A DNA stretch of 64,000 bases from a bacterium (GTDB lineage Bacteria > Eisenbacteria > RBG-16-71-46 > CAIMUX01): positions 1-64,000 of the forward strand of contig JAUIHP010000001.1 in NCBI GenBank assembly GCA_030431975.1, written 5' to 3'. The stretch's first letter is position 1, and every line of letters starts with the position of its first letter. Of the stretch, positions 1 to 64,000 are shown piece after piece. Both the position numbers and the translations under genes were made by a program. Below the pieces are notes generated by a model that was not told the origin of the DNA, made no database searches, and was given only the letters and a program-made list of their open reading frames with translations.

Positions 1-532
1 GGCCTTTGCGACGAAGGGGACTGTCCGTGAATCCGTAGACGAACCAGGAACTCTGCCCCGCAGCCAGGTTGATGTGGAAGGGGAAGTACTGTGAGTACTC
101 GAAGGTCTCGAAGCCGTCCACGACGACCGGCTCTTCGATCTTGGCGGTCTCGAGAGCTCTTGCAAGAAAGAGGAGGCCATGCCGGCCGAGGCGGGCTTGA
201 TGTCGGGCAATCGTCGAATGTGGCGCCTCGAGGATCCGCCCGGCCTGACGGAGCGCAGTTCCGTTGGACAGGGTCTGGGCGACCTTAGCCAACAGCTTTC
301 TCCGTCGAAGCCAGTAGGTTCCGGAAAACGTTCGAGTAGAAAATCGTCGACCGCAGTGACGGCAAAGAAAGCGTTGAAACTGGCGCTGGTCCGACGGCCG
401 AGTAAAGAAGCCGTCGCGGACGTAGTGCCACTCCCGTCTGCTCCCTAAGTGATAGGAACAATCGCGGTTGGGACAAAAGGGCGGGTGATAGGTCGAGTAG
501 ATCGCCCCGGGTGACGGAGTTCGGTCGGTCAT
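1..532 (-). CDS. Transposase-like protein, 3' part cut by the window edge
   Basis: An open frame reads leftward from an ATG at 532 and runs off the window after 177 codons without a stop. The N-terminus holds a zinc-ribbon pattern: C20-x4-C25 followed by C57-x2-C60 (CRHCGRRFS). A basic helix-turn-helix-like stretch (RQAGRILEAPHSTIARHQ) spans about residues 95-112. Next comes VVVDGFETFEYSQ around residue 139, where the Asp could be the first acidic residue of a DDE nuclease. This order of zinc ribbon, HTH and D-containing beta strand is typical of IS1/IS1595-type transposases and their domesticated relatives. The second and third acidic residues would lie beyond the edge. No terminal inverted repeat was seen at 533-574. 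The zinc ribbon is clear; transposase identity is inferred. Confidence 0.6.
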   Translation of the reverse strand, partial: MTDRTPSPGAIYSTYHPPFCPNRDCSYHLGSRREWHYVRDGFFTRPSDQRQFQRFLCRHCGRRFSTRTFSGTYWLRRRKLLAKVAQTLSNGTALRQAGRILEAPHSTIARHQARLGRHGLLFLARALETAKIEEPVVVDGFETFEYSQYFPFHINLAAGQSSWFVYGFTDSPLRRKG

Positions 533-574
533 GCTCGGAGAACTGCGAAACCCGTTCCCGAACGTCACCAATCC

Positions 575-2026
575 TCAGGCCACAACCTTCGGGTCACGCA
601 CGAAGAGCAAACCCGGACGCAGGAGCCACTCGCGGAACTGCTCTTCCGTCGCTTCGGTCTCGATCTCCATCTCGAACGGCTGTCCACGGTAGAGGGATCC
701 GTTGACGCTCTCGAGCAACGAGTTGATCTTGACCAGGGTCTTGGCCGGCGCTTCTTCCAGAACGACGAGGAAACGATCTCCGTCGCTGGAAATCAGTCGC
801 ACCGGCTTTTCCTTCTTGGCCTTGTTCGCGAACTTGCGCATGAGCCGGCGTCGCTGCGTCTGGTATCGCCGGTAAACGAAGAACCCGATGACAGCGAAAG
901 GAAGGATTCCTCCCAACCCGCCCTCATTGGCCAAAACTACAATGATGAGGACAACGAGAATCGTGCCCCAAAGCGCGAGGAAGAGAACCCCGCGGCCGGA
1001 AAGAGCGCCGTCACCGATGGCCTTCCCACCGGGGGCGCGAGCTGCGAGCCTCCGGAAGCGATCACTCAGTCGGTCCATGAAGGGCGCGGAGGAACTGACT
1101 CCCGACTCCAGCTCTCGCTTGATCGCAGTGAGCGCCTCGGCGATTTCGGCCATGCTTTGGTAACGATGGTCTGCCTGCTTTTCCAGACAACGGTTGACGA
1201 CGCGTTGCAACGAGTAGGGCAGTCCGGCCTTGAGATCACTGATGGGCTGCGACTCGTTGAAGGCGATGGCGTGCATCGTGTCGAGTGCGCTTTCGCCGCT
1301 GAAGGGAAGCTTTCCGGTGGCCATCTCGTAGAGCACGATCCCAAACGAGAAAATGTCCGACCTCTTGTCAGCGGGAAGGCCCCGCGCCTGCTCGGGACTC
1401 ATATAGGCCACGGTTCCGAGGACGGCCCCGACCTCGGTTTGCGAAATCGCGGCTGTCTTCATGGCCATGGTCTGGAACGTCGTCACCGTCTGGTCCGACC
1501 CCGCTTCGTCTGCGTTGTCGACAAGCTTGGCCAGGCCGAAGTCGAGGACCTTGGGATGTCCGTCCCGCGTCACCATGATGTTGTCGGACTTGATGTCGCG
1601 GTGAACGATCCCGGCGTCATGGGCGCTTTGGAGAGCCGAGGCCACCTGAATCCCGATGTCGATCGCGGAAAGGACGTCGAGTTCGTCGCGCTGGATCAGT
1701 TGGCGGGCGGTCGCCCCGTCGATGAACTCCATGGCGATGAAAGACGCATCGCCTTCGGTCTCGATTCCGTAGATCTGAGCGATCGCCGGATGGTTGACGG
1801 CGGACGCGGCTTTGGCCTCACGCAGAAACCGGGCACTCCGTTCCGGATCCGACATCAGTTCCGGCGGGAGCACCTTGAGAGCGACCGGTCGTTCCAGGCG
1901 GGTATCAACGGCCTGGTAGACCACTCCCATGCCACCTTGACCGAGCTTCTTGACGATCTCGTAGTGGCCGACTTTGGACCCGATTTCCATAGGATGTTCG
2001 ATGGTAGAGGGCGGTTCATTCCGCAT
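575..2026 (-). CDS. Membrane-anchored Ser/Thr protein kinase (PknB type)
   Basis: A Hanks-type kinase domain fills about residues 15-285. It has the glycine loop GQGGMGVVYQA, the lysine motif VALKVL, the catalytic loop HRDIKSDNIM, the DFGLAK magnesium motif and GTVAYMSPEQARG in the activation segment, so all catalytic residues are present. Two hydrophobic stretches follow at roughly residues 345-385 (VLFLALWGTILVVLIIVVLA, then LPFAVIGFFVYRRY). A domain of about 95 charged residues of unknown fold closes the protein. PASTA repeats, usual in cell-wall-sensing PknB, are absent, so the signal sensed is unknown. A TTG lies directly before the chosen ATG; neither has a strong Shine-Dalgarno sequence. 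The gene is divergent from the M48 protease gene, and the two share a spacer of about 95 nt that should hold both promoters. Confidence 0.9.
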   Translation of the reverse strand: MRNEPPSTIEHPMEIGSKVGHYEIVKKLGQGGMGVVYQAVDTRLERPVALKVLPPELMSDPERSARFLREAKAASAVNHPAIAQIYGIETEGDASFIAMEFIDGATARQLIQRDELDVLSAIDIGIQVASALQSAHDAGIVHRDIKSDNIMVTRDGHPKVLDFGLAKLVDNADEAGSDQTVTTFQTMAMKTAAISQTEVGAVLGTVAYMSPEQARGLPADKRSDIFSFGIVLYEMATGKLPFSGESALDTMHAIAFNESQPISDLKAGLPYSLQRVVNRCLEKQADHRYQSMAEIAEALTAIKRELESGVSSSAPFMDRLSDRFRRLAARAPGGKAIGDGALSGRGVLFLALWGTILVVLIIVVLANEGGLGGILPFAVIGFFVYRRYQTQRRRLMRKFANKAKKEKPVRLISSDGDRFLVVLEEAPAKTLVKINSLLESVNGSLYRGQPFEMEIETEATEEQFREWLLRPGLLFVRDPKVVA

Positions 2027-2121
2027 CAAGTGACCGCTTCGACTTACGTTGCGGCAGCGCGAAGGTTGCAGTCAAAGTCAGGGCGGTCCCGGGTCGAACG
2101 AAACCACGGAAGCGGGGTAGG

Positions 2122-3990
2122 ATGAGGCGAATGGAACAGATTACCCGACAACGGATCGCCATGGCCGGGCCCCGGCGCAGAGAGATTTGGCGTACGGCCT
2201 TTTCGATCGCGCTCTCCCTTTTCCTCCTCGCGGCCGGCGTGCTGCCCGAGATGGCCCAGGCCCAGTCCAGCCGTCGTACCGAGGGACCTCCCCCCGTCGA
2301 ACGCAAGCCGGGAGCGCCGCCCTGGCCGCGTGACTTCGAGATCGGTCTCGAAGCGGCGCGCGCCTTCGCCTTCTACTTCGGCCTGGTCGACGACGAGGAG
2401 ATGCTGCAACGAGTCACCAACATCGCGTATCAAGTTGCGGCGCAGACCGGGCACCCGGACTATCTCTACACCTTCAACATCCTCGATATCGACGATCCGA
2501 ACGCGCTCGCTCTTCCGGGCGGCTTCATCTTCATCACGCGGGGAATGATGGAGCAGAATCTGTCCGACGATGCTCTCGCCCATCTCCTCGGTCATGAGTT
2601 GGCTCACGTCACCGAGCGCCACTTCGCGCGTTCCGAACGCCTCGCCGGGCTGCTCTCCCTTCTGCAAACCGCGGTACTCGTTGCGGCCATCGTTGCAGTT
2701 CCGCAATCCCGTTCCGGAGGCTATGACTACGACGAGCACTCCGACCGCTACCGTTTGAGCGCTTCCGGGAAGGACGCGGCCATTCAGGGAACGACGATCT
2801 TCGGCGGGCTCTTTCGCGAACTGCTCGTTCGCGGCTACGGCCGCGGGCTCGAAGTCGAAGCCGATCGGATTGGACGTCGCTACGCGGGCCGGGCCGGATT
2901 CGCCATGAGCGGCGGCGTCGAACTGATGAACACCCTTCGGGATCGCATCTACGAAGACATGGAGTACGGCTACTGGCGCACTCACCCGTTCTTCCAGGAA
3001 CGCGTCGACAAGGCACGCGCCGCCAGTGACGCGGGCGGCTCTCCCCCGCCGGACACGGAAACGAGAGCCTACCGTGCACAGATCCAGGACCGCATGGCCC
3101 GGTTGGCCGACACCATCCTCAACGACGATCTCGCGATCTTTCTCTATGAAAGCGCTCTCCGCATCGGACCCGACGGTGCGCACGCAGTCGTCGTCCATCG
3201 TCAGAAACTGGAGCGACGTGTCGAAGCGGTCCGGAAGCAGGCGGACGTCTTCCGGCGCCTGACACCGATCATCGCCGAGTACGACTCCCTCGTCGCGAGG
3301 GTCCACGAGGAAGTCCGGGTGCCGGAAGAAGAGGTTCGCCGACTGGAAACGGGTCGGGACGAACTCATCGCCGAAAGAGAGAATCTCTTCCCCAAGGCCA
3401 AGGAACGAATCGCGCAAGGAAGTGCATCGACCCGAATCCTGGAGACGTTCCTCGAAAACTATCCTGACGATCCCGAAGCGACGGAACTGAAGTTCGTTCT
3501 TGCCGAACAGTACGCTCTCACGAATCGCGCCGATCAGGCGGCGCTGGAACTTGATGAACAACTCGCAATCTGGTCGGCCGACGAGGACGCTCCACTGCGT
3601 GAGAGGGCCGTGGGAATGCTCGGCACCCTCGTACCCAAGACGGAGGATCTGACGACCAATCAGATTCTGCTGGAGCGCTCACCGTCCGACTCGGTGCGTT
3701 CATGGGCCGGAGCCCGGCTCGAAGTGTTGGCGTCGGAACTCGATTCCCTGGAGATCGGCAGCCGATTCCTGGCCCGCTACCCCGATAGCGAGCAGGCGGA
3801 CACGGTTCGGGAGCGGGTGGAAGAGTTGGCCCGAAAGCAGTACCACAAGGCTCGAATTCAGGAGTCCCTGGGAAAGATGCAGGAGGCGCTCGACACCTAC
3901 CATGAAGTGCTGCTCATGGCGTCCGCCACCGAAGCGGCGCGCAAGTCACGGGCGGGTATCGAGCGAATCCAGGCGCTCGAAGCCCGATGA
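2122..3990 (+). CDS. Secreted M48 family zinc metalloprotease with TPR-like C-terminus
   Basis: The N-terminus carries a signal-peptide-like stretch (IALSLFLLAAGVLPEMAQAQ), so the mature enzyme should act in the periplasm. The zinc site HELAH sits near residue 157 (LGHELAHVTERHF), and the third ligand is in EVEADRIGRRY near residue 245, the glutamate arrangement typical of M48 (HtpX/BepA/LoiP-like) peptidases. The C-terminal 300 residues are helical with TPR-like units (for example LETFLENYPDDPEATELK). BepA-type outer-membrane quality-control proteases have the same layout, so a role in envelope protein turnover is plausible. ATGs at 2122 and 2131 are both possible starts; GAGG lies just before the second. 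The gene is divergent from the kinase gene and convergent with guaB, 36 nt from its stop. Confidence 0.9.
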   Translation: MRRMEQITRQRIAMAGPRRREIWRTAFSIALSLFLLAAGVLPEMAQAQSSRRTEGPPPVERKPGAPPWPRDFEIGLEAARAFAFYFGLVDDEEMLQRVTNIAYQVAAQTGHPDYLYTFNILDIDDPNALALPGGFIFITRGMMEQNLSDDALAHLLGHELAHVTERHFARSERLAGLLSLLQTAVLVAAIVAVPQSRSGGYDYDEHSDRYRLSASGKDAAIQGTTIFGGLFRELLVRGYGRGLEVEADRIGRRYAGRAGFAMSGGVELMNTLRDRIYEDMEYGYWRTHPFFQERVDKARAASDAGGSPPPDTETRAYRAQIQDRMARLADTILNDDLAIFLYESALRIGPDGAHAVVVHRQKLERRVEAVRKQADVFRRLTPIIAEYDSLVARVHEEVRVPEEEVRRLETGRDELIAERENLFPKAKERIAQGSASTRILETFLENYPDDPEATELKFVLAEQYALTNRADQAALELDEQLAIWSADEDAPLRERAVGMLGTLVPKTEDLTTNQILLERSPSDSVRSWAGARLEVLASELDSLEIGSRFLARYPDSEQADTVRERVEELARKQYHKARIQESLGKMQEALDTYHEVLLMASATEAARKSRAGIERIQALEAR

Positions 3991-4026
3991 GTTGAGCTGA
4001 CCTTCCTCTCTCGCCAGCCGCTCCTT

Positions 4027-5538
<1,512 letters not shown>

Positions 5539-5560
5539 CTATCCCTGCGGTCGAAAGCAC

Positions 5561-5594
5561 AAAAAGCGAAGCGGCGCGCAATCGCACGCCGCTT
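5561..5594 (-). terminator. Intrinsic terminator between the barrel protein and guaB
   Basis: On the minus strand an 8-bp GC-rich stem (AAGCGGCG pairing with CGCCGCTT, with two further inner pairs) is followed by CGCTTTTTG. Hairpin plus T-tract is the classic Rho-independent form. It sits about 100 nt after the barrel gene stop and 50 nt before guaB. Confidence 0.7.
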
Positions 5595-5647
5595 GGCCTC
5601 CGGAGAAAGTGCGCCGCGTTCGGGCGCCGTCTCCGCATCCATACAGC

Positions 5648-5673
5648 AACGGCCGGAATCAGATCCGGCCGTT
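5648..5673. other. Perfect 10-bp inverted repeat downstream of the barrel gene
   Basis: AACGGCCGGA and TCCGGCCGTT flank a 6-nt loop. The hairpin lies 22 nt after the stop of the barrel gene and precedes the terminator at 5561-5594 in the direction of transcription. No T-tract follows on either strand, so it may protect the mRNA 3' end or help the second hairpin. Confidence 0.5.
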
Positions 5674-5695
5674 CGCAATCTCGTCTCTGGGCGCG

Positions 5696-6451
5696 TCACT
5701 GCCCGTCTTCTCCTGACCCGAGCCGGCCGCCCAGGTCGTCTTCCCCCTCCCATAGGATTCCTTCGTAGGGAGAGAAGTGAAAGTGGATTCCCAATCGGAA
5801 GATGAGTGCATTCAAGTTGCTGTCGAAAAGATCGTCGAACTTGTCATCACCCGAAAAGATGTAGTGATCCTGAAGCGCTGCGGAAAGCGTGGTGTGGGGC
5901 CCGATGCGGCGTTCGGCCTCCATGGTCAGGACCAGTCCCGGATCGAATCCGTTGTAGAACTGCTGGGAGCCCCGATCGCGAATCGACTTGCCGTCGAACT
6001 TGTAGTTCCAACCGTAGAGGCCTGCACCACCGCCGACGCGCCAGGTCATCCCCTGATAGCCGCTGAACTCCCGTAGAAGGGACAAGCTACCGAAGTTCAC
6101 GGCGAGAACCGTGTCACCCCGGGCTTCGAAGGAGTTCCATCCAAACCCGAACTCACCGCTGCCGATCCAACGCTCGCCGAACCGATACCGGAAGTTGCCC
6201 TGAAGGACGAACTTGGTTTTGGATCCTTCGACTCCGGACGGCCCGAAAAACTTGATCCCACCGAGGGACGCCCCGTAGCCGGTGAAGCCGACCAGGGACT
6301 CGTACTCTTCTTCTTCCTCGACGGAATCCTCGTCGACGAAGATGTCCGAAGGGCTCGATTGAGCGAAGGCCGAGCCGACCGCAAGCCACATCATCAACAG
6401 GATGAAGAAGCCGCTACCTACACCCCACCCCTGCTTCCACCTCGAAGCCAT
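5696..6451 (-). CDS. Secreted outer-membrane beta-barrel-like protein of unknown function
   Basis: The 251-residue product starts with a clear signal peptide (GSGFFILLMMWLAVGSAFAQ) and an acidic linker (VDEDSVEEEEEYE). The rest alternates aromatic, glycine and polar residues as in an 8- to 10-stranded porin-like barrel: FRYRFGERWIGSGEFGFGW, WRVGGGAGLYGWNYKF and IFRLGIHFHFSPYEG. The start was chosen at 6451 because a perfect AAGGAGG lies 4 nt before the ATG and the signal peptide follows at once; upstream in-frame codons do not look coding. There is no family assignment. It resembles small outer-membrane proteins of the OmpW/outer-membrane protein beta-barrel type, and surface localisation is inferred. 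Confidence 0.75.
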   Translation of the reverse strand: MASRWKQGWGVGSGFFILLMMWLAVGSAFAQSSPSDIFVDEDSVEEEEEYESLVGFTGYGASLGGIKFFGPSGVEGSKTKFVLQGNFRYRFGERWIGSGEFGFGWNSFEARGDTVLAVNFGSLSLLREFSGYQGMTWRVGGGAGLYGWNYKFDGKSIRDRGSQQFYNGFDPGLVLTMEAERRIGPHTTLSAALQDHYIFSGDDKFDDLFDSNLNALIFRLGIHFHFSPYEGILWEGEDDLGGRLGSGEDGQ

Positions 6452-6682
6452 CGATCCTCCTTGGCGAGCCGCTCGCCACCCCGACCGGCGCGGTCCGCCC
6501 GCATCCAGAAACGGCCAGGGTACAAAAACCCCAGCCGCCAGGGGCGCAGTATACCGTGATCGACCTCGGCTTGACCACCTCTTGGGGCGGAAAGGTCCCA
6601 ACCGGGATGGATTCGCCCAGCAAGCGTGGACTTGACCTGCAAGGCGGACGTCGGCATGATTCCCGTTCCCCAAAGATCGAAT

Positions 6683-6759
6683 GCCGGCGTAGCTCAGTTG
6701 GTAAGAGCGCAGGATTCATAACCCTGAGGTCGGTGGTTCAATTCCACCCGCCGGCACCA
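6683..6759 (+). tRNA. tRNA with CAU anticodon, probably elongator tRNA-Met
   Basis: A complete 77-nt cloverleaf includes the encoded CCA. The 7-bp acceptor stem is GCCGGCG with CGCCGGC, the D arm is GCTC..GAGC, the T arm is GGTGG-TTCAATT-CCACC, and the anticodon CAT is at 6717-6719 in the loop TTCATAA. The acceptor stem is fully paired at 1-72 and the anticodon stem lacks the three G-C pairs of initiators, so it is not initiator tRNA. The last anticodon-stem pair is an A-C mismatch. A CAU anticodon with elongator features can be tRNA-Met or the lysidine-modified tRNA-Ile2; overall likeness to Gram-positive elongator tRNA-Met favours Met. It lies 54 nt upstream of tilS, whose product modifies tRNA-Ile2. 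Confidence 0.93.
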
Positions 6760-6813
6760 CTTTTCGCCTTCCGACGACCGCCGTCGCGGCTGACGCGGAG
6801 CAGGGACCGTTAC

Positions 6814-7908
6814 ATGCGTCCCAACCAGAATGAGTTCTCCCTCCGGGCCCGATTCCGTCATGCGCTAAAGAAGAGTCGTATCCAGGACGGATCACGTCTT
6901 CTCGTCGCGGTCTCAGGCGGCTGCGATTCCGTCTCCCTACTCCATCTGGTGCTCGCCGAGGCTCCCCAAAGGAATTGGACCGTCCACGTCGGCCACGTCG
7001 ACCACGGACTGCGGCCCGACTCCCGCGACGATGCGGAGTTTGTCCGAGGACTCTGTCACGCACTCGACGTGCCCTCACACGGATTGCGCGTCCGCGAGGA
7101 GGCCTGGAGCCGCCGACGAGGAGAGTCGGTCGAGGCCGCGGCGAGAAGCCTCCGCCGCAAAGCGTTGCGCACCATCGCCCTACGAAACGATCTGGAGTGT
7201 GTGCTTCTGGGCCAGACACGGGATGACCAGGCAGAGACAATCTTGCTGCGACTTCTCCGGGGCTCCGGTGTGCGCGGATTGGGGGCCATGCGGGTCCGGC
7301 GCGGTCGCTGGATTCGCCCGCTTCTTTCTATCGGGCGGGAAGAACTCCGTAGCCGGGCCACCCGCCACGGTCTGGAGTGGCGGGAGGATCCCTGGAACCA
7401 GGACCCTCGATTCGACCGGGTCCGCGTCCGCCGGCAGATCCTTCCTGCGCTCGAGGAAGCCTTCGGTCCGAGTGTGCACACCGTCCTCTCCCGATCCGCC
7501 TCGGCCCTGCACTCCGTCTCCGACTTTTTGGACGAGCAGGTCACCGCAGCATGGCAGGAACTGTCGCCGCACCCCGGCCCCGGGCCCAGTCCCGACGCCG
7601 TCTGCGATGAGCCGCCACAACCGGGTACTTCGCCGGTCCCGGGCACAGGTCTGGACACGGGTCCGACCTCGATCCGGCTTGAACGGGCACGGCTCGCGAC
7701 CTATCATCCAGCGGTGACGGAAGGTATTCTCCGACGGGCATTTCGGGCCGTCGGGGGCCACAAGCCGCAGCTAGGACTGGCCCACATCCGAGCCCTCGAG
7801 GAGGCGGTGCGGAGCACGAAACCCCGCAGCTTCGACCTGCCGGGAAACGTCCAAGCGACCGTGAATGCTCGCGAAGTGCGATTGGTAAAGGGAATCGAAG
7901 AATCCTGA
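6814..7908 (+). CDS. tilS: tRNA(Ile)-lysidine synthase
   Basis: TilS uses ATP to add lysine to C34 of tRNA-Ile(CAU), changing its decoding from AUG to AUA. The N-type ATP pyrophosphatase P-loop VSGGCDSVSLLHL is at residues 32-44, followed by VGHVDHGLRPDSRDDAEFV and LGQTRDDQAETILLRLLRGSG, all family hallmarks. The start was set at 6814 (AGGGA upstream); earlier in-frame codons overlap the tRNA gene. The 364-residue length is normal. After the catalytic domain there is a Pro/Gly-rich insert (about residues 250-290) unlike typical TilS. The order tilS-hpt-ftsH is conserved in many bacteria, and it is kept here with folP next. Confidence 0.93.
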   Translation: MRPNQNEFSLRARFRHALKKSRIQDGSRLLVAVSGGCDSVSLLHLVLAEAPQRNWTVHVGHVDHGLRPDSRDDAEFVRGLCHALDVPSHGLRVREEAWSRRRGESVEAAARSLRRKALRTIALRNDLECVLLGQTRDDQAETILLRLLRGSGVRGLGAMRVRRGRWIRPLLSIGREELRSRATRHGLEWREDPWNQDPRFDRVRVRRQILPALEEAFGPSVHTVLSRSASALHSVSDFLDEQVTAAWQELSPHPGPGPSPDAVCDEPPQPGTSPVPGTGLDTGPTSIRLERARLATYHPAVTEGILRRAFRAVGGHKPQLGLAHIRALEEAVRSTKPRSFDLPGNVQATVNAREVRLVKGIEES

Positions 7909-8018
7909 CTCCCGATGCCCAGTTTCCGGCATCCAATGGTAAGAGGTGAAGATCGCTGGAAAACCGTAGTTTCGCCGTCGGGGACAGGGTCCGCTTGGGA
8001 CCGACCGAAGTCCGAGTC

Positions 8019-8548
8019 ATGCTCACGGAACAGCAGATTCGGGATCGGGTAAAAGAGATGGGCGCTTCGATCGCCCAGCGACACGAAGACGACGTCCCGA
8101 TTTTCATTGCCCTCCTCAACGGAGGGATCGTTTTCCTGAGTGATCTCGTACGGGCCTACGGAGGTGATCATCAGATCGACTTCCTCAAGGTCTCCCGCTA
8201 CGACCCGACCCGTCGGGAGCCGACAGCGGTTCGAGTGATCCATGACATTCAGTCCGACATCAAAGGTCGGAGCGTGGTGGTGGTCGAAGGGGTACGGGCG
8301 CGCGGAACGAAGATTCAGTACGTGGAACGGTTCCTGCGCCTCCATGAACCGAAGAACATCGAATACTGTGCGTTGATCGAACCGGAGGATGCCCAGAAAT
8401 CAGTTCCGCTGAACGAATCGGGCTTTCGGATCGATAAAGAGTTTGTAGTTGGGTACGGGCTGGATTTCGAGGAGCACTACCGGAATCTTCCCTTCGTCGG
8501 CGCGCTGACGACGAACGGCCCCTCCCTCTCGCAACCGAAGGAAGCCTG

Positions 8549-8549
<1 letters not shown>
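8019..8549 (+). CDS. hpt: Hypoxanthine phosphoribosyltransferase homologue lacking catalytic residues
   Basis: Length (176 residues), order tilS-hpt-ftsH and overall sequence identify this as an [19 protein letters not shown] at the start, [10 protein letters not shown] in the middle and [20 protein letters not shown] at the end. The PRPP-binding loop, normally VEDI[IV]D[TS]G.T, reads [10 protein letters not shown] here. Glu90 is kept, but the second acidic residue is Gly91, the catalytic Asp is Ala94 and the following Thr is Arg95. The Lys of the LKG pyrophosphate loop is Asn (LLNGG), and the purine-binding Lys after the LLD segment is missing (ALIEPEDA). Phosphoribosyl transfer therefore looks unlikely. 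In Bacillus subtilis HprT is reported to act with TilS as an activator of ftsH, so a retained regulatory role is possible. The ATG at 8019 fits the family start; a TTG at 7995 is the alternative. The stop overlaps the ftsH start by 1 nt. Confidence 0.85.
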
Positions 8550-10589
<2,040 letters not shown>

Positions 10590-10591
<2 letters not shown>

Positions 10592-10610
10592 GTCGGCCAC
10601 GCGCCGACCT
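10590..10610 (+). terminator. Hairpin at the ftsH stop codon
   Basis: AGGTCGGC and GCCGACCT form a perfect 8-bp stem with a 5-nt loop, starting inside the ftsH TAG. No U-tract follows, so it could be a weak terminator or an mRNA end-stabiliser that separates ftsH from folP. Confidence 0.4.
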
Positions 10611-10634
10611 TAGGCTCCTCCACGGAACCGTTCG

Positions 10635-11498
10635 TTGTTCCGGCCCCGATCCCGCCACACCTTCAAAGCCCGTGACCGCATCGTTGAGCTCGGCTCGACG
10701 ACGCAGGTCATGGGCATTCTCAACGCGACTCCGGATTCGTTCTCAGACGGCGGAACGCACCAGACGGTGGACTCCGCACTTCGCCGCATCGACGAAATGG
10801 TCGAGGCCGGGGCCGACTGGATCGACATCGGTGGAGAAAGCACTCGCCCGGGAGCCGATCCAGTCAGCGCTGAGGACGAGTGGTCGCGAGTCGGGCCGAT
10901 CTTCGAAGCCCTCCGCTCCCGACCGATCAGCGCCGGACTCTCCATCGACACGACGAAGTCGGAAGTCGCTCGGCGCGCACTCGACTGTGGAGCACAGGTC
11001 ATCAATGACGTCAGCGCGCTGACCTTCGACCCGGAGGTCGCCGACCTCGCCGCTTCGAGTGGCGCCGGGCTCATTCTCATGCATATGCGCGGCGAACCCC
11101 GGACCATGCAGTCCGACACCCGCTATGCCGATCTGTACTGGGAAGTCCGTGAACACCTGATGTCCCAGGTACGCTTCGCGTTCTCGCGCCAGGTTTCTCC
11201 GTATCAGCTCGTCCTCGATCCGGGTATCGGGTTCGGCAAGAATGTGGAGCAGAATCTGGAACTCGTTTCCGGGCTCGGTCATCTCGGAAACCTGGGATTT
11301 CCGACTTTGGTCGGCGCTTCGCGAAAGTCGTTCCTGGGAAAGATTCTCGGCGGAGCCGGCGTCTCGGAACGTGTTCATGCATCGGTCGCCGTCCACGTAG
11401 CAGCGGCACTGGCCGGAGCGCACTTCGTTCGCGTTCACGACGTCAAGGAAACGGTTCAGGCACTTCGGGTCGTCGACAGGCTGATCGCACCCGCCTAG
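10635..11498 (+). CDS. folP: Dihydropteroate synthase
   Basis: FolP condenses p-aminobenzoate with dihydropterin pyrophosphate in folate synthesis and is the sulfonamide target. Family signatures are present: MGILNATPDSFSDGG at about residues 26-40, DIGGESTRPGA near residue 72, the DVSAL strand, LMHMRGEPRTMQ and LDPGIGFGKNVEQN. The final GASRKSFLG and the arginine in RVHDV complete the TIM-barrel active site. A stop codon at 10611 in the same frame forces a start at or after 10635, where the first candidate is TTG; no good ribosome site is visible there. FolP commonly follows ftsH in FCB-group genomes. Confidence 0.95.
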   Translation: MFRPRSRHTFKARDRIVELGSTTQVMGILNATPDSFSDGGTHQTVDSALRRIDEMVEAGADWIDIGGESTRPGADPVSAEDEWSRVGPIFEALRSRPISAGLSIDTTKSEVARRALDCGAQVINDVSALTFDPEVADLAASSGAGLILMHMRGEPRTMQSDTRYADLYWEVREHLMSQVRFAFSRQVSPYQLVLDPGIGFGKNVEQNLELVSGLGHLGNLGFPTLVGASRKSFLGKILGGAGVSERVHASVAVHVAAALAGAHFVRVHDVKETVQALRVVDRLIAPA

Positions 11499-11599
11499 TG
11501 GGCCGTCACCGAGGAATCGGTAGTGATTGAGCGAGGGATTCTCGTTCTCAGCAAGGCGCGACGACGACGTGAATCGGCAACGTCGGGGAGGAGCCGTCG

Positions 11600-12334
11600 A
11601 TGAAAGTGTTCGTTGCGGGGGGAACCGGCGCAACCGGCCGACTGCTGGTGTCTCAACTCCTTCAGCGCGGCGCGTATGTTCGAGCCGTGGTTCGATCCCT
11701 GGACCGGGTGCCGTCCGAGCTTGAGGCCGACGACCGCCTGTCTCTGGTCGAGGGAAACCTGCTGGAACTGAGTGACGCCCAATTTGACGCCTTGGTCTCC
11801 GGGTGTGACGCCGCAGCGTCCTGTCTTGGTCACACGATGAGCTTCCGTGGCATGTTCGGACCACCACACCGGCTGGTGACGGACGCAACACGGCGACTGT
11901 GTCGAGCTTTCGAACGAGCGAACGCGAACGGACCTCGGAAGTTCGTTCTCATGAGCACGAACGCGAATCAGAATCGGGACCTGCACGAACGCCTCTCGAT
12001 TCCCGACAAGCTGGTGATCTCCATCCTGGGTCTGCTGTTGCCTCCACAACAGGACAACGTGGCCGCCGCCGAGTTCCTGCGAACTCAAATCGGTCCGGAC
12101 CATCGCGGAGTGCAGTGGGTTGCGGTTCGACCCGACGGACTGGTGGACGAGCCTGCGGTCAGTGACTACGCCGTCCATCCATCGCCGACTCGAGGAGTGA
12201 TCTTCGGCTCCGGCCGGACGAGCCGCATCAACGTGGCTCACTTCATGGCGAAGCTGATCACCGACGATGACGAGTGGAATCGTTGGAGGGGTCGAATGCC
12301 CGTGATCTACAACGAGGAAACGTCCACGCGATGA
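11600..12334 (+). CDS. NAD(P)-binding Rossmann-fold protein (NmrA/atypical SDR type)
   Basis: The N-terminus MKVFVAGGTGATGRLLVSQL has the glycine motif GGTGATG of atypical short-chain dehydrogenases. It is followed by RAVVRSLDRV, in which the arginine suggests NADP preference. No Tyr-x3-Lys catalytic pair is obvious, as in NmrA/HIM1-like members that serve as redox sensors or isomerase-like enzymes. The 244-residue product has strong GGAGGAG upstream. Its stop overlaps the start of the hexosaminidase gene (ATGA), so the two are coupled. Substrate is unknown. Confidence 0.85.
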   Translation: MKVFVAGGTGATGRLLVSQLLQRGAYVRAVVRSLDRVPSELEADDRLSLVEGNLLELSDAQFDALVSGCDAAASCLGHTMSFRGMFGPPHRLVTDATRRLCRAFERANANGPRKFVLMSTNANQNRDLHERLSIPDKLVISILGLLLPPQQDNVAAAEFLRTQIGPDHRGVQWVAVRPDGLVDEPAVSDYAVHPSPTRGVIFGSGRTSRINVAHFMAKLITDDDEWNRWRGRMPVIYNEETSTR

Positions 12335-13863
12335 ATCTGCCCGGAGTCATTCCCCGCCCTTCGCGATCTCGGGAGACAGAGGGCCACTTCCGGCTTGATC
12401 GCCCGCTCACGATCTTTTGCGAAACGGAGCCATCGCCGGCCGAGCAACTCCGGAGCTGGTTGCGCGAGAGGAATGTCTCGGCAGAGCTGGGAGGTTCACC
12501 CTCCACCGCACAAATCGTCATTGAGCGATCCAGTTCTTCGACTACGCAACAATTCGCCATCGGGCAATCCAGTTCTTCAGGACAAACGTCGGACGGCTAC
12601 CAACTCCGGATCACGCCGGATCGGATTCGTATCTCGAGCGCGGAGGAGAGTGGTGCGTTCTATGCGCTACAGACTCTGCGCCAGCTTCTGCCACTCAAAC
12701 CGACGGACGATGCCTCCCTCCCCTGTCTCGTGATCGAGGATGAGCCGAGGTTCTCGTGGCGTGGACTTCATCTGGACGTGGCCCGCCACTTCTTTCCATC
12801 CGAGTACGTCATGCACGTCCTCGACTGGATGGCCATGCACAAACTGAATCGCTTCCATTGGCATCTGACCGAAGACCAGGGTTGGCGCATCGAGATTCCG
12901 AGCTATCCGAAGCTGACCGAAATCGGTGCGTGGCGGCGCGGCGCTTCGGGTGAGCGCTATGGCGGTTTCTACACTCTCGACGAGATTGCCCGTGTCGTCG
13001 ATCTCGCGCAAAGCCTCCACATCGAGGTCGTGCCCGAGATCGAGATGCCCGGCCATGCCCAGGCAGCTTTGGCCGCCTACCCGCATCTCTCCTGCACCGG
13101 AGGTCCGTTCGAAGTGTGGACGGATTGGGGCATCTCCGACGAGGTCTATTGCGCCGGAAACGAAGATGTCTTCGCCTTCTTGCAGTCGGTCCTGCAGACC
13201 GTTCTCGACGTCTTTCCCGGCGACTACGTACACTTGGGAGCCGACGAGTGCCCGAAACGGCGCTGGAAGTCGTGCCCAAAGTGCCAGGCACGAATGAAAG
13301 CGGAAGGCCTCGCGGACGAAGCCGAACTGCAGAGTCACTTCATGAAACGTATGGCCGGCTTCCTGGCGTCGCGCGGTCGTAAAGCGATTGGCTGGGACGA
13401 GATTCTGGAAGGCGGCGTTCCGGCCGGAACGGTCGTCATGTCCTGGCGCGGCACCGACGGAGGAGTTGCGGCCGCTCGGGCCGGTCACGACGTGATCATG
13501 ACCCCGAACTCGCATGTCTACTTCGACTACAAGCACTCCGAAGACGACGTGCTGGGAAGACTGGGCGTCACTCCGCTCGAAACCGTCTACGGCTTCGAAC
13601 CCGTCCCGGCATCACTCGTCGCGGACAAGGCGAGACGGGTCCTCGGGTCGCAGGCCAATGTCTGGACCGAGGGCATCGAGACCGAAGCAGACTTTGAACA
13701 TCTCGTGTTCCCACGACTTTGCGCTCTGGCTGAGGTCGTCTGGTCCGGGCCCGAAAGAGACTGGACCGACTTTCGTCGGCGTCTGCGTGACCATGGAGCA
13801 CGACTCGACGCGGCGGGCATTCGCTACTTCAGAGATCCGACCGTGTGGTTGCCAGACCGTTAG
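12331..13863 (+). CDS. Beta-N-acetylhexosaminidase (glycoside hydrolase family 20)
   Basis: This enzyme removes terminal N-acetylglucosamine or N-acetylgalactosamine from glycans or peptidoglycan fragments by substrate-assisted catalysis. A GH20b domain (about residues 20-130) precedes the catalytic barrel. Motifs include DVARHFFP, FHWHLTEDQGWRIEI, EIEMPGHAQAALAAYP and the catalytic pair in HLGADECPK (Asp304-Glu305), then WDEILEGG and NVWTEGIET. No signal peptide is visible, so it may act in the cytoplasm on imported or recycled sugars. The ATG at 12331 overlaps the upstream stop. About 510 residues is usual for the family. Confidence 0.93.
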   Translation: MNLPGVIPRPSRSRETEGHFRLDRPLTIFCETEPSPAEQLRSWLRERNVSAELGGSPSTAQIVIERSSSSTTQQFAIGQSSSSGQTSDGYQLRITPDRIRISSAEESGAFYALQTLRQLLPLKPTDDASLPCLVIEDEPRFSWRGLHLDVARHFFPSEYVMHVLDWMAMHKLNRFHWHLTEDQGWRIEIPSYPKLTEIGAWRRGASGERYGGFYTLDEIARVVDLAQSLHIEVVPEIEMPGHAQAALAAYPHLSCTGGPFEVWTDWGISDEVYCAGNEDVFAFLQSVLQTVLDVFPGDYVHLGADECPKRRWKSCPKCQARMKAEGLADEAELQSHFMKRMAGFLASRGRKAIGWDEILEGGVPAGTVVMSWRGTDGGVAAARAGHDVIMTPNSHVYFDYKHSEDDVLGRLGVTPLETVYGFEPVPASLVADKARRVLGSQANVWTEGIETEADFEHLVFPRLCALAEVVWSGPERDWTDFRRRLRDHGARLDAAGIRYFRDPTVWLPDR

Positions 13864-13943
13864 CTTGTTTGAGGCAGATTTGCTGAAAACCCTTTCTCGA
13901 CGTCCGCTTCCGCAATCGATGGGAAGTTTCTTCATCAGCCTGG

Positions 13944-15755
13944 CTAGGGTTCGTCGACCAGACGCATCGCCCGCTCCACCTCTTCTTTGATCCCATACGG
14001 GTCGACATCGACCACCTCGTCCTTCTCATACGAACGCCCGCCGCCGCGTGCCTCCTGGAGACGGGCTTTCTTCTCCTCGTCGATCCAGAAGATCTGCCAC
14101 TCGGTCAGTTGCTGGAACCGCTTCGGCCAGAAGAACTCCGGAAAGCCGACGTGATCCCAGTAGACGAACCGGACGTAGGGAGCCTGGAAGAGCGGCAGGT
14201 AAAAGGCCTCGTCCTGGATCATGGCATCGAGTTGATGCATGGCCTCGATGCGTCGGGCTTCGTCCATGTCGAACCGGTAGATGTCGATCCACTCGTCAGC
14301 CTGCGGGTTGCCGAAAGCCCAGACATTGTTGTTGTTCGTCGTCTCGAGAAACTCGGAGTGGAAGTACTGGTGCGGCCCTGGGAAGAAGTTGGATGTACGG
14401 CTGTAGTGAATGAGTTCGTACTCTCGCTCGAGTCCCCGCTGAAACGCGGTGCCGGGCTCGATAAGGCTGAGCTTGACCTCGATCCCCAACGACTGAAAGC
14501 GCTGCTTCATGATGGTGAAGAACGCCGTCCAGGCGCCGCTGCCATAGGTCAGGGTGAAGCTGGCTCTTCGGCCGTCGCCGTTGACGAAGAATCCTGATTC
14601 GTCCCGCCTCTCGTAACCCGCTTGCGTCAGATGCTCTCGACATTTCTTCGGGTTGAATCCGTAGGGCCGCAGCCTGGGATTCTCATACACCGTACCCTCG
14701 AAGGCCGACACCTTACGGTAGTAGGCGCTGTACATCAGATTCTCATTGAGGTCATCGAAGTCAAAGGCGTACTGGACCGCCTTGCGGAAGTCCTTGTTCT
14801 GAAAGATCGGCTTGGTCAGATTCATGGCCAGGCCATGCATCCCTTGTGGGTAGTCCACGAAGAGACGCTTCTTGTGGATCCACCCCTTCTCGATTCCGTC
14901 GAGGTCGGTTCCCGTGGCCCACTTCTTCGCAGACGTCACGCGATAGAAATCGAGATCGCCCTTCTGGAAGTAGTCATAGGCGCGGTCGATGTCCTGCGCG
15001 ACCCGGATCTCGATGCGGTCCACGTTGTACATCCCCTGGAAGTACCGTTTGTCCGTTCCCCACCAGTCTTCCAACTTCTCGAAGACAACCCGGTGCCCCT
15101 CCACCTGATCCGTGATGACGTAAGGGCCTGGACCGACGGCCGGAGCAAGGTTGTGTTCCTTGATCCAGTTCTCGTTGAGCTCATGGCGGTGTCGCGGCAG
15201 CGGAAAGAGATTCAGATCGTCGAGCGGACGCCAACTCTCCTGCCTTCCGACGACCTGGAGCGTGTGCTCATCCAGCGCCGTAACTGAGCTGAAGTTCTCT
15301 TCCATGTAGTTGTTCCAGAAAGGGTCGACGATGAATTCGCTCTCCAGCATCTCCTTGGCGAACACGAAATCGTCCGCGGTGATCGGCTGGCTGTCGGACC
15401 ATCGAGCGTCCGGATCGAGCTTGTAGAGAACGGTCTTGTTGTCGTCCAGGACCTTCCAGTGGGTGGCCAGGCAGGGAATATGGCGATCGGTGGTCGGATG
15501 CCTGCGAACCAGGGTGAAGTCCGTCGTCTGGGATCGATTCCAACCGGCAAAGGAGTCGTTGGAGTCCGGACCGACGATCCGGAAGGTCAGCGGATAGCTG
15601 GTCATCCAGGTCCGAAAGGTCCCGCCCTTCTTTGCCGCGGGATCTCCGATCGGTGGATCCGTCTCATTGGTCTGCCACTCCACCGTTTCGAGGTCGACCG
15701 CAGTGGCGACGGTGGCAAAGAGCCCGACCAACAGCGAGATCATCAATGGAAGCAT
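13944..15755 (-). CDS. Extracellular solute-binding protein family 5 (YejA/oligopeptide type)
   Basis: A signal peptide (MLPLMISLLVGLFATVATA) leads a 603-residue periplasmic binding protein of the SBP_bac_5 family that delivers peptides or similar solutes to ABC permeases. Typical segments are ATHWKVLDDNKTVLYKLDPDARWSDSQPITADDFVFA, positioned as in DppA/OppA, and YDYFQKGDLDFYR, resembling YejA-like proteins; the C-terminus is acidic and basic. The start was set at 15755, where GGAG lies 8 nt upstream and the signal peptide follows. No permease or ATPase gene is adjacent. The nearest neighbour upstream on the same strand is the TonB-dependent receptor, so outer-membrane uptake could feed this protein. 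Confidence 0.9.
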   Translation of the reverse strand: MLPLMISLLVGLFATVATAVDLETVEWQTNETDPPIGDPAAKKGGTFRTWMTSYPLTFRIVGPDSNDSFAGWNRSQTTDFTLVRRHPTTDRHIPCLATHWKVLDDNKTVLYKLDPDARWSDSQPITADDFVFAKEMLESEFIVDPFWNNYMEENFSSVTALDEHTLQVVGRQESWRPLDDLNLFPLPRHRHELNENWIKEHNLAPAVGPGPYVITDQVEGHRVVFEKLEDWWGTDKRYFQGMYNVDRIEIRVAQDIDRAYDYFQKGDLDFYRVTSAKKWATGTDLDGIEKGWIHKKRLFVDYPQGMHGLAMNLTKPIFQNKDFRKAVQYAFDFDDLNENLMYSAYYRKVSAFEGTVYENPRLRPYGFNPKKCREHLTQAGYERRDESGFFVNGDGRRASFTLTYGSGAWTAFFTIMKQRFQSLGIEVKLSLIEPGTAFQRGLEREYELIHYSRTSNFFPGPHQYFHSEFLETTNNNNVWAFGNPQADEWIDIYRFDMDEARRIEAMHQLDAMIQDEAFYLPLFQAPYVRFVYWDHVGFPEFFWPKRFQQLTEWQIFWIDEEKKARLQEARGGGRSYEKDEVVDVDPYGIKEEVERAMRLVDEP

Positions 15756-15828
15756 GGGGTTTCTCCGTGGTGAATCGGGCACGCGAGTCCAAGACATGAG
15801 GCTAGCACGAGAAAGCGTGTCCGTCCCG

Positions 15829-15966
15829 CGGACGAGTCCAGTCTGACGAGTCGGGCCTGGATGGGTCGGGCCTACGCCAGTCGCGGTCTGCGCGAGTCGC
15901 GGTCTATGCGAGTCGGGTCTATGCGAATCGGGCGGACCTTCGCGACGGGGATGGGCGAGTCGGTCT
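15829..15966. repeat. Degenerate 15-16 nt tandem repeats between receptor and binding-protein genes
   Basis: Read on the minus strand, about eight units start with GACTCG or a near copy (for example GACTCGCATAGACCGC and GACTCGCGCAGACCGC) at intervals of 14-17 nt. The array begins at the receptor stop codon and fills most of the 209-nt spacer. Confidence 0.6.
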
Positions 15967-18010
15967 AGAAGGATCCGCGCAGGAAGACGGAGACCGACCG
16001 ACGAGGTTGAGGCGTCGTCGGCAGAGAGAAGAAGAACTCGTCGAACTTCGATATCTTGGAGTACGACTTGTCGAAGACGTTGCGAACGTCGACACCGACA
16101 CGGACATCCCAGCCGGTACCGAGACGACGTTCGGCAAAGAGATCCGTCGTCCAGACCCCATCCAGTTTCGCACCGGCAAGCTCGGTGTTCGCTTCGTTGG
16201 ACACGACGTGATCGAAGCCCCGGGCAACCAGCCTGATCAGGTTTCGATGGCCGCTCCACTCCGCCCCGAGCAGATAGCTCTGGCGCGGCATGTGGTTGAG
16301 ATCGACGGTGCCTTCACCGTCCGCCGCGGTCTGCGTGCCGTCCGTGAGGGTGTAGTGCCCGAAGAAGGATCCTCGGTTCCAAACGTTGTAGGTACCAGAG
16401 ACGTGGGCGCCCTGGATCGTCGACTCCGCTACGTTGGCGTTTGTCTGGTGAACGACGTTGACTCCGTCGATCTCGATGGGACCACGGAATTCGATCCGCC
16501 AAAGATCCTCGGCCACAGTCCGGAATCCGCTGAGAACGAGACGGGAACGGTCGCTCGGGAACCAGTCCACTCCAAGTTGAAAGGTCTCGGATACTTCCGG
16601 AGCCAGTTCGGGGTTGGGAAGGTGAACGTACTCGCCCTCTTCGATGACTCCCCACCGTTCGTACATCTTGTGCGGCGCGGGCGCGAGATATGCCGTTCCC
16701 CAACTCGCGTGCAGGCGAAGGCCGCTCATCGGATGGATCAGTGCGGCGACCCGCGGGTTCCACTGCTCGTCGAACCGGGAGTCATTATCGAAACGGACCC
16801 CGGCGGTGGCATGGAACCAGGATGTCGGCGTGGCCTCGATCTGACTGAAGGCGCCGACATTTCGGTAGTGAATGTCGTAGGAACCGAGCGGATAGTCGAC
16901 GTCGGTCTTGGGAATGGACTGGAACCACTCCATCAAGCCACCGCTCAGCCAAGTGACCGGGCCTCGCTGCCACTGTACTTCGCTTGAAAGATGAGTGGAC
17001 TCTCCCTTCCAGTAGAAGGAGTGATCCTCAAACTCCTGGGAGCCGGAGAAATCGTAGGAGTAGGTCGATGTCGGTTCGAGCTCGTTTCGGTAGTGCTCGA
17101 CCGCTGCCCTGCCGCTCCAGGCGCCGTCGGTCTCGTGTCTCCAGCCTGCGGTGTAGATGTCCGTGACGAGGTCCCAGGTCGAATTGCCGGAGTAGTCGTA
17201 CAGGGACGGCTGGAATCCGATTCCGTTGTTGCGGCTGCCGAAGAGCCGCAGGTAGCTCGCTTCCAGAGCCCCCGCCTCGAGTTTCGCGTGCAGGCTGTGG
17301 CTTTGCAGAGACGGATCGACCTCGAACTCCCCGAAAGTCTTCGGGTAGGCGTCGCCCAGGTCTTCCTGCTGCGAACTGAAGAAGCCGCCCGTCAGGTGCA
17401 GCGTCGCTTTGTCGCCCAACTGTACCCGGTGGCGCGCCTGAGCCTCGTAGGTTTGACTGGTTCCCGTCCCAAACCACACCTCGGTCGGCGCTGTGTCTTC
17501 GTTGGTTTCGGTGACGATGTTGACGATGCCGCCGATGGCGTCCGCGCCGTAAAGGGACGCAGCCGGGCCGTAGGTGACTTCGACCTGTCGCACGGAAACG
17601 AGAGGGATGTTGCGGAGAAATGTAAACGGTTCGCCGGTCGGGGCGGAGATGCGCTGGCCGTCGAGGAGAAAGAGCATCTTCGTGTTCGCTTCGATGCCTC
17701 GGATCAGGACCTCACTGGCGGCATGCTCGCTGCTCGTCAAGTCCACGACATAGACCCCGGGGAGGTCACGCAGGATGTCGAGAAGGTCGCGGTAGCCGGC
17801 CTCCCGAATCTCTTCACGGGAAACGACCATGGCCATGACCGCATTTTCGAGGACCGGCTTCTCCGTCTTGCTCACGGAGGTGACCGGAATGTTAAGGATT
17901 TCCTCGAGGGAGAGCCCCAGAAGGTCCTCGTCGGTCTGGCCGGCGGCACGGGAGAACAGGCCGAGCAGAAGCCCAGCGACCATCATCGCGATCGACGTAG
18001 CGGGTCTCAT
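15965..18010 (-). CDS. TonB-dependent outer-membrane receptor (BtuB/FepA-like)
   Basis: The signal peptide (MRPATSIAMMVAGLLLGLFSRAAGQ) is followed by SLEEILNIPVTSVSKTEK, a TonB-box-like lead, and a plug domain (about residues 45-160: DLLDILRDLPGVYVV, VLIRGIEANTKMLFLLDGQ, VEVTYGPAASLYGADAIGG). The rest is a 22-strand-type barrel ending in RSVSVFLRGSF with a C-terminal Phe, the usual signal for BAM-dependent insertion. The 681-residue length suits a vitamin B12-, siderophore- or oligosaccharide-type receptor; the substrate cannot be read from sequence. No TonB or ExbBD genes are nearby. It lies upstream of the solute-binding protein gene, separated by a repeat-filled spacer. Confidence 0.92.
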   Translation of the reverse strand: MRPATSIAMMVAGLLLGLFSRAAGQTDEDLLGLSLEEILNIPVTSVSKTEKPVLENAVMAMVVSREEIREAGYRDLLDILRDLPGVYVVDLTSSEHAASEVLIRGIEANTKMLFLLDGQRISAPTGEPFTFLRNIPLVSVRQVEVTYGPAASLYGADAIGGIVNIVTETNEDTAPTEVWFGTGTSQTYEAQARHRVQLGDKATLHLTGGFFSSQQEDLGDAYPKTFGEFEVDPSLQSHSLHAKLEAGALEASYLRLFGSRNNGIGFQPSLYDYSGNSTWDLVTDIYTAGWRHETDGAWSGRAAVEHYRNELEPTSTYSYDFSGSQEFEDHSFYWKGESTHLSSEVQWQRGPVTWLSGGLMEWFQSIPKTDVDYPLGSYDIHYRNVGAFSQIEATPTSWFHATAGVRFDNDSRFDEQWNPRVAALIHPMSGLRLHASWGTAYLAPAPHKMYERWGVIEEGEYVHLPNPELAPEVSETFQLGVDWFPSDRSRLVLSGFRTVAEDLWRIEFRGPIEIDGVNVVHQTNANVAESTIQGAHVSGTYNVWNRGSFFGHYTLTDGTQTAADGEGTVDLNHMPRQSYLLGAEWSGHRNLIRLVARGFDHVVSNEANTELAGAKLDGVWTTDLFAERRLGTGWDVRVGVDVRNVFDKSYSKISKFDEFFFSLPTTPQPRRSVSVFLRGSF

Positions 18011-18422
18011 TCGGGCGGCCTCCTTCCCGTCTCCCTTGATCGGCCCGGAAAGTGAGGGTCATTAGCCCGGAATGCGGGATGGCCGCCATTCTGGGAGGAA
18101 TCACCCGCAGTTTCTTTGGAGTCCACCCGGAAGGAACTGCCTGGTTGTCATATGGGTTTCCCTGACTGCCCAAAGTGGGCCTAAGCAACTACTTGGCAAC
18201 ACCTTGCGAGCAATGAAGCGCAAGTCGATCGGGCTGGCATTCGGAAAGCCCTTAGATGGTGGAAAACCCGTCGGCCGATATTCTTACTGCGTTCGCGGAG
18301 CTCTGAAGCCCGCCACGGTCCCGCCGTCCTTCTTCTGACCAACGACGGTGTGGCCTTCGGACGCCGGCACTCGTCGTCGCCACGTGAAGGGTATGGAGTT
18401 CCCGACGGTAAGGAGGGATCGC
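18011..18422. other. Divergent intergenic region between the receptor and vor genes
   Basis: These 412 nt should hold promoters for the TonB-dependent receptor (leftward) and the vor operon (rightward). I see one short hairpin (GCCCA-AAG-TGGGC at 18168-18180) and the strong AAGGAGG for vorB near 18411. No convincing -35/-10 pair, riboswitch or small gene was found. Confidence 0.5.
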
Positions 18423-19838
18423 ATGCCGAAAGTGGCCAGACCGAAACCGGTTCTCCTCCCGGAGCTTTGCAAGGGATGTGGGCGTTGCATCGAAGCCTGC
18501 CCCAAGCAGTGCATCTCCATGGGAACGGAGATCAACCAAGCATCGGGATTGATTCCCGTCATCATCGATGCCGATGTCTGCAACGGATGCGGACTCTGCA
18601 TCTCGGCCTGTCCGGAACCCTACGGACTTACCGCCGCCGGTTACGAGCTCGAAGATCCGAAGGACCTCTACGGCCATCGTCGGCCGGAGCAGGAAGGCCC
18701 GGTTACCATTCCGGACCAGAGGATCCCGCTTCCTCAATGTGAGCCGTTGGTTCTCAAGGGGACGTATGCCTCGGCGATCGGCGCCATCCTCGCGGGCTGC
18801 CGTCACGTCTTCGGATACCCGATCACCCCATCGACCGAAGGTGCGGAGCTCATGGCGAAACTGTTGCCGCAGCTCCACGGCGCGTTCCTTCAGGCCGTAA
18901 GTGAGGTCGCGACTGTCAACCATATGTACGGATGCGGCGGCGCCGGACTTCCCTGCATGACCTTCACGAGTTCACCGGGCTTCAGTCTGATGTTGGAAGG
19001 CATCTCGTACATGATCGGCGCGGAAGTGCCGACCGTCTTCGTCAACGTCATGCGCGGCGGACCCGGGCTCGGCAACATCGGTCCGGAGCAGGCGGACATC
19101 AAACTCGTCTGTCGCGGGTTGGGCCACGGAAACACACACGGAATCGTGCTGGCTCCGACGACTCCGCAGGAGATGCTGGACCTGACCATGGAAGCCTTCC
19201 AGTTGGCGTTCAAATACCGGAACCCGGTCATCATCGCCGCCGACGGTTATCTCGGTCAGATCACAGGAAGGGTCAACCTCCCCGAGACGATGGTCAAACC
19301 GGGACTCCCCGACTGGGCCGTCTACGGTGACGAAGAGCATCGTCACAACCTGATCAATTCGATCTATCTGTCCGAGCCGAGCCTGGAGAAGCACAACGAG
19401 CATCTCAATGCCAAGTTCTCACTCATGACGACGGAAGAGCAGAGGTCCAAGACCTACAAAGCCGAGGGAGCGCGGATTCTCGTCCTCTCCTGCAACACGC
19501 CCGCGCGAATGGCCAAGGGAGCGGTCGAAAAGCTGCGCCGGCAGGACGTCCCGGTCGGTCTCTTCCAACCCGTCACCCTTTGGCCGTTCCCCATCGACCA
19601 TCTGAAGACTTGGCTCGCGCCGACCTCAGGTACGGATCCCGTCACCGACATTCTCGTGGTCGAAGCCAGCGCCGGTCAGCTCGAGGACGAGCTACGTCTC
19701 GCGCTGAGCCACGCGGGAATTCAGGGAGTGCGACTGCATCACCTCCGCCACATGGGAGGCGTGCTGCCGCAGGAGCCGGAAGTGATCGAGGCCGTCCGCA
19801 ACATTCACTCCAACCAGCCGCAGGAGGTGACGTCATGA
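18423..19838 (+). CDS. 2-oxoacid:ferredoxin oxidoreductase, ferredoxin (delta) and alpha subunits fused (VorB-like)
   Basis: This is half of an enzyme that converts branched-chain 2-oxoacids plus CoA to acyl-CoA, CO2 and reduced ferredoxin. Residues 16-65 hold two [4Fe-4S] motifs, CKGCGRCIEACPKQC and CNGCGLCISACPEP, equal to a VorD subunit. The alpha part follows: YPITPSTEGAELM, QAVSEVATVNHMYG, TSSPGFSLMLEGISYMIGAE, RGGPGLGNIGPEQAD and NPVIIAADGYLGQ, closest in memory to VorB of 2-ketoisovalerate oxidoreductases. The start was set at 18423, after AAGGAGG. Its stop overlaps the next gene by 4 nt (ATGA). The delta-alpha fusion is unusual, since these are separate in most VORs. Assignment to branched-chain over other 2-oxoacids is inferred. 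Confidence 0.88.
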   Translation: MPKVARPKPVLLPELCKGCGRCIEACPKQCISMGTEINQASGLIPVIIDADVCNGCGLCISACPEPYGLTAAGYELEDPKDLYGHRRPEQEGPVTIPDQRIPLPQCEPLVLKGTYASAIGAILAGCRHVFGYPITPSTEGAELMAKLLPQLHGAFLQAVSEVATVNHMYGCGGAGLPCMTFTSSPGFSLMLEGISYMIGAEVPTVFVNVMRGGPGLGNIGPEQADIKLVCRGLGHGNTHGIVLAPTTPQEMLDLTMEAFQLAFKYRNPVIIAADGYLGQITGRVNLPETMVKPGLPDWAVYGDEEHRHNLINSIYLSEPSLEKHNEHLNAKFSLMTTEEQRSKTYKAEGARILVLSCNTPARMAKGAVEKLRRQDVPVGLFQPVTLWPFPIDHLKTWLAPTSGTDPVTDILVVEASAGQLEDELRLALSHAGIQGVRLHHLRHMGGVLPQEPEVIEAVRNIHSNQPQEVTS

Positions 19839-21274
19839 CTACCGCCACCGCCTTCTTCCACAAGTTCGACCGTCACGCGGACGGAAAAGGACTGAAGGGT
19901 GCGACGACGCACTACTGTCCGGGATGCGGCCACGGCCTCATCCACAAGTACATTGCGGAAACGATCGCGGACTTCGGGATCCAGGACCGGGCCATCGCCG
20001 TCTCCCCGGTCGGGTGCGCAGTCTTCCTCTACTACTACATGGACATGGGAAACACCCAGGCCGCCCATGGTAGAGCCCCGGCGGTCGCCATAGGACACAA
20101 GATGGCCAACCCCAACTCGATTGTCATCAGCTACCAGGGCGACGGGGACCTTGCCTCCATTGGCTTGGCCGAGATCATCCATGCAGCACAACTTGGTTTG
20201 CCCATCAGCGTCATCTTCGTCAACAACGCCATCTACGGTATGACCGGCGGGCAGATGGCGCCGACGACTTTGGTCGGCCAGAAGTCGGCCACCTGTCCAG
20301 CCGGGCGCGGCCTTTTCGAGGGCCTTCCGATGCAAGTGGCGGAGATCATGGCGCAACTGAGCGGCACGGTCTTCGTCGAGCGCACGGCACTCTACGACCA
20401 AAAGACGCGAAAGCGAACCCGCAAGGCGATCGAGAAGGCGATCACGCTTCAGATGGAAGGTCGTGGGTTCGGCTTCGTCGAGGTTCTTTCCGAGTGTCCA
20501 ACCCATCTCAAGATGGACCCGATGCAGGCAGAGGCCTGGGTCAGAGACGAGATGACGAAGACCTTCCCCCTCGGAGTTCTCAAGGACGACGACCGCGCGC
20601 CATGGTTCGAGATGAAACCCCCGGAGTTCGATCCGGAGCGCGTCGCCGAGCTCGTCGGAGCGACGAGCGTCGCCCCGGAACGATACTGCACGGAGTTCCC
20701 CGAGCACCTCGCACCGGAAGACGTTTCGCTGAAGTTGGCCGGAGCCGGTGGTGACGGCGCACAAACGGCAGCGATGCTGGTGACCAACGCAGCCATCAAT
20801 GAGGGCTTCGATGCCACTCACATTCCGAGCTACGGCCCGGAGTCGCGGGGCGGCACCTCGTACGCCGATGTTCATGTGGCAAAGGACGAGGTCCTCTCGC
20901 CCGCGTCTCCGTCACCGAACATCCTGATCGCATTCAACGCACCGAGCCTGGCCAAGTTCGGACCGACCGTCCACACCGGCGGAACCATCATCTACGACTC
21001 GAGCGTCATCTCCGAAGTTCCGGAGTTCGCGACAGACGTGAAGGTGGTGCCCGTGCCGTTCACCGAGATCGCACAAAGTCTCGGCAAGGTTCTGGTCAAG
21101 AACGTGGTGGCACTGGGCGCATTGCAGGAGGCAACACACCTACTGGAAGAAGACTCTCTTCTCTTTGCCGTGCGGCGGAGCCTGGAGAGCAAGTGCGCCA
21201 TGATCCCCATCAACGAAGAAGCATTTCGTTGGGGGGTAAAGGCCGTAAAGGAAGGTGTCACGCACTTCGAGTAG
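19835..21274 (+). CDS. 2-oxoacid:ferredoxin oxidoreductase, beta and gamma subunits fused (VorA-VorC-like)
   Basis: The N-terminal half is a thiamine-pyrophosphate beta subunit: THYCPGCGHGLIHKYI with the proximal cluster Cys pair, SPVGCAVFLYYYMD, the cofactor motif YQGDGDLASIGLAE near residue 100, and NNAIYGMTGGQMAPTT. From about residue 300 a gamma subunit follows (LKLAGAGGDGAQTAAMLVT, SYGPESRGGTSYADVHV). With the upstream delta-alpha fusion it makes a complete two-gene VOR. The start is fixed by AGGAGGTGA directly upstream and by the 4-nt overlap. Glycine- and Asp-rich cofactor residues are intact, so the enzyme should be active. It is followed 40 nt later by the ADP-forming acyl-CoA synthetase. 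Confidence 0.9.
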   Translation: MTTATAFFHKFDRHADGKGLKGATTHYCPGCGHGLIHKYIAETIADFGIQDRAIAVSPVGCAVFLYYYMDMGNTQAAHGRAPAVAIGHKMANPNSIVISYQGDGDLASIGLAEIIHAAQLGLPISVIFVNNAIYGMTGGQMAPTTLVGQKSATCPAGRGLFEGLPMQVAEIMAQLSGTVFVERTALYDQKTRKRTRKAIEKAITLQMEGRGFGFVEVLSECPTHLKMDPMQAEAWVRDEMTKTFPLGVLKDDDRAPWFEMKPPEFDPERVAELVGATSVAPERYCTEFPEHLAPEDVSLKLAGAGGDGAQTAAMLVTNAAINEGFDATHIPSYGPESRGGTSYADVHVAKDEVLSPASPSPNILIAFNAPSLAKFGPTVHTGGTIIYDSSVISEVPEFATDVKVVPVPFTEIAQSLGKVLVKNVVALGALQEATHLLEEDSLLFAVRRSLESKCAMIPINEEAFRWGVKAVKEGVTHFE

Positions 21275-21314
21275 AGCTCCCGAGGCAAACCTCCAGGACG
21301 AAGGAAGGTTCTCG

Positions 21315-23552
21315 ATGACGCGTTCGTCGTTGGACATCGGCCGGATGCTCGCGGACGCGCTTGCGAGTGGCCGGACGTTTCTCTCCGAATCCGATGGGTT
21401 GGCGCTGTTGGCCGAACTCGGAGTCGAGTGCCCCCATCATGTCGTCCTCGATGGTCCCGATTCCGTCGACTCCATCAACCTGGGCGAGTTCCCCGGGGAC
21501 CGTGTCGTCCTCAAGATCATGTCCCCGCAGATCGCACACAAGAGCGACCGGGGTGGCGTCATGATCGTCGACAAGGCGCCCGCGGCCATTCGGAACGCAG
21601 TGGCAACACTCTACGGGTTGTTTGCGCACGAGACCGTCGACGGGGTGCTTCTGGCCGAGTTTGTTCGTCATGACGCCTCCTTCGGGAACGAGTTTCTGGT
21701 CGGCCTGCGGTGGACGGAGGAATTCGGCCCCATCCTCGCCGTCGGACCCGGAGGGCTCCATGCGGAACTCGTGGCGCAGAGTTTCCGACCCGATCAGGGA
21801 ACGGTCATCATTCGAGCCCATCAGATGGCAGAAAACACGGCGGTCACGTCTGCCATCAACCGATCGACGATGGTCCGATTGGCGACGGAACCGATGCGAG
21901 GTCAGGAACCTCGGCTGGAAAAGTCCGCTCTACGACGGGGGTTGCACCGAATCGGAGAAGCCCGACGCTGGCTGCCCTCCCCTATTCAGGAACTGGAGAT
22001 CAACCCGTTGGTCGTCAGCAAGGGCAACCTCGTAGCTCTCGACGTACTCGTTCGTCTTGGGAAGCCGCGATCGAGATCGGAAGGATCGGCCCGGCCGCTT
22101 CGCAAGATCCGAACACTGCTCGAGCCTCGGTCGATCGCGGTCGCCGGTGTTTCGGCCACATCGCGCAATCCCGGCCGGGTCATCGTCCAGAACGTATTGG
22201 GCCGAGGCTTTGATCCAAGCCGCCTCTACATCGTCAAACCCGGAGCGACCGAACCTATCGAGGGCTGCCCTTGTTACCCGGACTTTTCCGCACTGCCCGA
22301 ACCGGTCGACCTTGCTGTTCTCGCATTTGACGCATCGCAGATCCCGGACGCGCTGGATGAGATCGTCGCCCAGAAACAGGCTCAGTCTTTGATCGTGATT
22401 CCAGGCGGCCTGGAAGAAAAGCCCGGCGCCGAATCCATCGTCAACCGGATCCAACGCACTCTGCAAAGGGCACGGGAAACCGAGGACGGAGGCCCGGTCG
22501 TCAATGGAGGCAACTGCCTCGGCATCCGATCGCATCCCGGAAAGTACGACACTCTTTTCATTCCGGCAGAGAAGATGCCCGCTTCACGGCTCGAGCCGGC
22601 TCCGGTCGCACTCATCTGCCAGAGCGGAGCTCACCTTGTCGCCACCCTCGACCGCTTGGGTCACCTCGATCCGCGCTACGCCGTTTCGGTCGGAAACCAA
22701 ACCGACCTCACGATCGGCGACTACCTGACGGCACTCGCCGATGACCACGAGGTCCGGATCTTCGCGGTTTACGTCGAGGGATTCCGCCCACTCGACGGCC
22801 AGATCTTCCTGAACGCGGTGACCAAGATCCGTCGGCGCGGCGGGCATGTCGTCGTGTATCGCGCTGGCCGGACGAAGGCGGGCGCCCAGGCATCGGCATC
22901 GCATACCGCGTCGGTCGCCGGGGAGTATGCAGTCCTTCGGTCCCTCGCCATCCAGGCGGGGGCGATCGTGGCCGAGTCTCTGGATGACCTTTCCGATCTG
23001 ATCACGCTCTACACTGCATTTGATGGACGCATGCCGAAAGGATCCCGGCTTTCGGCCATGTCCAACGCCGGCTTCGAGTGCGTCACCATCGCCGACCACC
23101 TCGGTCCGATGACGTTGGCCGAGCTTTCTCCCGAGACGCAGCAATCCATGCAGAGACTGCTCGACGAGAACCGACTCGCGGGCATCGTCGGGGTGCACCA
23201 TCCCTGGGACGTCACTCCGATGATGGGGGATGAAGCGTTCACGCGTGCCGCCGAGGTCCTGCTCGACGATGCCAATGTCGATCTCGGGATGATCGGCTGC
23301 GTTCCATTGACGCCCGCCCTTCAGACCCAGGAACCGGAAGACGGTTGGTCAGACGACATGGAAGGACGGAGCGACATCGTGGCGAGGCTTCTACGCCTTT
23401 GGGCTGCGTCTGAAAAGCCGTTTGTCGTGGTCGTCGAGGGCGGAGAAGGCTACGACCCGATGGCGCGAGCGCTGCAAGGGGGCGGCCTGCCGACGTTCCG
23501 TTCCGTCGACCGGGCCATGCACGCGCTGCAAATGCTTCTGTCACAGCGCTAA
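21315..23552 (+). CDS. ADP-forming acyl-CoA synthetase, ATP-grasp domain fused to CoA-ligase domains
   Basis: This enzyme (acetyl/acyl-CoA synthetase, ADP-forming) makes ATP from acyl-CoA, ADP and phosphate. The order is an N-terminal ATP-grasp (beta) domain (about residues 1-240: VVLKIMSPQIAHKSDRGGV, EFGPILAVGPGGLHAELV, ELEINPLVVSKG), a CoA-binding Rossmann domain (about residues 265-395: LLEPRSIAVAGVSATSRNPG) and succinyl-CoA-synthetase-like ligase domains with the phosphohistidine motif GAQASASHTASVAGEYA near residue 530. The 745 residues equal beta plus alpha of the archaeal ACD, in beta-alpha order. AAGGAAGG precedes the ATG at 21315. The position directly after the vor genes argues that it conserves energy from their acyl-CoA products. 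Confidence 0.9.
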   Translation: MTRSSLDIGRMLADALASGRTFLSESDGLALLAELGVECPHHVVLDGPDSVDSINLGEFPGDRVVLKIMSPQIAHKSDRGGVMIVDKAPAAIRNAVATLYGLFAHETVDGVLLAEFVRHDASFGNEFLVGLRWTEEFGPILAVGPGGLHAELVAQSFRPDQGTVIIRAHQMAENTAVTSAINRSTMVRLATEPMRGQEPRLEKSALRRGLHRIGEARRWLPSPIQELEINPLVVSKGNLVALDVLVRLGKPRSRSEGSARPLRKIRTLLEPRSIAVAGVSATSRNPGRVIVQNVLGRGFDPSRLYIVKPGATEPIEGCPCYPDFSALPEPVDLAVLAFDASQIPDALDEIVAQKQAQSLIVIPGGLEEKPGAESIVNRIQRTLQRARETEDGGPVVNGGNCLGIRSHPGKYDTLFIPAEKMPASRLEPAPVALICQSGAHLVATLDRLGHLDPRYAVSVGNQTDLTIGDYLTALADDHEVRIFAVYVEGFRPLDGQIFLNAVTKIRRRGGHVVVYRAGRTKAGAQASASHTASVAGEYAVLRSLAIQAGAIVAESLDDLSDLITLYTAFDGRMPKGSRLSAMSNAGFECVTIADHLGPMTLAELSPETQQSMQRLLDENRLAGIVGVHHPWDVTPMMGDEAFTRAAEVLLDDANVDLGMIGCVPLTPALQTQEPEDGWSDDMEGRSDIVARLLRLWAASEKPFVVVVEGGEGYDPMARALQGGGLPTFRSVDRAMHALQMLLSQR

Positions 23553-23665
23553 CCAATCGACGGCCGTCACTGACGACTCCTCGCCGTCTCGAGAAACGCC
23601 CTCGGCTTCGGCCACAGGGCACTCTCTCTCGACGGTGGGCGACGACATGTCCGGGCCGGAGAACG

Positions 23666-23692
23666 CGGCGAGCCCGTGGTCGGGGCTCGCCG
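23666..23692. terminator. Bidirectional terminator hairpin between convergent genes
   Basis: A perfect 10-bp stem, CGGCGAGCCC pairing with GGGCTCGCCG around a 7-nt loop, sits between the stops of the acyl-CoA synthetase (plus) and the M1 peptidase (minus). T-containing sequence (TCCGTCTTCGTT) follows on the plus strand. Confidence 0.65.
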
Positions 23693-23708
23693 TCCGTCTT
23701 CGTTCGAA

Positions 23709-26540
23709 TCAGCGGAGAACGGTGATCTTTGAGTCGACGCTCTGACCCGCCTGGGTCAAACGGACGAAGTAGATTCCGGACGGCGCGAGACCGCCTTCCT
23801 CGATTCGACCGTCCCAATGACGAGTGTGAATGCCGGCCTGCAGTTTCTCCATCCCCAACGAGCGAACCCTTCGACCCTGAACATCGACGATACTGAGTTC
23901 GGCTGGACCATCCTCGATCAGAGCGAAACGAATCTCCGTTTGACCCACGACCGGATTCGGTCCCACCGACTGCAAGCCGAACTCCAAGTCTGTGGGGGGA
24001 TAGGATGTTTCCGTCGGGTTCTTGTCAAAGTAGGTGGCCAGGATCTGCTCGACGTTGTCCCGCAGATCCTCTTCGACCCATCGGTACGGACGCCCGCTGA
24101 GAAAGGCGAACTTTCCGCCATCGGGATTGAACTCGCCTCCGGCCGGCGGTTCCACGACGGCGCCGAGGCCACGGTTTGGACTGAAGCCGCCGTCCGCCTC
24201 GAAGAGGAGAGTCGTGTTCACGTCCACGGCCGGATCGAAGGTGGCGCAAAGCGTTTGCTGCCCGTCGCGAACGATGTCGGTGAACCCCGGTTCGACCGCG
24301 ATGCAGTCGAAGATCGACGCTCCATCGAGATCGGAGATCCCGAGATAGTTCTGGAACACGGCGTTGAGGAACGAATCGCCCAACCGACTCAGAAGGAGAA
24401 CGTTTCCACCCGCATTGAGATAGGCGTACACCGGAGTGTCCAGCCACCCGGCGAGGTCGCCGTTGAAGTTGTTCCCGACCCAGATCACATGCTTGTACTC
24501 GCCGAGGATGTCGCCGGGCACCGCTCCATGTCCGCGCGGAGCCGGCAAAGTCGCCGGGTAGCCGCCCGTCGGCTCGTCGAAGAAGTCCCAGAAGTCGATG
24601 CCGTAGTCACCCCAGAAGGCACGGGCGTCATACGAGTCGATGATGTCCTGTCCGTAGGTGTCCCAATCGACGCCGTTGACGAGGAGGATCTCCCTGGTAA
24701 AGGTCGGTGTCGGAATCGGGGCGAGCAGCTGGCGGAGAATCCAGTTGTTCGGATCGAGAGCCACGCTGAGCGGCGTGTCCGAAACCGGCAGGATGAAGCT
24801 CTCGGACGCCAGCGTGTTGTTGACGACCAGGGTTTCTTCGCCTGACGCCGTCGTGACCACGACATCGATCGGCATCGAGAATATCTGACCGTCCTGAAGC
24901 TGCTCGATGTCCAGCTGAATGGAAGTGCCGCCACCGCTCGCGGGAACGATCTCTTCCCAGTCGTATGTGTAGATGGGAAACCCTTCGCCGTAGATCCACT
25001 GCGTGAAGAAGGCGTCCAGATCCATTCCGGAAACCGACTCGCAAACCGCCTGAAAGTCCTCGGTATCTGCGGCGCTGAAGGCAAAGTCCGACTGATACTG
25101 TGTGAGGATCTGGAAGAAGGTGGCGTCCCCGACGACATGGCGCAGCATGTGGAGGACCCATGCGCCCTTGTTGTAGGAAAGTCCGGAGCTGAAGATGCGG
25201 CCGGTGTCGTTGAGATCGGGAACATAGACTGTTCCGTCTCCGAAGTACTGCCCGGCCAGCATGTCCGCGAGGTAGGCTTCAGGACCGTAGGCTTCCTCCA
25301 ACCAAAGGGCCTCGCAGTAGGTCGCAAAGCCCTCGTTGAGCCAGACGTGGTTGTAGGTCTTGCACGTGATGTAGTCGCCGAACCACTGATGCCCGGCTTC
25401 ATGTGCGGCGATGCTCTCGAAGTAGACCCCCATGCTCGAGCAGGTCTGATGTTCCATTCCGCCGCCAAAGAGGAACTGGTTGTGGCCATACTTCTCGTTC
25501 GGATACGGGTACTCACCGAAGAGTCCCTCGAACGCCGCCAGCATGTCGTCCACGAGCGCATTGATAGGCGCATTGTTCCCGACCTCCGATGGAACGTCGT
25601 AGAACAGCAGGTCCATCGTCGATCCGCCCAGGGTCATGTAGGTGTCGGTGGTCAAGGTGTAGGGATGAATGCCCAGATGGATGAGATATGTCGCGATCGG
25701 GTACTCCTCGTGCCAGTGGGCAAAGGAGGTTGTGCCGTTGTCGCTCTCACTGACGAGTGACCCGTTGCTCGCGATCTTGTTTCCGGTCGGGACGCTGATA
25801 CGGATGTCTGCGCTTTCGACCTTGTCGTACGGGTAGTCCTTGCAGGGCCACCATGTCCGGGCTCCGTAGGGCTGGCTCAGCGTCCAGATGAGCGGCGCCC
25901 CGCCGGCGTTCTGAAAGAAGAACGCACCTCCGGTCGGCGTTCCGGAATACTCGACGACGATCTCGATCTCTTCATCGCCCGCGTAGGCACGATCCAAGGT
26001 GACCGTCAGAATGTCATCGAGCCGGCTGATGACTGCCGGAGACCCTCCCGCCGTGACGGAAGAGATCGACATGTTGTCCGCGAAGTCCAGCTCGAGTTCA
26101 GAGAGCGGGCCGTCCAGAACCGTGGCTTGCATCGTGACCGTAGCGGCAGTGATCGCGGGAACGGAAGGATCAATGGTCAGGTCCAGATCGTAGTAGGTCT
26201 GGTCGTAACGCTCCTGATTCGGGGTTGGATCCAGACGCTCGAGGCCGTCACGCAGATTCGCCTGCATGCGCAAAGCTTCGGTCTTGTGATGGGCCAGATA
26301 CCGGGCCACGTCCCAGGACTGAGTGGCCTCCCCGTCCCAGCCCCAGGGATTGGCCGGAAGCAGTTTCGGCGACCGATCCAGCGTTCCGTCGGGATTCGCG
26401 ATGAGGGCAGAACCCGGTGTCGCTGTGGGGAGTTGTGCGTCCTCGGGCGCCGCGCTCACGGACGTCGTCCAAAGGGTAAGGGTGGCACAGGGGAGCAAGC
26501 CGAGTGGGATCAGAAGCTTGCGGGCGGAAGCGGTGTTCAT
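23709..26540 (-). CDS. Secreted M1 family aminopeptidase with FlgD/T9SS-like C-terminal domain
   Basis: A signal peptide (RKLLIPLGLLPCATLTLWTTSVSA) leads a gluzincin aminopeptidase. The zinc motif HEAGHQWFGDYI lies near residue 380 and the third ligand is in WLNEGFATYCEALW about 20 residues on. The exopeptidase motif is degenerate (FGGGMEHQT for GAMEN-like). A long middle part includes a flavodoxin/ThuA-like section (residues about 615-790). The last 80 residues (IRFALIEDGPAELSIVDVQG through SGIYFVRLTQAG) form the FlgD-Ig-like domain used as a type IX secretion or cell-surface signal in FCB-group bacteria. The start at 26540 has GGAGG upstream. The enzyme probably cleaves environmental peptides at the surface, feeding the amino-acid-based metabolism suggested by vor and kor. 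Confidence 0.9.
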   Translation of the reverse strand: MNTASARKLLIPLGLLPCATLTLWTTSVSAAPEDAQLPTATPGSALIANPDGTLDRSPKLLPANPWGWDGEATQSWDVARYLAHHKTEALRMQANLRDGLERLDPTPNQERYDQTYYDLDLTIDPSVPAITAATVTMQATVLDGPLSELELDFADNMSISSVTAGGSPAVISRLDDILTVTLDRAYAGDEEIEIVVEYSGTPTGGAFFFQNAGGAPLIWTLSQPYGARTWWPCKDYPYDKVESADIRISVPTGNKIASNGSLVSESDNGTTSFAHWHEEYPIATYLIHLGIHPYTLTTDTYMTLGGSTMDLLFYDVPSEVGNNAPINALVDDMLAAFEGLFGEYPYPNEKYGHNQFLFGGGMEHQTCSSMGVYFESIAAHEAGHQWFGDYITCKTYNHVWLNEGFATYCEALWLEEAYGPEAYLADMLAGQYFGDGTVYVPDLNDTGRIFSSGLSYNKGAWVLHMLRHVVGDATFFQILTQYQSDFAFSAADTEDFQAVCESVSGMDLDAFFTQWIYGEGFPIYTYDWEEIVPASGGGTSIQLDIEQLQDGQIFSMPIDVVVTTASGEETLVVNNTLASESFILPVSDTPLSVALDPNNWILRQLLAPIPTPTFTREILLVNGVDWDTYGQDIIDSYDARAFWGDYGIDFWDFFDEPTGGYPATLPAPRGHGAVPGDILGEYKHVIWVGNNFNGDLAGWLDTPVYAYLNAGGNVLLLSRLGDSFLNAVFQNYLGISDLDGASIFDCIAVEPGFTDIVRDGQQTLCATFDPAVDVNTTLLFEADGGFSPNRGLGAVVEPPAGGEFNPDGGKFAFLSGRPYRWVEEDLRDNVEQILATYFDKNPTETSYPPTDLEFGLQSVGPNPVVGQTEIRFALIEDGPAELSIVDVQGRRVRSLGMEKLQAGIHTRHWDGRIEEGGLAPSGIYFVRLTQAGQSVDSKITVLR

Positions 26541-26687
26541 GGCGCCCTCCGATTGAATGCTCGTGGTGTGAGACCCCTGTGGGGAAAGGGCCACTGCAAA
26601 CCGCTATTTTAGCATATGCGGAAACCGGGACGCGGAGGGAACGGAAGCAAGGTAGCGAGCAGACATCCCACACCGTAAACTACGCGG

Positions 26688-27131
26688 ATGGGTACGTTTC
26701 ATCCGAGTCTTTGGGCCGCCATCTTCGGTTGGCTGGTCGCGCAAACCATCAAAATGTTCATCTGCCTGGTCCGAACCGGGCGGCTCGATTTCCGCTACCT
26801 CGTCAGCACCGGCGGAATGCCCAGCGCCCACAGCGCGATGGTGTCCGCACTGGCGACCGCCCTCGGCGTGACCCTGGGGTTCGACTCCGCGATCTTCGGG
26901 CTCGGGGTCTCCTTCGCCCTGATCGTCATGTTCGACGCCCAAAGCGTGCGCAAGGCGGCGGGGGAACAGGCGCAGTTGCTCAACCAGATCGTCGATGAGT
27001 TGCTCCACGAACACCATCTGTCCGAGACGAAGCTCAAAGAACTGCTGGGGCACACGCAGCTCGAAGTGTTCATGGGCGCTCTCACCGGGATCACGACCGC
27101 GATCGTCGCGCTGAGATTCATGCTCTACTAA
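26688..27131 (+). CDS. DUF212 (divergent PAP2/YuiD-like) membrane protein
   Basis: This 147-residue membrane protein has the DUF212 signature TGGMPSAHSAMVSALATALG, which resembles the PSGH motif of PAP2 phosphatases, with membrane segments before and after it (WAAIFGWLVAQTIKMFICL and FGLGVSFALIVMFDAQSVR). The DAQSVRKAAGEQA motif is also typical. Function in the family is unproven; phosphatase activity is assumed from the fold. It is divergent from the M1 peptidase gene. No strong Shine-Dalgarno sequence precedes the ATG. Confidence 0.88.
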   Translation: MGTFHPSLWAAIFGWLVAQTIKMFICLVRTGRLDFRYLVSTGGMPSAHSAMVSALATALGVTLGFDSAIFGLGVSFALIVMFDAQSVRKAAGEQAQLLNQIVDELLHEHHLSETKLKELLGHTQLEVFMGALTGITTAIVALRFMLY

Positions 27132-27180
27132 CCTCGGTCGTGATTCTCTCACGGCTGAAGCAGCCTTCGGCTCGCTCCAT

Positions 27181-27240
27181 GGCGCGCCTTCGCGCGCCCG
27201 TCCTCGGTTCGCCTCGACCCGATCTGGGCCTTCCTGGCCC
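27181..27240. terminator. Two small hairpins between convergent genes
   Basis: GGCGCGC-CTTC-GCGCGCC at 27181-27198 and GGGCC-TTCCT-GGCCC at 27226-27240 lie between the DUF212 gene and the propeller protein gene, which converge here. Neither has a T-tract, so termination is only inferred from position. Confidence 0.35.
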
Positions 27241-27273
27241 GAACTATTCACGAAGGTCTACTGCGATGGCGAC

Positions 27274-29739
27274 TCAGCGGATGACGAGAAGCCGAAGACT
27301 CCCGTCCGCTGCCGGATCGTTCCTACCAAGGACCGGCAGGGCGAAGTAGACACCGGAGAGGACACGGTTGCCTCGATCATCCCGTCCATCCCAATAGGCG
27401 GCTGAGGGGTCGCCTCGACCGATTGTCAGTGGCAACGAGCGAACGAGTCTGCCGCTGGCGTCGACGATCTGGACTCCGCGAGGCCCCGAGGCTTCGTTCG
27501 AGCCTGACTCCCGTGGCTCTCTTGCCGCGTCGGTTTTGCTGTCACTCCAGCGAATCCACGTTCCGGATCCGTGGACCGGGTTAGGCTGGGCCGTGAGATG
27601 GCTCGAGCTTCGGCGCGAGGTATCACCGAGACCGTCTTCAACCGTCTCGCCGGGAACCGAAGCGGCCGTCTCGGACTCGGTGTAACGAAGCGCTCCTTCG
27701 GAAACGTCGTGGTAGGCAATCCCTGCACTCCCGTCCGGAGCAAAGGCCAGCGAGGGATAGCGTCCGGTTTCGCCGAATGAATCAATGGGACCGACTTCCC
27801 AAACGCCGCTCGAACGCTGCGCGTAGTAGAGATCCTCTTCACCTCGGTGGTAGTAGGCGATGCAGGGTTCTCCGTTCGGCCCGAGGGCAATCGACGTTTC
27901 GCGGATCAACGTGAAGCCGGGAACGTCGGCCACGAACTCGAAAGACCAGACTCCGCCGACGCGCTTTCCGTAGAAGGCCCGACTCGTGACCCGGTCGATG
28001 AAGCTGATGTGCAGCTGTCCGGCACCGTCGAAGCAGGCGTCGTTGCCATACCCCAGAAACCCGGAGCCTACGGACTCGATGCTCCAGGAACCGTTCGCCC
28101 GGTAAGCCATCAACAACCCAAGGCCCGAGCGGTACACGATGTAGGGTTCGTCGTCCGACGGATGCCGGGCGAGAGCGGTATCGAAACCGGGATCACTTTG
28201 GGAGTCGACGGTCTCCACGCTCCAAGCGCCGTTCACCTTCTCTGCGAAGTTCAACGCCGGACCGGTTCGAGTCCGGTAGCTGATGCCCGGCTCGTCCTGA
28301 GAGGAGAAGTCCAGATCGCAGTAGCCGTCCGTTCGCAACCCGTCGACGGTTTCGGTGGACCAGCCGATGCCGTCGTGGAACGCAAAGACGAGATCGTCGT
28401 TGCTCGTCGTCAGGTAAGCGATGCCGGGACGATCCGCGCTGTCGAGATCCAGGGAAGCGAACGTCCCGGCCCCCGGTGTGCCATCCACGGTTTCGAGGCT
28501 CCATGTCCCCTGTTCCCGGATGGCGTAGCGCAGCAACTGTGTGACTTCGTCGTGATAGCCGATGTGAATGTCCGCACTCTGTCCGATCGCAAGCGATGCG
28601 TGGAGTCCGGCGCTGCCACCGGAATCCAACGTCGAGAGGTCCCAGGCCGAGCCATTCCACTCCGCAAGTTCCAGGCTCGCCTTCGTCACCGAGTGATAGG
28701 CGATGACACGCTCGCTACCCGCCAGGTTCGATGGAAAGAACCCCGTGTCGGAAGCGGGGTCCACGGTTTCGAGAGACCACTGGCTTCCCGACTTGCGTGC
28801 AAACCGCAGCGTCAACTGCGTCGCGTCGTAGTAGGCAATCTCCGGGTCCGAACCGTCCAGGGACAAACTGCAGAACGCCCCGACATCCCCCACGGAATCC
28901 ACCACCTCGACATCCCAACTGCTTCCATTTCGCACCGCGTAGCGAAGATCGTCGATGTTCGACGACTGTCGATAGGCGACGTGTATGACATCGCTCGAGG
29001 TCATGCGCGCCGAAGCATAGGTCCCGACCTGGACCGCATTGTCGATGGTCTCCAGCAGCCAGAAGATGCCGACCTTGTAGGCATGAAGCAGCGAACCACC
29101 CCCGTCGCTCCGGTGATAGACGATGTGCGGCTGGTCCTGCGAATCGAGAAGCATCGTGTTGGCCTGACCGACCGATCCGGTGGTCGTCACAACCTCTTCG
29201 ATCCAGGCGGAGTTCTCTTTTCTCAGGTAGTAGAGGTCCTGGCTGGCGGTGGTGTGGACCGCGACATGCGGCCTGTCCTGACTGTCCAAAGCCAAGGTCG
29301 ACCTTGCGGGATTGCTCGTCGTCGGTATCGTCTCCCGCGTCCAGGCGCCACCGTTACGGACCGCATAGCGCGTCGTCGCGTTGTCGAGATCGCGGTAGAC
29401 GACGTGAGGAGTTTCGTTCGAGTCCAGAGCCAGGGAGCCGAACCAGCCACACCGGACCGTGTCGTCCACGATTTCGAAGAACCACTCACCGCCCTGCTGA
29501 AAGGCGTATCGGAGGGCTTCCCGATCCGCGTCGAAGTACACGACGTGCAGATCTCCTTGGGAATCCCGGGCCAGAGAAGCGTAGAGCCCGACCGAGCCAT
29601 CTCCCGGGTCGACGATCTCCGTCGTGAAGCTCGGAAGAGCCGCCTGGGATATGGACGCGACCAGGGCAAGGGTCAAACAGGTCAGCCAACTGGTGAGGGC
29701 GCGCCGCATCCACAGGCGCAAGGATCGTTCGTTCGGCAT
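27274..29739 (-). CDS. Secreted 14-repeat beta-propeller-like protein with FlgD-like C-terminus
   Basis: A signal peptide (SWLTCLTLALVASISQAA) is followed by about fourteen repeats of some 48 residues. Each has a core such as SLALDS..TPHVVYRD, LRYAVRNG..W and ETVD. Fourteen units suggest two seven-bladed propellers. The C-terminus (RGDPSAAYWDGRDDRGNRVL, then SGVYFALPV) is a FlgD-like surface or secretion domain, as in the M1 peptidase. A low-complexity Thr/Ser/Arg linker joins them. No catalytic motif is visible. A role in adhesion or in binding a surface polymer is possible but unproven. The start at 29739 is supported by GGAGG 5 nt upstream and the signal peptide. Confidence 0.75.
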   Translation of the reverse strand: MPNERSLRLWMRRALTSWLTCLTLALVASISQAALPSFTTEIVDPGDGSVGLYASLARDSQGDLHVVYFDADREALRYAFQQGGEWFFEIVDDTVRCGWFGSLALDSNETPHVVYRDLDNATTRYAVRNGGAWTRETIPTTSNPARSTLALDSQDRPHVAVHTTASQDLYYLRKENSAWIEEVVTTTGSVGQANTMLLDSQDQPHIVYHRSDGGGSLLHAYKVGIFWLLETIDNAVQVGTYASARMTSSDVIHVAYRQSSNIDDLRYAVRNGSSWDVEVVDSVGDVGAFCSLSLDGSDPEIAYYDATQLTLRFARKSGSQWSLETVDPASDTGFFPSNLAGSERVIAYHSVTKASLELAEWNGSAWDLSTLDSGGSAGLHASLAIGQSADIHIGYHDEVTQLLRYAIREQGTWSLETVDGTPGAGTFASLDLDSADRPGIAYLTTSNDDLVFAFHDGIGWSTETVDGLRTDGYCDLDFSSQDEPGISYRTRTGPALNFAEKVNGAWSVETVDSQSDPGFDTALARHPSDDEPYIVYRSGLGLLMAYRANGSWSIESVGSGFLGYGNDACFDGAGQLHISFIDRVTSRAFYGKRVGGVWSFEFVADVPGFTLIRETSIALGPNGEPCIAYYHRGEEDLYYAQRSSGVWEVGPIDSFGETGRYPSLAFAPDGSAGIAYHDVSEGALRYTESETAASVPGETVEDGLGDTSRRSSSHLTAQPNPVHGSGTWIRWSDSKTDAAREPRESGSNEASGPRGVQIVDASGRLVRSLPLTIGRGDPSAAYWDGRDDRGNRVLSGVYFALPVLGRNDPAADGSLRLLVIR

Positions 29740-29820
29740 CGGGTCCTCCGTAGGTGGTTCCAATAAGAGGACACCTCAGAGGCACGAAATCGAACAGGAC
29801 CCAAGAAATCAGACGGAGAA

Positions 29821-30030
29821 TCAGACCGAGAACGAGGCAGAGTCGCGATCTATCCGATCTCCGGTTCGGGTTTCCATCGGAATCCCATCATCTGAAGGCC
29901 CGCACGAATGGCACTTGCCTTCCACTCCCGGCTGTTCCGGATCAAGCCGGGCCACCACCTGCTGCACGACGACCCACCCCGCGCAGAGCAGTCCCGCTCC
30001 CAAAACAAACCATACCTGGGTCCAATCCAT
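29821..30030 (-). CDS. Small membrane protein with CxxC motif at the end of the rnf operon
   Basis: The 69-residue product has one N-terminal membrane helix (VWFVLGAGLLCAGWVVVQQVV) and a cytoplasmic tail with GKCHSCG. It begins 12 nt after rnfA on the same strand, with GGAG upstream of the ATG, so it belongs to the operon. In Na+-NQR systems the small membrane protein NqrM, also with clustered Cys residues, is needed to mature the complex. This protein could be an analogous assembly or iron-delivery factor for Rnf, but the sequences are not clearly related. It is not a known Rnf subunit. Confidence 0.65.
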   Translation of the reverse strand: MDWTQVWFVLGAGLLCAGWVVVQQVVARLDPEQPGVEGKCHSCGPSDDGIPMETRTGDRIDRDSASFSV

Positions 30031-30042
30031 GAGTGTCTCCGA

Positions 30043-30621
30043 TCACGCTTCGCCGAAGAGCCCGGCAAAGCCCATGAAGGCTAGGGAAAGGATTCCCGCG
30101 ATGATGAGGTTGAGAGCCGTTCCCCGAATGACGGATGGAACGTCCGAAAGCTGAGCTTCGACACGAAGTCCCGCCATGAGGACGAGTGCCAGAGTGAAAC
30201 CCAGTCCGCCTCCCAGGGCAAAGACCTGTCCCTGAACGAAGCCGTAGCCCTTCTGGGTTTGGAACAGGGCCAGTCCAAGGATTGCGCAGTTGGTCGTCAT
30301 AAGGGGCAGGAAGATCCCCAGTGCGCGAAAGAGTCCGGGGCTCAGCTTCTTCACCGCCATCTCCACGAACTGAACCGTACTGGCGATGACGACGATGAAG
30401 GTGATGAGTCGCAGGTACGGCGCATGAACCAGTACGTAGGACTCCAAGGCCCAGGCTCCGGCGGACGCGATACACATGACGAAGGTGCTCGCGAGTCCGA
30501 GACGGAAAGCCACGTCGAGACGCCCCGAGACTCCGAAGAACGGGCAGAGTCCGAGGAAGTAGGAGAGCGTGAAGTTCTGAACGAGCGCCGCTCCGATGAA
30601 GATCCAGAGTAGATCGGCCAT
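30043..30621 (-). CDS. rnfA: Rnf complex subunit A
   Basis: RnfA is one of two homologous membrane subunits that form the ion path and bind an intramembrane iron-sulfur centre with RnfE. The 192-residue protein has six membrane helices. The conserved Cys motif is LSYFLGLCPFFGVSG, and a second half-site is MTTNCAILGLALF. The start at 30621 was chosen over upstream codons because GGAGGG precedes it and the family begins with a short MxxLLWIFIGAALVQNF segment. It starts 1 nt after the rnfE stop. Confidence 0.95.
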   Translation of the reverse strand: MADLLWIFIGAALVQNFTLSYFLGLCPFFGVSGRLDVAFRLGLASTFVMCIASAGAWALESYVLVHAPYLRLITFIVVIASTVQFVEMAVKKLSPGLFRALGIFLPLMTTNCAILGLALFQTQKGYGFVQGQVFALGGGLGFTLALVLMAGLRVEAQLSDVPSVIRGTALNLIIAGILSLAFMGFAGLFGEA

Positions 30622-30622
30622 A

Positions 30623-31267
30623 TCAGGCGGCCCTCCGTTCCAGTTTGCTCGCTTGCAGTCGCCGCTGCTTCCAGGCATTTCCGATCAGCAGGAGCAGGCC
30701 CAACATGATGAAACCACCGGGAGGAAGGATCATCACGACCCAGGGTTCGAACGTGGAACCGAAGAGCGGAACGCCGAAAAGGGATCCGAAGCCCAGGACC
30801 TCTCTCGATGCGCCGAGCAGGAACAGGGCGATGGTAAAACCGACGGACATTCCGGCCGCGTCGGCCAGAGCGAACCGAACCGAATGTTTCGAAGCGAAAG
30901 CCTCCTGGCGGCCGAGGATGAGGCAGTTGACGACGATGAGTGAGATGAACGCCCCCAACTCTTTGTGAACAGCCGGCACGATCGCCTGCAGCAGAAAGTC
31001 GGCCGCGGTGACGAACGTGGCAATGACGACGATGTAGGTCGAGATTCTCACTTCCTTGGGAACGAAACGACGCAGCAACGAGATGAGAAAACTGGATCCC
31101 AAGAGGACGAAGGTCGTGGCGCCGCCCATGGCGATGGCGTTGACCGCTGTGTTCGTCACAGCCAGCATCGGACACATTCCGAGCACTTGGACGAAGACGG
31201 GATTCTCTCGCCAGATACCCTTGAGAAACTCTTCGTAGGCCTTCATGTCGACCTCAGAGGGACTCAT
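30623..31267 (-). CDS. rnfE: Rnf complex subunit E
   Basis: RnfE pairs with RnfA in the membrane core of the ferredoxin:NAD+ oxidoreductase. The 214 residues start with an amphipathic helix (YEEFLKGIWRENPVFVQVLG) and have the conserved Cys motifs GMCPMLAVTNTAVN and VNCLILGRQEAFAS at the ends of half-helices. Six membrane helices are evident. Its ATG overlaps the rnfG stop by 4 nt (ATGA). Confidence 0.95.
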   Translation of the reverse strand: MSPSEVDMKAYEEFLKGIWRENPVFVQVLGMCPMLAVTNTAVNAIAMGGATTFVLLGSSFLISLLRRFVPKEVRISTYIVVIATFVTAADFLLQAIVPAVHKELGAFISLIVVNCLILGRQEAFASKHSVRFALADAAGMSVGFTIALFLLGASREVLGFGSLFGVPLFGSTFEPWVVMILPPGGFIMLGLLLLIGNAWKQRRLQASKLERRAA

Positions 31268-31917
31268 CCATCCACCTCCTCGGCCTTCAATGTGGCAGGA
31301 TCGGGCAGTTCCGAAAGCCAGTTTGAGTTCGTTTCATTGACGATGCGCACGAGCGCGCGGGAAGAGATGGTGGCACCCGTGATGGCGTGGATGATGTTGT
31401 CGCCGGTCGCGGTCGCTTCCTTGACCAACTCCACGGCGGGTTCGACACGAACGTCATCCCACTGGGCGACGAACTCTGGGTCCTTGTAGATCTTGTCCCC
31501 CAGTCCCGGCGTCTCCCGGCTTTCCAGGACGCGCATCCCGGTCAGTTTCTTCCCTTCCGGATCGAATCCGTAGAGCAACCGGATGACGTCCTGAAAGCCG
31601 GCGCCTTCGCCACGTAGCGCAAACCCGACAAAGGTCCCGGATTCGTCATAGGCGGCGAACAAGTCGGGGGCGGGACCGGATCTGGCCGAGGGAGTCTCCG
31701 CTCTCCAGTCGCCGTCTTCGCTTCGGAAAAGTGCGAGCAGTTTCTGGGCTCCGGGTACGACTTCGAACACGGCCTGGCGCAACGCTTCCGCGCGGTGGGC
31801 TTCGATCTTCGGCAGAGTCCACTCATAGACCAACACCGTGATGAGGCCGGAGAAGAGGCCGGCCAACCCCAGAGTGAGGATGAGTCGGATCGGGCTGGCC
31901 GCTTTCGGAGTGTCCAT
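31264..31917 (-). CDS. rnfG: Rnf complex subunit G, covalent flavoprotein
   Basis: RnfG carries FMN bound through a phosphoester to a threonine and faces the outside of the membrane. The 217-residue protein has one N-terminal membrane helix (LILTLGLAGLFSGLITVLVYE) and the flavinylation site TGATISSRALV near residue 187. GFALRGEGAGFQDVIRLLYG and VLESRETPGLG are family segments. No ApbE flavin transferase gene is in the window. GGGAGG precedes the ATG, 3 nt after the rnfD stop. Confidence 0.94.
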   Translation of the reverse strand: MDTPKAASPIRLILTLGLAGLFSGLITVLVYEWTLPKIEAHRAEALRQAVFEVVPGAQKLLALFRSEDGDWRAETPSARSGPAPDLFAAYDESGTFVGFALRGEGAGFQDVIRLLYGFDPEGKKLTGMRVLESRETPGLGDKIYKDPEFVAQWDDVRVEPAVELVKEATATGDNIIHAITGATISSRALVRIVNETNSNWLSELPDPATLKAEEVDG

Positions 31918-31920
31918 GCG

Positions 31921-32934
31921 CTACCTCCCGAAAACCCGCGGCTGTGTGACCCGCTCGATCAGGGGAACAGCGGCGTTCATGAGCAGAATGGCGTACATGA
32001 CGCCTTCCGGAAGTCCGCCGAAGAGGCGGATGAGCACGACAATCGCACCGATCCCTGCACCAAAGATGAACGCGGCTTTGGGAACGGCCGGAGAGGTCGC
32101 CGGATCCGTCGCCATGAAGACTGCGCCGAAGAGCAGCCCGCCCGAGGTGAGCATGACCAATGGATTCGGACACAGTGTTTCATCAATGAGATGGAAGAGC
32201 CCCGACAACAGAATGACGGTCAGGAGCAGACTGACCGGAACCCGCCAATCAAAGAGTCTGCGCAACGCCATCCATCCGCCGCAAAGAATGAGGACGAGCG
32301 CGCTCGTCTCGCCCAAAGATCCGGGGATGTTTCCGGTGAAGAGGCTCGACAAGGCTTCGACATCACCATCGAACTTCATTCGTGAAAGAGGGGTCGCGGT
32401 GGTAATGGCATCGACCTCGCTCCCCAGAAACGGCGGCGCCAACGGGGTGCCTCGAAGCTCCGTCCACTGGGCGAACCCGCCCTGCGGATTCCACGTCGTC
32501 ATGGCTACGGGAAAGGCCGCCTGCAGAAAGGCGCGTCCCACGAGCGCCGGGTTGAAGGGGTTTCCACCCAGACCACCCCAGGGCAGCTTGCCCAAACCGA
32601 TGGCCGCGACCCCGCCCACGAACGCCATCCAGAGAGGAACCCCGGGCGGCAGCGTCAATCCCAGCAGGATGCCGGTGAGCACACCGCTGCCGTCCGCGAG
32701 AGTCGCACCCCTCCCCTGTCCGGCGCGCCGCGGCGCGAATCCCCACTCCGTAAGGACAGCACCTGCCGTCGCCGCCGCCACGATGAGCAGCGCACCGAAC
32801 CCGAAGTACCAGGTCGCCGCAAGAATCACCGGCAGGAGGACCAGGTTGACCTCGATCATGAGGCGGGGCGTCGTCAACCGCGCAGAGTCGAAGGGTGAGG
32901 TGTGAACGAGGAGTTCGCCGGAGTGTGGCTTCAT
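31921..32934 (-). CDS. rnfD: Rnf complex subunit D
   Basis: RnfD is a polytopic membrane subunit with covalent FMN and is thought to be central to ion translocation. The 337 residues contain about nine membrane helices. The flavin-attachment threonine is in TTATPLSRMKF near residue 180; GGNPFNPALVGRAFL and the GLLFGAVFMATDPATSP segment are strong family marks. The start at 32934 fits the family; upstream in-frame codons overlap the rnfC end. It follows the rnfC stop by 4 nt. Confidence 0.94.
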   Translation of the reverse strand: MKPHSGELLVHTSPFDSARLTTPRLMIEVNLVLLPVILAATWYFGFGALLIVAAATAGAVLTEWGFAPRRAGQGRGATLADGSGVLTGILLGLTLPPGVPLWMAFVGGVAAIGLGKLPWGGLGGNPFNPALVGRAFLQAAFPVAMTTWNPQGGFAQWTELRGTPLAPPFLGSEVDAITTATPLSRMKFDGDVEALSSLFTGNIPGSLGETSALVLILCGGWMALRRLFDWRVPVSLLLTVILLSGLFHLIDETLCPNPLVMLTSGGLLFGAVFMATDPATSPAVPKAAFIFGAGIGAIVVLIRLFGGLPEGVMYAILLMNAAVPLIERVTQPRVFGR

Positions 32935-32938
32935 ACGC

Positions 32939-34267
32939 TTAGCCCCGCTTCTTCCCGCGCAGCGACGACTTGGAGACACGAATCAGCTGCACGATCGGAA
33001 TGTTGGACGGACACGCATACGAGCACGAGCCGCACTCCATGCAGTCCATGACGTAGGCCTGTTCCATCTCTTCGTAACGACGCACTTTGGCCAGGCGCAC
33101 CAGCTTCGAAGGATTGAGAAACGCGGGACAGGCTTCGACGCACCGGCCACACTTCAAACAGGTGTACTCCGCGGCGCGATCCAGCTGGGTCTGCGGAAAC
33201 GCGAGCAACCCCGAAGTTCCCTTGAGCACCGGTGCATCCAAACTGATCATGGGCTGCCCCATCATCGGGCCACCCATGACGACCTCGCGCGTCTCGGCGT
33301 TCAGTCCCCCGCAGGTGTCGAGCACATCGCGCACCGGAGTTCCGATGGGAACGATCAGGTTGCTCGGCCGACCGACGTTGGGACCCGCGATCGTCACCAC
33401 TCTTTCGACCAGCGGACGCCCCAGATCGAATGCGTCCGCAATCGCGACCATCGTTCCCACGTTGTTGACCAGAGCACCGACTTCCAGGGGCAGGCGACCG
33501 GCGGGCACCTCTTCGCCAAGGAGCGCCTTGATCAGCATCTTCTCTGCACCCTGCGGATACTTGACGACCAAGTCGACGATACGGATCCGCTCGTCGCCTC
33601 TCGCCGCTTCGCGCATCGCCGCAACCGCGTCGGGCTTGTTCTTCTCGATGCCAACATGGACTTCCGGAATCCGCAGGTTGTCGGCGAGGATACGAATCCC
33701 GCGGACGACGCGTTCGGCAAACTCGACCATGACCCGATGGTCACAGGTCAGATACGGTTCGCATTCACATCCGTTGATGATGAGTTTCTGGGCGGGCTTG
33801 TCCGGAGACAGCTTGTACTTGACGTGCGCCGGAAAGGCGGCGCCTCCCATCCCGACGATTCCCATCGACTGCACGAACTCGACGAACTGATCGTTGTCGA
33901 GCGTGGACGGGTCCGTCGGCTTGGGTTCCGGCCAGGTTTGTGCGGAAAACGGGTCGGCCTCGATCTCGATCGCCGGGACAAGGCTTCCGTTGGGATGACG
34001 ACAGCGATCCAGCGAACGGACGGTTCCCGAAACCGGACTGTGCAGCGACGTTGAAACGAAACCATCCGCACGGGCCAGGAGCTGACCGCGCACGACCTTT
34101 TGCCCCGGATGGACCACGGGGACACTCGGTTTGCCGCCATGTTGCCCGAGCAACAGCTCGTAGCGCGGCACAAAGGCCATGCGCTCTGTTTCCAGGTGCG
34201 CTGTCTGGTCCTTGTGCTCTTCCGGATGGACTCCGTGACGGAAGCTGCGTGCGCCGAAAAAGCTCAT
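32939..34267 (-). CDS. rnfC: Rnf complex subunit C
   Basis: RnfC is the peripheral subunit that binds NAD(H) and FMN and carries two [4Fe-4S] clusters. The N-terminal Rnf barrel-sandwich domain (HPGQKVVRGQLLARADGFVS) is followed by a Nuo51-like Rossmann domain (GMGGAAFPAHVKYKL, INGCECEPYLTCDHRVM) and an SLBB domain. The Cys motifs CLKCGRCVEACP and CMECGSCSYACP are near residues 370 and 410. The 442 residues lack the long Ala-rich tail of enterobacterial RnfC. Its start overlaps the stop of the 1366-residue gene (ATGA). Confidence 0.96.
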   Translation of the reverse strand: MSFFGARSFRHGVHPEEHKDQTAHLETERMAFVPRYELLLGQHGGKPSVPVVHPGQKVVRGQLLARADGFVSTSLHSPVSGTVRSLDRCRHPNGSLVPAIEIEADPFSAQTWPEPKPTDPSTLDNDQFVEFVQSMGIVGMGGAAFPAHVKYKLSPDKPAQKLIINGCECEPYLTCDHRVMVEFAERVVRGIRILADNLRIPEVHVGIEKNKPDAVAAMREAARGDERIRIVDLVVKYPQGAEKMLIKALLGEEVPAGRLPLEVGALVNNVGTMVAIADAFDLGRPLVERVVTIAGPNVGRPSNLIVPIGTPVRDVLDTCGGLNAETREVVMGGPMMGQPMISLDAPVLKGTSGLLAFPQTQLDRAAEYTCLKCGRCVEACPAFLNPSKLVRLAKVRRYEEMEQAYVMDCMECGSCSYACPSNIPIVQLIRVSKSSLRGKKRG

Positions 34268-37200
34268 TGAGCGGAGCCCCCGTTCCTGGAGTCCCTGTTG
34301 CCGGCCGCGGCCAGCCCCAACTTCGACACTTCGCCCAGCCGTCGGGCCAGACGCCGGACCAGTTCGTCTTCCGTCGTCTTGCGCGCCGACTGTTCGGCCG
34401 AAGCAATCTCTGCTCGAAGTCGTGAGATTTGGTCACGGAGCGAATCGGCTTCGGAAGCAGCACCGTCGGAATCAGCACGGTCGGGGACAGCGTCGCCGAA
34501 GCCCGCGCCGACTGCAGTGGCGGCAGAGTCCGGGCCGACACGTCGATCAAGGCGCTCTCCCCCCGCGTTCCACACGCCCAACGAAAATCGGCCGGATTCG
34601 ATCTCATCCCGGACAGCTTCCCAGGACCGTTTGACTTCTTCTTGCACGTCGTCGCCCAAGCCGGCGACTTCCGGTTCAGCCACCAACACCCGGAGCACGA
34701 CCGGGCCACCCGCCTGGGCGGCGGCCGAAAGCGCAAGGTTCATATGACGCGGAGCCAATGGAGAGGTTTGGACGGGCAACGCGTTCCCATCGGCCAGCGA
34801 GACTGCGACAGGAGAGGCACTCGGTGCCCGTCCCTCGGTTGGAACACTCGACGGCCGGGACATGAGCACAACCCAGACAGGTGAGCCCGTTGCAACGAGT
34901 GGGCGTAGCGCATCCGAAGTCGGGCTCCATGATGACTCGTCGACAAGCAGGACCAAACGAGGTTGCAGTTGCTTCACGGTCAGCGGATCGGGCTGTTTTC
35001 CGGAAGCCGAGGCCGGACCTGCGTCGTCCAGCCACTCCACGGCCTGCCGCAGTGCATTCGTTTCCCGGGCCGCTCGTTCCGACATCGAACGCAAGACCCC
35101 TTCCGCAACACCGATGACCGCTCGCGGGTCCGTCATCGTGACCGTGGGAGTCGACACGGCATTCGTGGGATGTTGGGAGACCCACTCCATCCCCGGGCCC
35201 AGGACCAGCGCCGCCGAACGTCGTCCCACCCCGGAAGCGCCGTCGAACCGCCAACGCAAGTCGGCGAGGAAACGGCCCAACTCGACGCCTCGCGCCAGGT
35301 ACTCGGAATCGATCCGCCCGTCCCGATCCGCGTCCTCCAATGTTTTCGCCAGGCTGCGCAGATCGAGGGCGTCCCATTGGCGTGGGTCGGCGTTCATGGC
35401 CGGAAGAAGCCCTTCGCTCGTTTCCTTGGACATCGAAGAGGTCGCCGCTCTCCCGAGTTCCTGTTGCACCCGCTCGGCTGTCTCTCGCTGTAGGTTCTCG
35501 ATCGACTGAACTAGTCCGGAACGGTCCCAGGACCATTCCAACGCCTGAAGAATCGATCGAATGGCGGAGGCCTGGCCGGAACCTGGCCGGTTCGGACGAC
35601 CGGAGAATGCCGGCACCCCCGTCGCAGCCGCGGATGAACCCGCGAGCTCACCACAGAACGGGGTCAGTCGCTGAGTCGCGGCTGCGTCCATGGGGGGAAG
35701 CGCACCGACCGCAGAGAAGACCTGGAGAGCGTCTTCGCGATCAAAGCCCGGTTCGAGGGCGTCTTCTCTGCAAACCTGGGTGCAAAGCCCACACGCCGTA
35801 CAAGCATCCGGATCGATGGCGAGGGAGACAAAGCCTCCCTCGGTAGGCTTGGGCAGGCCCTCTCTTTCAGACCTGCCGACCGGGACAGACGGACGGACGA
35901 GCGGCGCGGCTTCGAGCCTCTTCGCCGCAACCTTGATGAGCGGACGAAGCTCCTTTGCCGCTTCCGCGTTCTTGGAGTTCTTACCCGACCAGGCATCGAA
36001 TCCACCATGAACCAGGTCCGACAGGCGCGAGGCGTTTGGGTTCATTCCCGCCTCTGCCATCGCCGAGGTCAAAGAGCGCGCGCTCCTGCGAAGAAGCGAG
36101 GCATCCTTTCCCGCCTTGCCGACCGCGTCCAACAAAGATGTGAATACATCGGCGGCATCAAAAGACCGCACGCTGAACGCCGACTCCGGACAGACCGACC
36201 AGCAGTCCCCACAGCCCGTGCAAGCCAGCGCCTGCAGCGCAGGGGGAGCCTGGGTGGAAGACGCCTTCCAAAGGGAGGCAGTTGCCGGAGGAAGGGTCGG
36301 CACCGACGAATGGGGCTCAGGATCCGGGTCGGTTCGCCCCCACCCCTCGGCGACGTGGTGCCGGAAGCGAGCCACGTCGAGGAGCGTGCCATCGGCGGAA
36401 AGATCACTCAGGGCGTCCGGGTGATCATCGAGTGACCCGCCCCTTGAGTTTTGTACCATGGACGTCGTTCGGGTCCGTGATTCCGGATTCGTTCTCGCGT
36501 CGGCATCCGGGTTCGCTTCCGGACTCGCCTGCGTTCCTTTCTTCGTGTTCGTTTCTGTTTCCGAAACCTCTTGGAAGGAATCGGCCAGTGTTAGGACGGC
36601 CTCTAACCACTGCTCCTTCGCATGCAGTTCTTCGTCGCTATCCGCAGTCGAGAATCGGGACCGGACGGCGACGGCATCCAAGGCGCGGGGCGACAATTCC
36701 GGTACCTGCCGAAGTGATGCCAGAAGGAGCGCAGCCGCACGCTGACTCAGTCCAAAGGCCGATGTGTCACTGCCGGGCGAGCCTCCGTCGTCCGATGACT
36801 CGAGAGACACACGCAAAGTAGGGGAAGCCGATGCGTCCAGAGGCGAGTCTGAGCCCTGCGGTCGAACCCGAAACGTTCGCGTCGCTCCGTGCGCGGTGGT
36901 CTGCACCTCCTGCACGGTCGCATCCAGAATCCGAGCCACGAACTCCAGTGCGGCGGCGACATGACCGATTCGCGCTGTGTCCGCGGCCTGGCTCCCGGAA
37001 TCCCATGGGACCTCGATCCGCAGTGCGCCGCCGACTTCTTCGGAGACTCCCGGGTTCGTGTCGTCCGCCTTCAGGCCCAGTCCCACGAGATCCGGACGTT
37101 CGCGCCGCATCTTGCCGAAGTACGCCTCGCGATGCGGAAAATCAGGAAACACCGTGGGAAGAAACTCCTGACCGACGTAGACGGTTCGCGATGCGGGCTG

Positions 37201-38364
37201 GGCGTCACGAAGGAGAGAGAGGTCGGCAACGCGAAGGGGCGATCCGCCCAGCCCCCAAACCGCCTGATGGGTTTCCGTGGGCTCGTTTGGGTTTAGATGA
37301 AGGAAGCGCCGAAGAATGGCTGTTCCCCTGTGAACCTTGGACTCCGAAGGTTGTTCGGCGTCGGTCAACGATCCGCCAAGGAGCCGCGACAAGGGCAACG
37401 ATCCGTCAAAGGAAACCGGCGCGCGGTCGAGGATCCAGACTTCATCTCCTTCAATCGCTTCGGTTAGGGAACCTCGCGGAAACGGTGAGAGCTGGTCGAC
37501 CGCGATGACGTTCGAATCCTCTCCCAACGCTTCGACCGCGGCGACGTAGGCGGGACCTGTCGTAATGACCGTACGCTTCACCTCGCCTGATGTCTTGTGG
37601 ATCCGGAACGGACCGAGAGTCGCATCATCGCCCTCTGCCACGCAGGTCGAAGACCAATCCTGCCAGGCATTACGGATGGCCATGTCGAGGCGCGGATCGA
37701 GATGTACTGCAGCGGCGGCTCTCCCTGCGCCTTCGCTCCAACGATCCCTCGAAACGTTCGAGGCCAAGGGCCTGTCGACATCGAACCAGGCCGGAACGAC
37801 GCTCCTTGCGTCTCCGAAGAACGCTTCGTCTACCGGCGCGGCGGACGGACGGAGTTCCCCGGCTGGACGAACGAACTTGTGCAGTTCCGCTGAACCGGGC
37901 CACACCAGATCGGCAGGCGACCGGCTGCATGTTGTTCCATCGACGGCGACGACGACAGGGCTGAGCGCCTCCTCGGCCGCACGGCGTCCGACCTGAGCTT
38001 CGGCAATCATCGTCGAGGGAGAGCCGGCCAAGAACACAGGCAGTCCCAGTTCGACGGCGACGTACGCCGGCCGGTGGTCACCGGTCAGCTCCAGGTAAAT
38101 CAGGAGGGGCACACGCTGACGCATCGCGTCTTCCACCAGATCGAGTGAACGGAGGAAGTCCCGATCATCGAGCCAGGCGCTCCCGCGTCCACCGGCCAGG
38201 GCGTAGCCCAACGCGGAGGCCATCCGACGGCGACCTTCCCCTTCGTGGAACAGAGTCGAATGCACCGCGGCTTCGATGTCGACCGCAAGCTGGTAACCGG
38301 AGCGAACGCGCAGGCGATGCAGGCTTCCGGCACGACCGCTTGGTTCCGTTCGACGATCAGACAT
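34264..38364 (-). CDS. 1366-residue PFOR-like iron-sulfur protein with eroded catalytic domains, embedded in rnf
   Basis: Parts match, in order, the domains of single-chain pyruvate:ferredoxin oxidoreductase. About residues 45-185 resemble domain I (YALAGGRGSAWLDDRDFLRS, VVVAVDGTTCSRSPADLVWP). About 255-320 resemble domain II (VITTGPAYVAAVEALG, VIAVDQLSPFPRGSLTEAI). Two ferredoxin motifs are CTGCGDCWSVCP (about 714) and CTACGLCTQVC (about 855), as in domain V. The last 330 residues resemble the cofactor domain, but its GDG..DIG motif is replaced by LVLLVDESSW. The YPITPSS loop of domain I is missing, as is an obvious gamma domain; low-complexity linkers lie near 610-660. It is translated from an ATG that overlaps rnfB by 8 nt (GGAGG upstream) and overlaps rnfC. 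I infer an electron-transfer or scaffold subunit between an oxidoreductase and RnfB/RnfC. Catalysis looks unlikely. Confidence 0.75.
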   Translation of the reverse strand: MSDRRTEPSGRAGSLHRLRVRSGYQLAVDIEAAVHSTLFHEGEGRRRMASALGYALAGGRGSAWLDDRDFLRSLDLVEDAMRQRVPLLIYLELTGDHRPAYVAVELGLPVFLAGSPSTMIAEAQVGRRAAEEALSPVVVAVDGTTCSRSPADLVWPGSAELHKFVRPAGELRPSAAPVDEAFFGDARSVVPAWFDVDRPLASNVSRDRWSEGAGRAAAAVHLDPRLDMAIRNAWQDWSSTCVAEGDDATLGPFRIHKTSGEVKRTVITTGPAYVAAVEALGEDSNVIAVDQLSPFPRGSLTEAIEGDEVWILDRAPVSFDGSLPLSRLLGGSLTDAEQPSESKVHRGTAILRRFLHLNPNEPTETHQAVWGLGGSPLRVADLSLLRDAQPASRTVYVGQEFLPTVFPDFPHREAYFGKMRRERPDLVGLGLKADDTNPGVSEEVGGALRIEVPWDSGSQAADTARIGHVAAALEFVARILDATVQEVQTTAHGATRTFRVRPQGSDSPLDASASPTLRVSLESSDDGGSPGSDTSAFGLSQRAAALLLASLRQVPELSPRALDAVAVRSRFSTADSDEELHAKEQWLEAVLTLADSFQEVSETETNTKKGTQASPEANPDADARTNPESRTRTTSMVQNSRGGSLDDHPDALSDLSADGTLLDVARFRHHVAEGWGRTDPDPEPHSSVPTLPPATASLWKASSTQAPPALQALACTGCGDCWSVCPESAFSVRSFDAADVFTSLLDAVGKAGKDASLLRRSARSLTSAMAEAGMNPNASRLSDLVHGGFDAWSGKNSKNAEAAKELRPLIKVAAKRLEAAPLVRPSVPVGRSEREGLPKPTEGGFVSLAIDPDACTACGLCTQVCREDALEPGFDREDALQVFSAVGALPPMDAAATQRLTPFCGELAGSSAAATGVPAFSGRPNRPGSGQASAIRSILQALEWSWDRSGLVQSIENLQRETAERVQQELGRAATSSMSKETSEGLLPAMNADPRQWDALDLRSLAKTLEDADRDGRIDSEYLARGVELGRFLADLRWRFDGASGVGRRSAALVLGPGMEWVSQHPTNAVSTPTVTMTDPRAVIGVAEGVLRSMSERAARETNALRQAVEWLDDAGPASASGKQPDPLTVKQLQPRLVLLVDESSWSPTSDALRPLVATGSPVWVVLMSRPSSVPTEGRAPSASPVAVSLADGNALPVQTSPLAPRHMNLALSAAAQAGGPVVLRVLVAEPEVAGLGDDVQEEVKRSWEAVRDEIESGRFSLGVWNAGGERLDRRVGPDSAATAVGAGFGDAVPDRADSDGAASEADSLRDQISRLRAEIASAEQSARKTTEDELVRRLARRLGEVSKLGLAAAGNRDSRNGGSAQ

Positions 38365-39238
38365 GGAATCCTCCAGCCGGCGGGGACGAAAGTGTCATGG
38401 AGTCTTTGGCCAATCGATCGCGCTCTTCTTCGAACTGACCGGCCGGTACCCAGCGAATCGAACCCGTCGGACAGCGTAGCGTCGCTTCCGGACTCGCCGG
38501 TCCGCCTGCCGAGTAGTCGATATGCGGAAGTCCATCGCGCATTTCGATGAGTCCCGGCGCAGCGTCGAGCGCGCACTTCCCGCAAGCGTCGCAGGCGGCG
38601 GAGCACACTGCACGTGCAGCGTCTCCTTCCAATGGTGCCGCGCACTGAACGACCAGGGCATGGGCCAACGGTTCGATCGTAAAGAGATCGCGCGGACAGG
38701 CGTCGACACAGTCGCCACATGCCGTGCACAACGCGACATCGACGACGGGAAGTCCGTTCGAGTTCATGTGAATGGCCCCGAAGTCGCACGAGACCTCGCA
38801 ATCGGCAAGGCCCAGGCACCCCCACGAGCAGCCCTTGCCTCCCCCACCAACGACATGAGCCGCGCGACAGTTCGACTGCCCCACGTACTCTGCAATCTGG
38901 TGCGCCTGGGCCAACCCTCCTCCGCAGTGAAGCCTTGCCACGTTCTTCTCAGCCTGTCCCGGATCGACGCCAAGGAACGCAGCCAATCCTTCGATCGCAT
39001 CCGGAGACGAAACGGTACATCCGCTTGGAGCGGCTTCGCCCGCGATGAGCTTCTCCGCGAAGGCGCGACATCCCGGTTCTCCGCAAGCTCCGCAGTTTGA
39101 CCCGGGCAGACGTGCTTCCGCCTCATCGAGTCGAGGATCTTCTTCGACATGGAGAAAGCGATGAGCCAGCGCGAGAAGACCGGCCAGGGAGAATCCCAGT
39201 CCGGCCATGATCGTGGCTGCGACCAGAACGTTCTCCAT
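38357..39238 (-). CDS. rnfB: Rnf complex subunit B, multi-cluster ferredoxin
   Basis: RnfB is the electron entry port that takes electrons from ferredoxin. The N-terminal membrane anchor (VAATIMAGLGFSLAGLLALAH) is followed by the RnfB Cys motif LPGSNCGACGEPGCRAF near residue 46, GGGKGCSWGCLGLADC and SCDFGAIHMN, CTACGDCVDACP and CSAACDACGKC. That gives several [4Fe-4S] sites, as in clostridial and Bacteroidetes RnfB. The gene is separated from rnfC by the 1366-residue gene, unlike the usual rnfB/rnfC adjacency. GGAGGGAGA precedes the ATG. Confidence 0.93.
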   Translation of the reverse strand: MENVLVAATIMAGLGFSLAGLLALAHRFLHVEEDPRLDEAEARLPGSNCGACGEPGCRAFAEKLIAGEAAPSGCTVSSPDAIEGLAAFLGVDPGQAEKNVARLHCGGGLAQAHQIAEYVGQSNCRAAHVVGGGGKGCSWGCLGLADCEVSCDFGAIHMNSNGLPVVDVALCTACGDCVDACPRDLFTIEPLAHALVVQCAAPLEGDAARAVCSAACDACGKCALDAAPGLIEMRDGLPHIDYSAGGPASPEATLRCPTGSIRWVPAGQFEEERDRLAKDSMTLSSPPAGGFHV

Positions 39239-39267
39239 TCTCCCTCCTCCGCGGATGCTCCGGTCCG

Positions 39268-41874
39268 CTAGTTGAACGGCGCGGCCCGGCGACGAAGCTC
39301 ATCGAGATTGGGTTCGTTCGGGTCAAGCGGCGTTCCCGGATGGATGCATCGCGCAGGACACTTCTCTGCGGCCTGGACCAGTTGTGCGTACGTTCCCGCG
39401 TTCGGATCCTTGATCTCGACCTGCTTGTTCGAGTCGTAGACGAAGAGCCGCGGATTGATCTGGACGCAGTCGTTGCAGCTGGTACAGAGCGGAGAATCGA
39501 CGTAGGGATCCATCTCTTCGTCGTCATCTCCCGTTTCGGCGACAGCATCCGGCTGCGCTTCTGATTCTCCGTGAACCTCTGCGTGCGCGTCGGCGCTTTC
39601 CGCGGCGGTACTCGTGCCCGAGTTCAATGCGTCACTCGAGGCGTCACTCGAGGCGTCGCTCGAGTCACCATCCGCTCCTCCGCCGGAACTGGAGCCGGGC
39701 CCCGGTGCCGATCCCGCGCCTGTGCTCGAAACTGCCACGTCGCCCACCGCGGAACCTGCGGCGGACTCTGCCTGCGAGTCTGCCGTGGCAGACAACAGAG
39801 AACGCATCGAGTCCGTCGCGTGCGGATCCAAGTCCAGGAGAAAACGGGCGACGCCCTCCAGTGCTTCCGTCGCGGCCGTTGCTTTGGCCTCTTCGACAGC
39901 CTGCGCGTGTTGCTCCGCGAGTTGGGACCGCTCCGAGTCCCACTCCTCCTCGAGCCCGGCTCGGGACCGGTCGACGGCACGCTGCACGAACTCGTTATCG
40001 ATTCCTGCGAGTTCCTGCAAAGTGTGCCAATAGTCCATCCGGTCGCGTGTGGCTTCGACCAGGGCTCGAGAAACCGCCAGACGAATCGTCCGCCCCTCGG
40101 CGTCGAGCGCCCGAATGAAAGGAACCTCTGCTTCTGCTCCACCGTCGTTGCCCAAATACTGAGAGAGCGGCACGAGATCGGCCGCATCGAGATCATCGGG
40201 AATCAGACGAAACTGAGTTCTCGCACGAGGGTCGAGAAGCGCGAAGTGGGCGAACGTAAAGTCCTCGTCGCCGGACTCCAACGAGTGATGGGGCCACGCC
40301 AGTTCCGGTGCGGGATTGTCACCGAGTTCCAATCGGCGAGCCCAGCTGCGACCGGCAATCGGATCGTAGACGAAGAGAGGATGGGCACGCCCCTCGACGG
40401 CGGCCCCCAGGTGCAACCAAGGACCCGGCTTTCCGTCGAGTGGTGAAGTTCCGATGACGTGCAGAGCCGGTTCAGCACGATCCAAGAGTCGATCAAACGC
40501 CCGCATCAGCGAGCCGGGCTGTGAGAGCACACCCTGATGGGCTGCAGCTTTGCGGTGTCCGATCGCAACGTAGGCCAACTCCAGGCGTGACCGCTCGCCC
40601 AAACACTCCTCCGCACCTGGATCTTCGAAGGGGTCGACGGTCACCAGGACGTGGATGGGCAGCCGACCACGCAACACTTCCGAAAGACTCGAGAGGTGCA
40701 TGCGGTCGAGACTCGTCGTCGCATCGAGAACCGCGGCGATCGGCGGAAGAAATGCGCGTGCGTCACGGGACAGAACCGGCTGCGCACTTTCGAGCCAGGC
40801 GGAATGACGCTCGGGATCGAAACGGCCCTCAAGTTCGAGCTCCAGATGTTTCCGGGCCCGAAGCAAACCGCTCCATACTTCGATCTCACGTTCGAAGAGG
40901 TCCAAGGCCCGAGCACAGGGATCATCGTCATGCAGGGTCAGCTGCCGCTTGTCCTCCTGTTCCCAACTCGGAGGAATGTCGATTCCGGTCGATAGAACGA
41001 CCGCGGCCTCCGGTCCCTCTTCTCCTTCCACATACGCTTCCAGGAACTCGAGACTGGCTTCGATGGCCTTCACTCTCTCCGGAGCGCGTGGAACGGCACC
41101 GCTTCGGCTACCCGTCACCTGTGCAAGTCGGGACGGATCGAACCACGATGACGCCTCCTCTCCCAACTCGGCGCTCACCGCCTCAGGTTTGGATGCTCCA
41201 TCGCCACGGAGTCGCTCCAGCCGCAAAAGCTCACGAGTGCGCCGAACGACGTCCAGGATCTCTTCCCGAAGGGCCCCACGATCCCGGCGCACTGCACGAA
41301 CCGCGCAGTGTTTCCAAACGTCCAAGGCGGAACTTTCGTGAAGAGAAACCCAGGAACCGACCGGCAAGCCGTCGACGAGACGGTCCCAAGCCTGCAGTAA
41401 CTGTTCCTTCGGCGTATCCGAGATGCCGAGGGCGTCCACCGACGTACGACCCGCAGATCGAATCCGGTCGAGCAAATGCGCGGACGCACCCTGACCGTCC
41501 GCACCGGAGCTGTCACCTTCTGGGTTCTCCAGTGATTCTCGGACGGCCCGTTCGAAACGGTCGAGGTTGTCGAGCAGAAACCGCCCGCCCTCGCCGAGAT
41601 CGGTCGTCGAAGCTGCGCGGTGCAGGAGATCCGGCCAGGAGACCCCTCGGCTGTGCCCTTCCTCCTCACCATCCATGAGGAGGAACGGATACGGAGTGCG
41701 GATCCGCGCTGTGTCCCGGAACGGTTGCATGGCGACGGGAATCCAATCGCCCTCCAGCGGAGAGTTCGGGAGGGCGCCATGGACGAAGCGCTGCAGCTCA
41801 ACGATCGGATCGCGATTCGCCGTGACCTGCACTTTCGGATTCATCGGCCGTTCCCGATCCGCGTCAACGCTCAT
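39268..41874 (-). CDS. 868-residue PFOR-cofactor-domain-like protein with C-terminal ferredoxin motif
   Basis: No intact known enzyme is recognisable. The middle (about residues 395-560) aligns by eye with the second part of the PFOR thiamine domain. LSSLSEVLRGRLPIHVLVTV corresponds to the GLDHVLASG..VNVLVLDT segment, LELAYVAIGHRKAAAH to the YVAQVAMGA segment, and LGAAVEGRAHPLFVYDP to the GYWPLYRYDP segment. Cofactor-binding residues are replaced. A coiled-coil-like stretch (about 640-690) and a Ser/Ala/Gly-rich linker with SSDASSDASSDA repeats follow. The C-terminus has a single-cluster ferredoxin motif, CTSCNDC (about 795) with a distal Cys in KCPARCIHPG. It lies between korB and rnfB, with GAGG upstream of the ATG. 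An electron-transfer subunit handing KorAB electrons to RnfB is my inference. Confidence 0.7.
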   Translation of the reverse strand: MSVDADRERPMNPKVQVTANRDPIVELQRFVHGALPNSPLEGDWIPVAMQPFRDTARIRTPYPFLLMDGEEEGHSRGVSWPDLLHRAASTTDLGEGGRFLLDNLDRFERAVRESLENPEGDSSGADGQGASAHLLDRIRSAGRTSVDALGISDTPKEQLLQAWDRLVDGLPVGSWVSLHESSALDVWKHCAVRAVRRDRGALREEILDVVRRTRELLRLERLRGDGASKPEAVSAELGEEASSWFDPSRLAQVTGSRSGAVPRAPERVKAIEASLEFLEAYVEGEEGPEAAVVLSTGIDIPPSWEQEDKRQLTLHDDDPCARALDLFEREIEVWSGLLRARKHLELELEGRFDPERHSAWLESAQPVLSRDARAFLPPIAAVLDATTSLDRMHLSSLSEVLRGRLPIHVLVTVDPFEDPGAEECLGERSRLELAYVAIGHRKAAAHQGVLSQPGSLMRAFDRLLDRAEPALHVIGTSPLDGKPGPWLHLGAAVEGRAHPLFVYDPIAGRSWARRLELGDNPAPELAWPHHSLESGDEDFTFAHFALLDPRARTQFRLIPDDLDAADLVPLSQYLGNDGGAEAEVPFIRALDAEGRTIRLAVSRALVEATRDRMDYWHTLQELAGIDNEFVQRAVDRSRAGLEEEWDSERSQLAEQHAQAVEEAKATAATEALEGVARFLLDLDPHATDSMRSLLSATADSQAESAAGSAVGDVAVSSTGAGSAPGPGSSSGGGADGDSSDASSDASSDALNSGTSTAAESADAHAEVHGESEAQPDAVAETGDDDEEMDPYVDSPLCTSCNDCVQINPRLFVYDSNKQVEIKDPNAGTYAQLVQAAEKCPARCIHPGTPLDPNEPNLDELRRRAAPFN
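39629..39664. repeat. Three 12-nt in-frame tandem repeats in the 868-residue gene
   Basis: GCGTCACTCGAG occurs twice and GCGTCGCTCGAG once, back to back. On the coding strand they give repeated Ser-Ser-Asp-Ala units in the flexible linker before the ferredoxin motif. Confidence 0.85.
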
Positions 41875-41946
41875 CTTGCCTCTTCCTTGATCCGCAACCT
41901 ACGTCGATCCACAACACCCCTTGGCTCACAGACAGGGACCTATTGC

Positions 41947-42909
41947 CTAAATGGCAAAGCGGTCGAGTTCCTGCCCCAGAGCTTCGATCTTCTGATCGGC
42001 GGTCATTCCCATTCCAACCGTGGTGAACTCGTCATAGATCGGCCGTGTCGGATCCCGATAGACGACGCCCACGGGAATCGCTCCTTCCCCACCATCCGCA
42101 TCCGCGATGGCACGGGCTTCCTTCATGTTCGAAGGGTCATGCCCGGACTTGTTGGGGAAGATCCTGGCGATCTTCTCGTCCATGACCAATCCATCCTCGT
42201 GCTGCAGCAACAGCAACTGTGCGGGGTCGTGCTGCAGATGATGGAAAACCTGATCCGTATAGGTGGGGCAACGTTGGAGGATACGAACAAAGCTCGTGCC
42301 CTTGTGATGGTAGGCCGCTTCCAGCACGGCGTGAAGCAACGGCGGATTCCAATCGACAGCCTGGGCCACGAACGAACAGTTCGTGAAGCCCAGGACGGCC
42401 TGCAGCGGATTGAGCGGCGGAAGCCAGGCTCCTCGTGGATGCGTGTTCGTCTTCAGACCTTGCGGACTGGTTGGCGAAGTTTGGTTCTTCGTCAATCCGT
42501 AGACGTTGTTGTCGAAGAGCATGACCGTGATGTCCATGTTGTAGCGAATGGCATGGATCCAGTGGCCGGCTCCGATGGAACAACAATCTCCGTCCCCGGT
42601 GGCCACCCACACCTGAAGATCCGGGCGACGCGACTTGATTCCGCACGCGACCGGAAGGGGCCTCCCGTGAAGCCCGTGAAATCCGTACGTCTTCATGTAG
42701 TGGGGAAAGCGACTGGAACAGCCGATTCCGGAAACGGCGACCACCTTTTCCGGAGGAAGCTGTTCATCGCGACAGATTTTCTGGACTGCGGTCAGAACTC
42801 CGAAGTCTCCGCATCCCGGGCACCACCGAGCGACGCCTCCCTCGTAGTCTTCGAGCGTGAAGTACCGGGCCGGTGGATCCAGTTCCCAATCCTCTTCCAA
42901 TCCGAACAT
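41947..42909 (-). CDS. korB: 2-oxoglutarate:ferredoxin oxidoreductase beta subunit (thiamine-pyrophosphate binding)
   Basis: KorB binds thiamine pyrophosphate and a [4Fe-4S] cluster and decarboxylates 2-oxoglutarate to succinyl-CoA with KorA. WCPGCGDFGVLTAVQK holds two cluster Cys residues, SGIGCSSRFPHYMKTYGFHG follows, and the cofactor motif ATGDGDCCSIGAGHWIHAIR is near residue 104, then FDNNVYGLTKNQTSPTS. All catalytic features are intact. The 320-residue length is usual for KorB. The start at 42909 has AGGAGA upstream and lies 9 nt after the korA stop region. The preference for 2-oxoglutarate is from family resemblance only. Confidence 0.92.
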   Translation of the reverse strand: MFGLEEDWELDPPARYFTLEDYEGGVARWCPGCGDFGVLTAVQKICRDEQLPPEKVVAVSGIGCSSRFPHYMKTYGFHGLHGRPLPVACGIKSRRPDLQVWVATGDGDCCSIGAGHWIHAIRYNMDITVMLFDNNVYGLTKNQTSPTSPQGLKTNTHPRGAWLPPLNPLQAVLGFTNCSFVAQAVDWNPPLLHAVLEAAYHHKGTSFVRILQRCPTYTDQVFHHLQHDPAQLLLLQHEDGLVMDEKIARIFPNKSGHDPSNMKEARAIADADGGEGAIPVGVVYRDPTRPIYDEFTTVGMGMTADQKIEALGQELDRFAI

Positions 42910-42917
42910 GAGATCTC

Positions 42918-44831
42918 CTAGGGTTGCGTCCGGCCGGCGGCGGCGGAGTGTTGCGAGAAGTTCTTCCGGATCACATCGAGAATGATCCCCGGCGAAAGAG
43001 GCTGTCCGTGTACCTGGGACCACGAGTCGACATCGACCAGGGTCTCGTCCCGAAGAAGTGATGCGAACTGGGAACGCCGTCGGTCCGTCGTTGGATCGGC
43101 CGGTGCGTACTCATCGAGATCCGTGTACTGAATGCCGATCGCAAGCACACGATCAAAGCGTTCGAAGATCTCCTTCAGGCCCGGCTCCATCGGAGAGACG
43201 AATCGTAGATGCACGGAGGACACGGAAAGCCCTTCGGCCCGCGCTGCCTCGACCGCTTCTTCGATGGCTCCCAACGTCGAGCCCCAGCCGACGACCAGTA
43301 ACTCTCCGGACTCCTCCCCGTGAACCTTGGGCGGACGGAGCGTCTTCCGAAGCGCGCGGAGCTTGCGGCTCCGCATCTCCATTCCCTTCTGGTTGGAATC
43401 GGGGTCGTAGGCCACATGTGCGTCGCCGGTGTGAGCCAGTCCAGTAAGGACATATTCCCCGCCCGGCTGTCCCGGCACCGGCCGCGGGGAGAGCCCGGTT
43501 TCCGGATCCCAGTCGTACGCCGTCACGTTCGGATCCCACGGCGACGAATCAATCGGCGGTGCGATCCACTCTTCCCTTGGTTCCGGACGAGGAATCGGCT
43601 GAACGCCCGTCGCCAGATTCGCGTCCGTCAGAATGAGCACTGGACCACGGAACGCTTCCGCGAGCTTCCGAGCGGTGATCACCATATGGAAACACTCTTC
43701 GATGGTCGCCGCCGCCATGATGATCTTGGGCGCATCACCCGGAGCTCCATAGAGAGATGCCATGAGGTCACCCTGCTCGACCTTCGTCGGAAGCCCTGTA
43801 CTGGGGCCGCCGCGTTGCACGTCAATGATGACAAGCGGAACTTCGCCCATCACGGCAAGGCCGATGAACTCGGTCTTGAGAGCCAAACCCGGACCCGAGG
43901 TGATCGTGCAGGCCGTCTTGCCTGCATAGCTCGCACCGACGGCAAAACCGATGGCTGCGATTTCGTCTTCGGCCTGGTGAAGCAAGCCGCCGACGCGGAA
44001 GAAGCTGTCCCCGAGGTGGTGGGACACGGAGGTCGCGGGAGTGATCGGATACATCGCCACGACTTCGATTCCGGCGGCCATGATCCCCAGTGCCAAAGCC
44101 TGGTTTCCGTTGACGACGATCTGGGACGTCAGGAGCTCACGCGGCGGAACCTCGAGAGCCACCTCGGCGTTCTCCTGACCGTAGGCGTACCCGGCGCGGA
44201 TCAGGTCCTGGTTCCGCGAGATGACTTCCTCACCCTTTCGCCGGAAGAGGAACGCCGCTTCGGCCAGGGAAAGTTCCACGTTCATCCCGAACATCTCGGT
44301 CAGGAGTCCGAGAACGAACATGTTCTTGCCGACGCGAGGATTGGCAATCAGCTTCGCGCACTCTTCTTCGAGAGGGAACTCCTGAACGATGAAACCCTTT
44401 TCACGGAACTCCGCGATTGCGGTTTCGAACGCCTCGCGAATCTGGGGCGAATCATCCTTGCGCCACTTGGAGTCCAGGAAGATGCGAGTGCCCTTCCGGT
44501 ACGCACCCTGCTGGATGCGTCCGTAGAGCACCTGTTCGTTGAAGGCGATGACGACGTCCGCTTCGTTGCCCATGTTCGTGATGACCTTGGAGCCGAAGCG
44601 AATGCGAATCCCGCTGGCGCCCGCGCGCGACCGGGCCGGCGGCTTGATTTCGGCGGGGATGATCTCCACCGTCCAAACTCCGCAACCGGACTTTGCGCAG
44701 ACGGCGCCGAAAGCCTGTCCCGCTTTCTGGGCGCCCTCTCCGGAGTCACTGACGATTTCAACGATCTGCTCGCGAACCTGGGTGCGTGGTCCTACGGTTC
44801 CGGCAGTGGAACCGTCCGTGGCGTAGCTCAA
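42918..44831 (-). CDS. korA: 2-oxoglutarate:ferredoxin oxidoreductase, gamma and alpha subunits fused
   Basis: Residues about 20-195 form the gamma domain (GEGAQKAGQAFGAVCAKSG, VVIAFNEQVLYG, NMFVLGLLTEMFG). From about residue 230 comes the alpha domain with NGNQALALGIMAAGIEVVAMYPITPATSV, LLHQAEDEIAAIGFAVGASY, TSGPGLALKTEFIGLAVMGE and QRGGPSTGLPTKVEQGDLM, then GRVL-type transketolase C-terminal features. This gamma-alpha fusion is the common KorA form in aerobes and FCB-group bacteria. It overlaps the hemerythrin stop by 4 nt and precedes korB, forming one active enzyme with it. No separate ferredoxin subunit is encoded, so an external ferredoxin or the embedded Fe-S proteins must accept the electrons. 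Confidence 0.93.
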   Translation of the reverse strand: MSYATDGSTAGTVGPRTQVREQIVEIVSDSGEGAQKAGQAFGAVCAKSGCGVWTVEIIPAEIKPPARSRAGASGIRIRFGSKVITNMGNEADVVIAFNEQVLYGRIQQGAYRKGTRIFLDSKWRKDDSPQIREAFETAIAEFREKGFIVQEFPLEEECAKLIANPRVGKNMFVLGLLTEMFGMNVELSLAEAAFLFRRKGEEVISRNQDLIRAGYAYGQENAEVALEVPPRELLTSQIVVNGNQALALGIMAAGIEVVAMYPITPATSVSHHLGDSFFRVGGLLHQAEDEIAAIGFAVGASYAGKTACTITSGPGLALKTEFIGLAVMGEVPLVIIDVQRGGPSTGLPTKVEQGDLMASLYGAPGDAPKIIMAAATIEECFHMVITARKLAEAFRGPVLILTDANLATGVQPIPRPEPREEWIAPPIDSSPWDPNVTAYDWDPETGLSPRPVPGQPGGEYVLTGLAHTGDAHVAYDPDSNQKGMEMRSRKLRALRKTLRPPKVHGEESGELLVVGWGSTLGAIEEAVEAARAEGLSVSSVHLRFVSPMEPGLKEIFERFDRVLAIGIQYTDLDEYAPADPTTDRRRSQFASLLRDETLVDVDSWSQVHGQPLSPGIILDVIRKNFSQHSAAAGRTQP

Positions 44832-45256
44832 TCCCCACCCCCTTCTTCGTGGTAGAAAGCCTCGACGAGCAGTTGGTTCTCGACGATTTCATGTTCACGA
44901 ACCAGGTGAACGAACTCACGAACGGAGTCGATCAGCTGTTGGTGCAAGGGCTGCCCTGACTCCGCTGCCTTCGCCAGCTCAGCCAACTGCTCAACCTGCT
45001 CGATCATGGCGCGGTGTTCGTGAATCAGACCCTTCAGGTCCTGTGAATGTCTGGGATCGACACTCTCGATGGATTCGAACATTCCGTTCGGCCGCTCTTC
45101 TTCCTCGAAGTGGCGTTCAAGCCAGGGACGAAGGGCCTCTACCTGCTTGCGGATGTCTCCCGGATCACGACTCTGTTCGAGTTCGGTGATCATCGGAATC
45201 AGTTCCTTATGATCGTCGTCGACCTGCGGGAATCTTTGGGATACCGGTTGGGACAT
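44828..45256 (-). CDS. Hemerythrin-domain protein, first gene of the kor-rnf operon
   Basis: This 142-residue four-helix protein has the diiron ligand pattern of bacterial hemerythrins: VDDDHKELIPMI, LERHFEEEE, LIHEHRAMIEQV and LVREHEIVENQLL. Such proteins bind O2 or NO reversibly or store iron. The oxygen-sensitive Kor and Rnf proteins follow directly (ATGA overlap with korA), so a protective or sensing role for O2 is a reasonable inference. AGGAGG precedes the ATG. It appears to be the first gene of the operon. Confidence 0.88.
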   Translation of the reverse strand: MSQPVSQRFPQVDDDHKELIPMITELEQSRDPGDIRKQVEALRPWLERHFEEEERPNGMFESIESVDPRHSQDLKGLIHEHRAMIEQVEQLAELAKAAESGQPLHQQLIDSVREFVHLVREHEIVENQLLVEAFYHEEGGGD

Positions 45257-45436
45257 CGTTCCTCCTCAGCAAGGTGGTGCAACGAGTCACATCGATCACC
45301 TCTGCAGTTTCGACAGGAACGGTTTTGCGGTCTATAAGGGGAACCCGCATGTTCAAGGGAGACAACAGACTCCGGATTTTGAACTCAGCATGGCGCTTCT
45401 CTGATCGCGGTCTACAGCGAGGTAGAAGTCAGAGCG
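45257..45436 (-). promoter_or_regulatory. Leader of the hemerythrin-kor-rnf operon
   Basis: The 180-nt gap between the SGNH gene stop and the hemerythrin ATG should carry the operon promoter. On the minus strand TTGAAC (45351-45356) and TATAGA (45331-45336) resemble -35 and -10 boxes, but the 14-nt spacing is short. GGAGGAACG just before the ATG is a strong ribosome site. Confidence 0.3.
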
Positions 45437-46660
45437 TCAGAGTCCTCCGGACCGAACCCACTCGACGACAAGACTGGCCAGGACGAGGTGACCTTGCGGA
45501 GAAGGATGTCCATCCCGGGACGGTCGATAGATCCGCACTCCGGAACGCAATGAATCGGCTAGCGGGGTCAGCGCATGCAGCACCGGCACTCCCTCGTCGC
45601 GGAGTGTGCTCAAGACCGATCGTGTCGCCTCCGCTTCTGACTCGAGCAAAAGCTCCGCACCGTCCAGCTCGGCCAGGGACGGATCAACCGTCGCAAAAAC
45701 GCGCTCCTTCGTTGGAACGAGAAGGACGCACAGTTCGACACCCGCCTCATCCGCCTTTGCCGCAAGCTCAACCAGATTCCGATTCGTAATCCGCAATCCC
45801 TCCCGGATCCGTAGGTCCTGCAGATTCAAAGCCAGGGAACGATACGGAATCGTCAGGATGGTGCGAACCCCGGCAACTTCTACGGCCTCCTCGTCGTCTC
45901 GCGAAGCAGCTTGCTCCTGACGTGTCTGCCATGCGGCCTCCGCGTCGTATGTACGGCGGACCGCGGATCGGTGGTTCCAAGTGGCGCGGATTCCACGAAT
46001 CAAAGCAAAGGTCTTGGACCAACGGAGACGTGCGACCCACGACTCCGCAGGACCGGAGGTCTGCATCAAACCTTGAACATGCTGGAGCAACGGATCCGCC
46101 CCCTCCAGCTCATCGACTCGCCGGCGGATCGAACTCGAACCACCGACAGCCTCACGTCGCCACCCGACGACGTGTGTGTGATAGAACGAATCGTAGAGAT
46201 CGTTGCCGAAGTAGACCGACACGATGACGAGCTCAGGACCCAGGTCCATCGCTTCTTCCCACAGTTCCAGAAGCTGCGTAGTTCCGAATCCCCCGAAAGC
46301 CATGTTGTAAATCGACAGACCGAACTGATCCTTGAGTACGCGGGGCCAGGCGTCTTCGGGATGCACACCCGCGCCGTAGGTTTGGGAGTCGCCAAGCGCC
46401 ACGATGTCGGCTTGATCGAGAGCCGTCTCGTTGCGCCAACCGCGACGATCGTGTTCCGGATGTCGGGGATGCGGGCGGCGGCCCAGGGCAGCATCTTCGG
46501 TCGAAGAGAATTCGAACGGGGTGAGAAGCAAACGTGCCGCTGCCGGAGAAACGTGGACACTCAGATGAAGCATTAGCTCGACGAACACGAACGCCAAAGC
46601 GAGACAGCCAAAGGCGGCAAGAGTGCGAGATCGCCGCGACCCTTCACGTGAGCGATTCAC
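45437..46660 (-). CDS. Membrane-anchored SGNH/GDSL hydrolase-like protein
   Basis: An N-terminal membrane segment (TLAAFGCLALAFVFVELMLH) anchors an SGNH domain. The block I nucleophile is in IVALGDSQTYGAGV near residue 90, an NDLYDSFY block III-like motif follows, and the catalytic Asp/His pair is in SRDGHPSPQGHLVLA at the C-terminus. Such proteins act as lipases, esterases or polysaccharide O-acetyltransferase/esterase partners (AlgJ/AlgX type); the substrate is unknown. The start is GTG at 46660. It lies 31 nt downstream of a small unknown gene in the same direction. Confidence 0.82.
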   Translation of the reverse strand: MNRSREGSRRSRTLAAFGCLALAFVFVELMLHLSVHVSPAAARLLLTPFEFSSTEDAALGRRPHPRHPEHDRRGWRNETALDQADIVALGDSQTYGAGVHPEDAWPRVLKDQFGLSIYNMAFGGFGTTQLLELWEEAMDLGPELVIVSVYFGNDLYDSFYHTHVVGWRREAVGGSSSIRRRVDELEGADPLLQHVQGLMQTSGPAESWVARLRWSKTFALIRGIRATWNHRSAVRRTYDAEAAWQTRQEQAASRDDEEAVEVAGVRTILTIPYRSLALNLQDLRIREGLRITNRNLVELAAKADEAGVELCVLLVPTKERVFATVDPSLAELDGAELLLESEAEATRSVLSTLRDEGVPVLHALTPLADSLRSGVRIYRPSRDGHPSPQGHLVLASLVVEWVRSGGL

Positions 46661-46691
46661 AAACTCTTCCTCGGACCGCCCGAACTCCGCA

Positions 46692-47078
46692 TCAGGCGCT
46701 ACCGCGGCGAAACCGGGGGCTTCGAATCAAACCCTGCGACCACTCCTCGGTCAACTGGTCGCGTTCCTCAGCCGTCTCGAAGAATCGGATCCTGGGCTTA
46801 CCCTCCCGCTCATCTTCGCGGATGACCCCGAACAGCCGAACCCAGGTCGGGTCCGGCGGCCGGTCTGCATCGTCACGTCGTCGCGTTTCGACTTCGATTT
46901 GAAACACCTGAATCCATCCGGGACGTTCGATAGCCACAAGCCTGGCTCGATCGAACCGTGCGAGCCGTCCTCCGAAACCGTTTGCGCTGAGATGGCGGCG
47001 CAGGTGACGTTCGAGCGAGACGTCACCGACCCCGGTGCGCCAGGAGTTCAAGGCTCGCTTGATTCGTTCCCACAACAC
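46692..47078 (-). CDS. Small hypothetical protein between beta-helix and SGNH genes
   Basis: The 128-residue product is rich in Arg and Glu and has no membrane segment, signal peptide or motif I recognise. Middle segments LARFDRARLVAIERPGWIQVFQIEVET and IRFFETAEERDQLTEEW look like alternating strand and helix. The start is GTG at 47078, with GGAG 8 nt upstream. It lies 15 nt after the beta-helix gene and 31 nt before the SGNH gene on the same strand, so it is probably co-transcribed with them. A longer frame on the opposite strand overlaps it but reads as low-complexity and lacks a start context. Confidence 0.6.
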   Translation of the reverse strand: MLWERIKRALNSWRTGVGDVSLERHLRRHLSANGFGGRLARFDRARLVAIERPGWIQVFQIEVETRRRDDADRPPDPTWVRLFGVIREDEREGKPRIRFFETAEERDQLTEEWSQGLIRSPRFRRGSA

Positions 47079-47093
47079 GGATCGGCTCCGAGG

Positions 47094-47984
47094 CTACCGG
47101 TGAGGATCGAACGCGTGCTTGACCTGTCCCCAGGACGTTTCCAAGATCGGTGTGGGACCACAACCCACTCCGAACGCGCCCATACCGCCGCAGTCCGAGT
47201 TCTCCGGCAAAGCGGGAGAACCTTCGTGAAGGGAGTAGTCTCCAGCCGCCGCATTGCAGAACGCGGGGTCCGCCAGGACGTCTGTGTCCTGATAGTCACA
47301 GCCTCCCTCATAGTCTCGTGCATTGTTCCAGAACAGATTGCAGTCGAGCGCGACCTGGCTACCGGCACAGAAGACCGCCCAGGTTTCGATTTCCGCGAAG
47401 ATGTTGTTCCGCACCGTGGGTCGGGACTCGATCTGCTGCACACGTACGCCGTAGAGCGGGAGTCCAAAGAAGGTATTGAACTCAATCGTCGGGGCGGCCA
47501 ACCACATCTGCACGCCCTCGAACATATTGTTGAGGAAGAGATTCTCCCGGATGGTCGGACTGCCGGCGTTGACGTAGGTCCCGACCTCCGAGTGATCGAT
47601 GGAGAAACCGACCAGAGCACAGTCGGCTTGGCATCCCTCCGGGAAATAGACACCGTACTCGGCGGTCTTCGTGGCGCCGTCGATGATGGTCTCGGCCGGC
47701 CCATCCGTTGACTCGACGCGCACCCCCGGTTTCATCTCGACGTTGACGATCCGCTCGCCCCACGGCGGGAACGCACTGTGCGTATCCGAGTAGACACCCG
47801 GCCGAACCTGGACGACGTCTCCGGCCGATGCGAGATCAATCCCTCCCTGAATCGTGGTCGCGTCACCGTTGCCGTCTGGATCGACAACCCAAACCGCTGA
47901 GATGGCCGGTTGCGCGAGGCAGGGCACAAGCAACAGAAATGCGGGAAGAAGGCAGAGAGAGGAAACCTTTGCACGAACTCGCAT
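47094..47984 (-). CDS. Secreted parallel beta-helix protein with C-terminal SWGQVK motif
   Basis: A signal peptide (SSLCLLPAFLLLVPCLAQPA) leads a right-handed beta-helix protein (NosD/pectate-lyase-like): ATTIQGGIDLASAGDVVQVRPGVY, SPTIRENLFLNNMFEGVQ, RPTVRNNIFAEIETW and ALDCNLFWNN. These are the rung-type repeats of the family. No lyase catalytic residues stand out. The last 20 residues contain ILETSWGQVK followed by a basic tail; a nearly identical motif ends the unrelated Cys-rich protein at 57756-58643. The start at 47984 has GGGAGA upstream. Its role may be binding or degrading an extracellular polymer. Confidence 0.8.
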   Translation of the reverse strand: MRVRAKVSSLCLLPAFLLLVPCLAQPAISAVWVVDPDGNGDATTIQGGIDLASAGDVVQVRPGVYSDTHSAFPPWGERIVNVEMKPGVRVESTDGPAETIIDGATKTAEYGVYFPEGCQADCALVGFSIDHSEVGTYVNAGSPTIRENLFLNNMFEGVQMWLAAPTIEFNTFFGLPLYGVRVQQIESRPTVRNNIFAEIETWAVFCAGSQVALDCNLFWNNARDYEGGCDYQDTDVLADPAFCNAAAGDYSLHEGSPALPENSDCGGMGAFGVGCGPTPILETSWGQVKHAFDPHR

Positions 47985-48344
47985 GGATTGTCTCCCAGAT
48001 GAGGCTGGGTCGTGACCCAGAGCCAAGAAAGACGAGCTTCCTCGGATGTCGGTACTCTTCAAACACAAGAGAGAGGTGCAGAAAGCGTAGCACAGTGTCT
48101 TTCCCCAAAGCCCCGCGAAGTCTTTGTGTCAGCGAGTCGCACAGGGATCAACCAACGAATCTGCAGGTTGGCTCTCGCCGCCTTCTGTATGTAGCCTCGA
48201 TCCCCACTCCGGGCCGTCCCGAGCTCGAACTCGATCTCGAGCGGCGCTCGAACACGGCGCATTTGCCGTTGTCGCACTCCGGACTTACGCGTAACCTCGT
48301 AAACGTTCTATCAACCCTTTGTCCGCGAGAACCAGAACGTCACG
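47985..48344. other. Divergent intergenic region upstream of the beta-helix and symporter genes
   Basis: These 360 nt separate the leftward beta-helix gene from the rightward DUF4212 gene. A 6-bp inverted repeat (GCTCGA/TCGAGC, 48223-48242) lies about 100 nt before the symporter pair. I found no convincing promoter pair, RNA gene or small gene. Confidence 0.45.
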
Positions 48345-48659
48345 ATGTCTGACTCCAACGAACGCAGCCGCCTCTCACGAGCTCACTGGCACGACAATCT
48401 TCGCGTCATGGGCATTCTGCTCACCATCTGGTTCGTGACCTCGATTCTTCTCAGTATCGTTTTCGTCGAACCTCTCAATCAGTTCAAGCTCGGGGGCTTT
48501 CCCCTGGGCTTCTGGTTCGCACAGCAGGGATCCATCTACATCTTCATTGTTCTGATTCTCATCTATGCCGTGTGGATGGAACGGATTGATCGCCGTTACC
48601 ACCTGGAGGCCGGGAAGAGCGATCCCAAGTCGGAGATGTCGGACGGAGGCATCTATTGA
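48345..48659 (+). CDS. DUF4212 small subunit of a sodium/solute symporter
   Basis: This 104-residue protein has two membrane helices (MGILLTIWFVTSILLSIVF and GSIYIFIVLILIYAVWMERID) and the family HWHDN and FPLGFWFAQQGS motifs. DUF4212 proteins are always encoded beside an SSS-family symporter of the VC_2705 type and are thought to be its accessory subunit. Its stop TGA overlaps the TTG start of the symporter gene. Confidence 0.92.
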   Translation: MSDSNERSRLSRAHWHDNLRVMGILLTIWFVTSILLSIVFVEPLNQFKLGGFPLGFWFAQQGSIYIFIVLILIYAVWMERIDRRYHLEAGKSDPKSEMSDGGIY

Positions 48660-50374
48660 GCATCCAGGCCTGGACCTACCTGATTGTGGGTCTGACCTTC
48701 GCCGTTTACCTAGGGATCGCGGCATGGAGCCGGGCCAAGACCACGTCGGCCTTCTACGTCGCCGGTCGCGGGGTGCCACCGTTGGCCAACGGAATGGCCA
48801 CCGGCGCCGATTGGATGAGTGCCGCCTCCTTCATCTCGATGGCCGGGCTCATCTCCTTCATGGGCTACACCGGGACGATCTACCTGCTCGGGTGGACGGG
48901 CGGTTACGTTCTCCTCGCCCTGCTCTTGGCGCCATACCTTCGTAAGTACGGCCGCTTCACCATCCCAGAGTTCGTTGGCGACCGCTACTACTCGCAAACC
49001 GCGCGCGTCGTCGCTGTGTTCTGCGCAGTCTTTGTGTCCTTCACCTACGTCGCGGGACAGATGCGCGGCGTCGGGGTGGTCTTCTCGCGCTTTCTCGAGA
49101 TTCCAGTGGAGGCGGGAGTCATCGTCGGCGTTCTTATCGTCTTCTTCTATGCGGTGGCCGGTGGGATGCGCGGCATCACCTACACCCAGGTCGCCCAGTA
49201 CTGCGTTCTCATCGTCGCCTACATCGTCCCGGCCGCGGCCATCTCCTGGAAGATGACCGGAAACCCCGTTCCGCAGTTCGGTTTCGGGGGGACACTCGTC
49301 GACGGGGGTGCGGCAGCGGGCGGCCAGTCTGCCGGTATTGCTCTGCTCGAGGCTCTGGACGGAATCCACCGGGACCTGGGCCTCCCCGAGTACACGGGTG
49401 CCTTTGTACCCGGAAAGAAGTCGATGATCGACGTCCTCGCCATCACTGCGGCCCTGATGGTGGGAACAGCGGGACTTCCGCACGTGCTTATCCGCTTCTA
49501 TACGGTGCCCAATGCCCGCGCGGCCCGTTGGAGCGCCTTCTGGGCACTCCTTTTCATCGGAATCCTCTACACGACCGCTCCGGCCGTCGCCGCCTTCGCC
49601 CGGGTCAACATGATCCAGACGCTCCACGAACAGCCCTACGAATCCGCACCCGAGTGGTTCTCGAACTGGGAGCAAACCGGGCTCATCGAGTTTCAGGACA
49701 AGAACGGCGACGGGATCATTCAGTACAGCGGAGACGCGGAAACAAACGAACTGAGAGTCGACCGGGACATCATGGTGTTAGCCAATCCCGAGATTGCTGA
49801 ACTTCCGGCCTGGGTTGTCGCGCTGGTCGCCGCGGGTGGACTGGCAGCCGCTCTTTCGACCGCCGCCGGGCTTCTCCTCGTCATCTCGTCGTCGGTTTCC
49901 CATGACCTTTTGAAGTCCGTCTTTTGGAAGGACATGAGTCCCCGAGCCGAACTCTTCGCCGCCCGCGCCGCGGCGGGAGTGGCCGTGGTCATTGCCGGCT
50001 ACCTCGGCATCGATCCCCCAGGTTTCGTTGCTCAAGTGGTCGCATTCGCCTTCGGACTTGCCGCCGCCAGCTTCTTCCCGATCCTGCTACTCGGTATCTT
50101 CGACACCCGAACCACAAAGGAAGGCGCGATCGGCGGAATGCTGGCCGGCATCGGATTCACGGCGGCCTACATCATTTGGTTCCGGTTCGTTATTCCGGAA
50201 GCAGGTGCCGATCAGTGGCTCTTCGGGATCAGTCCCGAGGGCATCGGGATTATCGGTATGTTCGTGAACTTCGCCGTGACCATGGTCGTCAGCCGGATGA
50301 CCCCGGAACCTCCGGCGGAGGTGCGACAACTCGTCGAAGAGATCCGACTCCCCGGTGGCTCTCGGGACGACTGA
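48656..50374 (+). CDS. Sodium:solute symporter (SSS family, VC_2705/ActP-like)
   Basis: About thirteen membrane helices of the LeuT-fold SSS family are present in 572 residues: YYVAGRGVPPLANGMATGADWMSAASF is the classic N-terminal block with FYVAGR, followed by FTYVAGQMRGVGVVFSRF and GTAGLPHVLIRFYTV. ActP-like members carry acetate, lactate or similar organic acids with Na+. A loop near residue 345 contains DKNGDGIIQYSGD, which resembles a calcium-binding EF-hand loop. The start is TTG at 48656, overlapping the DUF4212 stop, with GGAGG 6 nt upstream. The last 86 nt overlap the 3' end of hypB on the other strand. Confidence 0.93.
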   Translation: MSIQAWTYLIVGLTFAVYLGIAAWSRAKTTSAFYVAGRGVPPLANGMATGADWMSAASFISMAGLISFMGYTGTIYLLGWTGGYVLLALLLAPYLRKYGRFTIPEFVGDRYYSQTARVVAVFCAVFVSFTYVAGQMRGVGVVFSRFLEIPVEAGVIVGVLIVFFYAVAGGMRGITYTQVAQYCVLIVAYIVPAAAISWKMTGNPVPQFGFGGTLVDGGAAAGGQSAGIALLEALDGIHRDLGLPEYTGAFVPGKKSMIDVLAITAALMVGTAGLPHVLIRFYTVPNARAARWSAFWALLFIGILYTTAPAVAAFARVNMIQTLHEQPYESAPEWFSNWEQTGLIEFQDKNGDGIIQYSGDAETNELRVDRDIMVLANPEIAELPAWVVALVAAGGLAAALSTAAGLLLVISSSVSHDLLKSVFWKDMSPRAELFAARAAAGVAVVIAGYLGIDPPGFVAQVVAFAFGLAAASFFPILLLGIFDTRTTKEGAIGGMLAGIGFTAAYIIWFRFVIPEAGADQWLFGISPEGIGIIGMFVNFAVTMVVSRMTPEPPAEVRQLVEEIRLPGGSRDD

Positions 50375-51077
50375 TCTCCGCAGTGCCCGCCCGCTCGGCG
50401 CCCGTCCGCTCGCCGCGCTTCGCTTCCCAACGATCGCGGATCAATCCGACCAGTTCTGAAACACCGGCGCCGCTCCGCGCGGAGGTCTCGAGCATCGCCA
50501 CGCCTGGCCGTGCCCCTTCGCAGTTCCGTCGAGCCAGCGGGATGTCGAACTCCACCGCGACCGCAATGTCCATCTTGCTAAAGACGACGAGGTCACAGGT
50601 ATTGATCAGAGTCGGATACTTGAGCGGCTTGTCCTCGCCCTCGGTGCACGGAAACAGAAGAACCCGTAGATCCTCGCCCAGGTCATACCCTTGCGGACAA
50701 ACCAGATTCCCGACGTTCTCGATGAAGAGAACGTCGGTGGTTTCCAGATCGAAGGCTTCGACGGCCTTCCCCACCATGTCCGCTTCGAGGTGACACATCC
50801 CGCCGGTCAGGATCTGATGAGCGGGACAACCACTCTCGGCTAGTCGGGTGGCGTCGTTCTCCGTCGCCAGATCACCGACGACGGCAGCCACCGACAGCCC
50901 GGCCTCACGCAGGTCACGCATGACACGAGCCAGAAGCTCCGTCTTGCCTGCACCGGGACTTGACACGATATTGATGACCAGAACACCCCGTTCGGTGAAT
51001 ACCTCGCGAAGTGAGTGGGCAATCTCGTCATTCTTCTTCAGGATGTTACGACGAACTTCAAGAATTCGGGGCTGCAT
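50289..51077 (-). CDS. hypB: Hydrogenase nickel-incorporation GTPase HypB
   Basis: HypB is a GTPase that helps deliver nickel to NiFe hydrogenase. G1 is SSPGAGKTEL near residue 40, GDLATENDATRL is switch-like, the metal-site Cys-His pair is in GGMCHLEADMV, ENVGNLVCP follows, and the G4-like motif is FSKMDI. The N-terminus lacks both the His-rich nickel-storage stretch and the CxxCGC motif. The tail of about 40 residues after RDRWEAKR is Arg/Pro-rich and unusual, and it is encoded opposite the end of the symporter gene. It is coupled to hypA by a 20-nt overlap. Confidence 0.95.
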   Translation of the reverse strand: MQPRILEVRRNILKKNDEIAHSLREVFTERGVLVINIVSSPGAGKTELLARVMRDLREAGLSVAAVVGDLATENDATRLAESGCPAHQILTGGMCHLEADMVGKAVEAFDLETTDVLFIENVGNLVCPQGYDLGEDLRVLLFPCTEGEDKPLKYPTLINTCDLVVFSKMDIAVAVEFDIPLARRNCEGARPGVAMLETSARSGAGVSELVGLIRDRWEAKRGERTGAERAGTAEISRPESHRGVGSLRRVVAPPPEVPGSSG

Positions 51078-51453
51078 GGGACAACTCCGTGGAGGCAGTT
51101 TCGGTTTCTTCGAGTTCCAAGGAGACAAGGTCGAGTTCGCGGCCCGCAACGATGTCGGCCGTGGGCATTCCGCACTGACCGCAGGCAAACTGAGGTGGAT
51201 CGGAAAGCTGCGTTTCCGCTTCGCACGCCTTACACCTTACGCGACCCGGCACGCGTTCGATGCGCAACTCGGCGCCGGCACAACGCGTTCCTTCCGCCGC
51301 AACGTCCCAGGCAAACTCCAACGCTTCGACAACGACGCCGGCCAAGTTGCCGACACGAACGGAAACGACGGTAACGGGAAGTTCCTCGCCGGCCTCTTCG
51401 ACAGCAGTGACCGCCAGAGAAACGATTTCTGCCGCAATCGAGAGCTCATGCAT
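51058..51453 (-). CDS. hypA: Hydrogenase nickel-insertion protein HypA
   Basis: HypA carries nickel on the N-terminal Met-His-Glu (MHELSIAAEIV here) and holds zinc through two Cys pairs (CKAC and CGQC, about residues 73-93). The 131 residues are slightly longer than the usual 115 because of a Glu-rich tail. AGGAGG lies upstream of the ATG. It precedes and overlaps hypB, and together they form a leftward unit divergent from hypCDEF. Confidence 0.95.
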   Translation of the reverse strand: MHELSIAAEIVSLAVTAVEEAGEELPVTVVSVRVGNLAGVVVEALEFAWDVAAEGTRCAGAELRIERVPGRVRCKACEAETQLSDPPQFACGQCGMPTADIVAGRELDLVSLELEETETASTELSHAAPNS

Positions 51454-51656
51454 GACTCCGGTCCTCCTCGGGTCCAAGCAGTCTGCGGTCACTGCAAGCA
51501 TGCTGAATTCCGGTCGGCCATCGGGTGCCTGATGTGTACGTGATTCCCGAATCCGGACGCACATCATGGTCGATCTTGCGGGTCTCCGGAAACTAGCGTG
51601 CTATCCTCAGGGGTCGGTCAAGCGGCCCTGTTTGACAGCGGAAGAGGAGGCGAAAG
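51454..51656 (+). promoter_or_regulatory. Divergent promoter region of hypAB and hypCDEF
   Basis: The 203-nt spacer must drive both hyp units. On the plus strand an extended -10-like TGCTATCCT (51599-51607) lies about 50 nt before hypC. A matching -35 is not evident (TTGCGG at 51576 is 20 nt away). No sigma-54 GG-N10-GC element fits. Confidence 0.3.
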
Positions 51657-51944
51657 ATGTGCCTTGCGATTCCCGGCCGGGTGGAGGCCATTGAAGCACG
51701 GACCCAAACAGCGTCCGTCGACGTACTGGGCATACGACGCAAGGTCAGCATTGACCTGTTGGTCGACGAAGGGCTGTCCGTCGGCGACTGGGTCCTCATC
51801 CACGTCGGCTTCGCCATGAGCAAGATCAGCGCGGAACATGCAGAGGAACAGCTTCGCATCCTCGCGAGTCTCGACGAGATAAATGAAGCGCAAGCGGAGG
51901 CCGAGGGTTACGGCCAGCCTCCCAACTCGGGTAACTCGAGATGA
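51657..51944 (+). CDS. hypC: Hydrogenase maturation chaperone HypC
   Basis: HypC, a small chaperone, carries the Fe(CN)2CO centre with HypD to the hydrogenase large subunit. The 95 residues begin MCLAIPGRVEAI, where Cys2 is the essential ligand, and the family GDWVLIHVGFAMSKIS segment follows. GAGGAGG precedes the ATG. Its stop overlaps hypD by 4 nt. It starts the rightward hypCDEF unit. Confidence 0.97.
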   Translation: MCLAIPGRVEAIEARTQTASVDVLGIRRKVSIDLLVDEGLSVGDWVLIHVGFAMSKISAEHAEEQLRILASLDEINEAQAEAEGYGQPPNSGNSR

Positions 51945-53053
51945 AGTTCATGGACGAGTATCGTGACGGCGAGACGGTCCACCGACTCTCCCGTGAGATC
52001 TCACAGCTTGCAGATCAGAACCGAACCTACCGAATCATGGAGATCTGCGGTGGGCACACCCATTCCATTTTTCGTTTTGGGCTTTCCCAGATCCTTCCCG
52101 GAAACATCGAGCTGATCCACGGCCCAGGGTGTCCGGTGTGCGTTCTGCCGATGGGACGAATGGATGAAGGTCTGGCTATGGCAGAGCGCGACGGCCTGAT
52201 CTTCACTGCTTTCGGCGACATGATGCGCGTCCCGGGTACAACAGGGACTCCCCTCGACGCCAAGGCACGAGGGGCCGACATTCGGATGGTCTACAGCCCG
52301 CTTGACGCGTTGGAGACGGCTCGAAGGAACCTTGACCGCCCGGTTCTGTTCTTCGCGATCGGGTTCGAAACCACGGCGCCCTCCACCGCAGTCACATTGA
52401 TGAAGGCGAAGGAACTCGGCGTCACTAACTTCTTCGTCTTCTGCAATCACGTCCTCGTCAATCCGGCGATCCGCGCGTTGCTCGAGTCCGACGACATGCG
52501 ACTGGATGCTTTCATCGGACCGGGACATGTTTCGACGGTCATCGGCTGCAAACCGTACGAATTCATCGCCGAGGAATTCCAACGGCCTCTCGTCGTCTCC
52601 GGCTTCGAGCCGGTCGACATTCTGCAGTCCATTGTGATGATTCTTCGACAGATGAACGCCGGCGTCGCCAAGATCGAGAACCAGTACGGCCGAGCCGTGT
52701 CCTGGGACGGAAACACTGCAGCGCGAAAGGCTCTGGACCGGGTCTTCGAAACTAGATCCACCTTCATGTGGCGCGGCCTGGGCGGGATTCCAAACTCGGC
52801 GTACGCGATTCGGGAAGAGTTCGCCGAATTCGACGCGGAGAAACAGATCGGTGTCCGAGGTCGCTCCTTCCCCGATCCGGCGCTGGCCCAGTGCGGTGAA
52901 GTCCTGAAGGGAGTGAAGAAACCCGTCGAATGCAGCCTCTTCGGAACGGTTTGCAAGCCGGAGAACCCGGTCGGCGCACTCATGGTCTCCAGTGAGGGAG
53001 CCTGCGCGGCGCAGTACAGGTACTCCGATGCCACCACCGTCCTAAGAAAGTGA
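51941..53053 (+). CDS. hypD: Hydrogenase maturation protein HypD
   Basis: HypD, an iron-sulfur protein, is the scaffold on which the Fe(CN)2CO centre is built. The 370-residue protein shows MEICGGHTHSIFRFG, GPGCPVCVLPMGRMDEG, GFETTAPSTA, and PGHVSTVIG near the middle, with cluster cysteines toward the C-terminus. These are all diagnostic HypD motifs. It overlaps hypC by 4 nt (ATGA) and hypE by 4 nt (GTGA). Confidence 0.97.
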   Translation: MKFMDEYRDGETVHRLSREISQLADQNRTYRIMEICGGHTHSIFRFGLSQILPGNIELIHGPGCPVCVLPMGRMDEGLAMAERDGLIFTAFGDMMRVPGTTGTPLDAKARGADIRMVYSPLDALETARRNLDRPVLFFAIGFETTAPSTAVTLMKAKELGVTNFFVFCNHVLVNPAIRALLESDDMRLDAFIGPGHVSTVIGCKPYEFIAEEFQRPLVVSGFEPVDILQSIVMILRQMNAGVAKIENQYGRAVSWDGNTAARKALDRVFETRSTFMWRGLGGIPNSAYAIREEFAEFDAEKQIGVRGRSFPDPALAQCGEVLKGVKKPVECSLFGTVCKPENPVGALMVSSEGACAAQYRYSDATTVLRK

Positions 53054-54087
53054 CTGACATGGCAAAACGATCCTTCACAGACCCGCAGATCACGCTGCAG
53101 CACGGCGCCGGGGGCGAGGCCACGAGACAGCTCGTCGAAGGTTTGTTTGCACCCGCCTTCGCCAACGACACCCTGGCAGCCATGGAGGACGCCGCGGCGC
53201 TCAACGCCGACGGACTTCGCCTCGCGTTCACCACCGACACCTTCGTCGTCCACCCCCGGAACTTTCCGGGCGGATGCCTCGGTTCCCTCGCCGTTCACGG
53301 CACGCTGAACGATCTGGCGGTCTCCGGAGCCGACCCCATCGGGCTCTCAGCAGCCTTCGTACTTGAAGCGGGACTCGATACCTCGGAGCTTCGCGCTCAG
53401 ACGGAAGCCATGGCGGAAGCCGCCAGGAAGGCAGGCGTCCCGATCGTCACCGGCGACACGAAAGTTGTCGAACATGGAAGCGTGGACGGGCTCTACATCA
53501 ATACAAGCGGCGTCGGCGTGATCCGGCCGTCGGCCGATCTCGGCCCGAACCGTGTGCGTCCCGGAGACGCCGTCCTGGTCAGTGGCCCCATCGGTGACCA
53601 CGGAGTGACGATCCTGATCTCCCGTGGGGAGATCGAGCTGGAGGCCGACTTGAAGACGGACTCGAGGTCGGTTCTTCCCCTGACCTCTGCCCTTCTCGAT
53701 CAACTGGGTTCCGGAGTCCGCTGGATGCGTGACGCCACCCGCGGCGGTGTGGCCACGGTTCTCAACGAACTGGTCGGCGGGCGTCCCTTCGGAGTGGTGC
53801 TAGAAGAGCAGGAGATCCCCGTTCGCGATCCCGTTCGGGGTTGTTGCGAGTTGCTGGGACTCGATCCCCTACACGTCGCCAATGAAGGCCAGTTCGTCGC
53901 GATCGTCGCTGGTGATCGTGCCGACGAAGCGATCCGGGCGCTGCGAAACGTTGAGGGCGGCTCCGACGCACGGATCATCGGAGTCGTGACCGATGAGCAC
54001 CCGGCGCGCGTAGTCGGACGCACCTCCTTCGGAGCCAAACGAGTCATCGACGTTCTCGTCGGCGATCCGTTGCCACGTATCTGCTGA
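53050..54087 (+). CDS. hypE: Hydrogenase maturation protein HypE
   Basis: HypE dehydrates a carbamoyl group on its C-terminal cysteine to make the cyanide ligands of the hydrogenase iron. The product ends in PRIC, the obligatory terminal Cys. Its PurM-like ATPase body includes LQHGAGGEATRQLVEG, DTFVVHP, HGTLNDLAVSGADP, GDTKVVEHG and DATRGGVATVLNEL. The GTG at 53050 overlaps the hypD stop; an ATG 9 nt on is the alternative. It joins hypF by a 1-nt overlap (TGATG). Confidence 0.97.
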   Translation: MTDMAKRSFTDPQITLQHGAGGEATRQLVEGLFAPAFANDTLAAMEDAAALNADGLRLAFTTDTFVVHPRNFPGGCLGSLAVHGTLNDLAVSGADPIGLSAAFVLEAGLDTSELRAQTEAMAEAARKAGVPIVTGDTKVVEHGSVDGLYINTSGVGVIRPSADLGPNRVRPGDAVLVSGPIGDHGVTILISRGEIELEADLKTDSRSVLPLTSALLDQLGSGVRWMRDATRGGVATVLNELVGGRPFGVVLEEQEIPVRDPVRGCCELLGLDPLHVANEGQFVAIVAGDRADEAIRALRNVEGGSDARIIGVVTDEHPARVVGRTSFGAKRVIDVLVGDPLPRIC

Positions 54088-56489
54088 TGTCCGGCTTGCA
54101 GTCCCAGCGTATCCAGGTGTCGGGAACGGTCCAGGGAGTCGGCTTTCGCCCCTTTGTCCACCAACTCGCCCGCACGCACTCCATCCTCGGCTGGGTCCGG
54201 AACGATCCGGAGGGAGTCGTCATTCATGCGGAGGGCGCACCGGAAAACTTGGCGGCCTTCGCCGCATCGATCGAGGCAAACGTCCCCCCCGCCGCCAACA
54301 TCTCGACCCTTTCTATCGCCACTGCGGCATTCGAAAACCACGCCGCGTTTCGCATCCTCGAGAGTTCGAAGGAAGGCCGTCTCACCACACGGATCAGCCC
54401 GGACTTGGCCGTTTGTGAGGCCTGTCTCGCCGAACTGAAAACGCCAAACGACCACCGCTTCAGATACCCCTACATCAACTGCACACACTGCGGGCCTCGA
54501 TACTCCATCATCCGATCGCTGCCGTATGACCGCTGTCGCACCACGATGTCGGAGTGGCCTCTTTGTCCGGATTGTCAGGGGGAGTATGAAGACATCCGCG
54601 ACCGCCGTTACCACGCCCAACCGGTCGCGTGTCCGCGGTGCGGACCGGTCTATCGCCTGGTCCGGACGGACTCTCCCGAATCAGCGGAACTCACTGACCG
54701 GCCATCGGACCCCGGAGATCCGAAGCGGATGTTCGACACGGACACGGTGTTCGACGCGGACACGGTGTTCGACGCGGACACGGTGTTCGACGCGGGCGCA
54801 GTGTTCGATGCAGGCGCGGTGCTCGACGCGGGCGCGGTGTCCGATGCGGTGTCTCACGCGGCCTCGCTACTCAATCAGGGACAAATTCTTGCCGTCAAAG
54901 GCATCGGTGGCTACCACCTCGCGTGCAACGCGTCGGATCCGGAAGCAGTGCGGACGTTACGCGAGCGAAAGTTCCGCAAGGAGAAGCCGTTCGCCGTGAT
55001 GGCCTCCAGCCTCCAGTCCGCGCGAGAACTCGCCGATCTCGACGCCGACCACATCGCGTTACTCCTCAGTCCGGCGCGCCCGATCGTCCTGGCTCCGGCT
55101 CGCGATCTTCTTCCTGAGATCGCGCCCGGAACGGACGAAGTCGGCATCATGCTGCCGTACGCTCCCCTGCACGTACTCCTCTTCGAGGCGGGAGCCCCGG
55201 ACCCGCTGGTGCTGACCAGCGCCAACCGTTCCAGCGAGCCGATCGCCTACGAAGACGAGGACGCCCGCGATCGCCTCGGCGAGATCGCCGACGCATTTCT
55301 CGTCGGCGAGCGACCGATCGCGCGACGGGTTGACGACTCGGTCGTGGCGGTTCGCCGGGGACACCCCTTCATGATCCGTCGCTCCCGCGGATTCGCGCCC
55401 GCATCCGTCGCTCGGCTCGACACCGCTCAGCCTATCCTCGCCCTCGGCGCCGACCTCAAGAACGCGATCGCCCTGGCCACCGGCGGGGAGGTCTTCGTCA
55501 GCCAATACATCGGAGACCTCGGTGAACTCTCCACGGACCGCGCTTTCACCGAGACCGTGGAAGACCTTCTTTCCATGTACGGGATTGATCGAAAGGACCT
55601 CATCGTCGCCCACGACCTTCACCCTCAGTACGTTTCGACCCGATTCGCCGCCCGGATCGAATGTCAACATCGAGTCGGCGTGCAGCACCATGAGGCTCAC
55701 GTCGCTTCCGTCCTCCTCGAACACGGCCGAACGGACGAGACCGTGATTGGAATCACCCTCGACGGAACGGGATTCGGACGGGACGGAACGATTTGGGGAG
55801 GCGAGGTTCTCGCCGGTTCGATGGCGACTGGCTTCCAGCGGACTCCACTCTTCGATCCCGTGCTCATGCCGGGCGGAGACGCGGCAGCGCGCTTTCCGGT
55901 GCAATCGGCAGCAGCCTACCTGCCGGACTTCGATCCTTCCATTCTCGAAGCCGACCCGTTTGGCTTTCCGTCCAGGTTTCGACAGTCGCAGTCGTTGATC
56001 GCGAAACGGGTTCGTACAACCCCAACGACCTCGACCGGCCGACTCTTCGACGCGGTCGCGTCTCTGTGTGGATTCACGGAAGAGATTTCGTTCGAAGGCC
56101 AGGCCGCGATCTGGCTGGAGCAGCTCGCCCGCGACGGTGATTCCACCGCCTTGGGACCGGCCATCCGGATCCGTGATCCCAGAACCCCTGCGGAACTCCT
56201 CGTCCAGGGCCGTCGCAACGGCGTCTCGCCAAGAGACGTCGCGGCGTGGTTTCACGAATCACTTGCCCGAACCATCATCGATGCAATCATCGAGACAGCT
56301 GCGCGCTCGCGAACTCAAACGGTCGTGCTCTCAGGAGGTGTCTGGCAGAACCGTCGGCTGCTGGAGCTTGTTCTGGACGGAGTCGCCGAGTCGTTCGAGG
56401 TTCTGTGGGGGCAGATCGTTCCCTGCAACGACGGCGGAATCTGTGTGGGCCAGATCCTTTTCGGGCACCAGTACCTTGTTGACGCCTAG
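54087..56489 (+). CDS. hypF: Carbamoyltransferase HypF with inserted hexapeptide repeats
   Basis: HypF uses carbamoyl phosphate and ATP to carbamoylate the HypE cysteine. Domains in order: acylphosphatase (VSGTVQGVGFRPFVHQLA, residues 8-90), two HypF zinc fingers (CEACLAELK, NCTHCGPRYS, CPDCQGEY, CPRCGPVY), a YrdC-like domain (AVKGIGGYHLACNA to VLTSANRSSEPIAYE) and a Kae1-like domain with DLHPQYVSTRFA, HHEAHVASVLLEH and SGGVWQNRRLLEL. An insert of about 40 residues made of six VFDAD/GT-type hexapeptides interrupts the link between the zinc fingers and YrdC (54732-54851). Total length is 800, versus about 750 in typical HypF. It is the last gene of hypCDEF. Confidence 0.96.
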   Translation: MSGLQSQRIQVSGTVQGVGFRPFVHQLARTHSILGWVRNDPEGVVIHAEGAPENLAAFAASIEANVPPAANISTLSIATAAFENHAAFRILESSKEGRLTTRISPDLAVCEACLAELKTPNDHRFRYPYINCTHCGPRYSIIRSLPYDRCRTTMSEWPLCPDCQGEYEDIRDRRYHAQPVACPRCGPVYRLVRTDSPESAELTDRPSDPGDPKRMFDTDTVFDADTVFDADTVFDAGAVFDAGAVLDAGAVSDAVSHAASLLNQGQILAVKGIGGYHLACNASDPEAVRTLRERKFRKEKPFAVMASSLQSARELADLDADHIALLLSPARPIVLAPARDLLPEIAPGTDEVGIMLPYAPLHVLLFEAGAPDPLVLTSANRSSEPIAYEDEDARDRLGEIADAFLVGERPIARRVDDSVVAVRRGHPFMIRRSRGFAPASVARLDTAQPILALGADLKNAIALATGGEVFVSQYIGDLGELSTDRAFTETVEDLLSMYGIDRKDLIVAHDLHPQYVSTRFAARIECQHRVGVQHHEAHVASVLLEHGRTDETVIGITLDGTGFGRDGTIWGGEVLAGSMATGFQRTPLFDPVLMPGGDAAARFPVQSAAAYLPDFDPSILEADPFGFPSRFRQSQSLIAKRVRTTPTTSTGRLFDAVASLCGFTEEISFEGQAAIWLEQLARDGDSTALGPAIRIRDPRTPAELLVQGRRNGVSPRDVAAWFHESLARTIIDAIIETAARSRTQTVVLSGGVWQNRRLLELVLDGVAESFEVLWGQIVPCNDGGICVGQILFGHQYLVDA
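54732..54851 (+). repeat. Six 18-nt in-frame tandem repeats inside hypF
   Basis: Units such as TTCGACGCGGACACGGTG follow one another without gaps, with substitutions rising toward the 3' end, and a partial seventh unit ends the array. The encoded hexapeptides read FDTDTV, FDADTV (twice), FDAGAV (twice), LDAGAV. Confidence 0.9.
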
Positions 56490-56554
56490 CGCTGTTTGAC
56501 TCCTAGCGCTGCTTGACTCCTCGCGCTGCCTGACGCGTGGCGTTGCTTGACGCC
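56487..56554 (+). repeat. Four 17-nt tandem repeats downstream of hypF
   Basis: TAGCGCTGTTTGACTCC is followed by three degenerate copies, each ending in TGAC-[TG]-C-[CG]. The first copy includes the hypF stop codon, and the preceding 17 coding nt (ending TTGTTGACGCC) look like a decayed copy. Period 17 is not a multiple of 3, fitting a non-coding array. Confidence 0.85.
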
Positions 56555-56589
56555 TCGATACGCCATCTTTCCAAGCTGAAATCGTCGGC

Positions 56590-57618
56590 TCAGAACCAGA
56601 ATCGAAACGCCAGCCCCGGACCAGACGATGTCGCAACCGGACCCACGGCCATTCCCCGTCCGGACCGCCGAGCATCTTCACGACGCACGAGCTCTCTCGA
56701 CAAGGCCCAACCCAGGAACGCGCTCAGGTAGACATCCGATGGCCAATGGTGATCCGACGTCACACGCTGCAACATGACCGTTCCGGCCACTCCCGCCGCG
56801 GCGACCGTGAACACGGGATGATCGACGTGGTGCGAGAGGATCGTAGCCATCGATGTGATGGCCAAGGTGTGGCCAGAAGGCAGGGACCTTCCATCATTGA
56901 ACTTGAAGGAGCGGGAGCCCAATCCTCGTTGGGGGCCGCGACGGCCGACCAGTCGGTTCGTTCCCTCCTTCGGAGCCGCGGCGATGAGGTTCGTCCTGAG
57001 GATATCCGAAGCGATCTCGACCACCGGTTCGACACGCACGATGTAGCCGAGAACCAACGCGCCGATGATCGGGGCATTGGTGTTGCCCTGGAAACCAAGA
57101 GGCTCGAAGAACTCACCCGCGTGATGAATGGGCTCATAAACCGGATGGTCGAGCGAACGAAGGAGCCCGTCGTGGATGTCCTCGTCGAATGGATAGATGA
57201 GGGCAAACCCCGCAGCGATCCCGGCCAGAACCAGAGCGTCCTTCCGCGTCATACGAAACGGTGAGCTGTACACGTGGCCGGCATCGGAAGCGATGTCCAT
57301 AACGACACGCTTTCCGTCGACCAGAGGGTTCCAAGTCCACCGCCCCGCGGACGACGCCGCCCCGCCCGACATGCTCGTCCCGTCCGACGTGCTTGTCCCA
57401 TCCGAAGTGATTGTCGCGGCTGGCGTGCCCGTCACAGCCGGCATCCTGATTCCCTCCGGCGTTCCCGTCCCAGCCGGCGCCCACGTGGCAACCGAGGCTT
57501 CGGCGCCTGGAAGGACTCCGACCACAAGATGCGCCAGTGCGGCCACCATCCCTGCGAGAACGCCGACCACGCCCTGCCGGCGAGCGAGCGTGCGACTCGA
57601 TATCCATTTCTGATTCAT
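56590..57618 (-). CDS. PAP2 family phosphatase-like membrane protein with Thr/Ser/Pro repeat linker
   Basis: The PAP2 (phosphatidate phosphatase/undecaprenyl-pyrophosphatase-like) signature is present: a basic first motif (NRLVGRRGPQRG), SLPSGHT and RVTSDHHWPSDV. Hydrophobic segments include VVGVLAGMVAALAHLVVGVL, ALVLAGIAAGFALIYPF and IIGALVLGYIVRV. After the first hydrophobic segment a low-complexity linker (about residues 48-83) is encoded by six 18-nt repeats. The 342-residue protein ends in LAFRFWF, with a terminal Phe as in outer-membrane proteins. It probably hydrolyses a lipid pyrophosphate or phosphate; the exact substrate is unknown. It converges with hypF. Confidence 0.85.
   Translation of the reverse strand: MNQKWISSRTLARRQGVVGVLAGMVAALAHLVVGVLPGAEASVATWAPAGTGTPEGIRMPAVTGTPAATITSDGTSTSDGTSMSGGAASSAGRWTWNPLVDGKRVVMDIASDAGHVYSSPFRMTRKDALVLAGIAAGFALIYPFDEDIHDGLLRSLDHPVYEPIHHAGEFFEPLGFQGNTNAPIIGALVLGYIVRVEPVVEIASDILRTNLIAAAPKEGTNRLVGRRGPQRGLGSRSFKFNDGRSLPSGHTLAITSMATILSHHVDHPVFTVAAAGVAGTVMLQRVTSDHHWPSDVYLSAFLGWALSRELVRREDARRSGRGMAVGPVATSSGPGLAFRFWF
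57368..57475. repeat. Six degenerate 18-nt tandem repeats in the PAP2 protein gene
   Basis: On the plus strand units such as GACGTGCTTGTCCCATCC and GGCGTTCCCGTCCCAGCC recur every 18 nt, keeping a [GA]TCCC..CC core. They are in frame with the minus-strand gene and give six-residue units like GTSTSD and GTGTPE. Confidence 0.75.
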
Positions 57619-57755
57619 CGCCGGATGCTACCCGGAACGATGAGATTCGGCCATATCCGCCTCAATTTGCTCGGGGCTCTTCGTTTGAGTTACCATCTGA
57701 GTCGCTGGACAAGGTCCCCTCTCCACAAAAAGGAACGACTTCCACGGGAGACCTC

Positions 57756-58643
57756 ATGAAAAGACTTCTACTTTCTGCAGCAGCTCTGGCGCTTGCTGCC
57801 CCCGCCTGGGCTGGCCCCAACGCCGGTGGAGTACTGGCCGTCGACGCTCTTCCCGACGTCATCTATTCGGATGTCGGTGGCTCACTTTGTGAAGCCGTCG
57901 GTGATGACCTTCCCGATTTTTGCCGAGACCTCGACACGAATGTGCCCCCCGGAACGGAGAGTGTCTCGGTCTGGCAGATTCTCGCCCTTTTCCCGGACGG
58001 CTCCAGTCCCCGCCTCGCGGGCGTCGTCTTCGGGATCGACTACGACGGCTCAGCTCTGACCGTCATCAATCACGAGCAGTGCGGCGACTTCGAACTCTTT
58101 ACGAACGATTGGCCCGGCCCGGGCAGCGGCGCCAATGTCGTTTGGTTCGAAGCACAGACGTCTCCGATCGTTCGCATCTACTCGTTCGCGGGTTATGCCT
58201 ACTACGCAGACGCCTCGTTCGGATTTGGACCCCACCCGGTCGGTCCGAGCGGGTTCGGTGACGACGATGTGCCGGTCAATGTCGACGAGATAGCGGCCTA
58301 CGGTAGTCTCGGCTTCAACAACAACCCGGGCTCTGCTCCATGTTTCGATGACGCCCCAGGCGCCTGCTGTCTGAGCGACGGTAGCTGTGAAGTCACGTTC
58401 CAAGCAGACTGCGAATCCATCGGCGGACAGTGGCAGGGCCCAGGCACGAGCTGCGAGGACCCGGGCTGCGAACCGTTCGGAGCCTGTTGCCTGCCGGACG
58501 GGTCCTGCGCCGAACTGGAAGAGTCAGCGTGCCTGGACCTGAGCGGTGTGCTTTTCATCGGCAAAGAGTGCTCTCCCGAACTTTGTGAGCCGGTCCCTGT
58601 AATCGAAGCCTCCTGGGGACAGATCAAGCGGAATCACCGCTAG
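57756..58643 (+). CDS. Secreted Cys-rich protein with duplicated GACCL-DGSC domain and C-terminal SWGQIK motif
   Basis: A signal peptide (RLLLSAAALALAAPAWA) leads a 295-residue secreted protein. The first 190 residues are beta-rich with few Cys. Two Cys-rich repeats of about 40 residues follow (GACCLSDGSCEVTFQADC and GACCLPDGSCAELEESAC), a pattern seen in extracellular proteins of planctomycetes and related FCB candidate phyla. The C-terminus carries VIEASWGQIK and a short basic tail, very like the end of the beta-helix protein at 47094-47984. The start at 57756 has GGGAG upstream. Function is unknown; a surface-attached role is inferred. Confidence 0.78.
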   Translation: MKRLLLSAAALALAAPAWAGPNAGGVLAVDALPDVIYSDVGGSLCEAVGDDLPDFCRDLDTNVPPGTESVSVWQILALFPDGSSPRLAGVVFGIDYDGSALTVINHEQCGDFELFTNDWPGPGSGANVVWFEAQTSPIVRIYSFAGYAYYADASFGFGPHPVGPSGFGDDDVPVNVDEIAAYGSLGFNNNPGSAPCFDDAPGACCLSDGSCEVTFQADCESIGGQWQGPGTSCEDPGCEPFGACCLPDGSCAELEESACLDLSGVLFIGKECSPELCEPVPVIEASWGQIKRNHR

Positions 58644-58656
58644 CGGAGTGGATGGA

Positions 58657-58682
58657 CCCGCAGCCTGTCCGCTCGCTGCGGG
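58657..58682 (+). terminator. Hairpin after the Cys-rich protein gene
   Basis: CCCGCAGC and GCTGCGGG form an 8-bp stem with a 10-nt loop, 13 nt after the stop codon. CTCTTTCC follows. Confidence 0.4.
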
Positions 58683-58702
58683 CTCTTTCCACTGCACGGA
58701 AC

Positions 58703-58735
58703 CACCCCACCTTCCGATGTGAATAAGGTGGGGTG
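58703..58735 (+). terminator. Intrinsic terminator before cdaA
   Basis: An 11-bp perfect stem (CACCCCACCTT with AAGGTGGGGTG, 11-nt loop) is followed by TTTCCC. It is the second hairpin after the Cys-rich gene and likely ends its transcript. Confidence 0.6.
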
Positions 58736-58851
58736 TTTCCCATCCGGACGTGCCCTAAGATCCGGGGAGGAAGCCATGCCGCACCCGGGAACGGCAATCC
58801 CGGAGCCCCAGCGTCGGGGCGAGAGCCAAAGGACTTTGGAGGACGCGCACG

Positions 58852-59700
58852 TTGCATCTATCTGACTTCAGATGGGCCCTGGACGTCATCGACGTCGTCA
58901 TCGTGACGTTCCTCATCTATCACCTCTTCCTCCTCGTCCGCGGTACCCGTGCAGCCCAGATGTTTCTCGGCCTCATGGCCATTCTGCTTCTCTCCGCCCT
59001 CGCGGACCTCTTCCGGCTGTCAGCGCTGCAGTGGCTCTTGGCTTCGCTCAAGACAGTCTGGGTCGTCGCTTTCCTCATCATCTTCCAGCCGGAACTTCGA
59101 CGCGGGCTGAGTATGGTCGGGAACAGCAAACTCTTCCGGGCCATCTTCAAGCTGCAGGAGTCGTCCCACCTCGGAGAAATCGAGGACGCGGTCGTCAACC
59201 TGCGCCGGCGCGGGCTCGGAGCCATTCTCGTGCTCGAGCGCAACACGCAGCTTCGCGCCTTCGTCGAGACCGGAACCGCGCTCGACTCCAATCTGTCTTC
59301 CGAACTCATCGAGACGATTTTCACGCCACCGTCGCCGCTTCATGACGGCGCCGTCATCATCCGCGGCAATCAGATTCTTGCAGCTGGATGCATCCTTCCA
59401 CTCAGCGCCTCGACGACGCTCGACCGAAGCTACGGGACCCGTCACCGGGCCATTCTCGGTCTCTCGGAGGAAACGGATGCCCTCGCCATTGCGGTTTCCG
59501 AGGAAACCCGGCAGATCTCGATTGCAGAGAACGGCCGCCTCATCCGCAACGTCGATCCGACCGAGTTCAAGGCAGTCCTGGCTCAGTTCCTCACCCACAC
59601 TGAGGAGCGGGAAGAACGTACGGAAAAGGCGGAAGCCGAGAGTTCCGATACCGGTGGCAGCACCGAGGAGAAACCGCGGCCGGCAGGCGCCCCCAGCTAG
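58852..59700 (+). CDS. cdaA: Diadenylate cyclase (c-di-AMP synthase), CdaA type
   Basis: CdaA makes the second messenger c-di-AMP from two ATP. Three N-terminal membrane segments (IDVVIVTFLIYHLFLLV, FLGLMAILLLSALADLF and LKTVWVVAFLIIF) anchor a DAC domain. The catalytic motifs DGAVIIRG near residue 165 and GTRHRAILGLSEETDALAIAV near residue 195 are intact. A Glu/Lys-rich tail ends the 282-residue protein. The start is TTG at 58852, with GGAGG upstream; no in-frame ATG is near. It is followed 16 nt later by an arylsulfotransferase-like gene. FCB genomes often link cdaA with folP, but here folP is 47 kb away. Confidence 0.94.
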   Translation: MHLSDFRWALDVIDVVIVTFLIYHLFLLVRGTRAAQMFLGLMAILLLSALADLFRLSALQWLLASLKTVWVVAFLIIFQPELRRGLSMVGNSKLFRAIFKLQESSHLGEIEDAVVNLRRRGLGAILVLERNTQLRAFVETGTALDSNLSSELIETIFTPPSPLHDGAVIIRGNQILAAGCILPLSASTTLDRSYGTRHRAILGLSEETDALAIAVSEETRQISIAENGRLIRNVDPTEFKAVLAQFLTHTEEREERTEKAEAESSDTGGSTEEKPRPAGAPS

Positions 59701-59716
59701 GCTGCGTTCCTGAAGG

Positions 59717-61087
59717 TTGAACACTCTGGGATCGCGGATTCGAAAGACCCTCCTCTGGCTGCTCGTTCCGGCCGTGGCTCTATGCGGCTATCTCTTTGGT
59801 TACGTCACGACGGAAAGACAGGCACCTCCGTACGGACTCGTGACCCAGGCCAAGGATTGGGTCCGTTACGAGTCGGGCATTCGCCAGCTGCATGCCAGAT
59901 TGTTTGGGCGTGAACGGGAGGGTAGGTGGCGTCCTCTCGACTCCGAAAGCATTGCGGCTCGCGGTCTCTCGGCGGAAGAGCGTGAAACACTCGCCTCGCT
60001 GGGCTATCTCAGTGGTTACGAAGACGCCCCCGATCGCACGGGCGTCACCGTGTACGACAAGACTCGAGCCTTCCCAGGCTACAACCTACAAACCTCCGGA
60101 CACGACACGGAAGCCCTCCTGCTAGACATGGACGGTAAGGTCGTCCACAGATGGTCCTGTCCGTTCCAAGTCGCGTTTCCGAACTACGACCTCCGCGACC
60201 TACACCTTCTCTATCCACCCGAATTCTTCCGGCGTGCTCATGTTTTCGACAACGGAGACCTTTTGGCGATCTACGAAGACGCCGGACTGGTCAAGCTCGA
60301 CAAGGACTCCAACATCCTCTGGACGTACCCCGGCAGTCCGCACCACGACTTCGATATCGACGAGAATGGGAACATCTATGTCCTGACACTGGACCTGAGA
60401 AGGATTCCCCGACTCCACCCCCACCGTTCCTCGATCGAGGAGTTCATCGCCATTCTCGATGCAGAGGGTCGAGAGTTGCGAAAGGTGTCTCTGTTGGAAG
60501 CCTTCGAGAACTCCCCCTACGCATCCTTACTGGAACGGTGTCCGGACTTTGGAGACATCTTCCACACGAACACGGTCGAACGGCTTTCTGGAATTCACGC
60601 CGACCGGTCGCCGGCGTTTCGGGCCGGCAATGTCCTCATCTCGGTCCGGGAGATCGATACCATCGCCATCGTCGACCTGGAAGCAGAGGCCGTCGTTTGG
60701 GCGCTGACCGGACAATGGTCCCGCCAACATCAACCGACCCTGCTCGAGAACGGTAACCTTCTCCTTTTCGACAACCGCGGACACTTCGGAATGTCCAAGG
60801 TCATCGAGTTCGACCCGTTTACGCAAGAGATCCTGTGGGAATACGCCGGAACCCCCGAGAACGGCTTCTACTCCAAGGCTTGCGGTTCGAGCGAACGGCT
60901 TCCCAACGGAAACACGCTCATCACCGAGTCCAACGGAGGCCGCACCTTCGAGGTGACGGCGGAGGGAGAGATCGTGTGGGAACACTTCAATCCGTATCGC
61001 ACCGGCGAGAACGGTGAACTCATCGCGACTCTTTTTGAGACCGTCCGCATTTCGCCGGACGACATCGGCTGGTTGCCGACTGAATAG
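59717..61087 (+). CDS. Arylsulfotransferase-like beta-propeller protein, membrane-anchored
   Basis: A signal-anchor (TLLWLLVPAVALCGYLFGYV) leads a six-bladed propeller of the arylsulfotransferase (ASST-like) superfamily. Blade marks are VLLDMDGKVVHRW-type starts (here ALLLDMDGKVVHRWSC), LVKLDKDSNILWTYPGSPHHDFDIDENGNIYVL, and GNTLITESNGGRTFEVTAEGEIVWEHFNP. The conserved HHDFDID corresponds to the family histidine motif. Bacterial ASSTs move sulfate between phenols, but this divergent type has no proven substrate. A TTG start at 59717 is forced by an upstream in-frame stop; ribosome spacing is better for a CTG at 59726. It lies 16 nt after cdaA and may be co-transcribed. Confidence 0.8.
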   Translation: MNTLGSRIRKTLLWLLVPAVALCGYLFGYVTTERQAPPYGLVTQAKDWVRYESGIRQLHARLFGREREGRWRPLDSESIAARGLSAEERETLASLGYLSGYEDAPDRTGVTVYDKTRAFPGYNLQTSGHDTEALLLDMDGKVVHRWSCPFQVAFPNYDLRDLHLLYPPEFFRRAHVFDNGDLLAIYEDAGLVKLDKDSNILWTYPGSPHHDFDIDENGNIYVLTLDLRRIPRLHPHRSSIEEFIAILDAEGRELRKVSLLEAFENSPYASLLERCPDFGDIFHTNTVERLSGIHADRSPAFRAGNVLISVREIDTIAIVDLEAEAVVWALTGQWSRQHQPTLLENGNLLLFDNRGHFGMSKVIEFDPFTQEILWEYAGTPENGFYSKACGSSERLPNGNTLITESNGGRTFEVTAEGEIVWEHFNPYRTGENGELIATLFETVRISPDDIGWLPTE

Positions 61088-61183
61088 CCAGCATCAGCTC
61101 GACGAGACGGAACGTCTACTCGAGACCACGAAGCGGAACTGGCCGCCTACTGGAGAACCTGTCCCCCACCCTCTACACTGATA

Positions 61184-62800
61184 GTGAACGTCACTCGGGA
61201 TGGGGGCAGCGACTGGATGGGACCGAAGCATAACTCTGCCGAGCCGTCAGTTCCACGGGCACGATGGCTTTGGGTGGCGCTGGTAACTCTACTCGGCTGT
61301 ATCCATCTGGCCGGACTGGGCAATGCCTTCGTCTGGGACGACTTGTTGCTGGTGGTCGAGAACGACGTCGTCCAGGGACAGAATCCAACGGACGCGTTCC
61401 TCACTGCCCCGTCCGGACGTCCACTGGGCACCGGCGCACTCTATCGCCCGTTGCAAACGCTGAGCTTCATGTCGGACCTTCGGGTCTTCGGGCTTTCCGC
61501 CGCCGGGTTCCGACTGACCAATGTGGTCATGCACTGCCTTCTCGTGTTTCTCGTCGCCGTCCTTGTTCGAAGATGGAGCGACAACGACGTGGTCGGGCTG
61601 CTGACCGCGGCGATCTTTGCGATACACCCGAGCGGTGTCGAAGTGGTCGACTACATCGGCAGCCGAGGGGACGTCATGGCCGCCCTCTTCGGTGTCGGAT
61701 CGCTGGTCTGCCTCCAGTCCCCGAGGTTTGGACTTCGGTATGTCGCCGCCCCGGCTCTGGTCGTCGCAGCGTTCCTATCGAAAGAAAACGGCATCATGGT
61801 TGCCGGCTTTGCCGCGCTCGGGGCGTTGTTCCTTCCGGAAAAGAGTAACCGCAGGGGAGTCTTCGTTCTGCTTGCAGCGGTCGTCGGCTTCTTCGTACTT
61901 CGCGCGCTCATCGAGGTGAGCTCACAGGCGCGAACGCTCTCCGTCATCGGTGAGGCCAGCTGGCCGACGCGGCTGGCGACCATTCCCTTGTGCCTATCCG
62001 AGTACCTCGGGATTCTCCTCTTCCCGCACGACCTCCACATGGAACGTCACTTCGTTTTCGACGGCGCCTCACTGAAGTGGCTCATCGGTATCGCCGTACC
62101 TCTCATCGTCGGGGGATTGGCGCTGCGCCGGGTTCTGACCCGATTTGAAAGCCTGATGTTCGCCTGGTTCTTCGTAGGTCTGGTTCCCTTCCTGCACATC
62201 GTCGCGCCACTCAGCGCCACGGTGGCGGAAAGGTGGCTCTACCTACCTTCGATCGGTTTTTGGGCGGCCGTTTGCAGCCTCGGCGTCCGATCGATCGGGG
62301 CGTGGGGGCGAAACGCGAGGTACCTGGGTGTGGCCCTGGTGGTTGTTTGGATGGGATACCTGGGATTCGCCACCGTAGATAGGATCGGAGACTGGCGCAC
62401 GTCCACTTCCCTCTTCGAACATGACGTCCAGTTCGCTGCGAACAGCTTTCTCGTGCACAACAATCTGGGAGTGCTCGCCATGGAACGGGGCGACTACACG
62501 CAGGCCCAGGCCAGGTTCGAGCAATCCATCCAAACCCATCCCGGACAGCTCTACGGCCTCGCCCACAGTAACCTCGGGGAGGTCCTGGAGATTCTCGGAC
62601 AGGAGAACGAAGCCGCGCGCCACTACTACCAGGCGATCAAGCTGAGCCGGGAGGCGCTGGCCTACGAGAAGCTGGCTCGGGCGTTTCTCCGTCGAAACGA
62701 GATAGACGGCGCCCGGTCCCTCATCGATGAAGCGCTACGGTGGCATCCCAGGAATGAAACCCTGCTACGGATGTCGGAGCAGATCTCTCGCCAACCTTAG
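61184..62800 (+). CDS. GT-C type membrane protein with C-terminal TPR (TMTC-like)
   Basis: Ten or more hydrophobic segments (for example WVALVTLLGCIHLAGLGNA, LLVFLVAVLVRRW, VLLAAVVGFFVLRALIEV) precede TPR-like repeats in the last 150 residues (VHNNLGVLAMERGDYTQAQ, GLAHSNLGEVLEILGQENEA). The first extracytoplasmic loop has FVWDDLLLVVEN, the Asp pair typical of GT-C mannosyltransferases, and IHPSGVEVVDYIGSRGDVMAA matches TMTC/DUF1736-like proteins. It probably transfers a sugar from a polyprenyl carrier to proteins or glycans, or anchors such a complex. The GTG at 61184 was kept; an ATG at 61217 is as likely. Confidence 0.82.
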   Translation: MNVTRDGGSDWMGPKHNSAEPSVPRARWLWVALVTLLGCIHLAGLGNAFVWDDLLLVVENDVVQGQNPTDAFLTAPSGRPLGTGALYRPLQTLSFMSDLRVFGLSAAGFRLTNVVMHCLLVFLVAVLVRRWSDNDVVGLLTAAIFAIHPSGVEVVDYIGSRGDVMAALFGVGSLVCLQSPRFGLRYVAAPALVVAAFLSKENGIMVAGFAALGALFLPEKSNRRGVFVLLAAVVGFFVLRALIEVSSQARTLSVIGEASWPTRLATIPLCLSEYLGILLFPHDLHMERHFVFDGASLKWLIGIAVPLIVGGLALRRVLTRFESLMFAWFFVGLVPFLHIVAPLSATVAERWLYLPSIGFWAAVCSLGVRSIGAWGRNARYLGVALVVVWMGYLGFATVDRIGDWRTSTSLFEHDVQFAANSFLVHNNLGVLAMERGDYTQAQARFEQSIQTHPGQLYGLAHSNLGEVLEILGQENEAARHYYQAIKLSREALAYEKLARAFLRRNEIDGARSLIDEALRWHPRNETLLRMSEQISRQP

Positions 62801-62821
62801 AAAGGGAACCCGCGGTTCGGT

Positions 62822-63691
62822 CTAGAACTCGTTGAGGCGGGTGACGACGATGCCGCGGAAACGATCGATGCGCCCGAGGTACTGATCCAATCCAACTCGG
62901 ACCAGCCCGTTCGATTCGTAGAGACCCGGCAGCGGCTTGAGCGCGGCGTGAAGAAGTTCGGTTCGCCCGTTCCGGCGATCGATGATTCCGATGTGATGAA
63001 TCTGTGTATCCCGACCGTCACTCTTGCCGTCGGGCGCACAGACCTGCGGCCCCACGAACCAGACGATGTCACCAGTACGGAGAGCGTCGTACGGAATCTG
63101 GTCCCGCGGTATGAAGGACACCTCACCGAGGCTTTCCGTGGCCGCTCCCAAACTGGCGGTCACGTCTTTGCCCCAGATCGCACTCTGAATCATGTCTTCG
63201 GAGTACTCGAGGTGCGCGGGATCGTCATAGTCGACACGACCCGCGTCGTCGACAGCCTTCTCGACCGACGCCCCGTAGAAGCGGGTGCCGAACGCAAACT
63301 GCACCGCCTCCTCTGCGGTCGTCGAACGGGCCAGCTCGGTCACGCGGTACATGAAGAGCACGCAATCGGTGGCATAGTCCTGGACGAGTCTTCCCTGACG
63401 GACGTATCCGTCGGCGTCGAGCCCGAAGACGTACTCCACCCTGCCCAAGTCCAGAAACCAACTGGCCCAGGCGGCGACCCGTTCTCCCAGAGGCAGATGG
63501 CCCAGGTGCGTGAGTGCCGCGTTCAGTCGTTCGGACTCCACGACCTCTGAGTTGTCGAGGTTGTAGCGGACCATACGCTGAAACCGCTCGAGGAGAGGGT
63601 CCTCAGCGCTCCTGGCACGAGCAGGTGCAATCACGAGTACTCCGAACAGCCCTATCAGGAGGCTCAGATGGAAGGCCTTCAGTCGTCTCAT
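62822..63691 (-). CDS. Secreted NlpC/P60-like (papain-fold) hydrolase candidate
   Basis: A signal peptide (MRRLKAFHLSLLIGLFGVLVIAPARA) precedes a domain with ATDCVLFMYRVTELA (Cys near residue 110) and, about 135 residues later, TQIHHIGIIDRRNG with a candidate His. Cys followed at this distance by a His in a beta strand fits NlpC/P60 and DUF1460-type amidase folds that cut peptidoglycan or peptides. GDIVWFVGP before the His is also typical of this fold. A third catalytic residue was not identified. The 289-residue product starts at 63691. It is convergent with the GT-C/TPR gene, 21 nt from its stop. Confidence 0.7.
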   Translation of the reverse strand: MRRLKAFHLSLLIGLFGVLVIAPARARSAEDPLLERFQRMVRYNLDNSEVVESERLNAALTHLGHLPLGERVAAWASWFLDLGRVEYVFGLDADGYVRQGRLVQDYATDCVLFMYRVTELARSTTAEEAVQFAFGTRFYGASVEKAVDDAGRVDYDDPAHLEYSEDMIQSAIWGKDVTASLGAATESLGEVSFIPRDQIPYDALRTGDIVWFVGPQVCAPDGKSDGRDTQIHHIGIIDRRNGRTELLHAALKPLPGLYESNGLVRVGLDQYLGRIDRFRGIVVTRLNEF

Positions 63692-63801
63692 CCTTATGCT
63701 GGAACCCCAACCGGGCCGAAATCGTTCCGGCCTCTGACGTCTTCGGAGTATATCGCGACTTCTCCGTCTCGTCTCGGGGCCAGGAACGCTATCATGCCGC
63801 A

Positions 63802-64000
63802 ATGCATCGCCGAACCGTCTTTCTGCTCGCGGCCTACCTGTTCCTGCGTTGGATCCTGGCCACCGAACCCGGGTACACCTACGATGTCCAAGCCTACAAA
63901 CGGTGGGCTATCGGGGCCGCCATCGGCGGCGTCGACGAAGTCTATCTCCGCTCGGACATGGACTATCCGCCGCTCTACGCCTACATCCTCTATCCGCTGG
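63802..64000 (+). CDS. Start of a GT-C glycosyltransferase-like membrane protein (cut by window edge)
   Basis: From the ATG at 63802 the frame stays open to the end (66 codons). It encodes an N-terminal membrane segment (TVFLLAAYLFLRWILA), then YTYDVQAYKRWA and DMDYPPLYAYI. A YD-x-W acidic loop after helix 1 followed by DYPP is the signature of dolichyl/polyprenyl-phosphate-mannose-type glycosyltransferases (GT-C fold). The rest lies outside the window. It is divergent from the NlpC/P60-like gene. Confidence 0.65.
   Translation, partial: MHRRTVFLLAAYLFLRWILATEPGYTYDVQAYKRWAIGAAIGGVDEVYLRSDMDYPPLYAYILYPL

Follow-up and report, generated by a model that had tools for sequence, protein, structure and literature searches.

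The twelve-gene operon analysed here combines a two-subunit 2-oxoacid:ferredoxin oxidoreductase (KorAB), a complete Rnf complex, and two large proteins, P868 and P1366, and it probably encodes a dedicated, membrane-docked 2-oxoglutarate:NAD+ oxidoreductase in which P868 and P1366 wire KorAB to Rnf. Comparative sequence evidence strongly supports a dedicated link between KOR and Rnf, as the preliminary description had suggested, through a conserved gene order, operon-wide co-descent, sucCD genes within the operon of relatives, and a PFOR-like gene that has lost catalysis but retains its Fe-S sites. The two large proteins proved to be inactivated PFOR modules, and the earlier idea thereby becomes more specific. 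No published description of a KOR–pseudo-PFOR–Rnf operon was found in the literature searched.

Gene content of the operon

Within the 64,000-nucleotide stretch of DNA that was analysed (the window), the genes at 29821–45256 form the array reported in the preliminary description, all twelve lying on the minus strand (Table 1). Intergenic gaps range from −8 to +72 bp throughout, after the start codons of korB (ATG 42909), rnfD (ATG 32934), and rnfA (ATG 30621) were revised, and no promoter-like site was found within the operon. The hemerythrin gene overlaps korA by 4 bp; its homologue adjoins korA in one relative (L022) and comes after P868 in another (L100), and the protein likely serves in O2 binding or sensing for the oxygen-sensitive enzymes of the operon. 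The 69-aa protein had no match in Pfam, while its homologues close the operon in eight relatives (L002, L004, L005, L008, L021, L171, L172, and L176); it is possibly a maturation factor, which is a guess.

Table 1. Genes and protein features of the operon, with positions in the window
Feature	Position	Strand	Evidence
Hemerythrin HHE protein, 142 aa, first gene	44828..45256	-	PF01814 3.3e-11
KorA, 637 aa, gamma-alpha fusion of two-subunit 2-oxoacid:ferredoxin oxidoreductase	42918..44831	-	TIGR03710 7e-150, above cut-off
KorB, 320 aa from ATG, TPP subunit with one [4Fe-4S]	41947..42909	-	TIGR02177 6e-72
P868, catalytically dead paralogue of PFOR domains V/VI, ending in a ferredoxin domain	39268..41874	-	BLASTP 4e-23, alignment, tree
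P868, approx. residues 310-630: PFOR domain-VI-like region and the C-terminal extension particular to Rnf-linked PFORs	39985..40947	-	BLASTP, alignment
P868, one-cluster [4Fe-4S] ferredoxin domain: C797, C800, C803, C839/C843	39340..39501	-	PF13370 (Fer4_13) 6e-8
RnfB, entry point of electrons into Rnf; 293 aa with 20 cysteines and a single membrane helix	38357..39238	-	PRK07118-type, 1e-52
P1366, PFOR paralogue over its full length, lacking TPP site and proximal cluster	34264..38364	-	family profile to PFOR 6CIN 1.7e-95
P1366, two [4Fe-4S] motifs: C715/718/721/725 and C855/858/861/865	35755..36231	-	site table
RnfC, NADH/FMN subunit with two [4Fe-4S]	32939..34267	-	TIGR01945 1e-156; Complex1_51K, SLBB
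RnfD, ATG 32934, flavinylation motif DAITTATPLS	31921..32934	-	TIGR01946 9e-89
RnfG, flavinylation motif ITGATISS	31264..31917	-	TIGR01947 2e-27
RnfE, two Cys of intramembrane [2Fe-2S] site	30623..31267	-	TIGR01948 2e-66
RnfA, ATG 30621, cysteines for intramembrane [2Fe-2S] site	30043..30621	-	TIGR01943 7e-66
Small protein, 69 aa, last gene, one membrane helix and CHSC	29821..30030	-	homologues at operon ends

KorAB has the features of a two-subunit OFOR, with YPITP in the alpha part of KorA (at 261, followed by RGGPST at 340) and a GDGD motif and cluster cysteines in KorB. As in StOFOR (5B46), the KorA domains are ordered III-I-II, KorB carries one cluster, and there is no internal ferredoxin domain, and two-subunit enzymes have an open pocket at the place of PFOR's ferredoxin domain (PMC5020499); the operon differs from StOFOR in that KorAB is linked to P868, a supplier of such a domain. 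Among solved structures, KorA is closest to an OGOR (6N2N, 3e-86), and KorB has an Arg at the position where the 2-oxoglutarate enzymes 6N2N and 8YS5 carry Arg. The presence of sucC-sucD inside the operon of three relatives, between P1366 and rnfC, points to 2-oxoglutarate/succinyl-CoA as the candidate substrates. A longer GTG open reading frame of korB reaches 43023. The operon as the sole 2-oxoglutarate route of the source genome was ruled out by the presence of a 2-oxoglutarate dehydrogenase E1, beside which a second korAB-type pair and NifJ are encoded.

The Rnf complex is complete and resembles known Rnf (RnfABCDGE) in having all six subunits, intramembrane [2Fe-2S] cysteines in RnfA and RnfE, and flavinylation motifs in RnfG and RnfD. 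It differs in that a donor enzyme and two PFOR-derived proteins lie inside its operon and in that RnfC and RnfB belong to a clade apart from canonical Rnf.

P868 and P1366 are relatives of PFOR

The two large proteins had been presented in the preliminary description as novel iron-sulfur partners; ferredoxin-type 4Fe-4S motifs are indeed found in both, but their homology to intact Rnf-linked PFORs ruled out novel Fe-S families. P1366 spans the domains of the PFOR NifJ (6CIN, 1KEK) and keeps the clusters of domain V, and its similarity to 6CIN was also recovered by Foldseek (1.1e-16), while the single sequence gave a weak POR_N match (0.015) beside the two 4Fe-4S motifs. Its relatives keep most of domain I (POR_N 2e-21 in P0003). 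The P1366 of this genome is strongly diverged and lacks a C-terminal extension that pseudo-PFORs share with Rnf-linked PFORs but that the one NifJ in the comparison does not have.

A working PFOR was ruled out for P1366 by the site table. The TPP/Mg ligands (GDG ... NTGGQ) and the Thr of YPITP are lost in 9/9 P1366 members and kept in 6/6 intact PFORs, and the proximal [4Fe-4S] cluster, intact in 6/6 PFORs, is dismantled across the P1366 members, with its four cysteines lost except for one in Ctena and all four gone in this genome. In contrast, the eight cysteines of the ferredoxin domain (medial and distal clusters) are all kept in each of the nine members. The pseudo-PFORs differ from NifJ in lacking the TPP/Mg ligands, the proximal cluster, and the catalytic Thr/Glu.

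P868 matches domain VI of NifJ, and its comparison with the intact Rnf-linked PFOR P0001 (BLASTP 4e-23) is one in which alignment and tree agree on domain VI homology. The TPP-site and proximal-cluster motifs of PFOR are absent from it, and its ferredoxin domain matches Desulfovibrio africanus ferredoxin I (1DAX, 1.3e-6). Searching the PDB with a P868 profile brought up ferredoxin I alone and no PFOR, so that PFOR descent rests on sequence relatives; the predicted model was of modest quality (pLDDT 65), and its Foldseek matches to TPP folds were weak (best E 0.05, nothing below 0.001). Direct BLASTP between P868 and P1366 of this genome gave no match because both are too diverged, and their connection runs through relatives. 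Judged from these relatives, P868 is a TPP-less C-terminal part of PFOR fused to a one-cluster ferredoxin domain, and we infer a role as the electron adaptor on the KOR side. In L180, P868 carries three ferredoxin domains in tandem.

Conservation and exchange of partners among relatives

Conserved linkage in related genomes, a check proposed in the preliminary description, was found: other genomes with the arrangement korA-korB-P868-rnfB-P1366-rnfCDGEA belong to Thiodiazotropha and further Gammaproteobacteria, to Myxococcota/Deltaproteobacteria, and to the taxonomic order of the source genome. A quirk of one genome was thus ruled out by the same order in several other lineages. In the slot between rnfB and rnfC, each of the 12 operons that lack korAB has an intact PFOR, and a dead PFOR sits there in 18 of the 20 operons with korAB-P868 (Fisher 4e-7, with rows that are not independent); both types of Rnf operon, PFOR- and KOR-linked, coexist in seven genomes. 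Two deltaproteobacterial operons carry korAB-P868' together with an intact PFOR. The ferredoxin domain occurs as part of an intact PFOR, on its own, or joined to P868, and these three arrangements suggest one machine. P868 keeps company with korAB even away from Rnf: in two lineages, korAB-P868 lies beside NfnAB with no adjacent rnf; these clusters (L061, L180) show the identical korAB-P868 pairing, but NfnAB-like genes replace Rnf and P1366 is missing.

In the RnfC tree, sequences of the KOR and PFOR types make up a single clade (100/99), from which canonical Rnf is separate, that of the source's own class included, and the RnfB tree has a KOR-type clade (99/98). Since these Rnf genes group together in spite of coming from three phyla, the operon travels as a unit. 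Relatives that keep kor and rnf and lack the two large genes had been named in the preliminary description as evidence against a dedicated link. Same-class relatives with rnf and no P868/P1366 pair loosely fit this description, but their Rnf belongs to a different clade, with canonical rnfCDGEAB followed by korAB of another clade in the four checked.

Proposed electron path and alternatives

In the path that we propose, KorAB would convert 2-oxoglutarate and CoA to succinyl-CoA and CO2 and place the electrons on the [4Fe-4S] cluster of KorB. Because the two-subunit KorAB is without PFOR's built-in ferredoxin domain, P868 would supply one, docking on KorAB and accepting electrons through its own [4Fe-4S] cluster. 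P1366, the proposed wire into RnfB, would keep the site at which a working PFOR of the sister operon docks on Rnf. Transfer from KorAB through P868 and P1366 to RnfB would involve no free ferredoxin. Electrons would then pass from RnfB via RnfA/E, RnfD/G, and RnfC to NAD+, a transfer coupled to the export of Na+ or H+, and the whole machine is expected to be reversible. We give roughly even chances to the fuller account, namely a ferredoxin-free, ion-pumping 2-oxoglutarate:NAD+ supercomplex with a dead PFOR as its wire, which would have evolved from a PFOR–Rnf system by gain of KorAB-P868 and then loss of PFOR catalysis, yielding Rnf pumps specific to their donor, one type for pyruvate and one for 2-oxoglutarate, with a TCA-cycle step as coupling site.

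It is rather unlikely, in our view, that the same complex runs mainly in reverse, with Rnf drawing on NADH and the ion gradient so that KorAB carboxylates succinyl-CoA to 2-oxoglutarate, as in the reductive TCA branch. Sulfur-oxidising lineages are numerous among the carriers, the 2-oxoglutarate dehydrogenase E1 of the source genome covers the oxidative step, and in L172, L173, and L178 the operon contains sucCD and is located behind FrdA/TfrA-like and NuoF-like genes, a fumarate-to-2-oxoglutarate set. However, the identical genes suit the oxidative direction, and KorAB+SucCD of Azoamicaceae was interpreted as oxidative (PMC11549363); furthermore, in Endoriftia, korAB and a 'PFOR-like' gene went down and rTCA genes went up under sulfide limitation (PMC11636981).

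A shared operon for regulation alone seems a still weaker prospect. KorAB would reduce a diffusible ferredoxin that Rnf then oxidises, or the ferredoxin domain of P868 would itself serve as that ferredoxin, and P1366 would be an accessory acceptor or assembly factor. Free ferredoxin is the usual Rnf donor (PMC11889175), and the canonical rnf beside another korAB in the same class suggests that co-transcription without adaptors is workable. The source genome also encodes a second korAB-type pair, NifJ, and VOR as further ferredoxin-reducing enzymes and one Rnf only, so free ferredoxin may also feed Rnf. Regulation alone nevertheless leaves unexplained why a PFOR-shaped protein is fixed between rnfB and rnfC with catalysis lost and Fe-S sites kept, and why a genome would have two donor-specific Rnf operons. 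An own small-molecule or regulatory activity of P868 and P1366 (e.g., CoA or 2-oxoacid binding) in place of electron transfer is very improbable, since the loss of TPP/Mg ligands and proximal cluster with all Fe-S cysteines kept is the opposite of its prediction, even with domain I mostly retained in P1366 relatives and a TPP-fold domain apparently retained in P868.

Comparison with known systems and significance

The dedicated KOR–Rnf link may be compared with the Hdr-Flx/KorABCD cluster of the Endoriftia and Escarpia symbionts, which has Rnf nearby (PMC6315080, PMC11636981). The idea that OGOR electrons are channelled via a dedicated partner is common to both, and Rnf and dimeric korAB share these genomes; that cluster differs in its four-subunit OGOR and HdrABC/FlxABCD partner, and the text consulted describes no pseudo-PFOR. 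Our reading would also account for large genes that are probably mis-annotated as PFOR; the 'PFOR-like' gene of Endoriftia, whose regulation goes with that of korAB, may be compared.

Overall, the two sister operon types suggest that pyruvate and 2-oxoglutarate oxidoreductases may be hard-wired to Rnf, and that an enzyme may be retained as an electron wire after loss of catalysis. The gene signature may serve for predicting donor-specific Rnf pumps. If the proposed machine is real, a TCA-cycle step would be an ion-pumping site, or the gradient would drive CO2 fixation into 2-oxoglutarate, for example in the sulfur-oxidising symbiont Thiodiazotropha.

Operon layout and gene identities

The preliminary description placed twelve same-strand genes at this locus, namely hemerythrin, korA, korB, an 868-aa protein (P868), rnfB, a 1366-aa protein (P1366), rnfC, rnfD, rnfG, rnfE, rnfA and a small CxxC protein, and this was borne out, with the whole set on the minus strand. 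Its naming of hemerythrin, KorA, KorB and six Rnf subunits likewise agreed with family scores; intramembrane [2Fe-2S] site cysteines are present in RnfA/RnfE and flavinylation motifs in RnfG/RnfD. Once three starts were revised, choosing ATG codons with ribosome-binding-like sequence upstream, spacing was -8 to +72 bp at all junctions; no sigma-70-like promoter was seen inside the operon, where terminator-like sites were rarer than in shuffles. Hemerythrin adjoins korA in the window and in the related locus L022 and lies downstream of P868 in L100; a role in O2 protection or sensing is suggested.

Coordinates of features in the window and in related loci
Feature	Sequence	Coordinates	Strand
kor-rnf operon	window	29821-45256	minus
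P1366	window	34264-38364	minus
korB revised start (ATG)	window	42909	minus
rnfD revised start (ATG)	window	32934	minus
rnfA revised start (ATG)	window	30621	minus
VOR and acyl-CoA synthetase-like gene	window	18348-23552	plus
NfnA-NfnB-korA-korB-P868	L061	4544-12278	
NfnA-NfnB-korA-korB-P868	L180	about 1900-10067	
split PFOR, korAB adjoining	L107	7423-14583	
split PFOR, korAB adjoining	L108	602-8372	
broken korA and P868 end	L178	9600-15042	

Two relatives of pyruvate:ferredoxin oxidoreductase

With one genome per species scanned, P1366 relatives turned up at 16 loci, most with the window gene order. One relative, P0001 from a deltaproteobacterial MAG (L014), is a full pyruvate:ferredoxin oxidoreductase (PFOR), matching POR_N (4e-42), POR (5e-27), PFOR_II (1e-13), a TPP domain (6e-7) and PFOR 6CIN (1e-84). 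P1366 aligned with P0001 over the ferredoxin region (7e-17), domain I/II and domain VI, and its family profile, built with intact members included, matched 6CIN at 1.7e-95. With Foldseek, an AlphaFold model of window P1366 residues 45-1244 (pLDDT 63) matched 6CIN at 1e-16, and all of the top 18 matches were PFORs; this model and that of P868 (pLDDT 65) are both of modest confidence. No other member of the family has diverged nearly as far as window P1366 (end branch 2.4), in which the C-terminal extension seen in its relatives is missing.

P868 matched the C-terminal part of P0001 at 4e-23, and a C-terminal extension is common to P868, Rnf-linked PFORs and the P1366 family and missing in the sole ordinary NifJ compared. 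In the tree, P868 forms one clade (99/98) within Rnf-linked PFOR relatives. Structural support for PFOR kinship is weaker for P868, whose profile matched only ferredoxin I in the PDB and whose model matched TPP-enzyme folds at E about 0.05. TPP and proximal-cluster motifs are absent from it, and its own ferredoxin cysteines are retained.

Loss of catalytic sites and association with korAB

When nine P1366 sequences were compared with six intact PFORs, eight ferredoxin-domain cysteines were retained in 15/15, whereas the YPITP Thr, the domain I Glu and the TPP/Mg ligands, present in 6/6 PFORs, were absent in 9/9 P1366 sequences; the four proximal-cluster cysteines, also present in 6/6 PFORs, were lost in 9/9 save one Cys in one relative. 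Selection for the Fe-S sites alone would suit an electron conduit.

A second Rnf operon in Thiodiazotropha, a Pseudomonadales MAG and the Myxococcota MAG SP3084 carries an intact PFOR of 1549-1687 aa precisely between rnfB and rnfC. In Gammaproteobacteria, the class of Thiodiazotropha, the P868 profile matched in 34 of 369 sampled genomes; where flanks were read, a TPP-dead protein occupied the rnfB/rnfC site in 9/9 rnf operons with korAB-P868 (KOR type), and a TPP-intact PFOR in 8/8 without korAB (PFOR type). Across all operons read, the site held 18 dead and 2 intact proteins with korAB-P868 versus 0 dead and 12 intact without (Fisher p 4e-7, the rows being non-independent operons and many of the relatives MAGs). 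The two exceptions, SP3084 L098 and Dive100 L014/L101, contain an intact PFOR alongside korAB and a short P868 and look like intermediates. Both operon types occur in seven genomes (G191, G192, G193, G194, G195, G368 and G419).

Descent and partners

The KOR and PFOR types group together in RnfC trees, in a single clade (100/99) separate from canonical Rnf; KOR-type RnfC (n=14) and RnfB (n=18) form clades of their own (100/100 and 99/98, respectively). Window RnfB and RnfC cluster with those of relatives from the window's own family and order and with SP3084, separate from canonical Rnf of other families in the same order and class. P1366 occurs in three genomes of the window class, full-length P868 in those same three, and about 15 others have RnfC above the cut-off without either. 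The KOR-type Rnf clades, together with canonical Rnf in the window class, therefore indicate that the operon was transferred between phyla as a unit. In 4/4 checked of the 15 or so (L064, L065, L066, L067), a different korAB clade comes directly after canonical rnfCDGEAB, a linkage of KOR to Rnf that is independent and has no adaptors.

The order NfnA-NfnB-korA-korB-P868, without adjoining rnf, occurs in two lineages (L061 and L180, the latter P868 bearing three tandem ferredoxin domains), which suggests that KOR is coupled there to the electron-bifurcating Nfn enzyme; no strong rnfC match was found in the L061 genome (G055). P868 stays with korAB even without rnf; P868 is therefore the partner of KorAB, and P1366 that of Rnf. 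In Thiodiazotropha and SP3084, the intact PFOR ends in the one-cluster ferredoxin domain that elsewhere forms the P868 C-terminus; in the Pseudomonadales MAG, this domain stands alone as a 228-aa protein encoded beside the PFOR-Rnf operon. In genomes of the G055 phylum, separate genes encode the alpha-gamma and the TPP-bearing beta parts of PFOR, with korAB adjoining on the opposite strand (L107, L108).

Proposed electron path, substrate and direction

Two-subunit OFORs have an open pocket in place of PFOR ferredoxin domain V (PMC5020499), and electrons enter Rnf at RnfB, RnfC being reached through the membrane (PMC11889175). We propose that electrons would pass from KorB to the P868 ferredoxin domain, then to the P1366 clusters and on to RnfB; placing P868 before P1366 is a guess taken from gene association. 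Studies of Riftia/Escarpia symbionts describe dimeric korAB and Rnf, together with a 'PFOR-like' gene that drops in expression along with korAB (PMC6315080, PMC11636981), and a 2025 Rnf review leaves oxoglutarate unmentioned (PMC12174285). The main texts of the open-licence papers searched yielded no description of a PFOR between rnfB and rnfC or of PFOR inactivation.

The window genome has only one strong RnfC and also encodes 2-oxoglutarate dehydrogenase E1, another korAB-type pair, NifJ and a VOR. An ADP-forming acyl-CoA synthetase-like gene comes after the window VOR-type 2-oxoacid:ferredoxin oxidoreductase (Fer4+alpha, 496 aa, and a beta+gamma fusion), together a usual amino-acid fermentation set. 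In L172, L173 and L178, P1366 and rnfC are separated by the succinyl-CoA synthetase genes sucC and sucD, which score above curated cut-offs in 2/2 tested; upstream of korA are FrdA/TfrA-like and NuoF-like genes, and the arrangement forms a compact fumarate-to-2-oxoglutarate set. In L178, korA and the P868 end are spread across multiple reading frames or interrupted by a stop codon, through decay or assembly error. The presence of sucCD within the operon points to 2-oxoglutarate/succinyl-CoA as the substrate pair, and window KorB has Arg at the position where the 2-oxoglutarate enzymes 6N2N and 8YS5 carry Arg. Oxidation runs downhill and could drive ion pumping, and reverse flow could allow 2-oxoglutarate synthesis.
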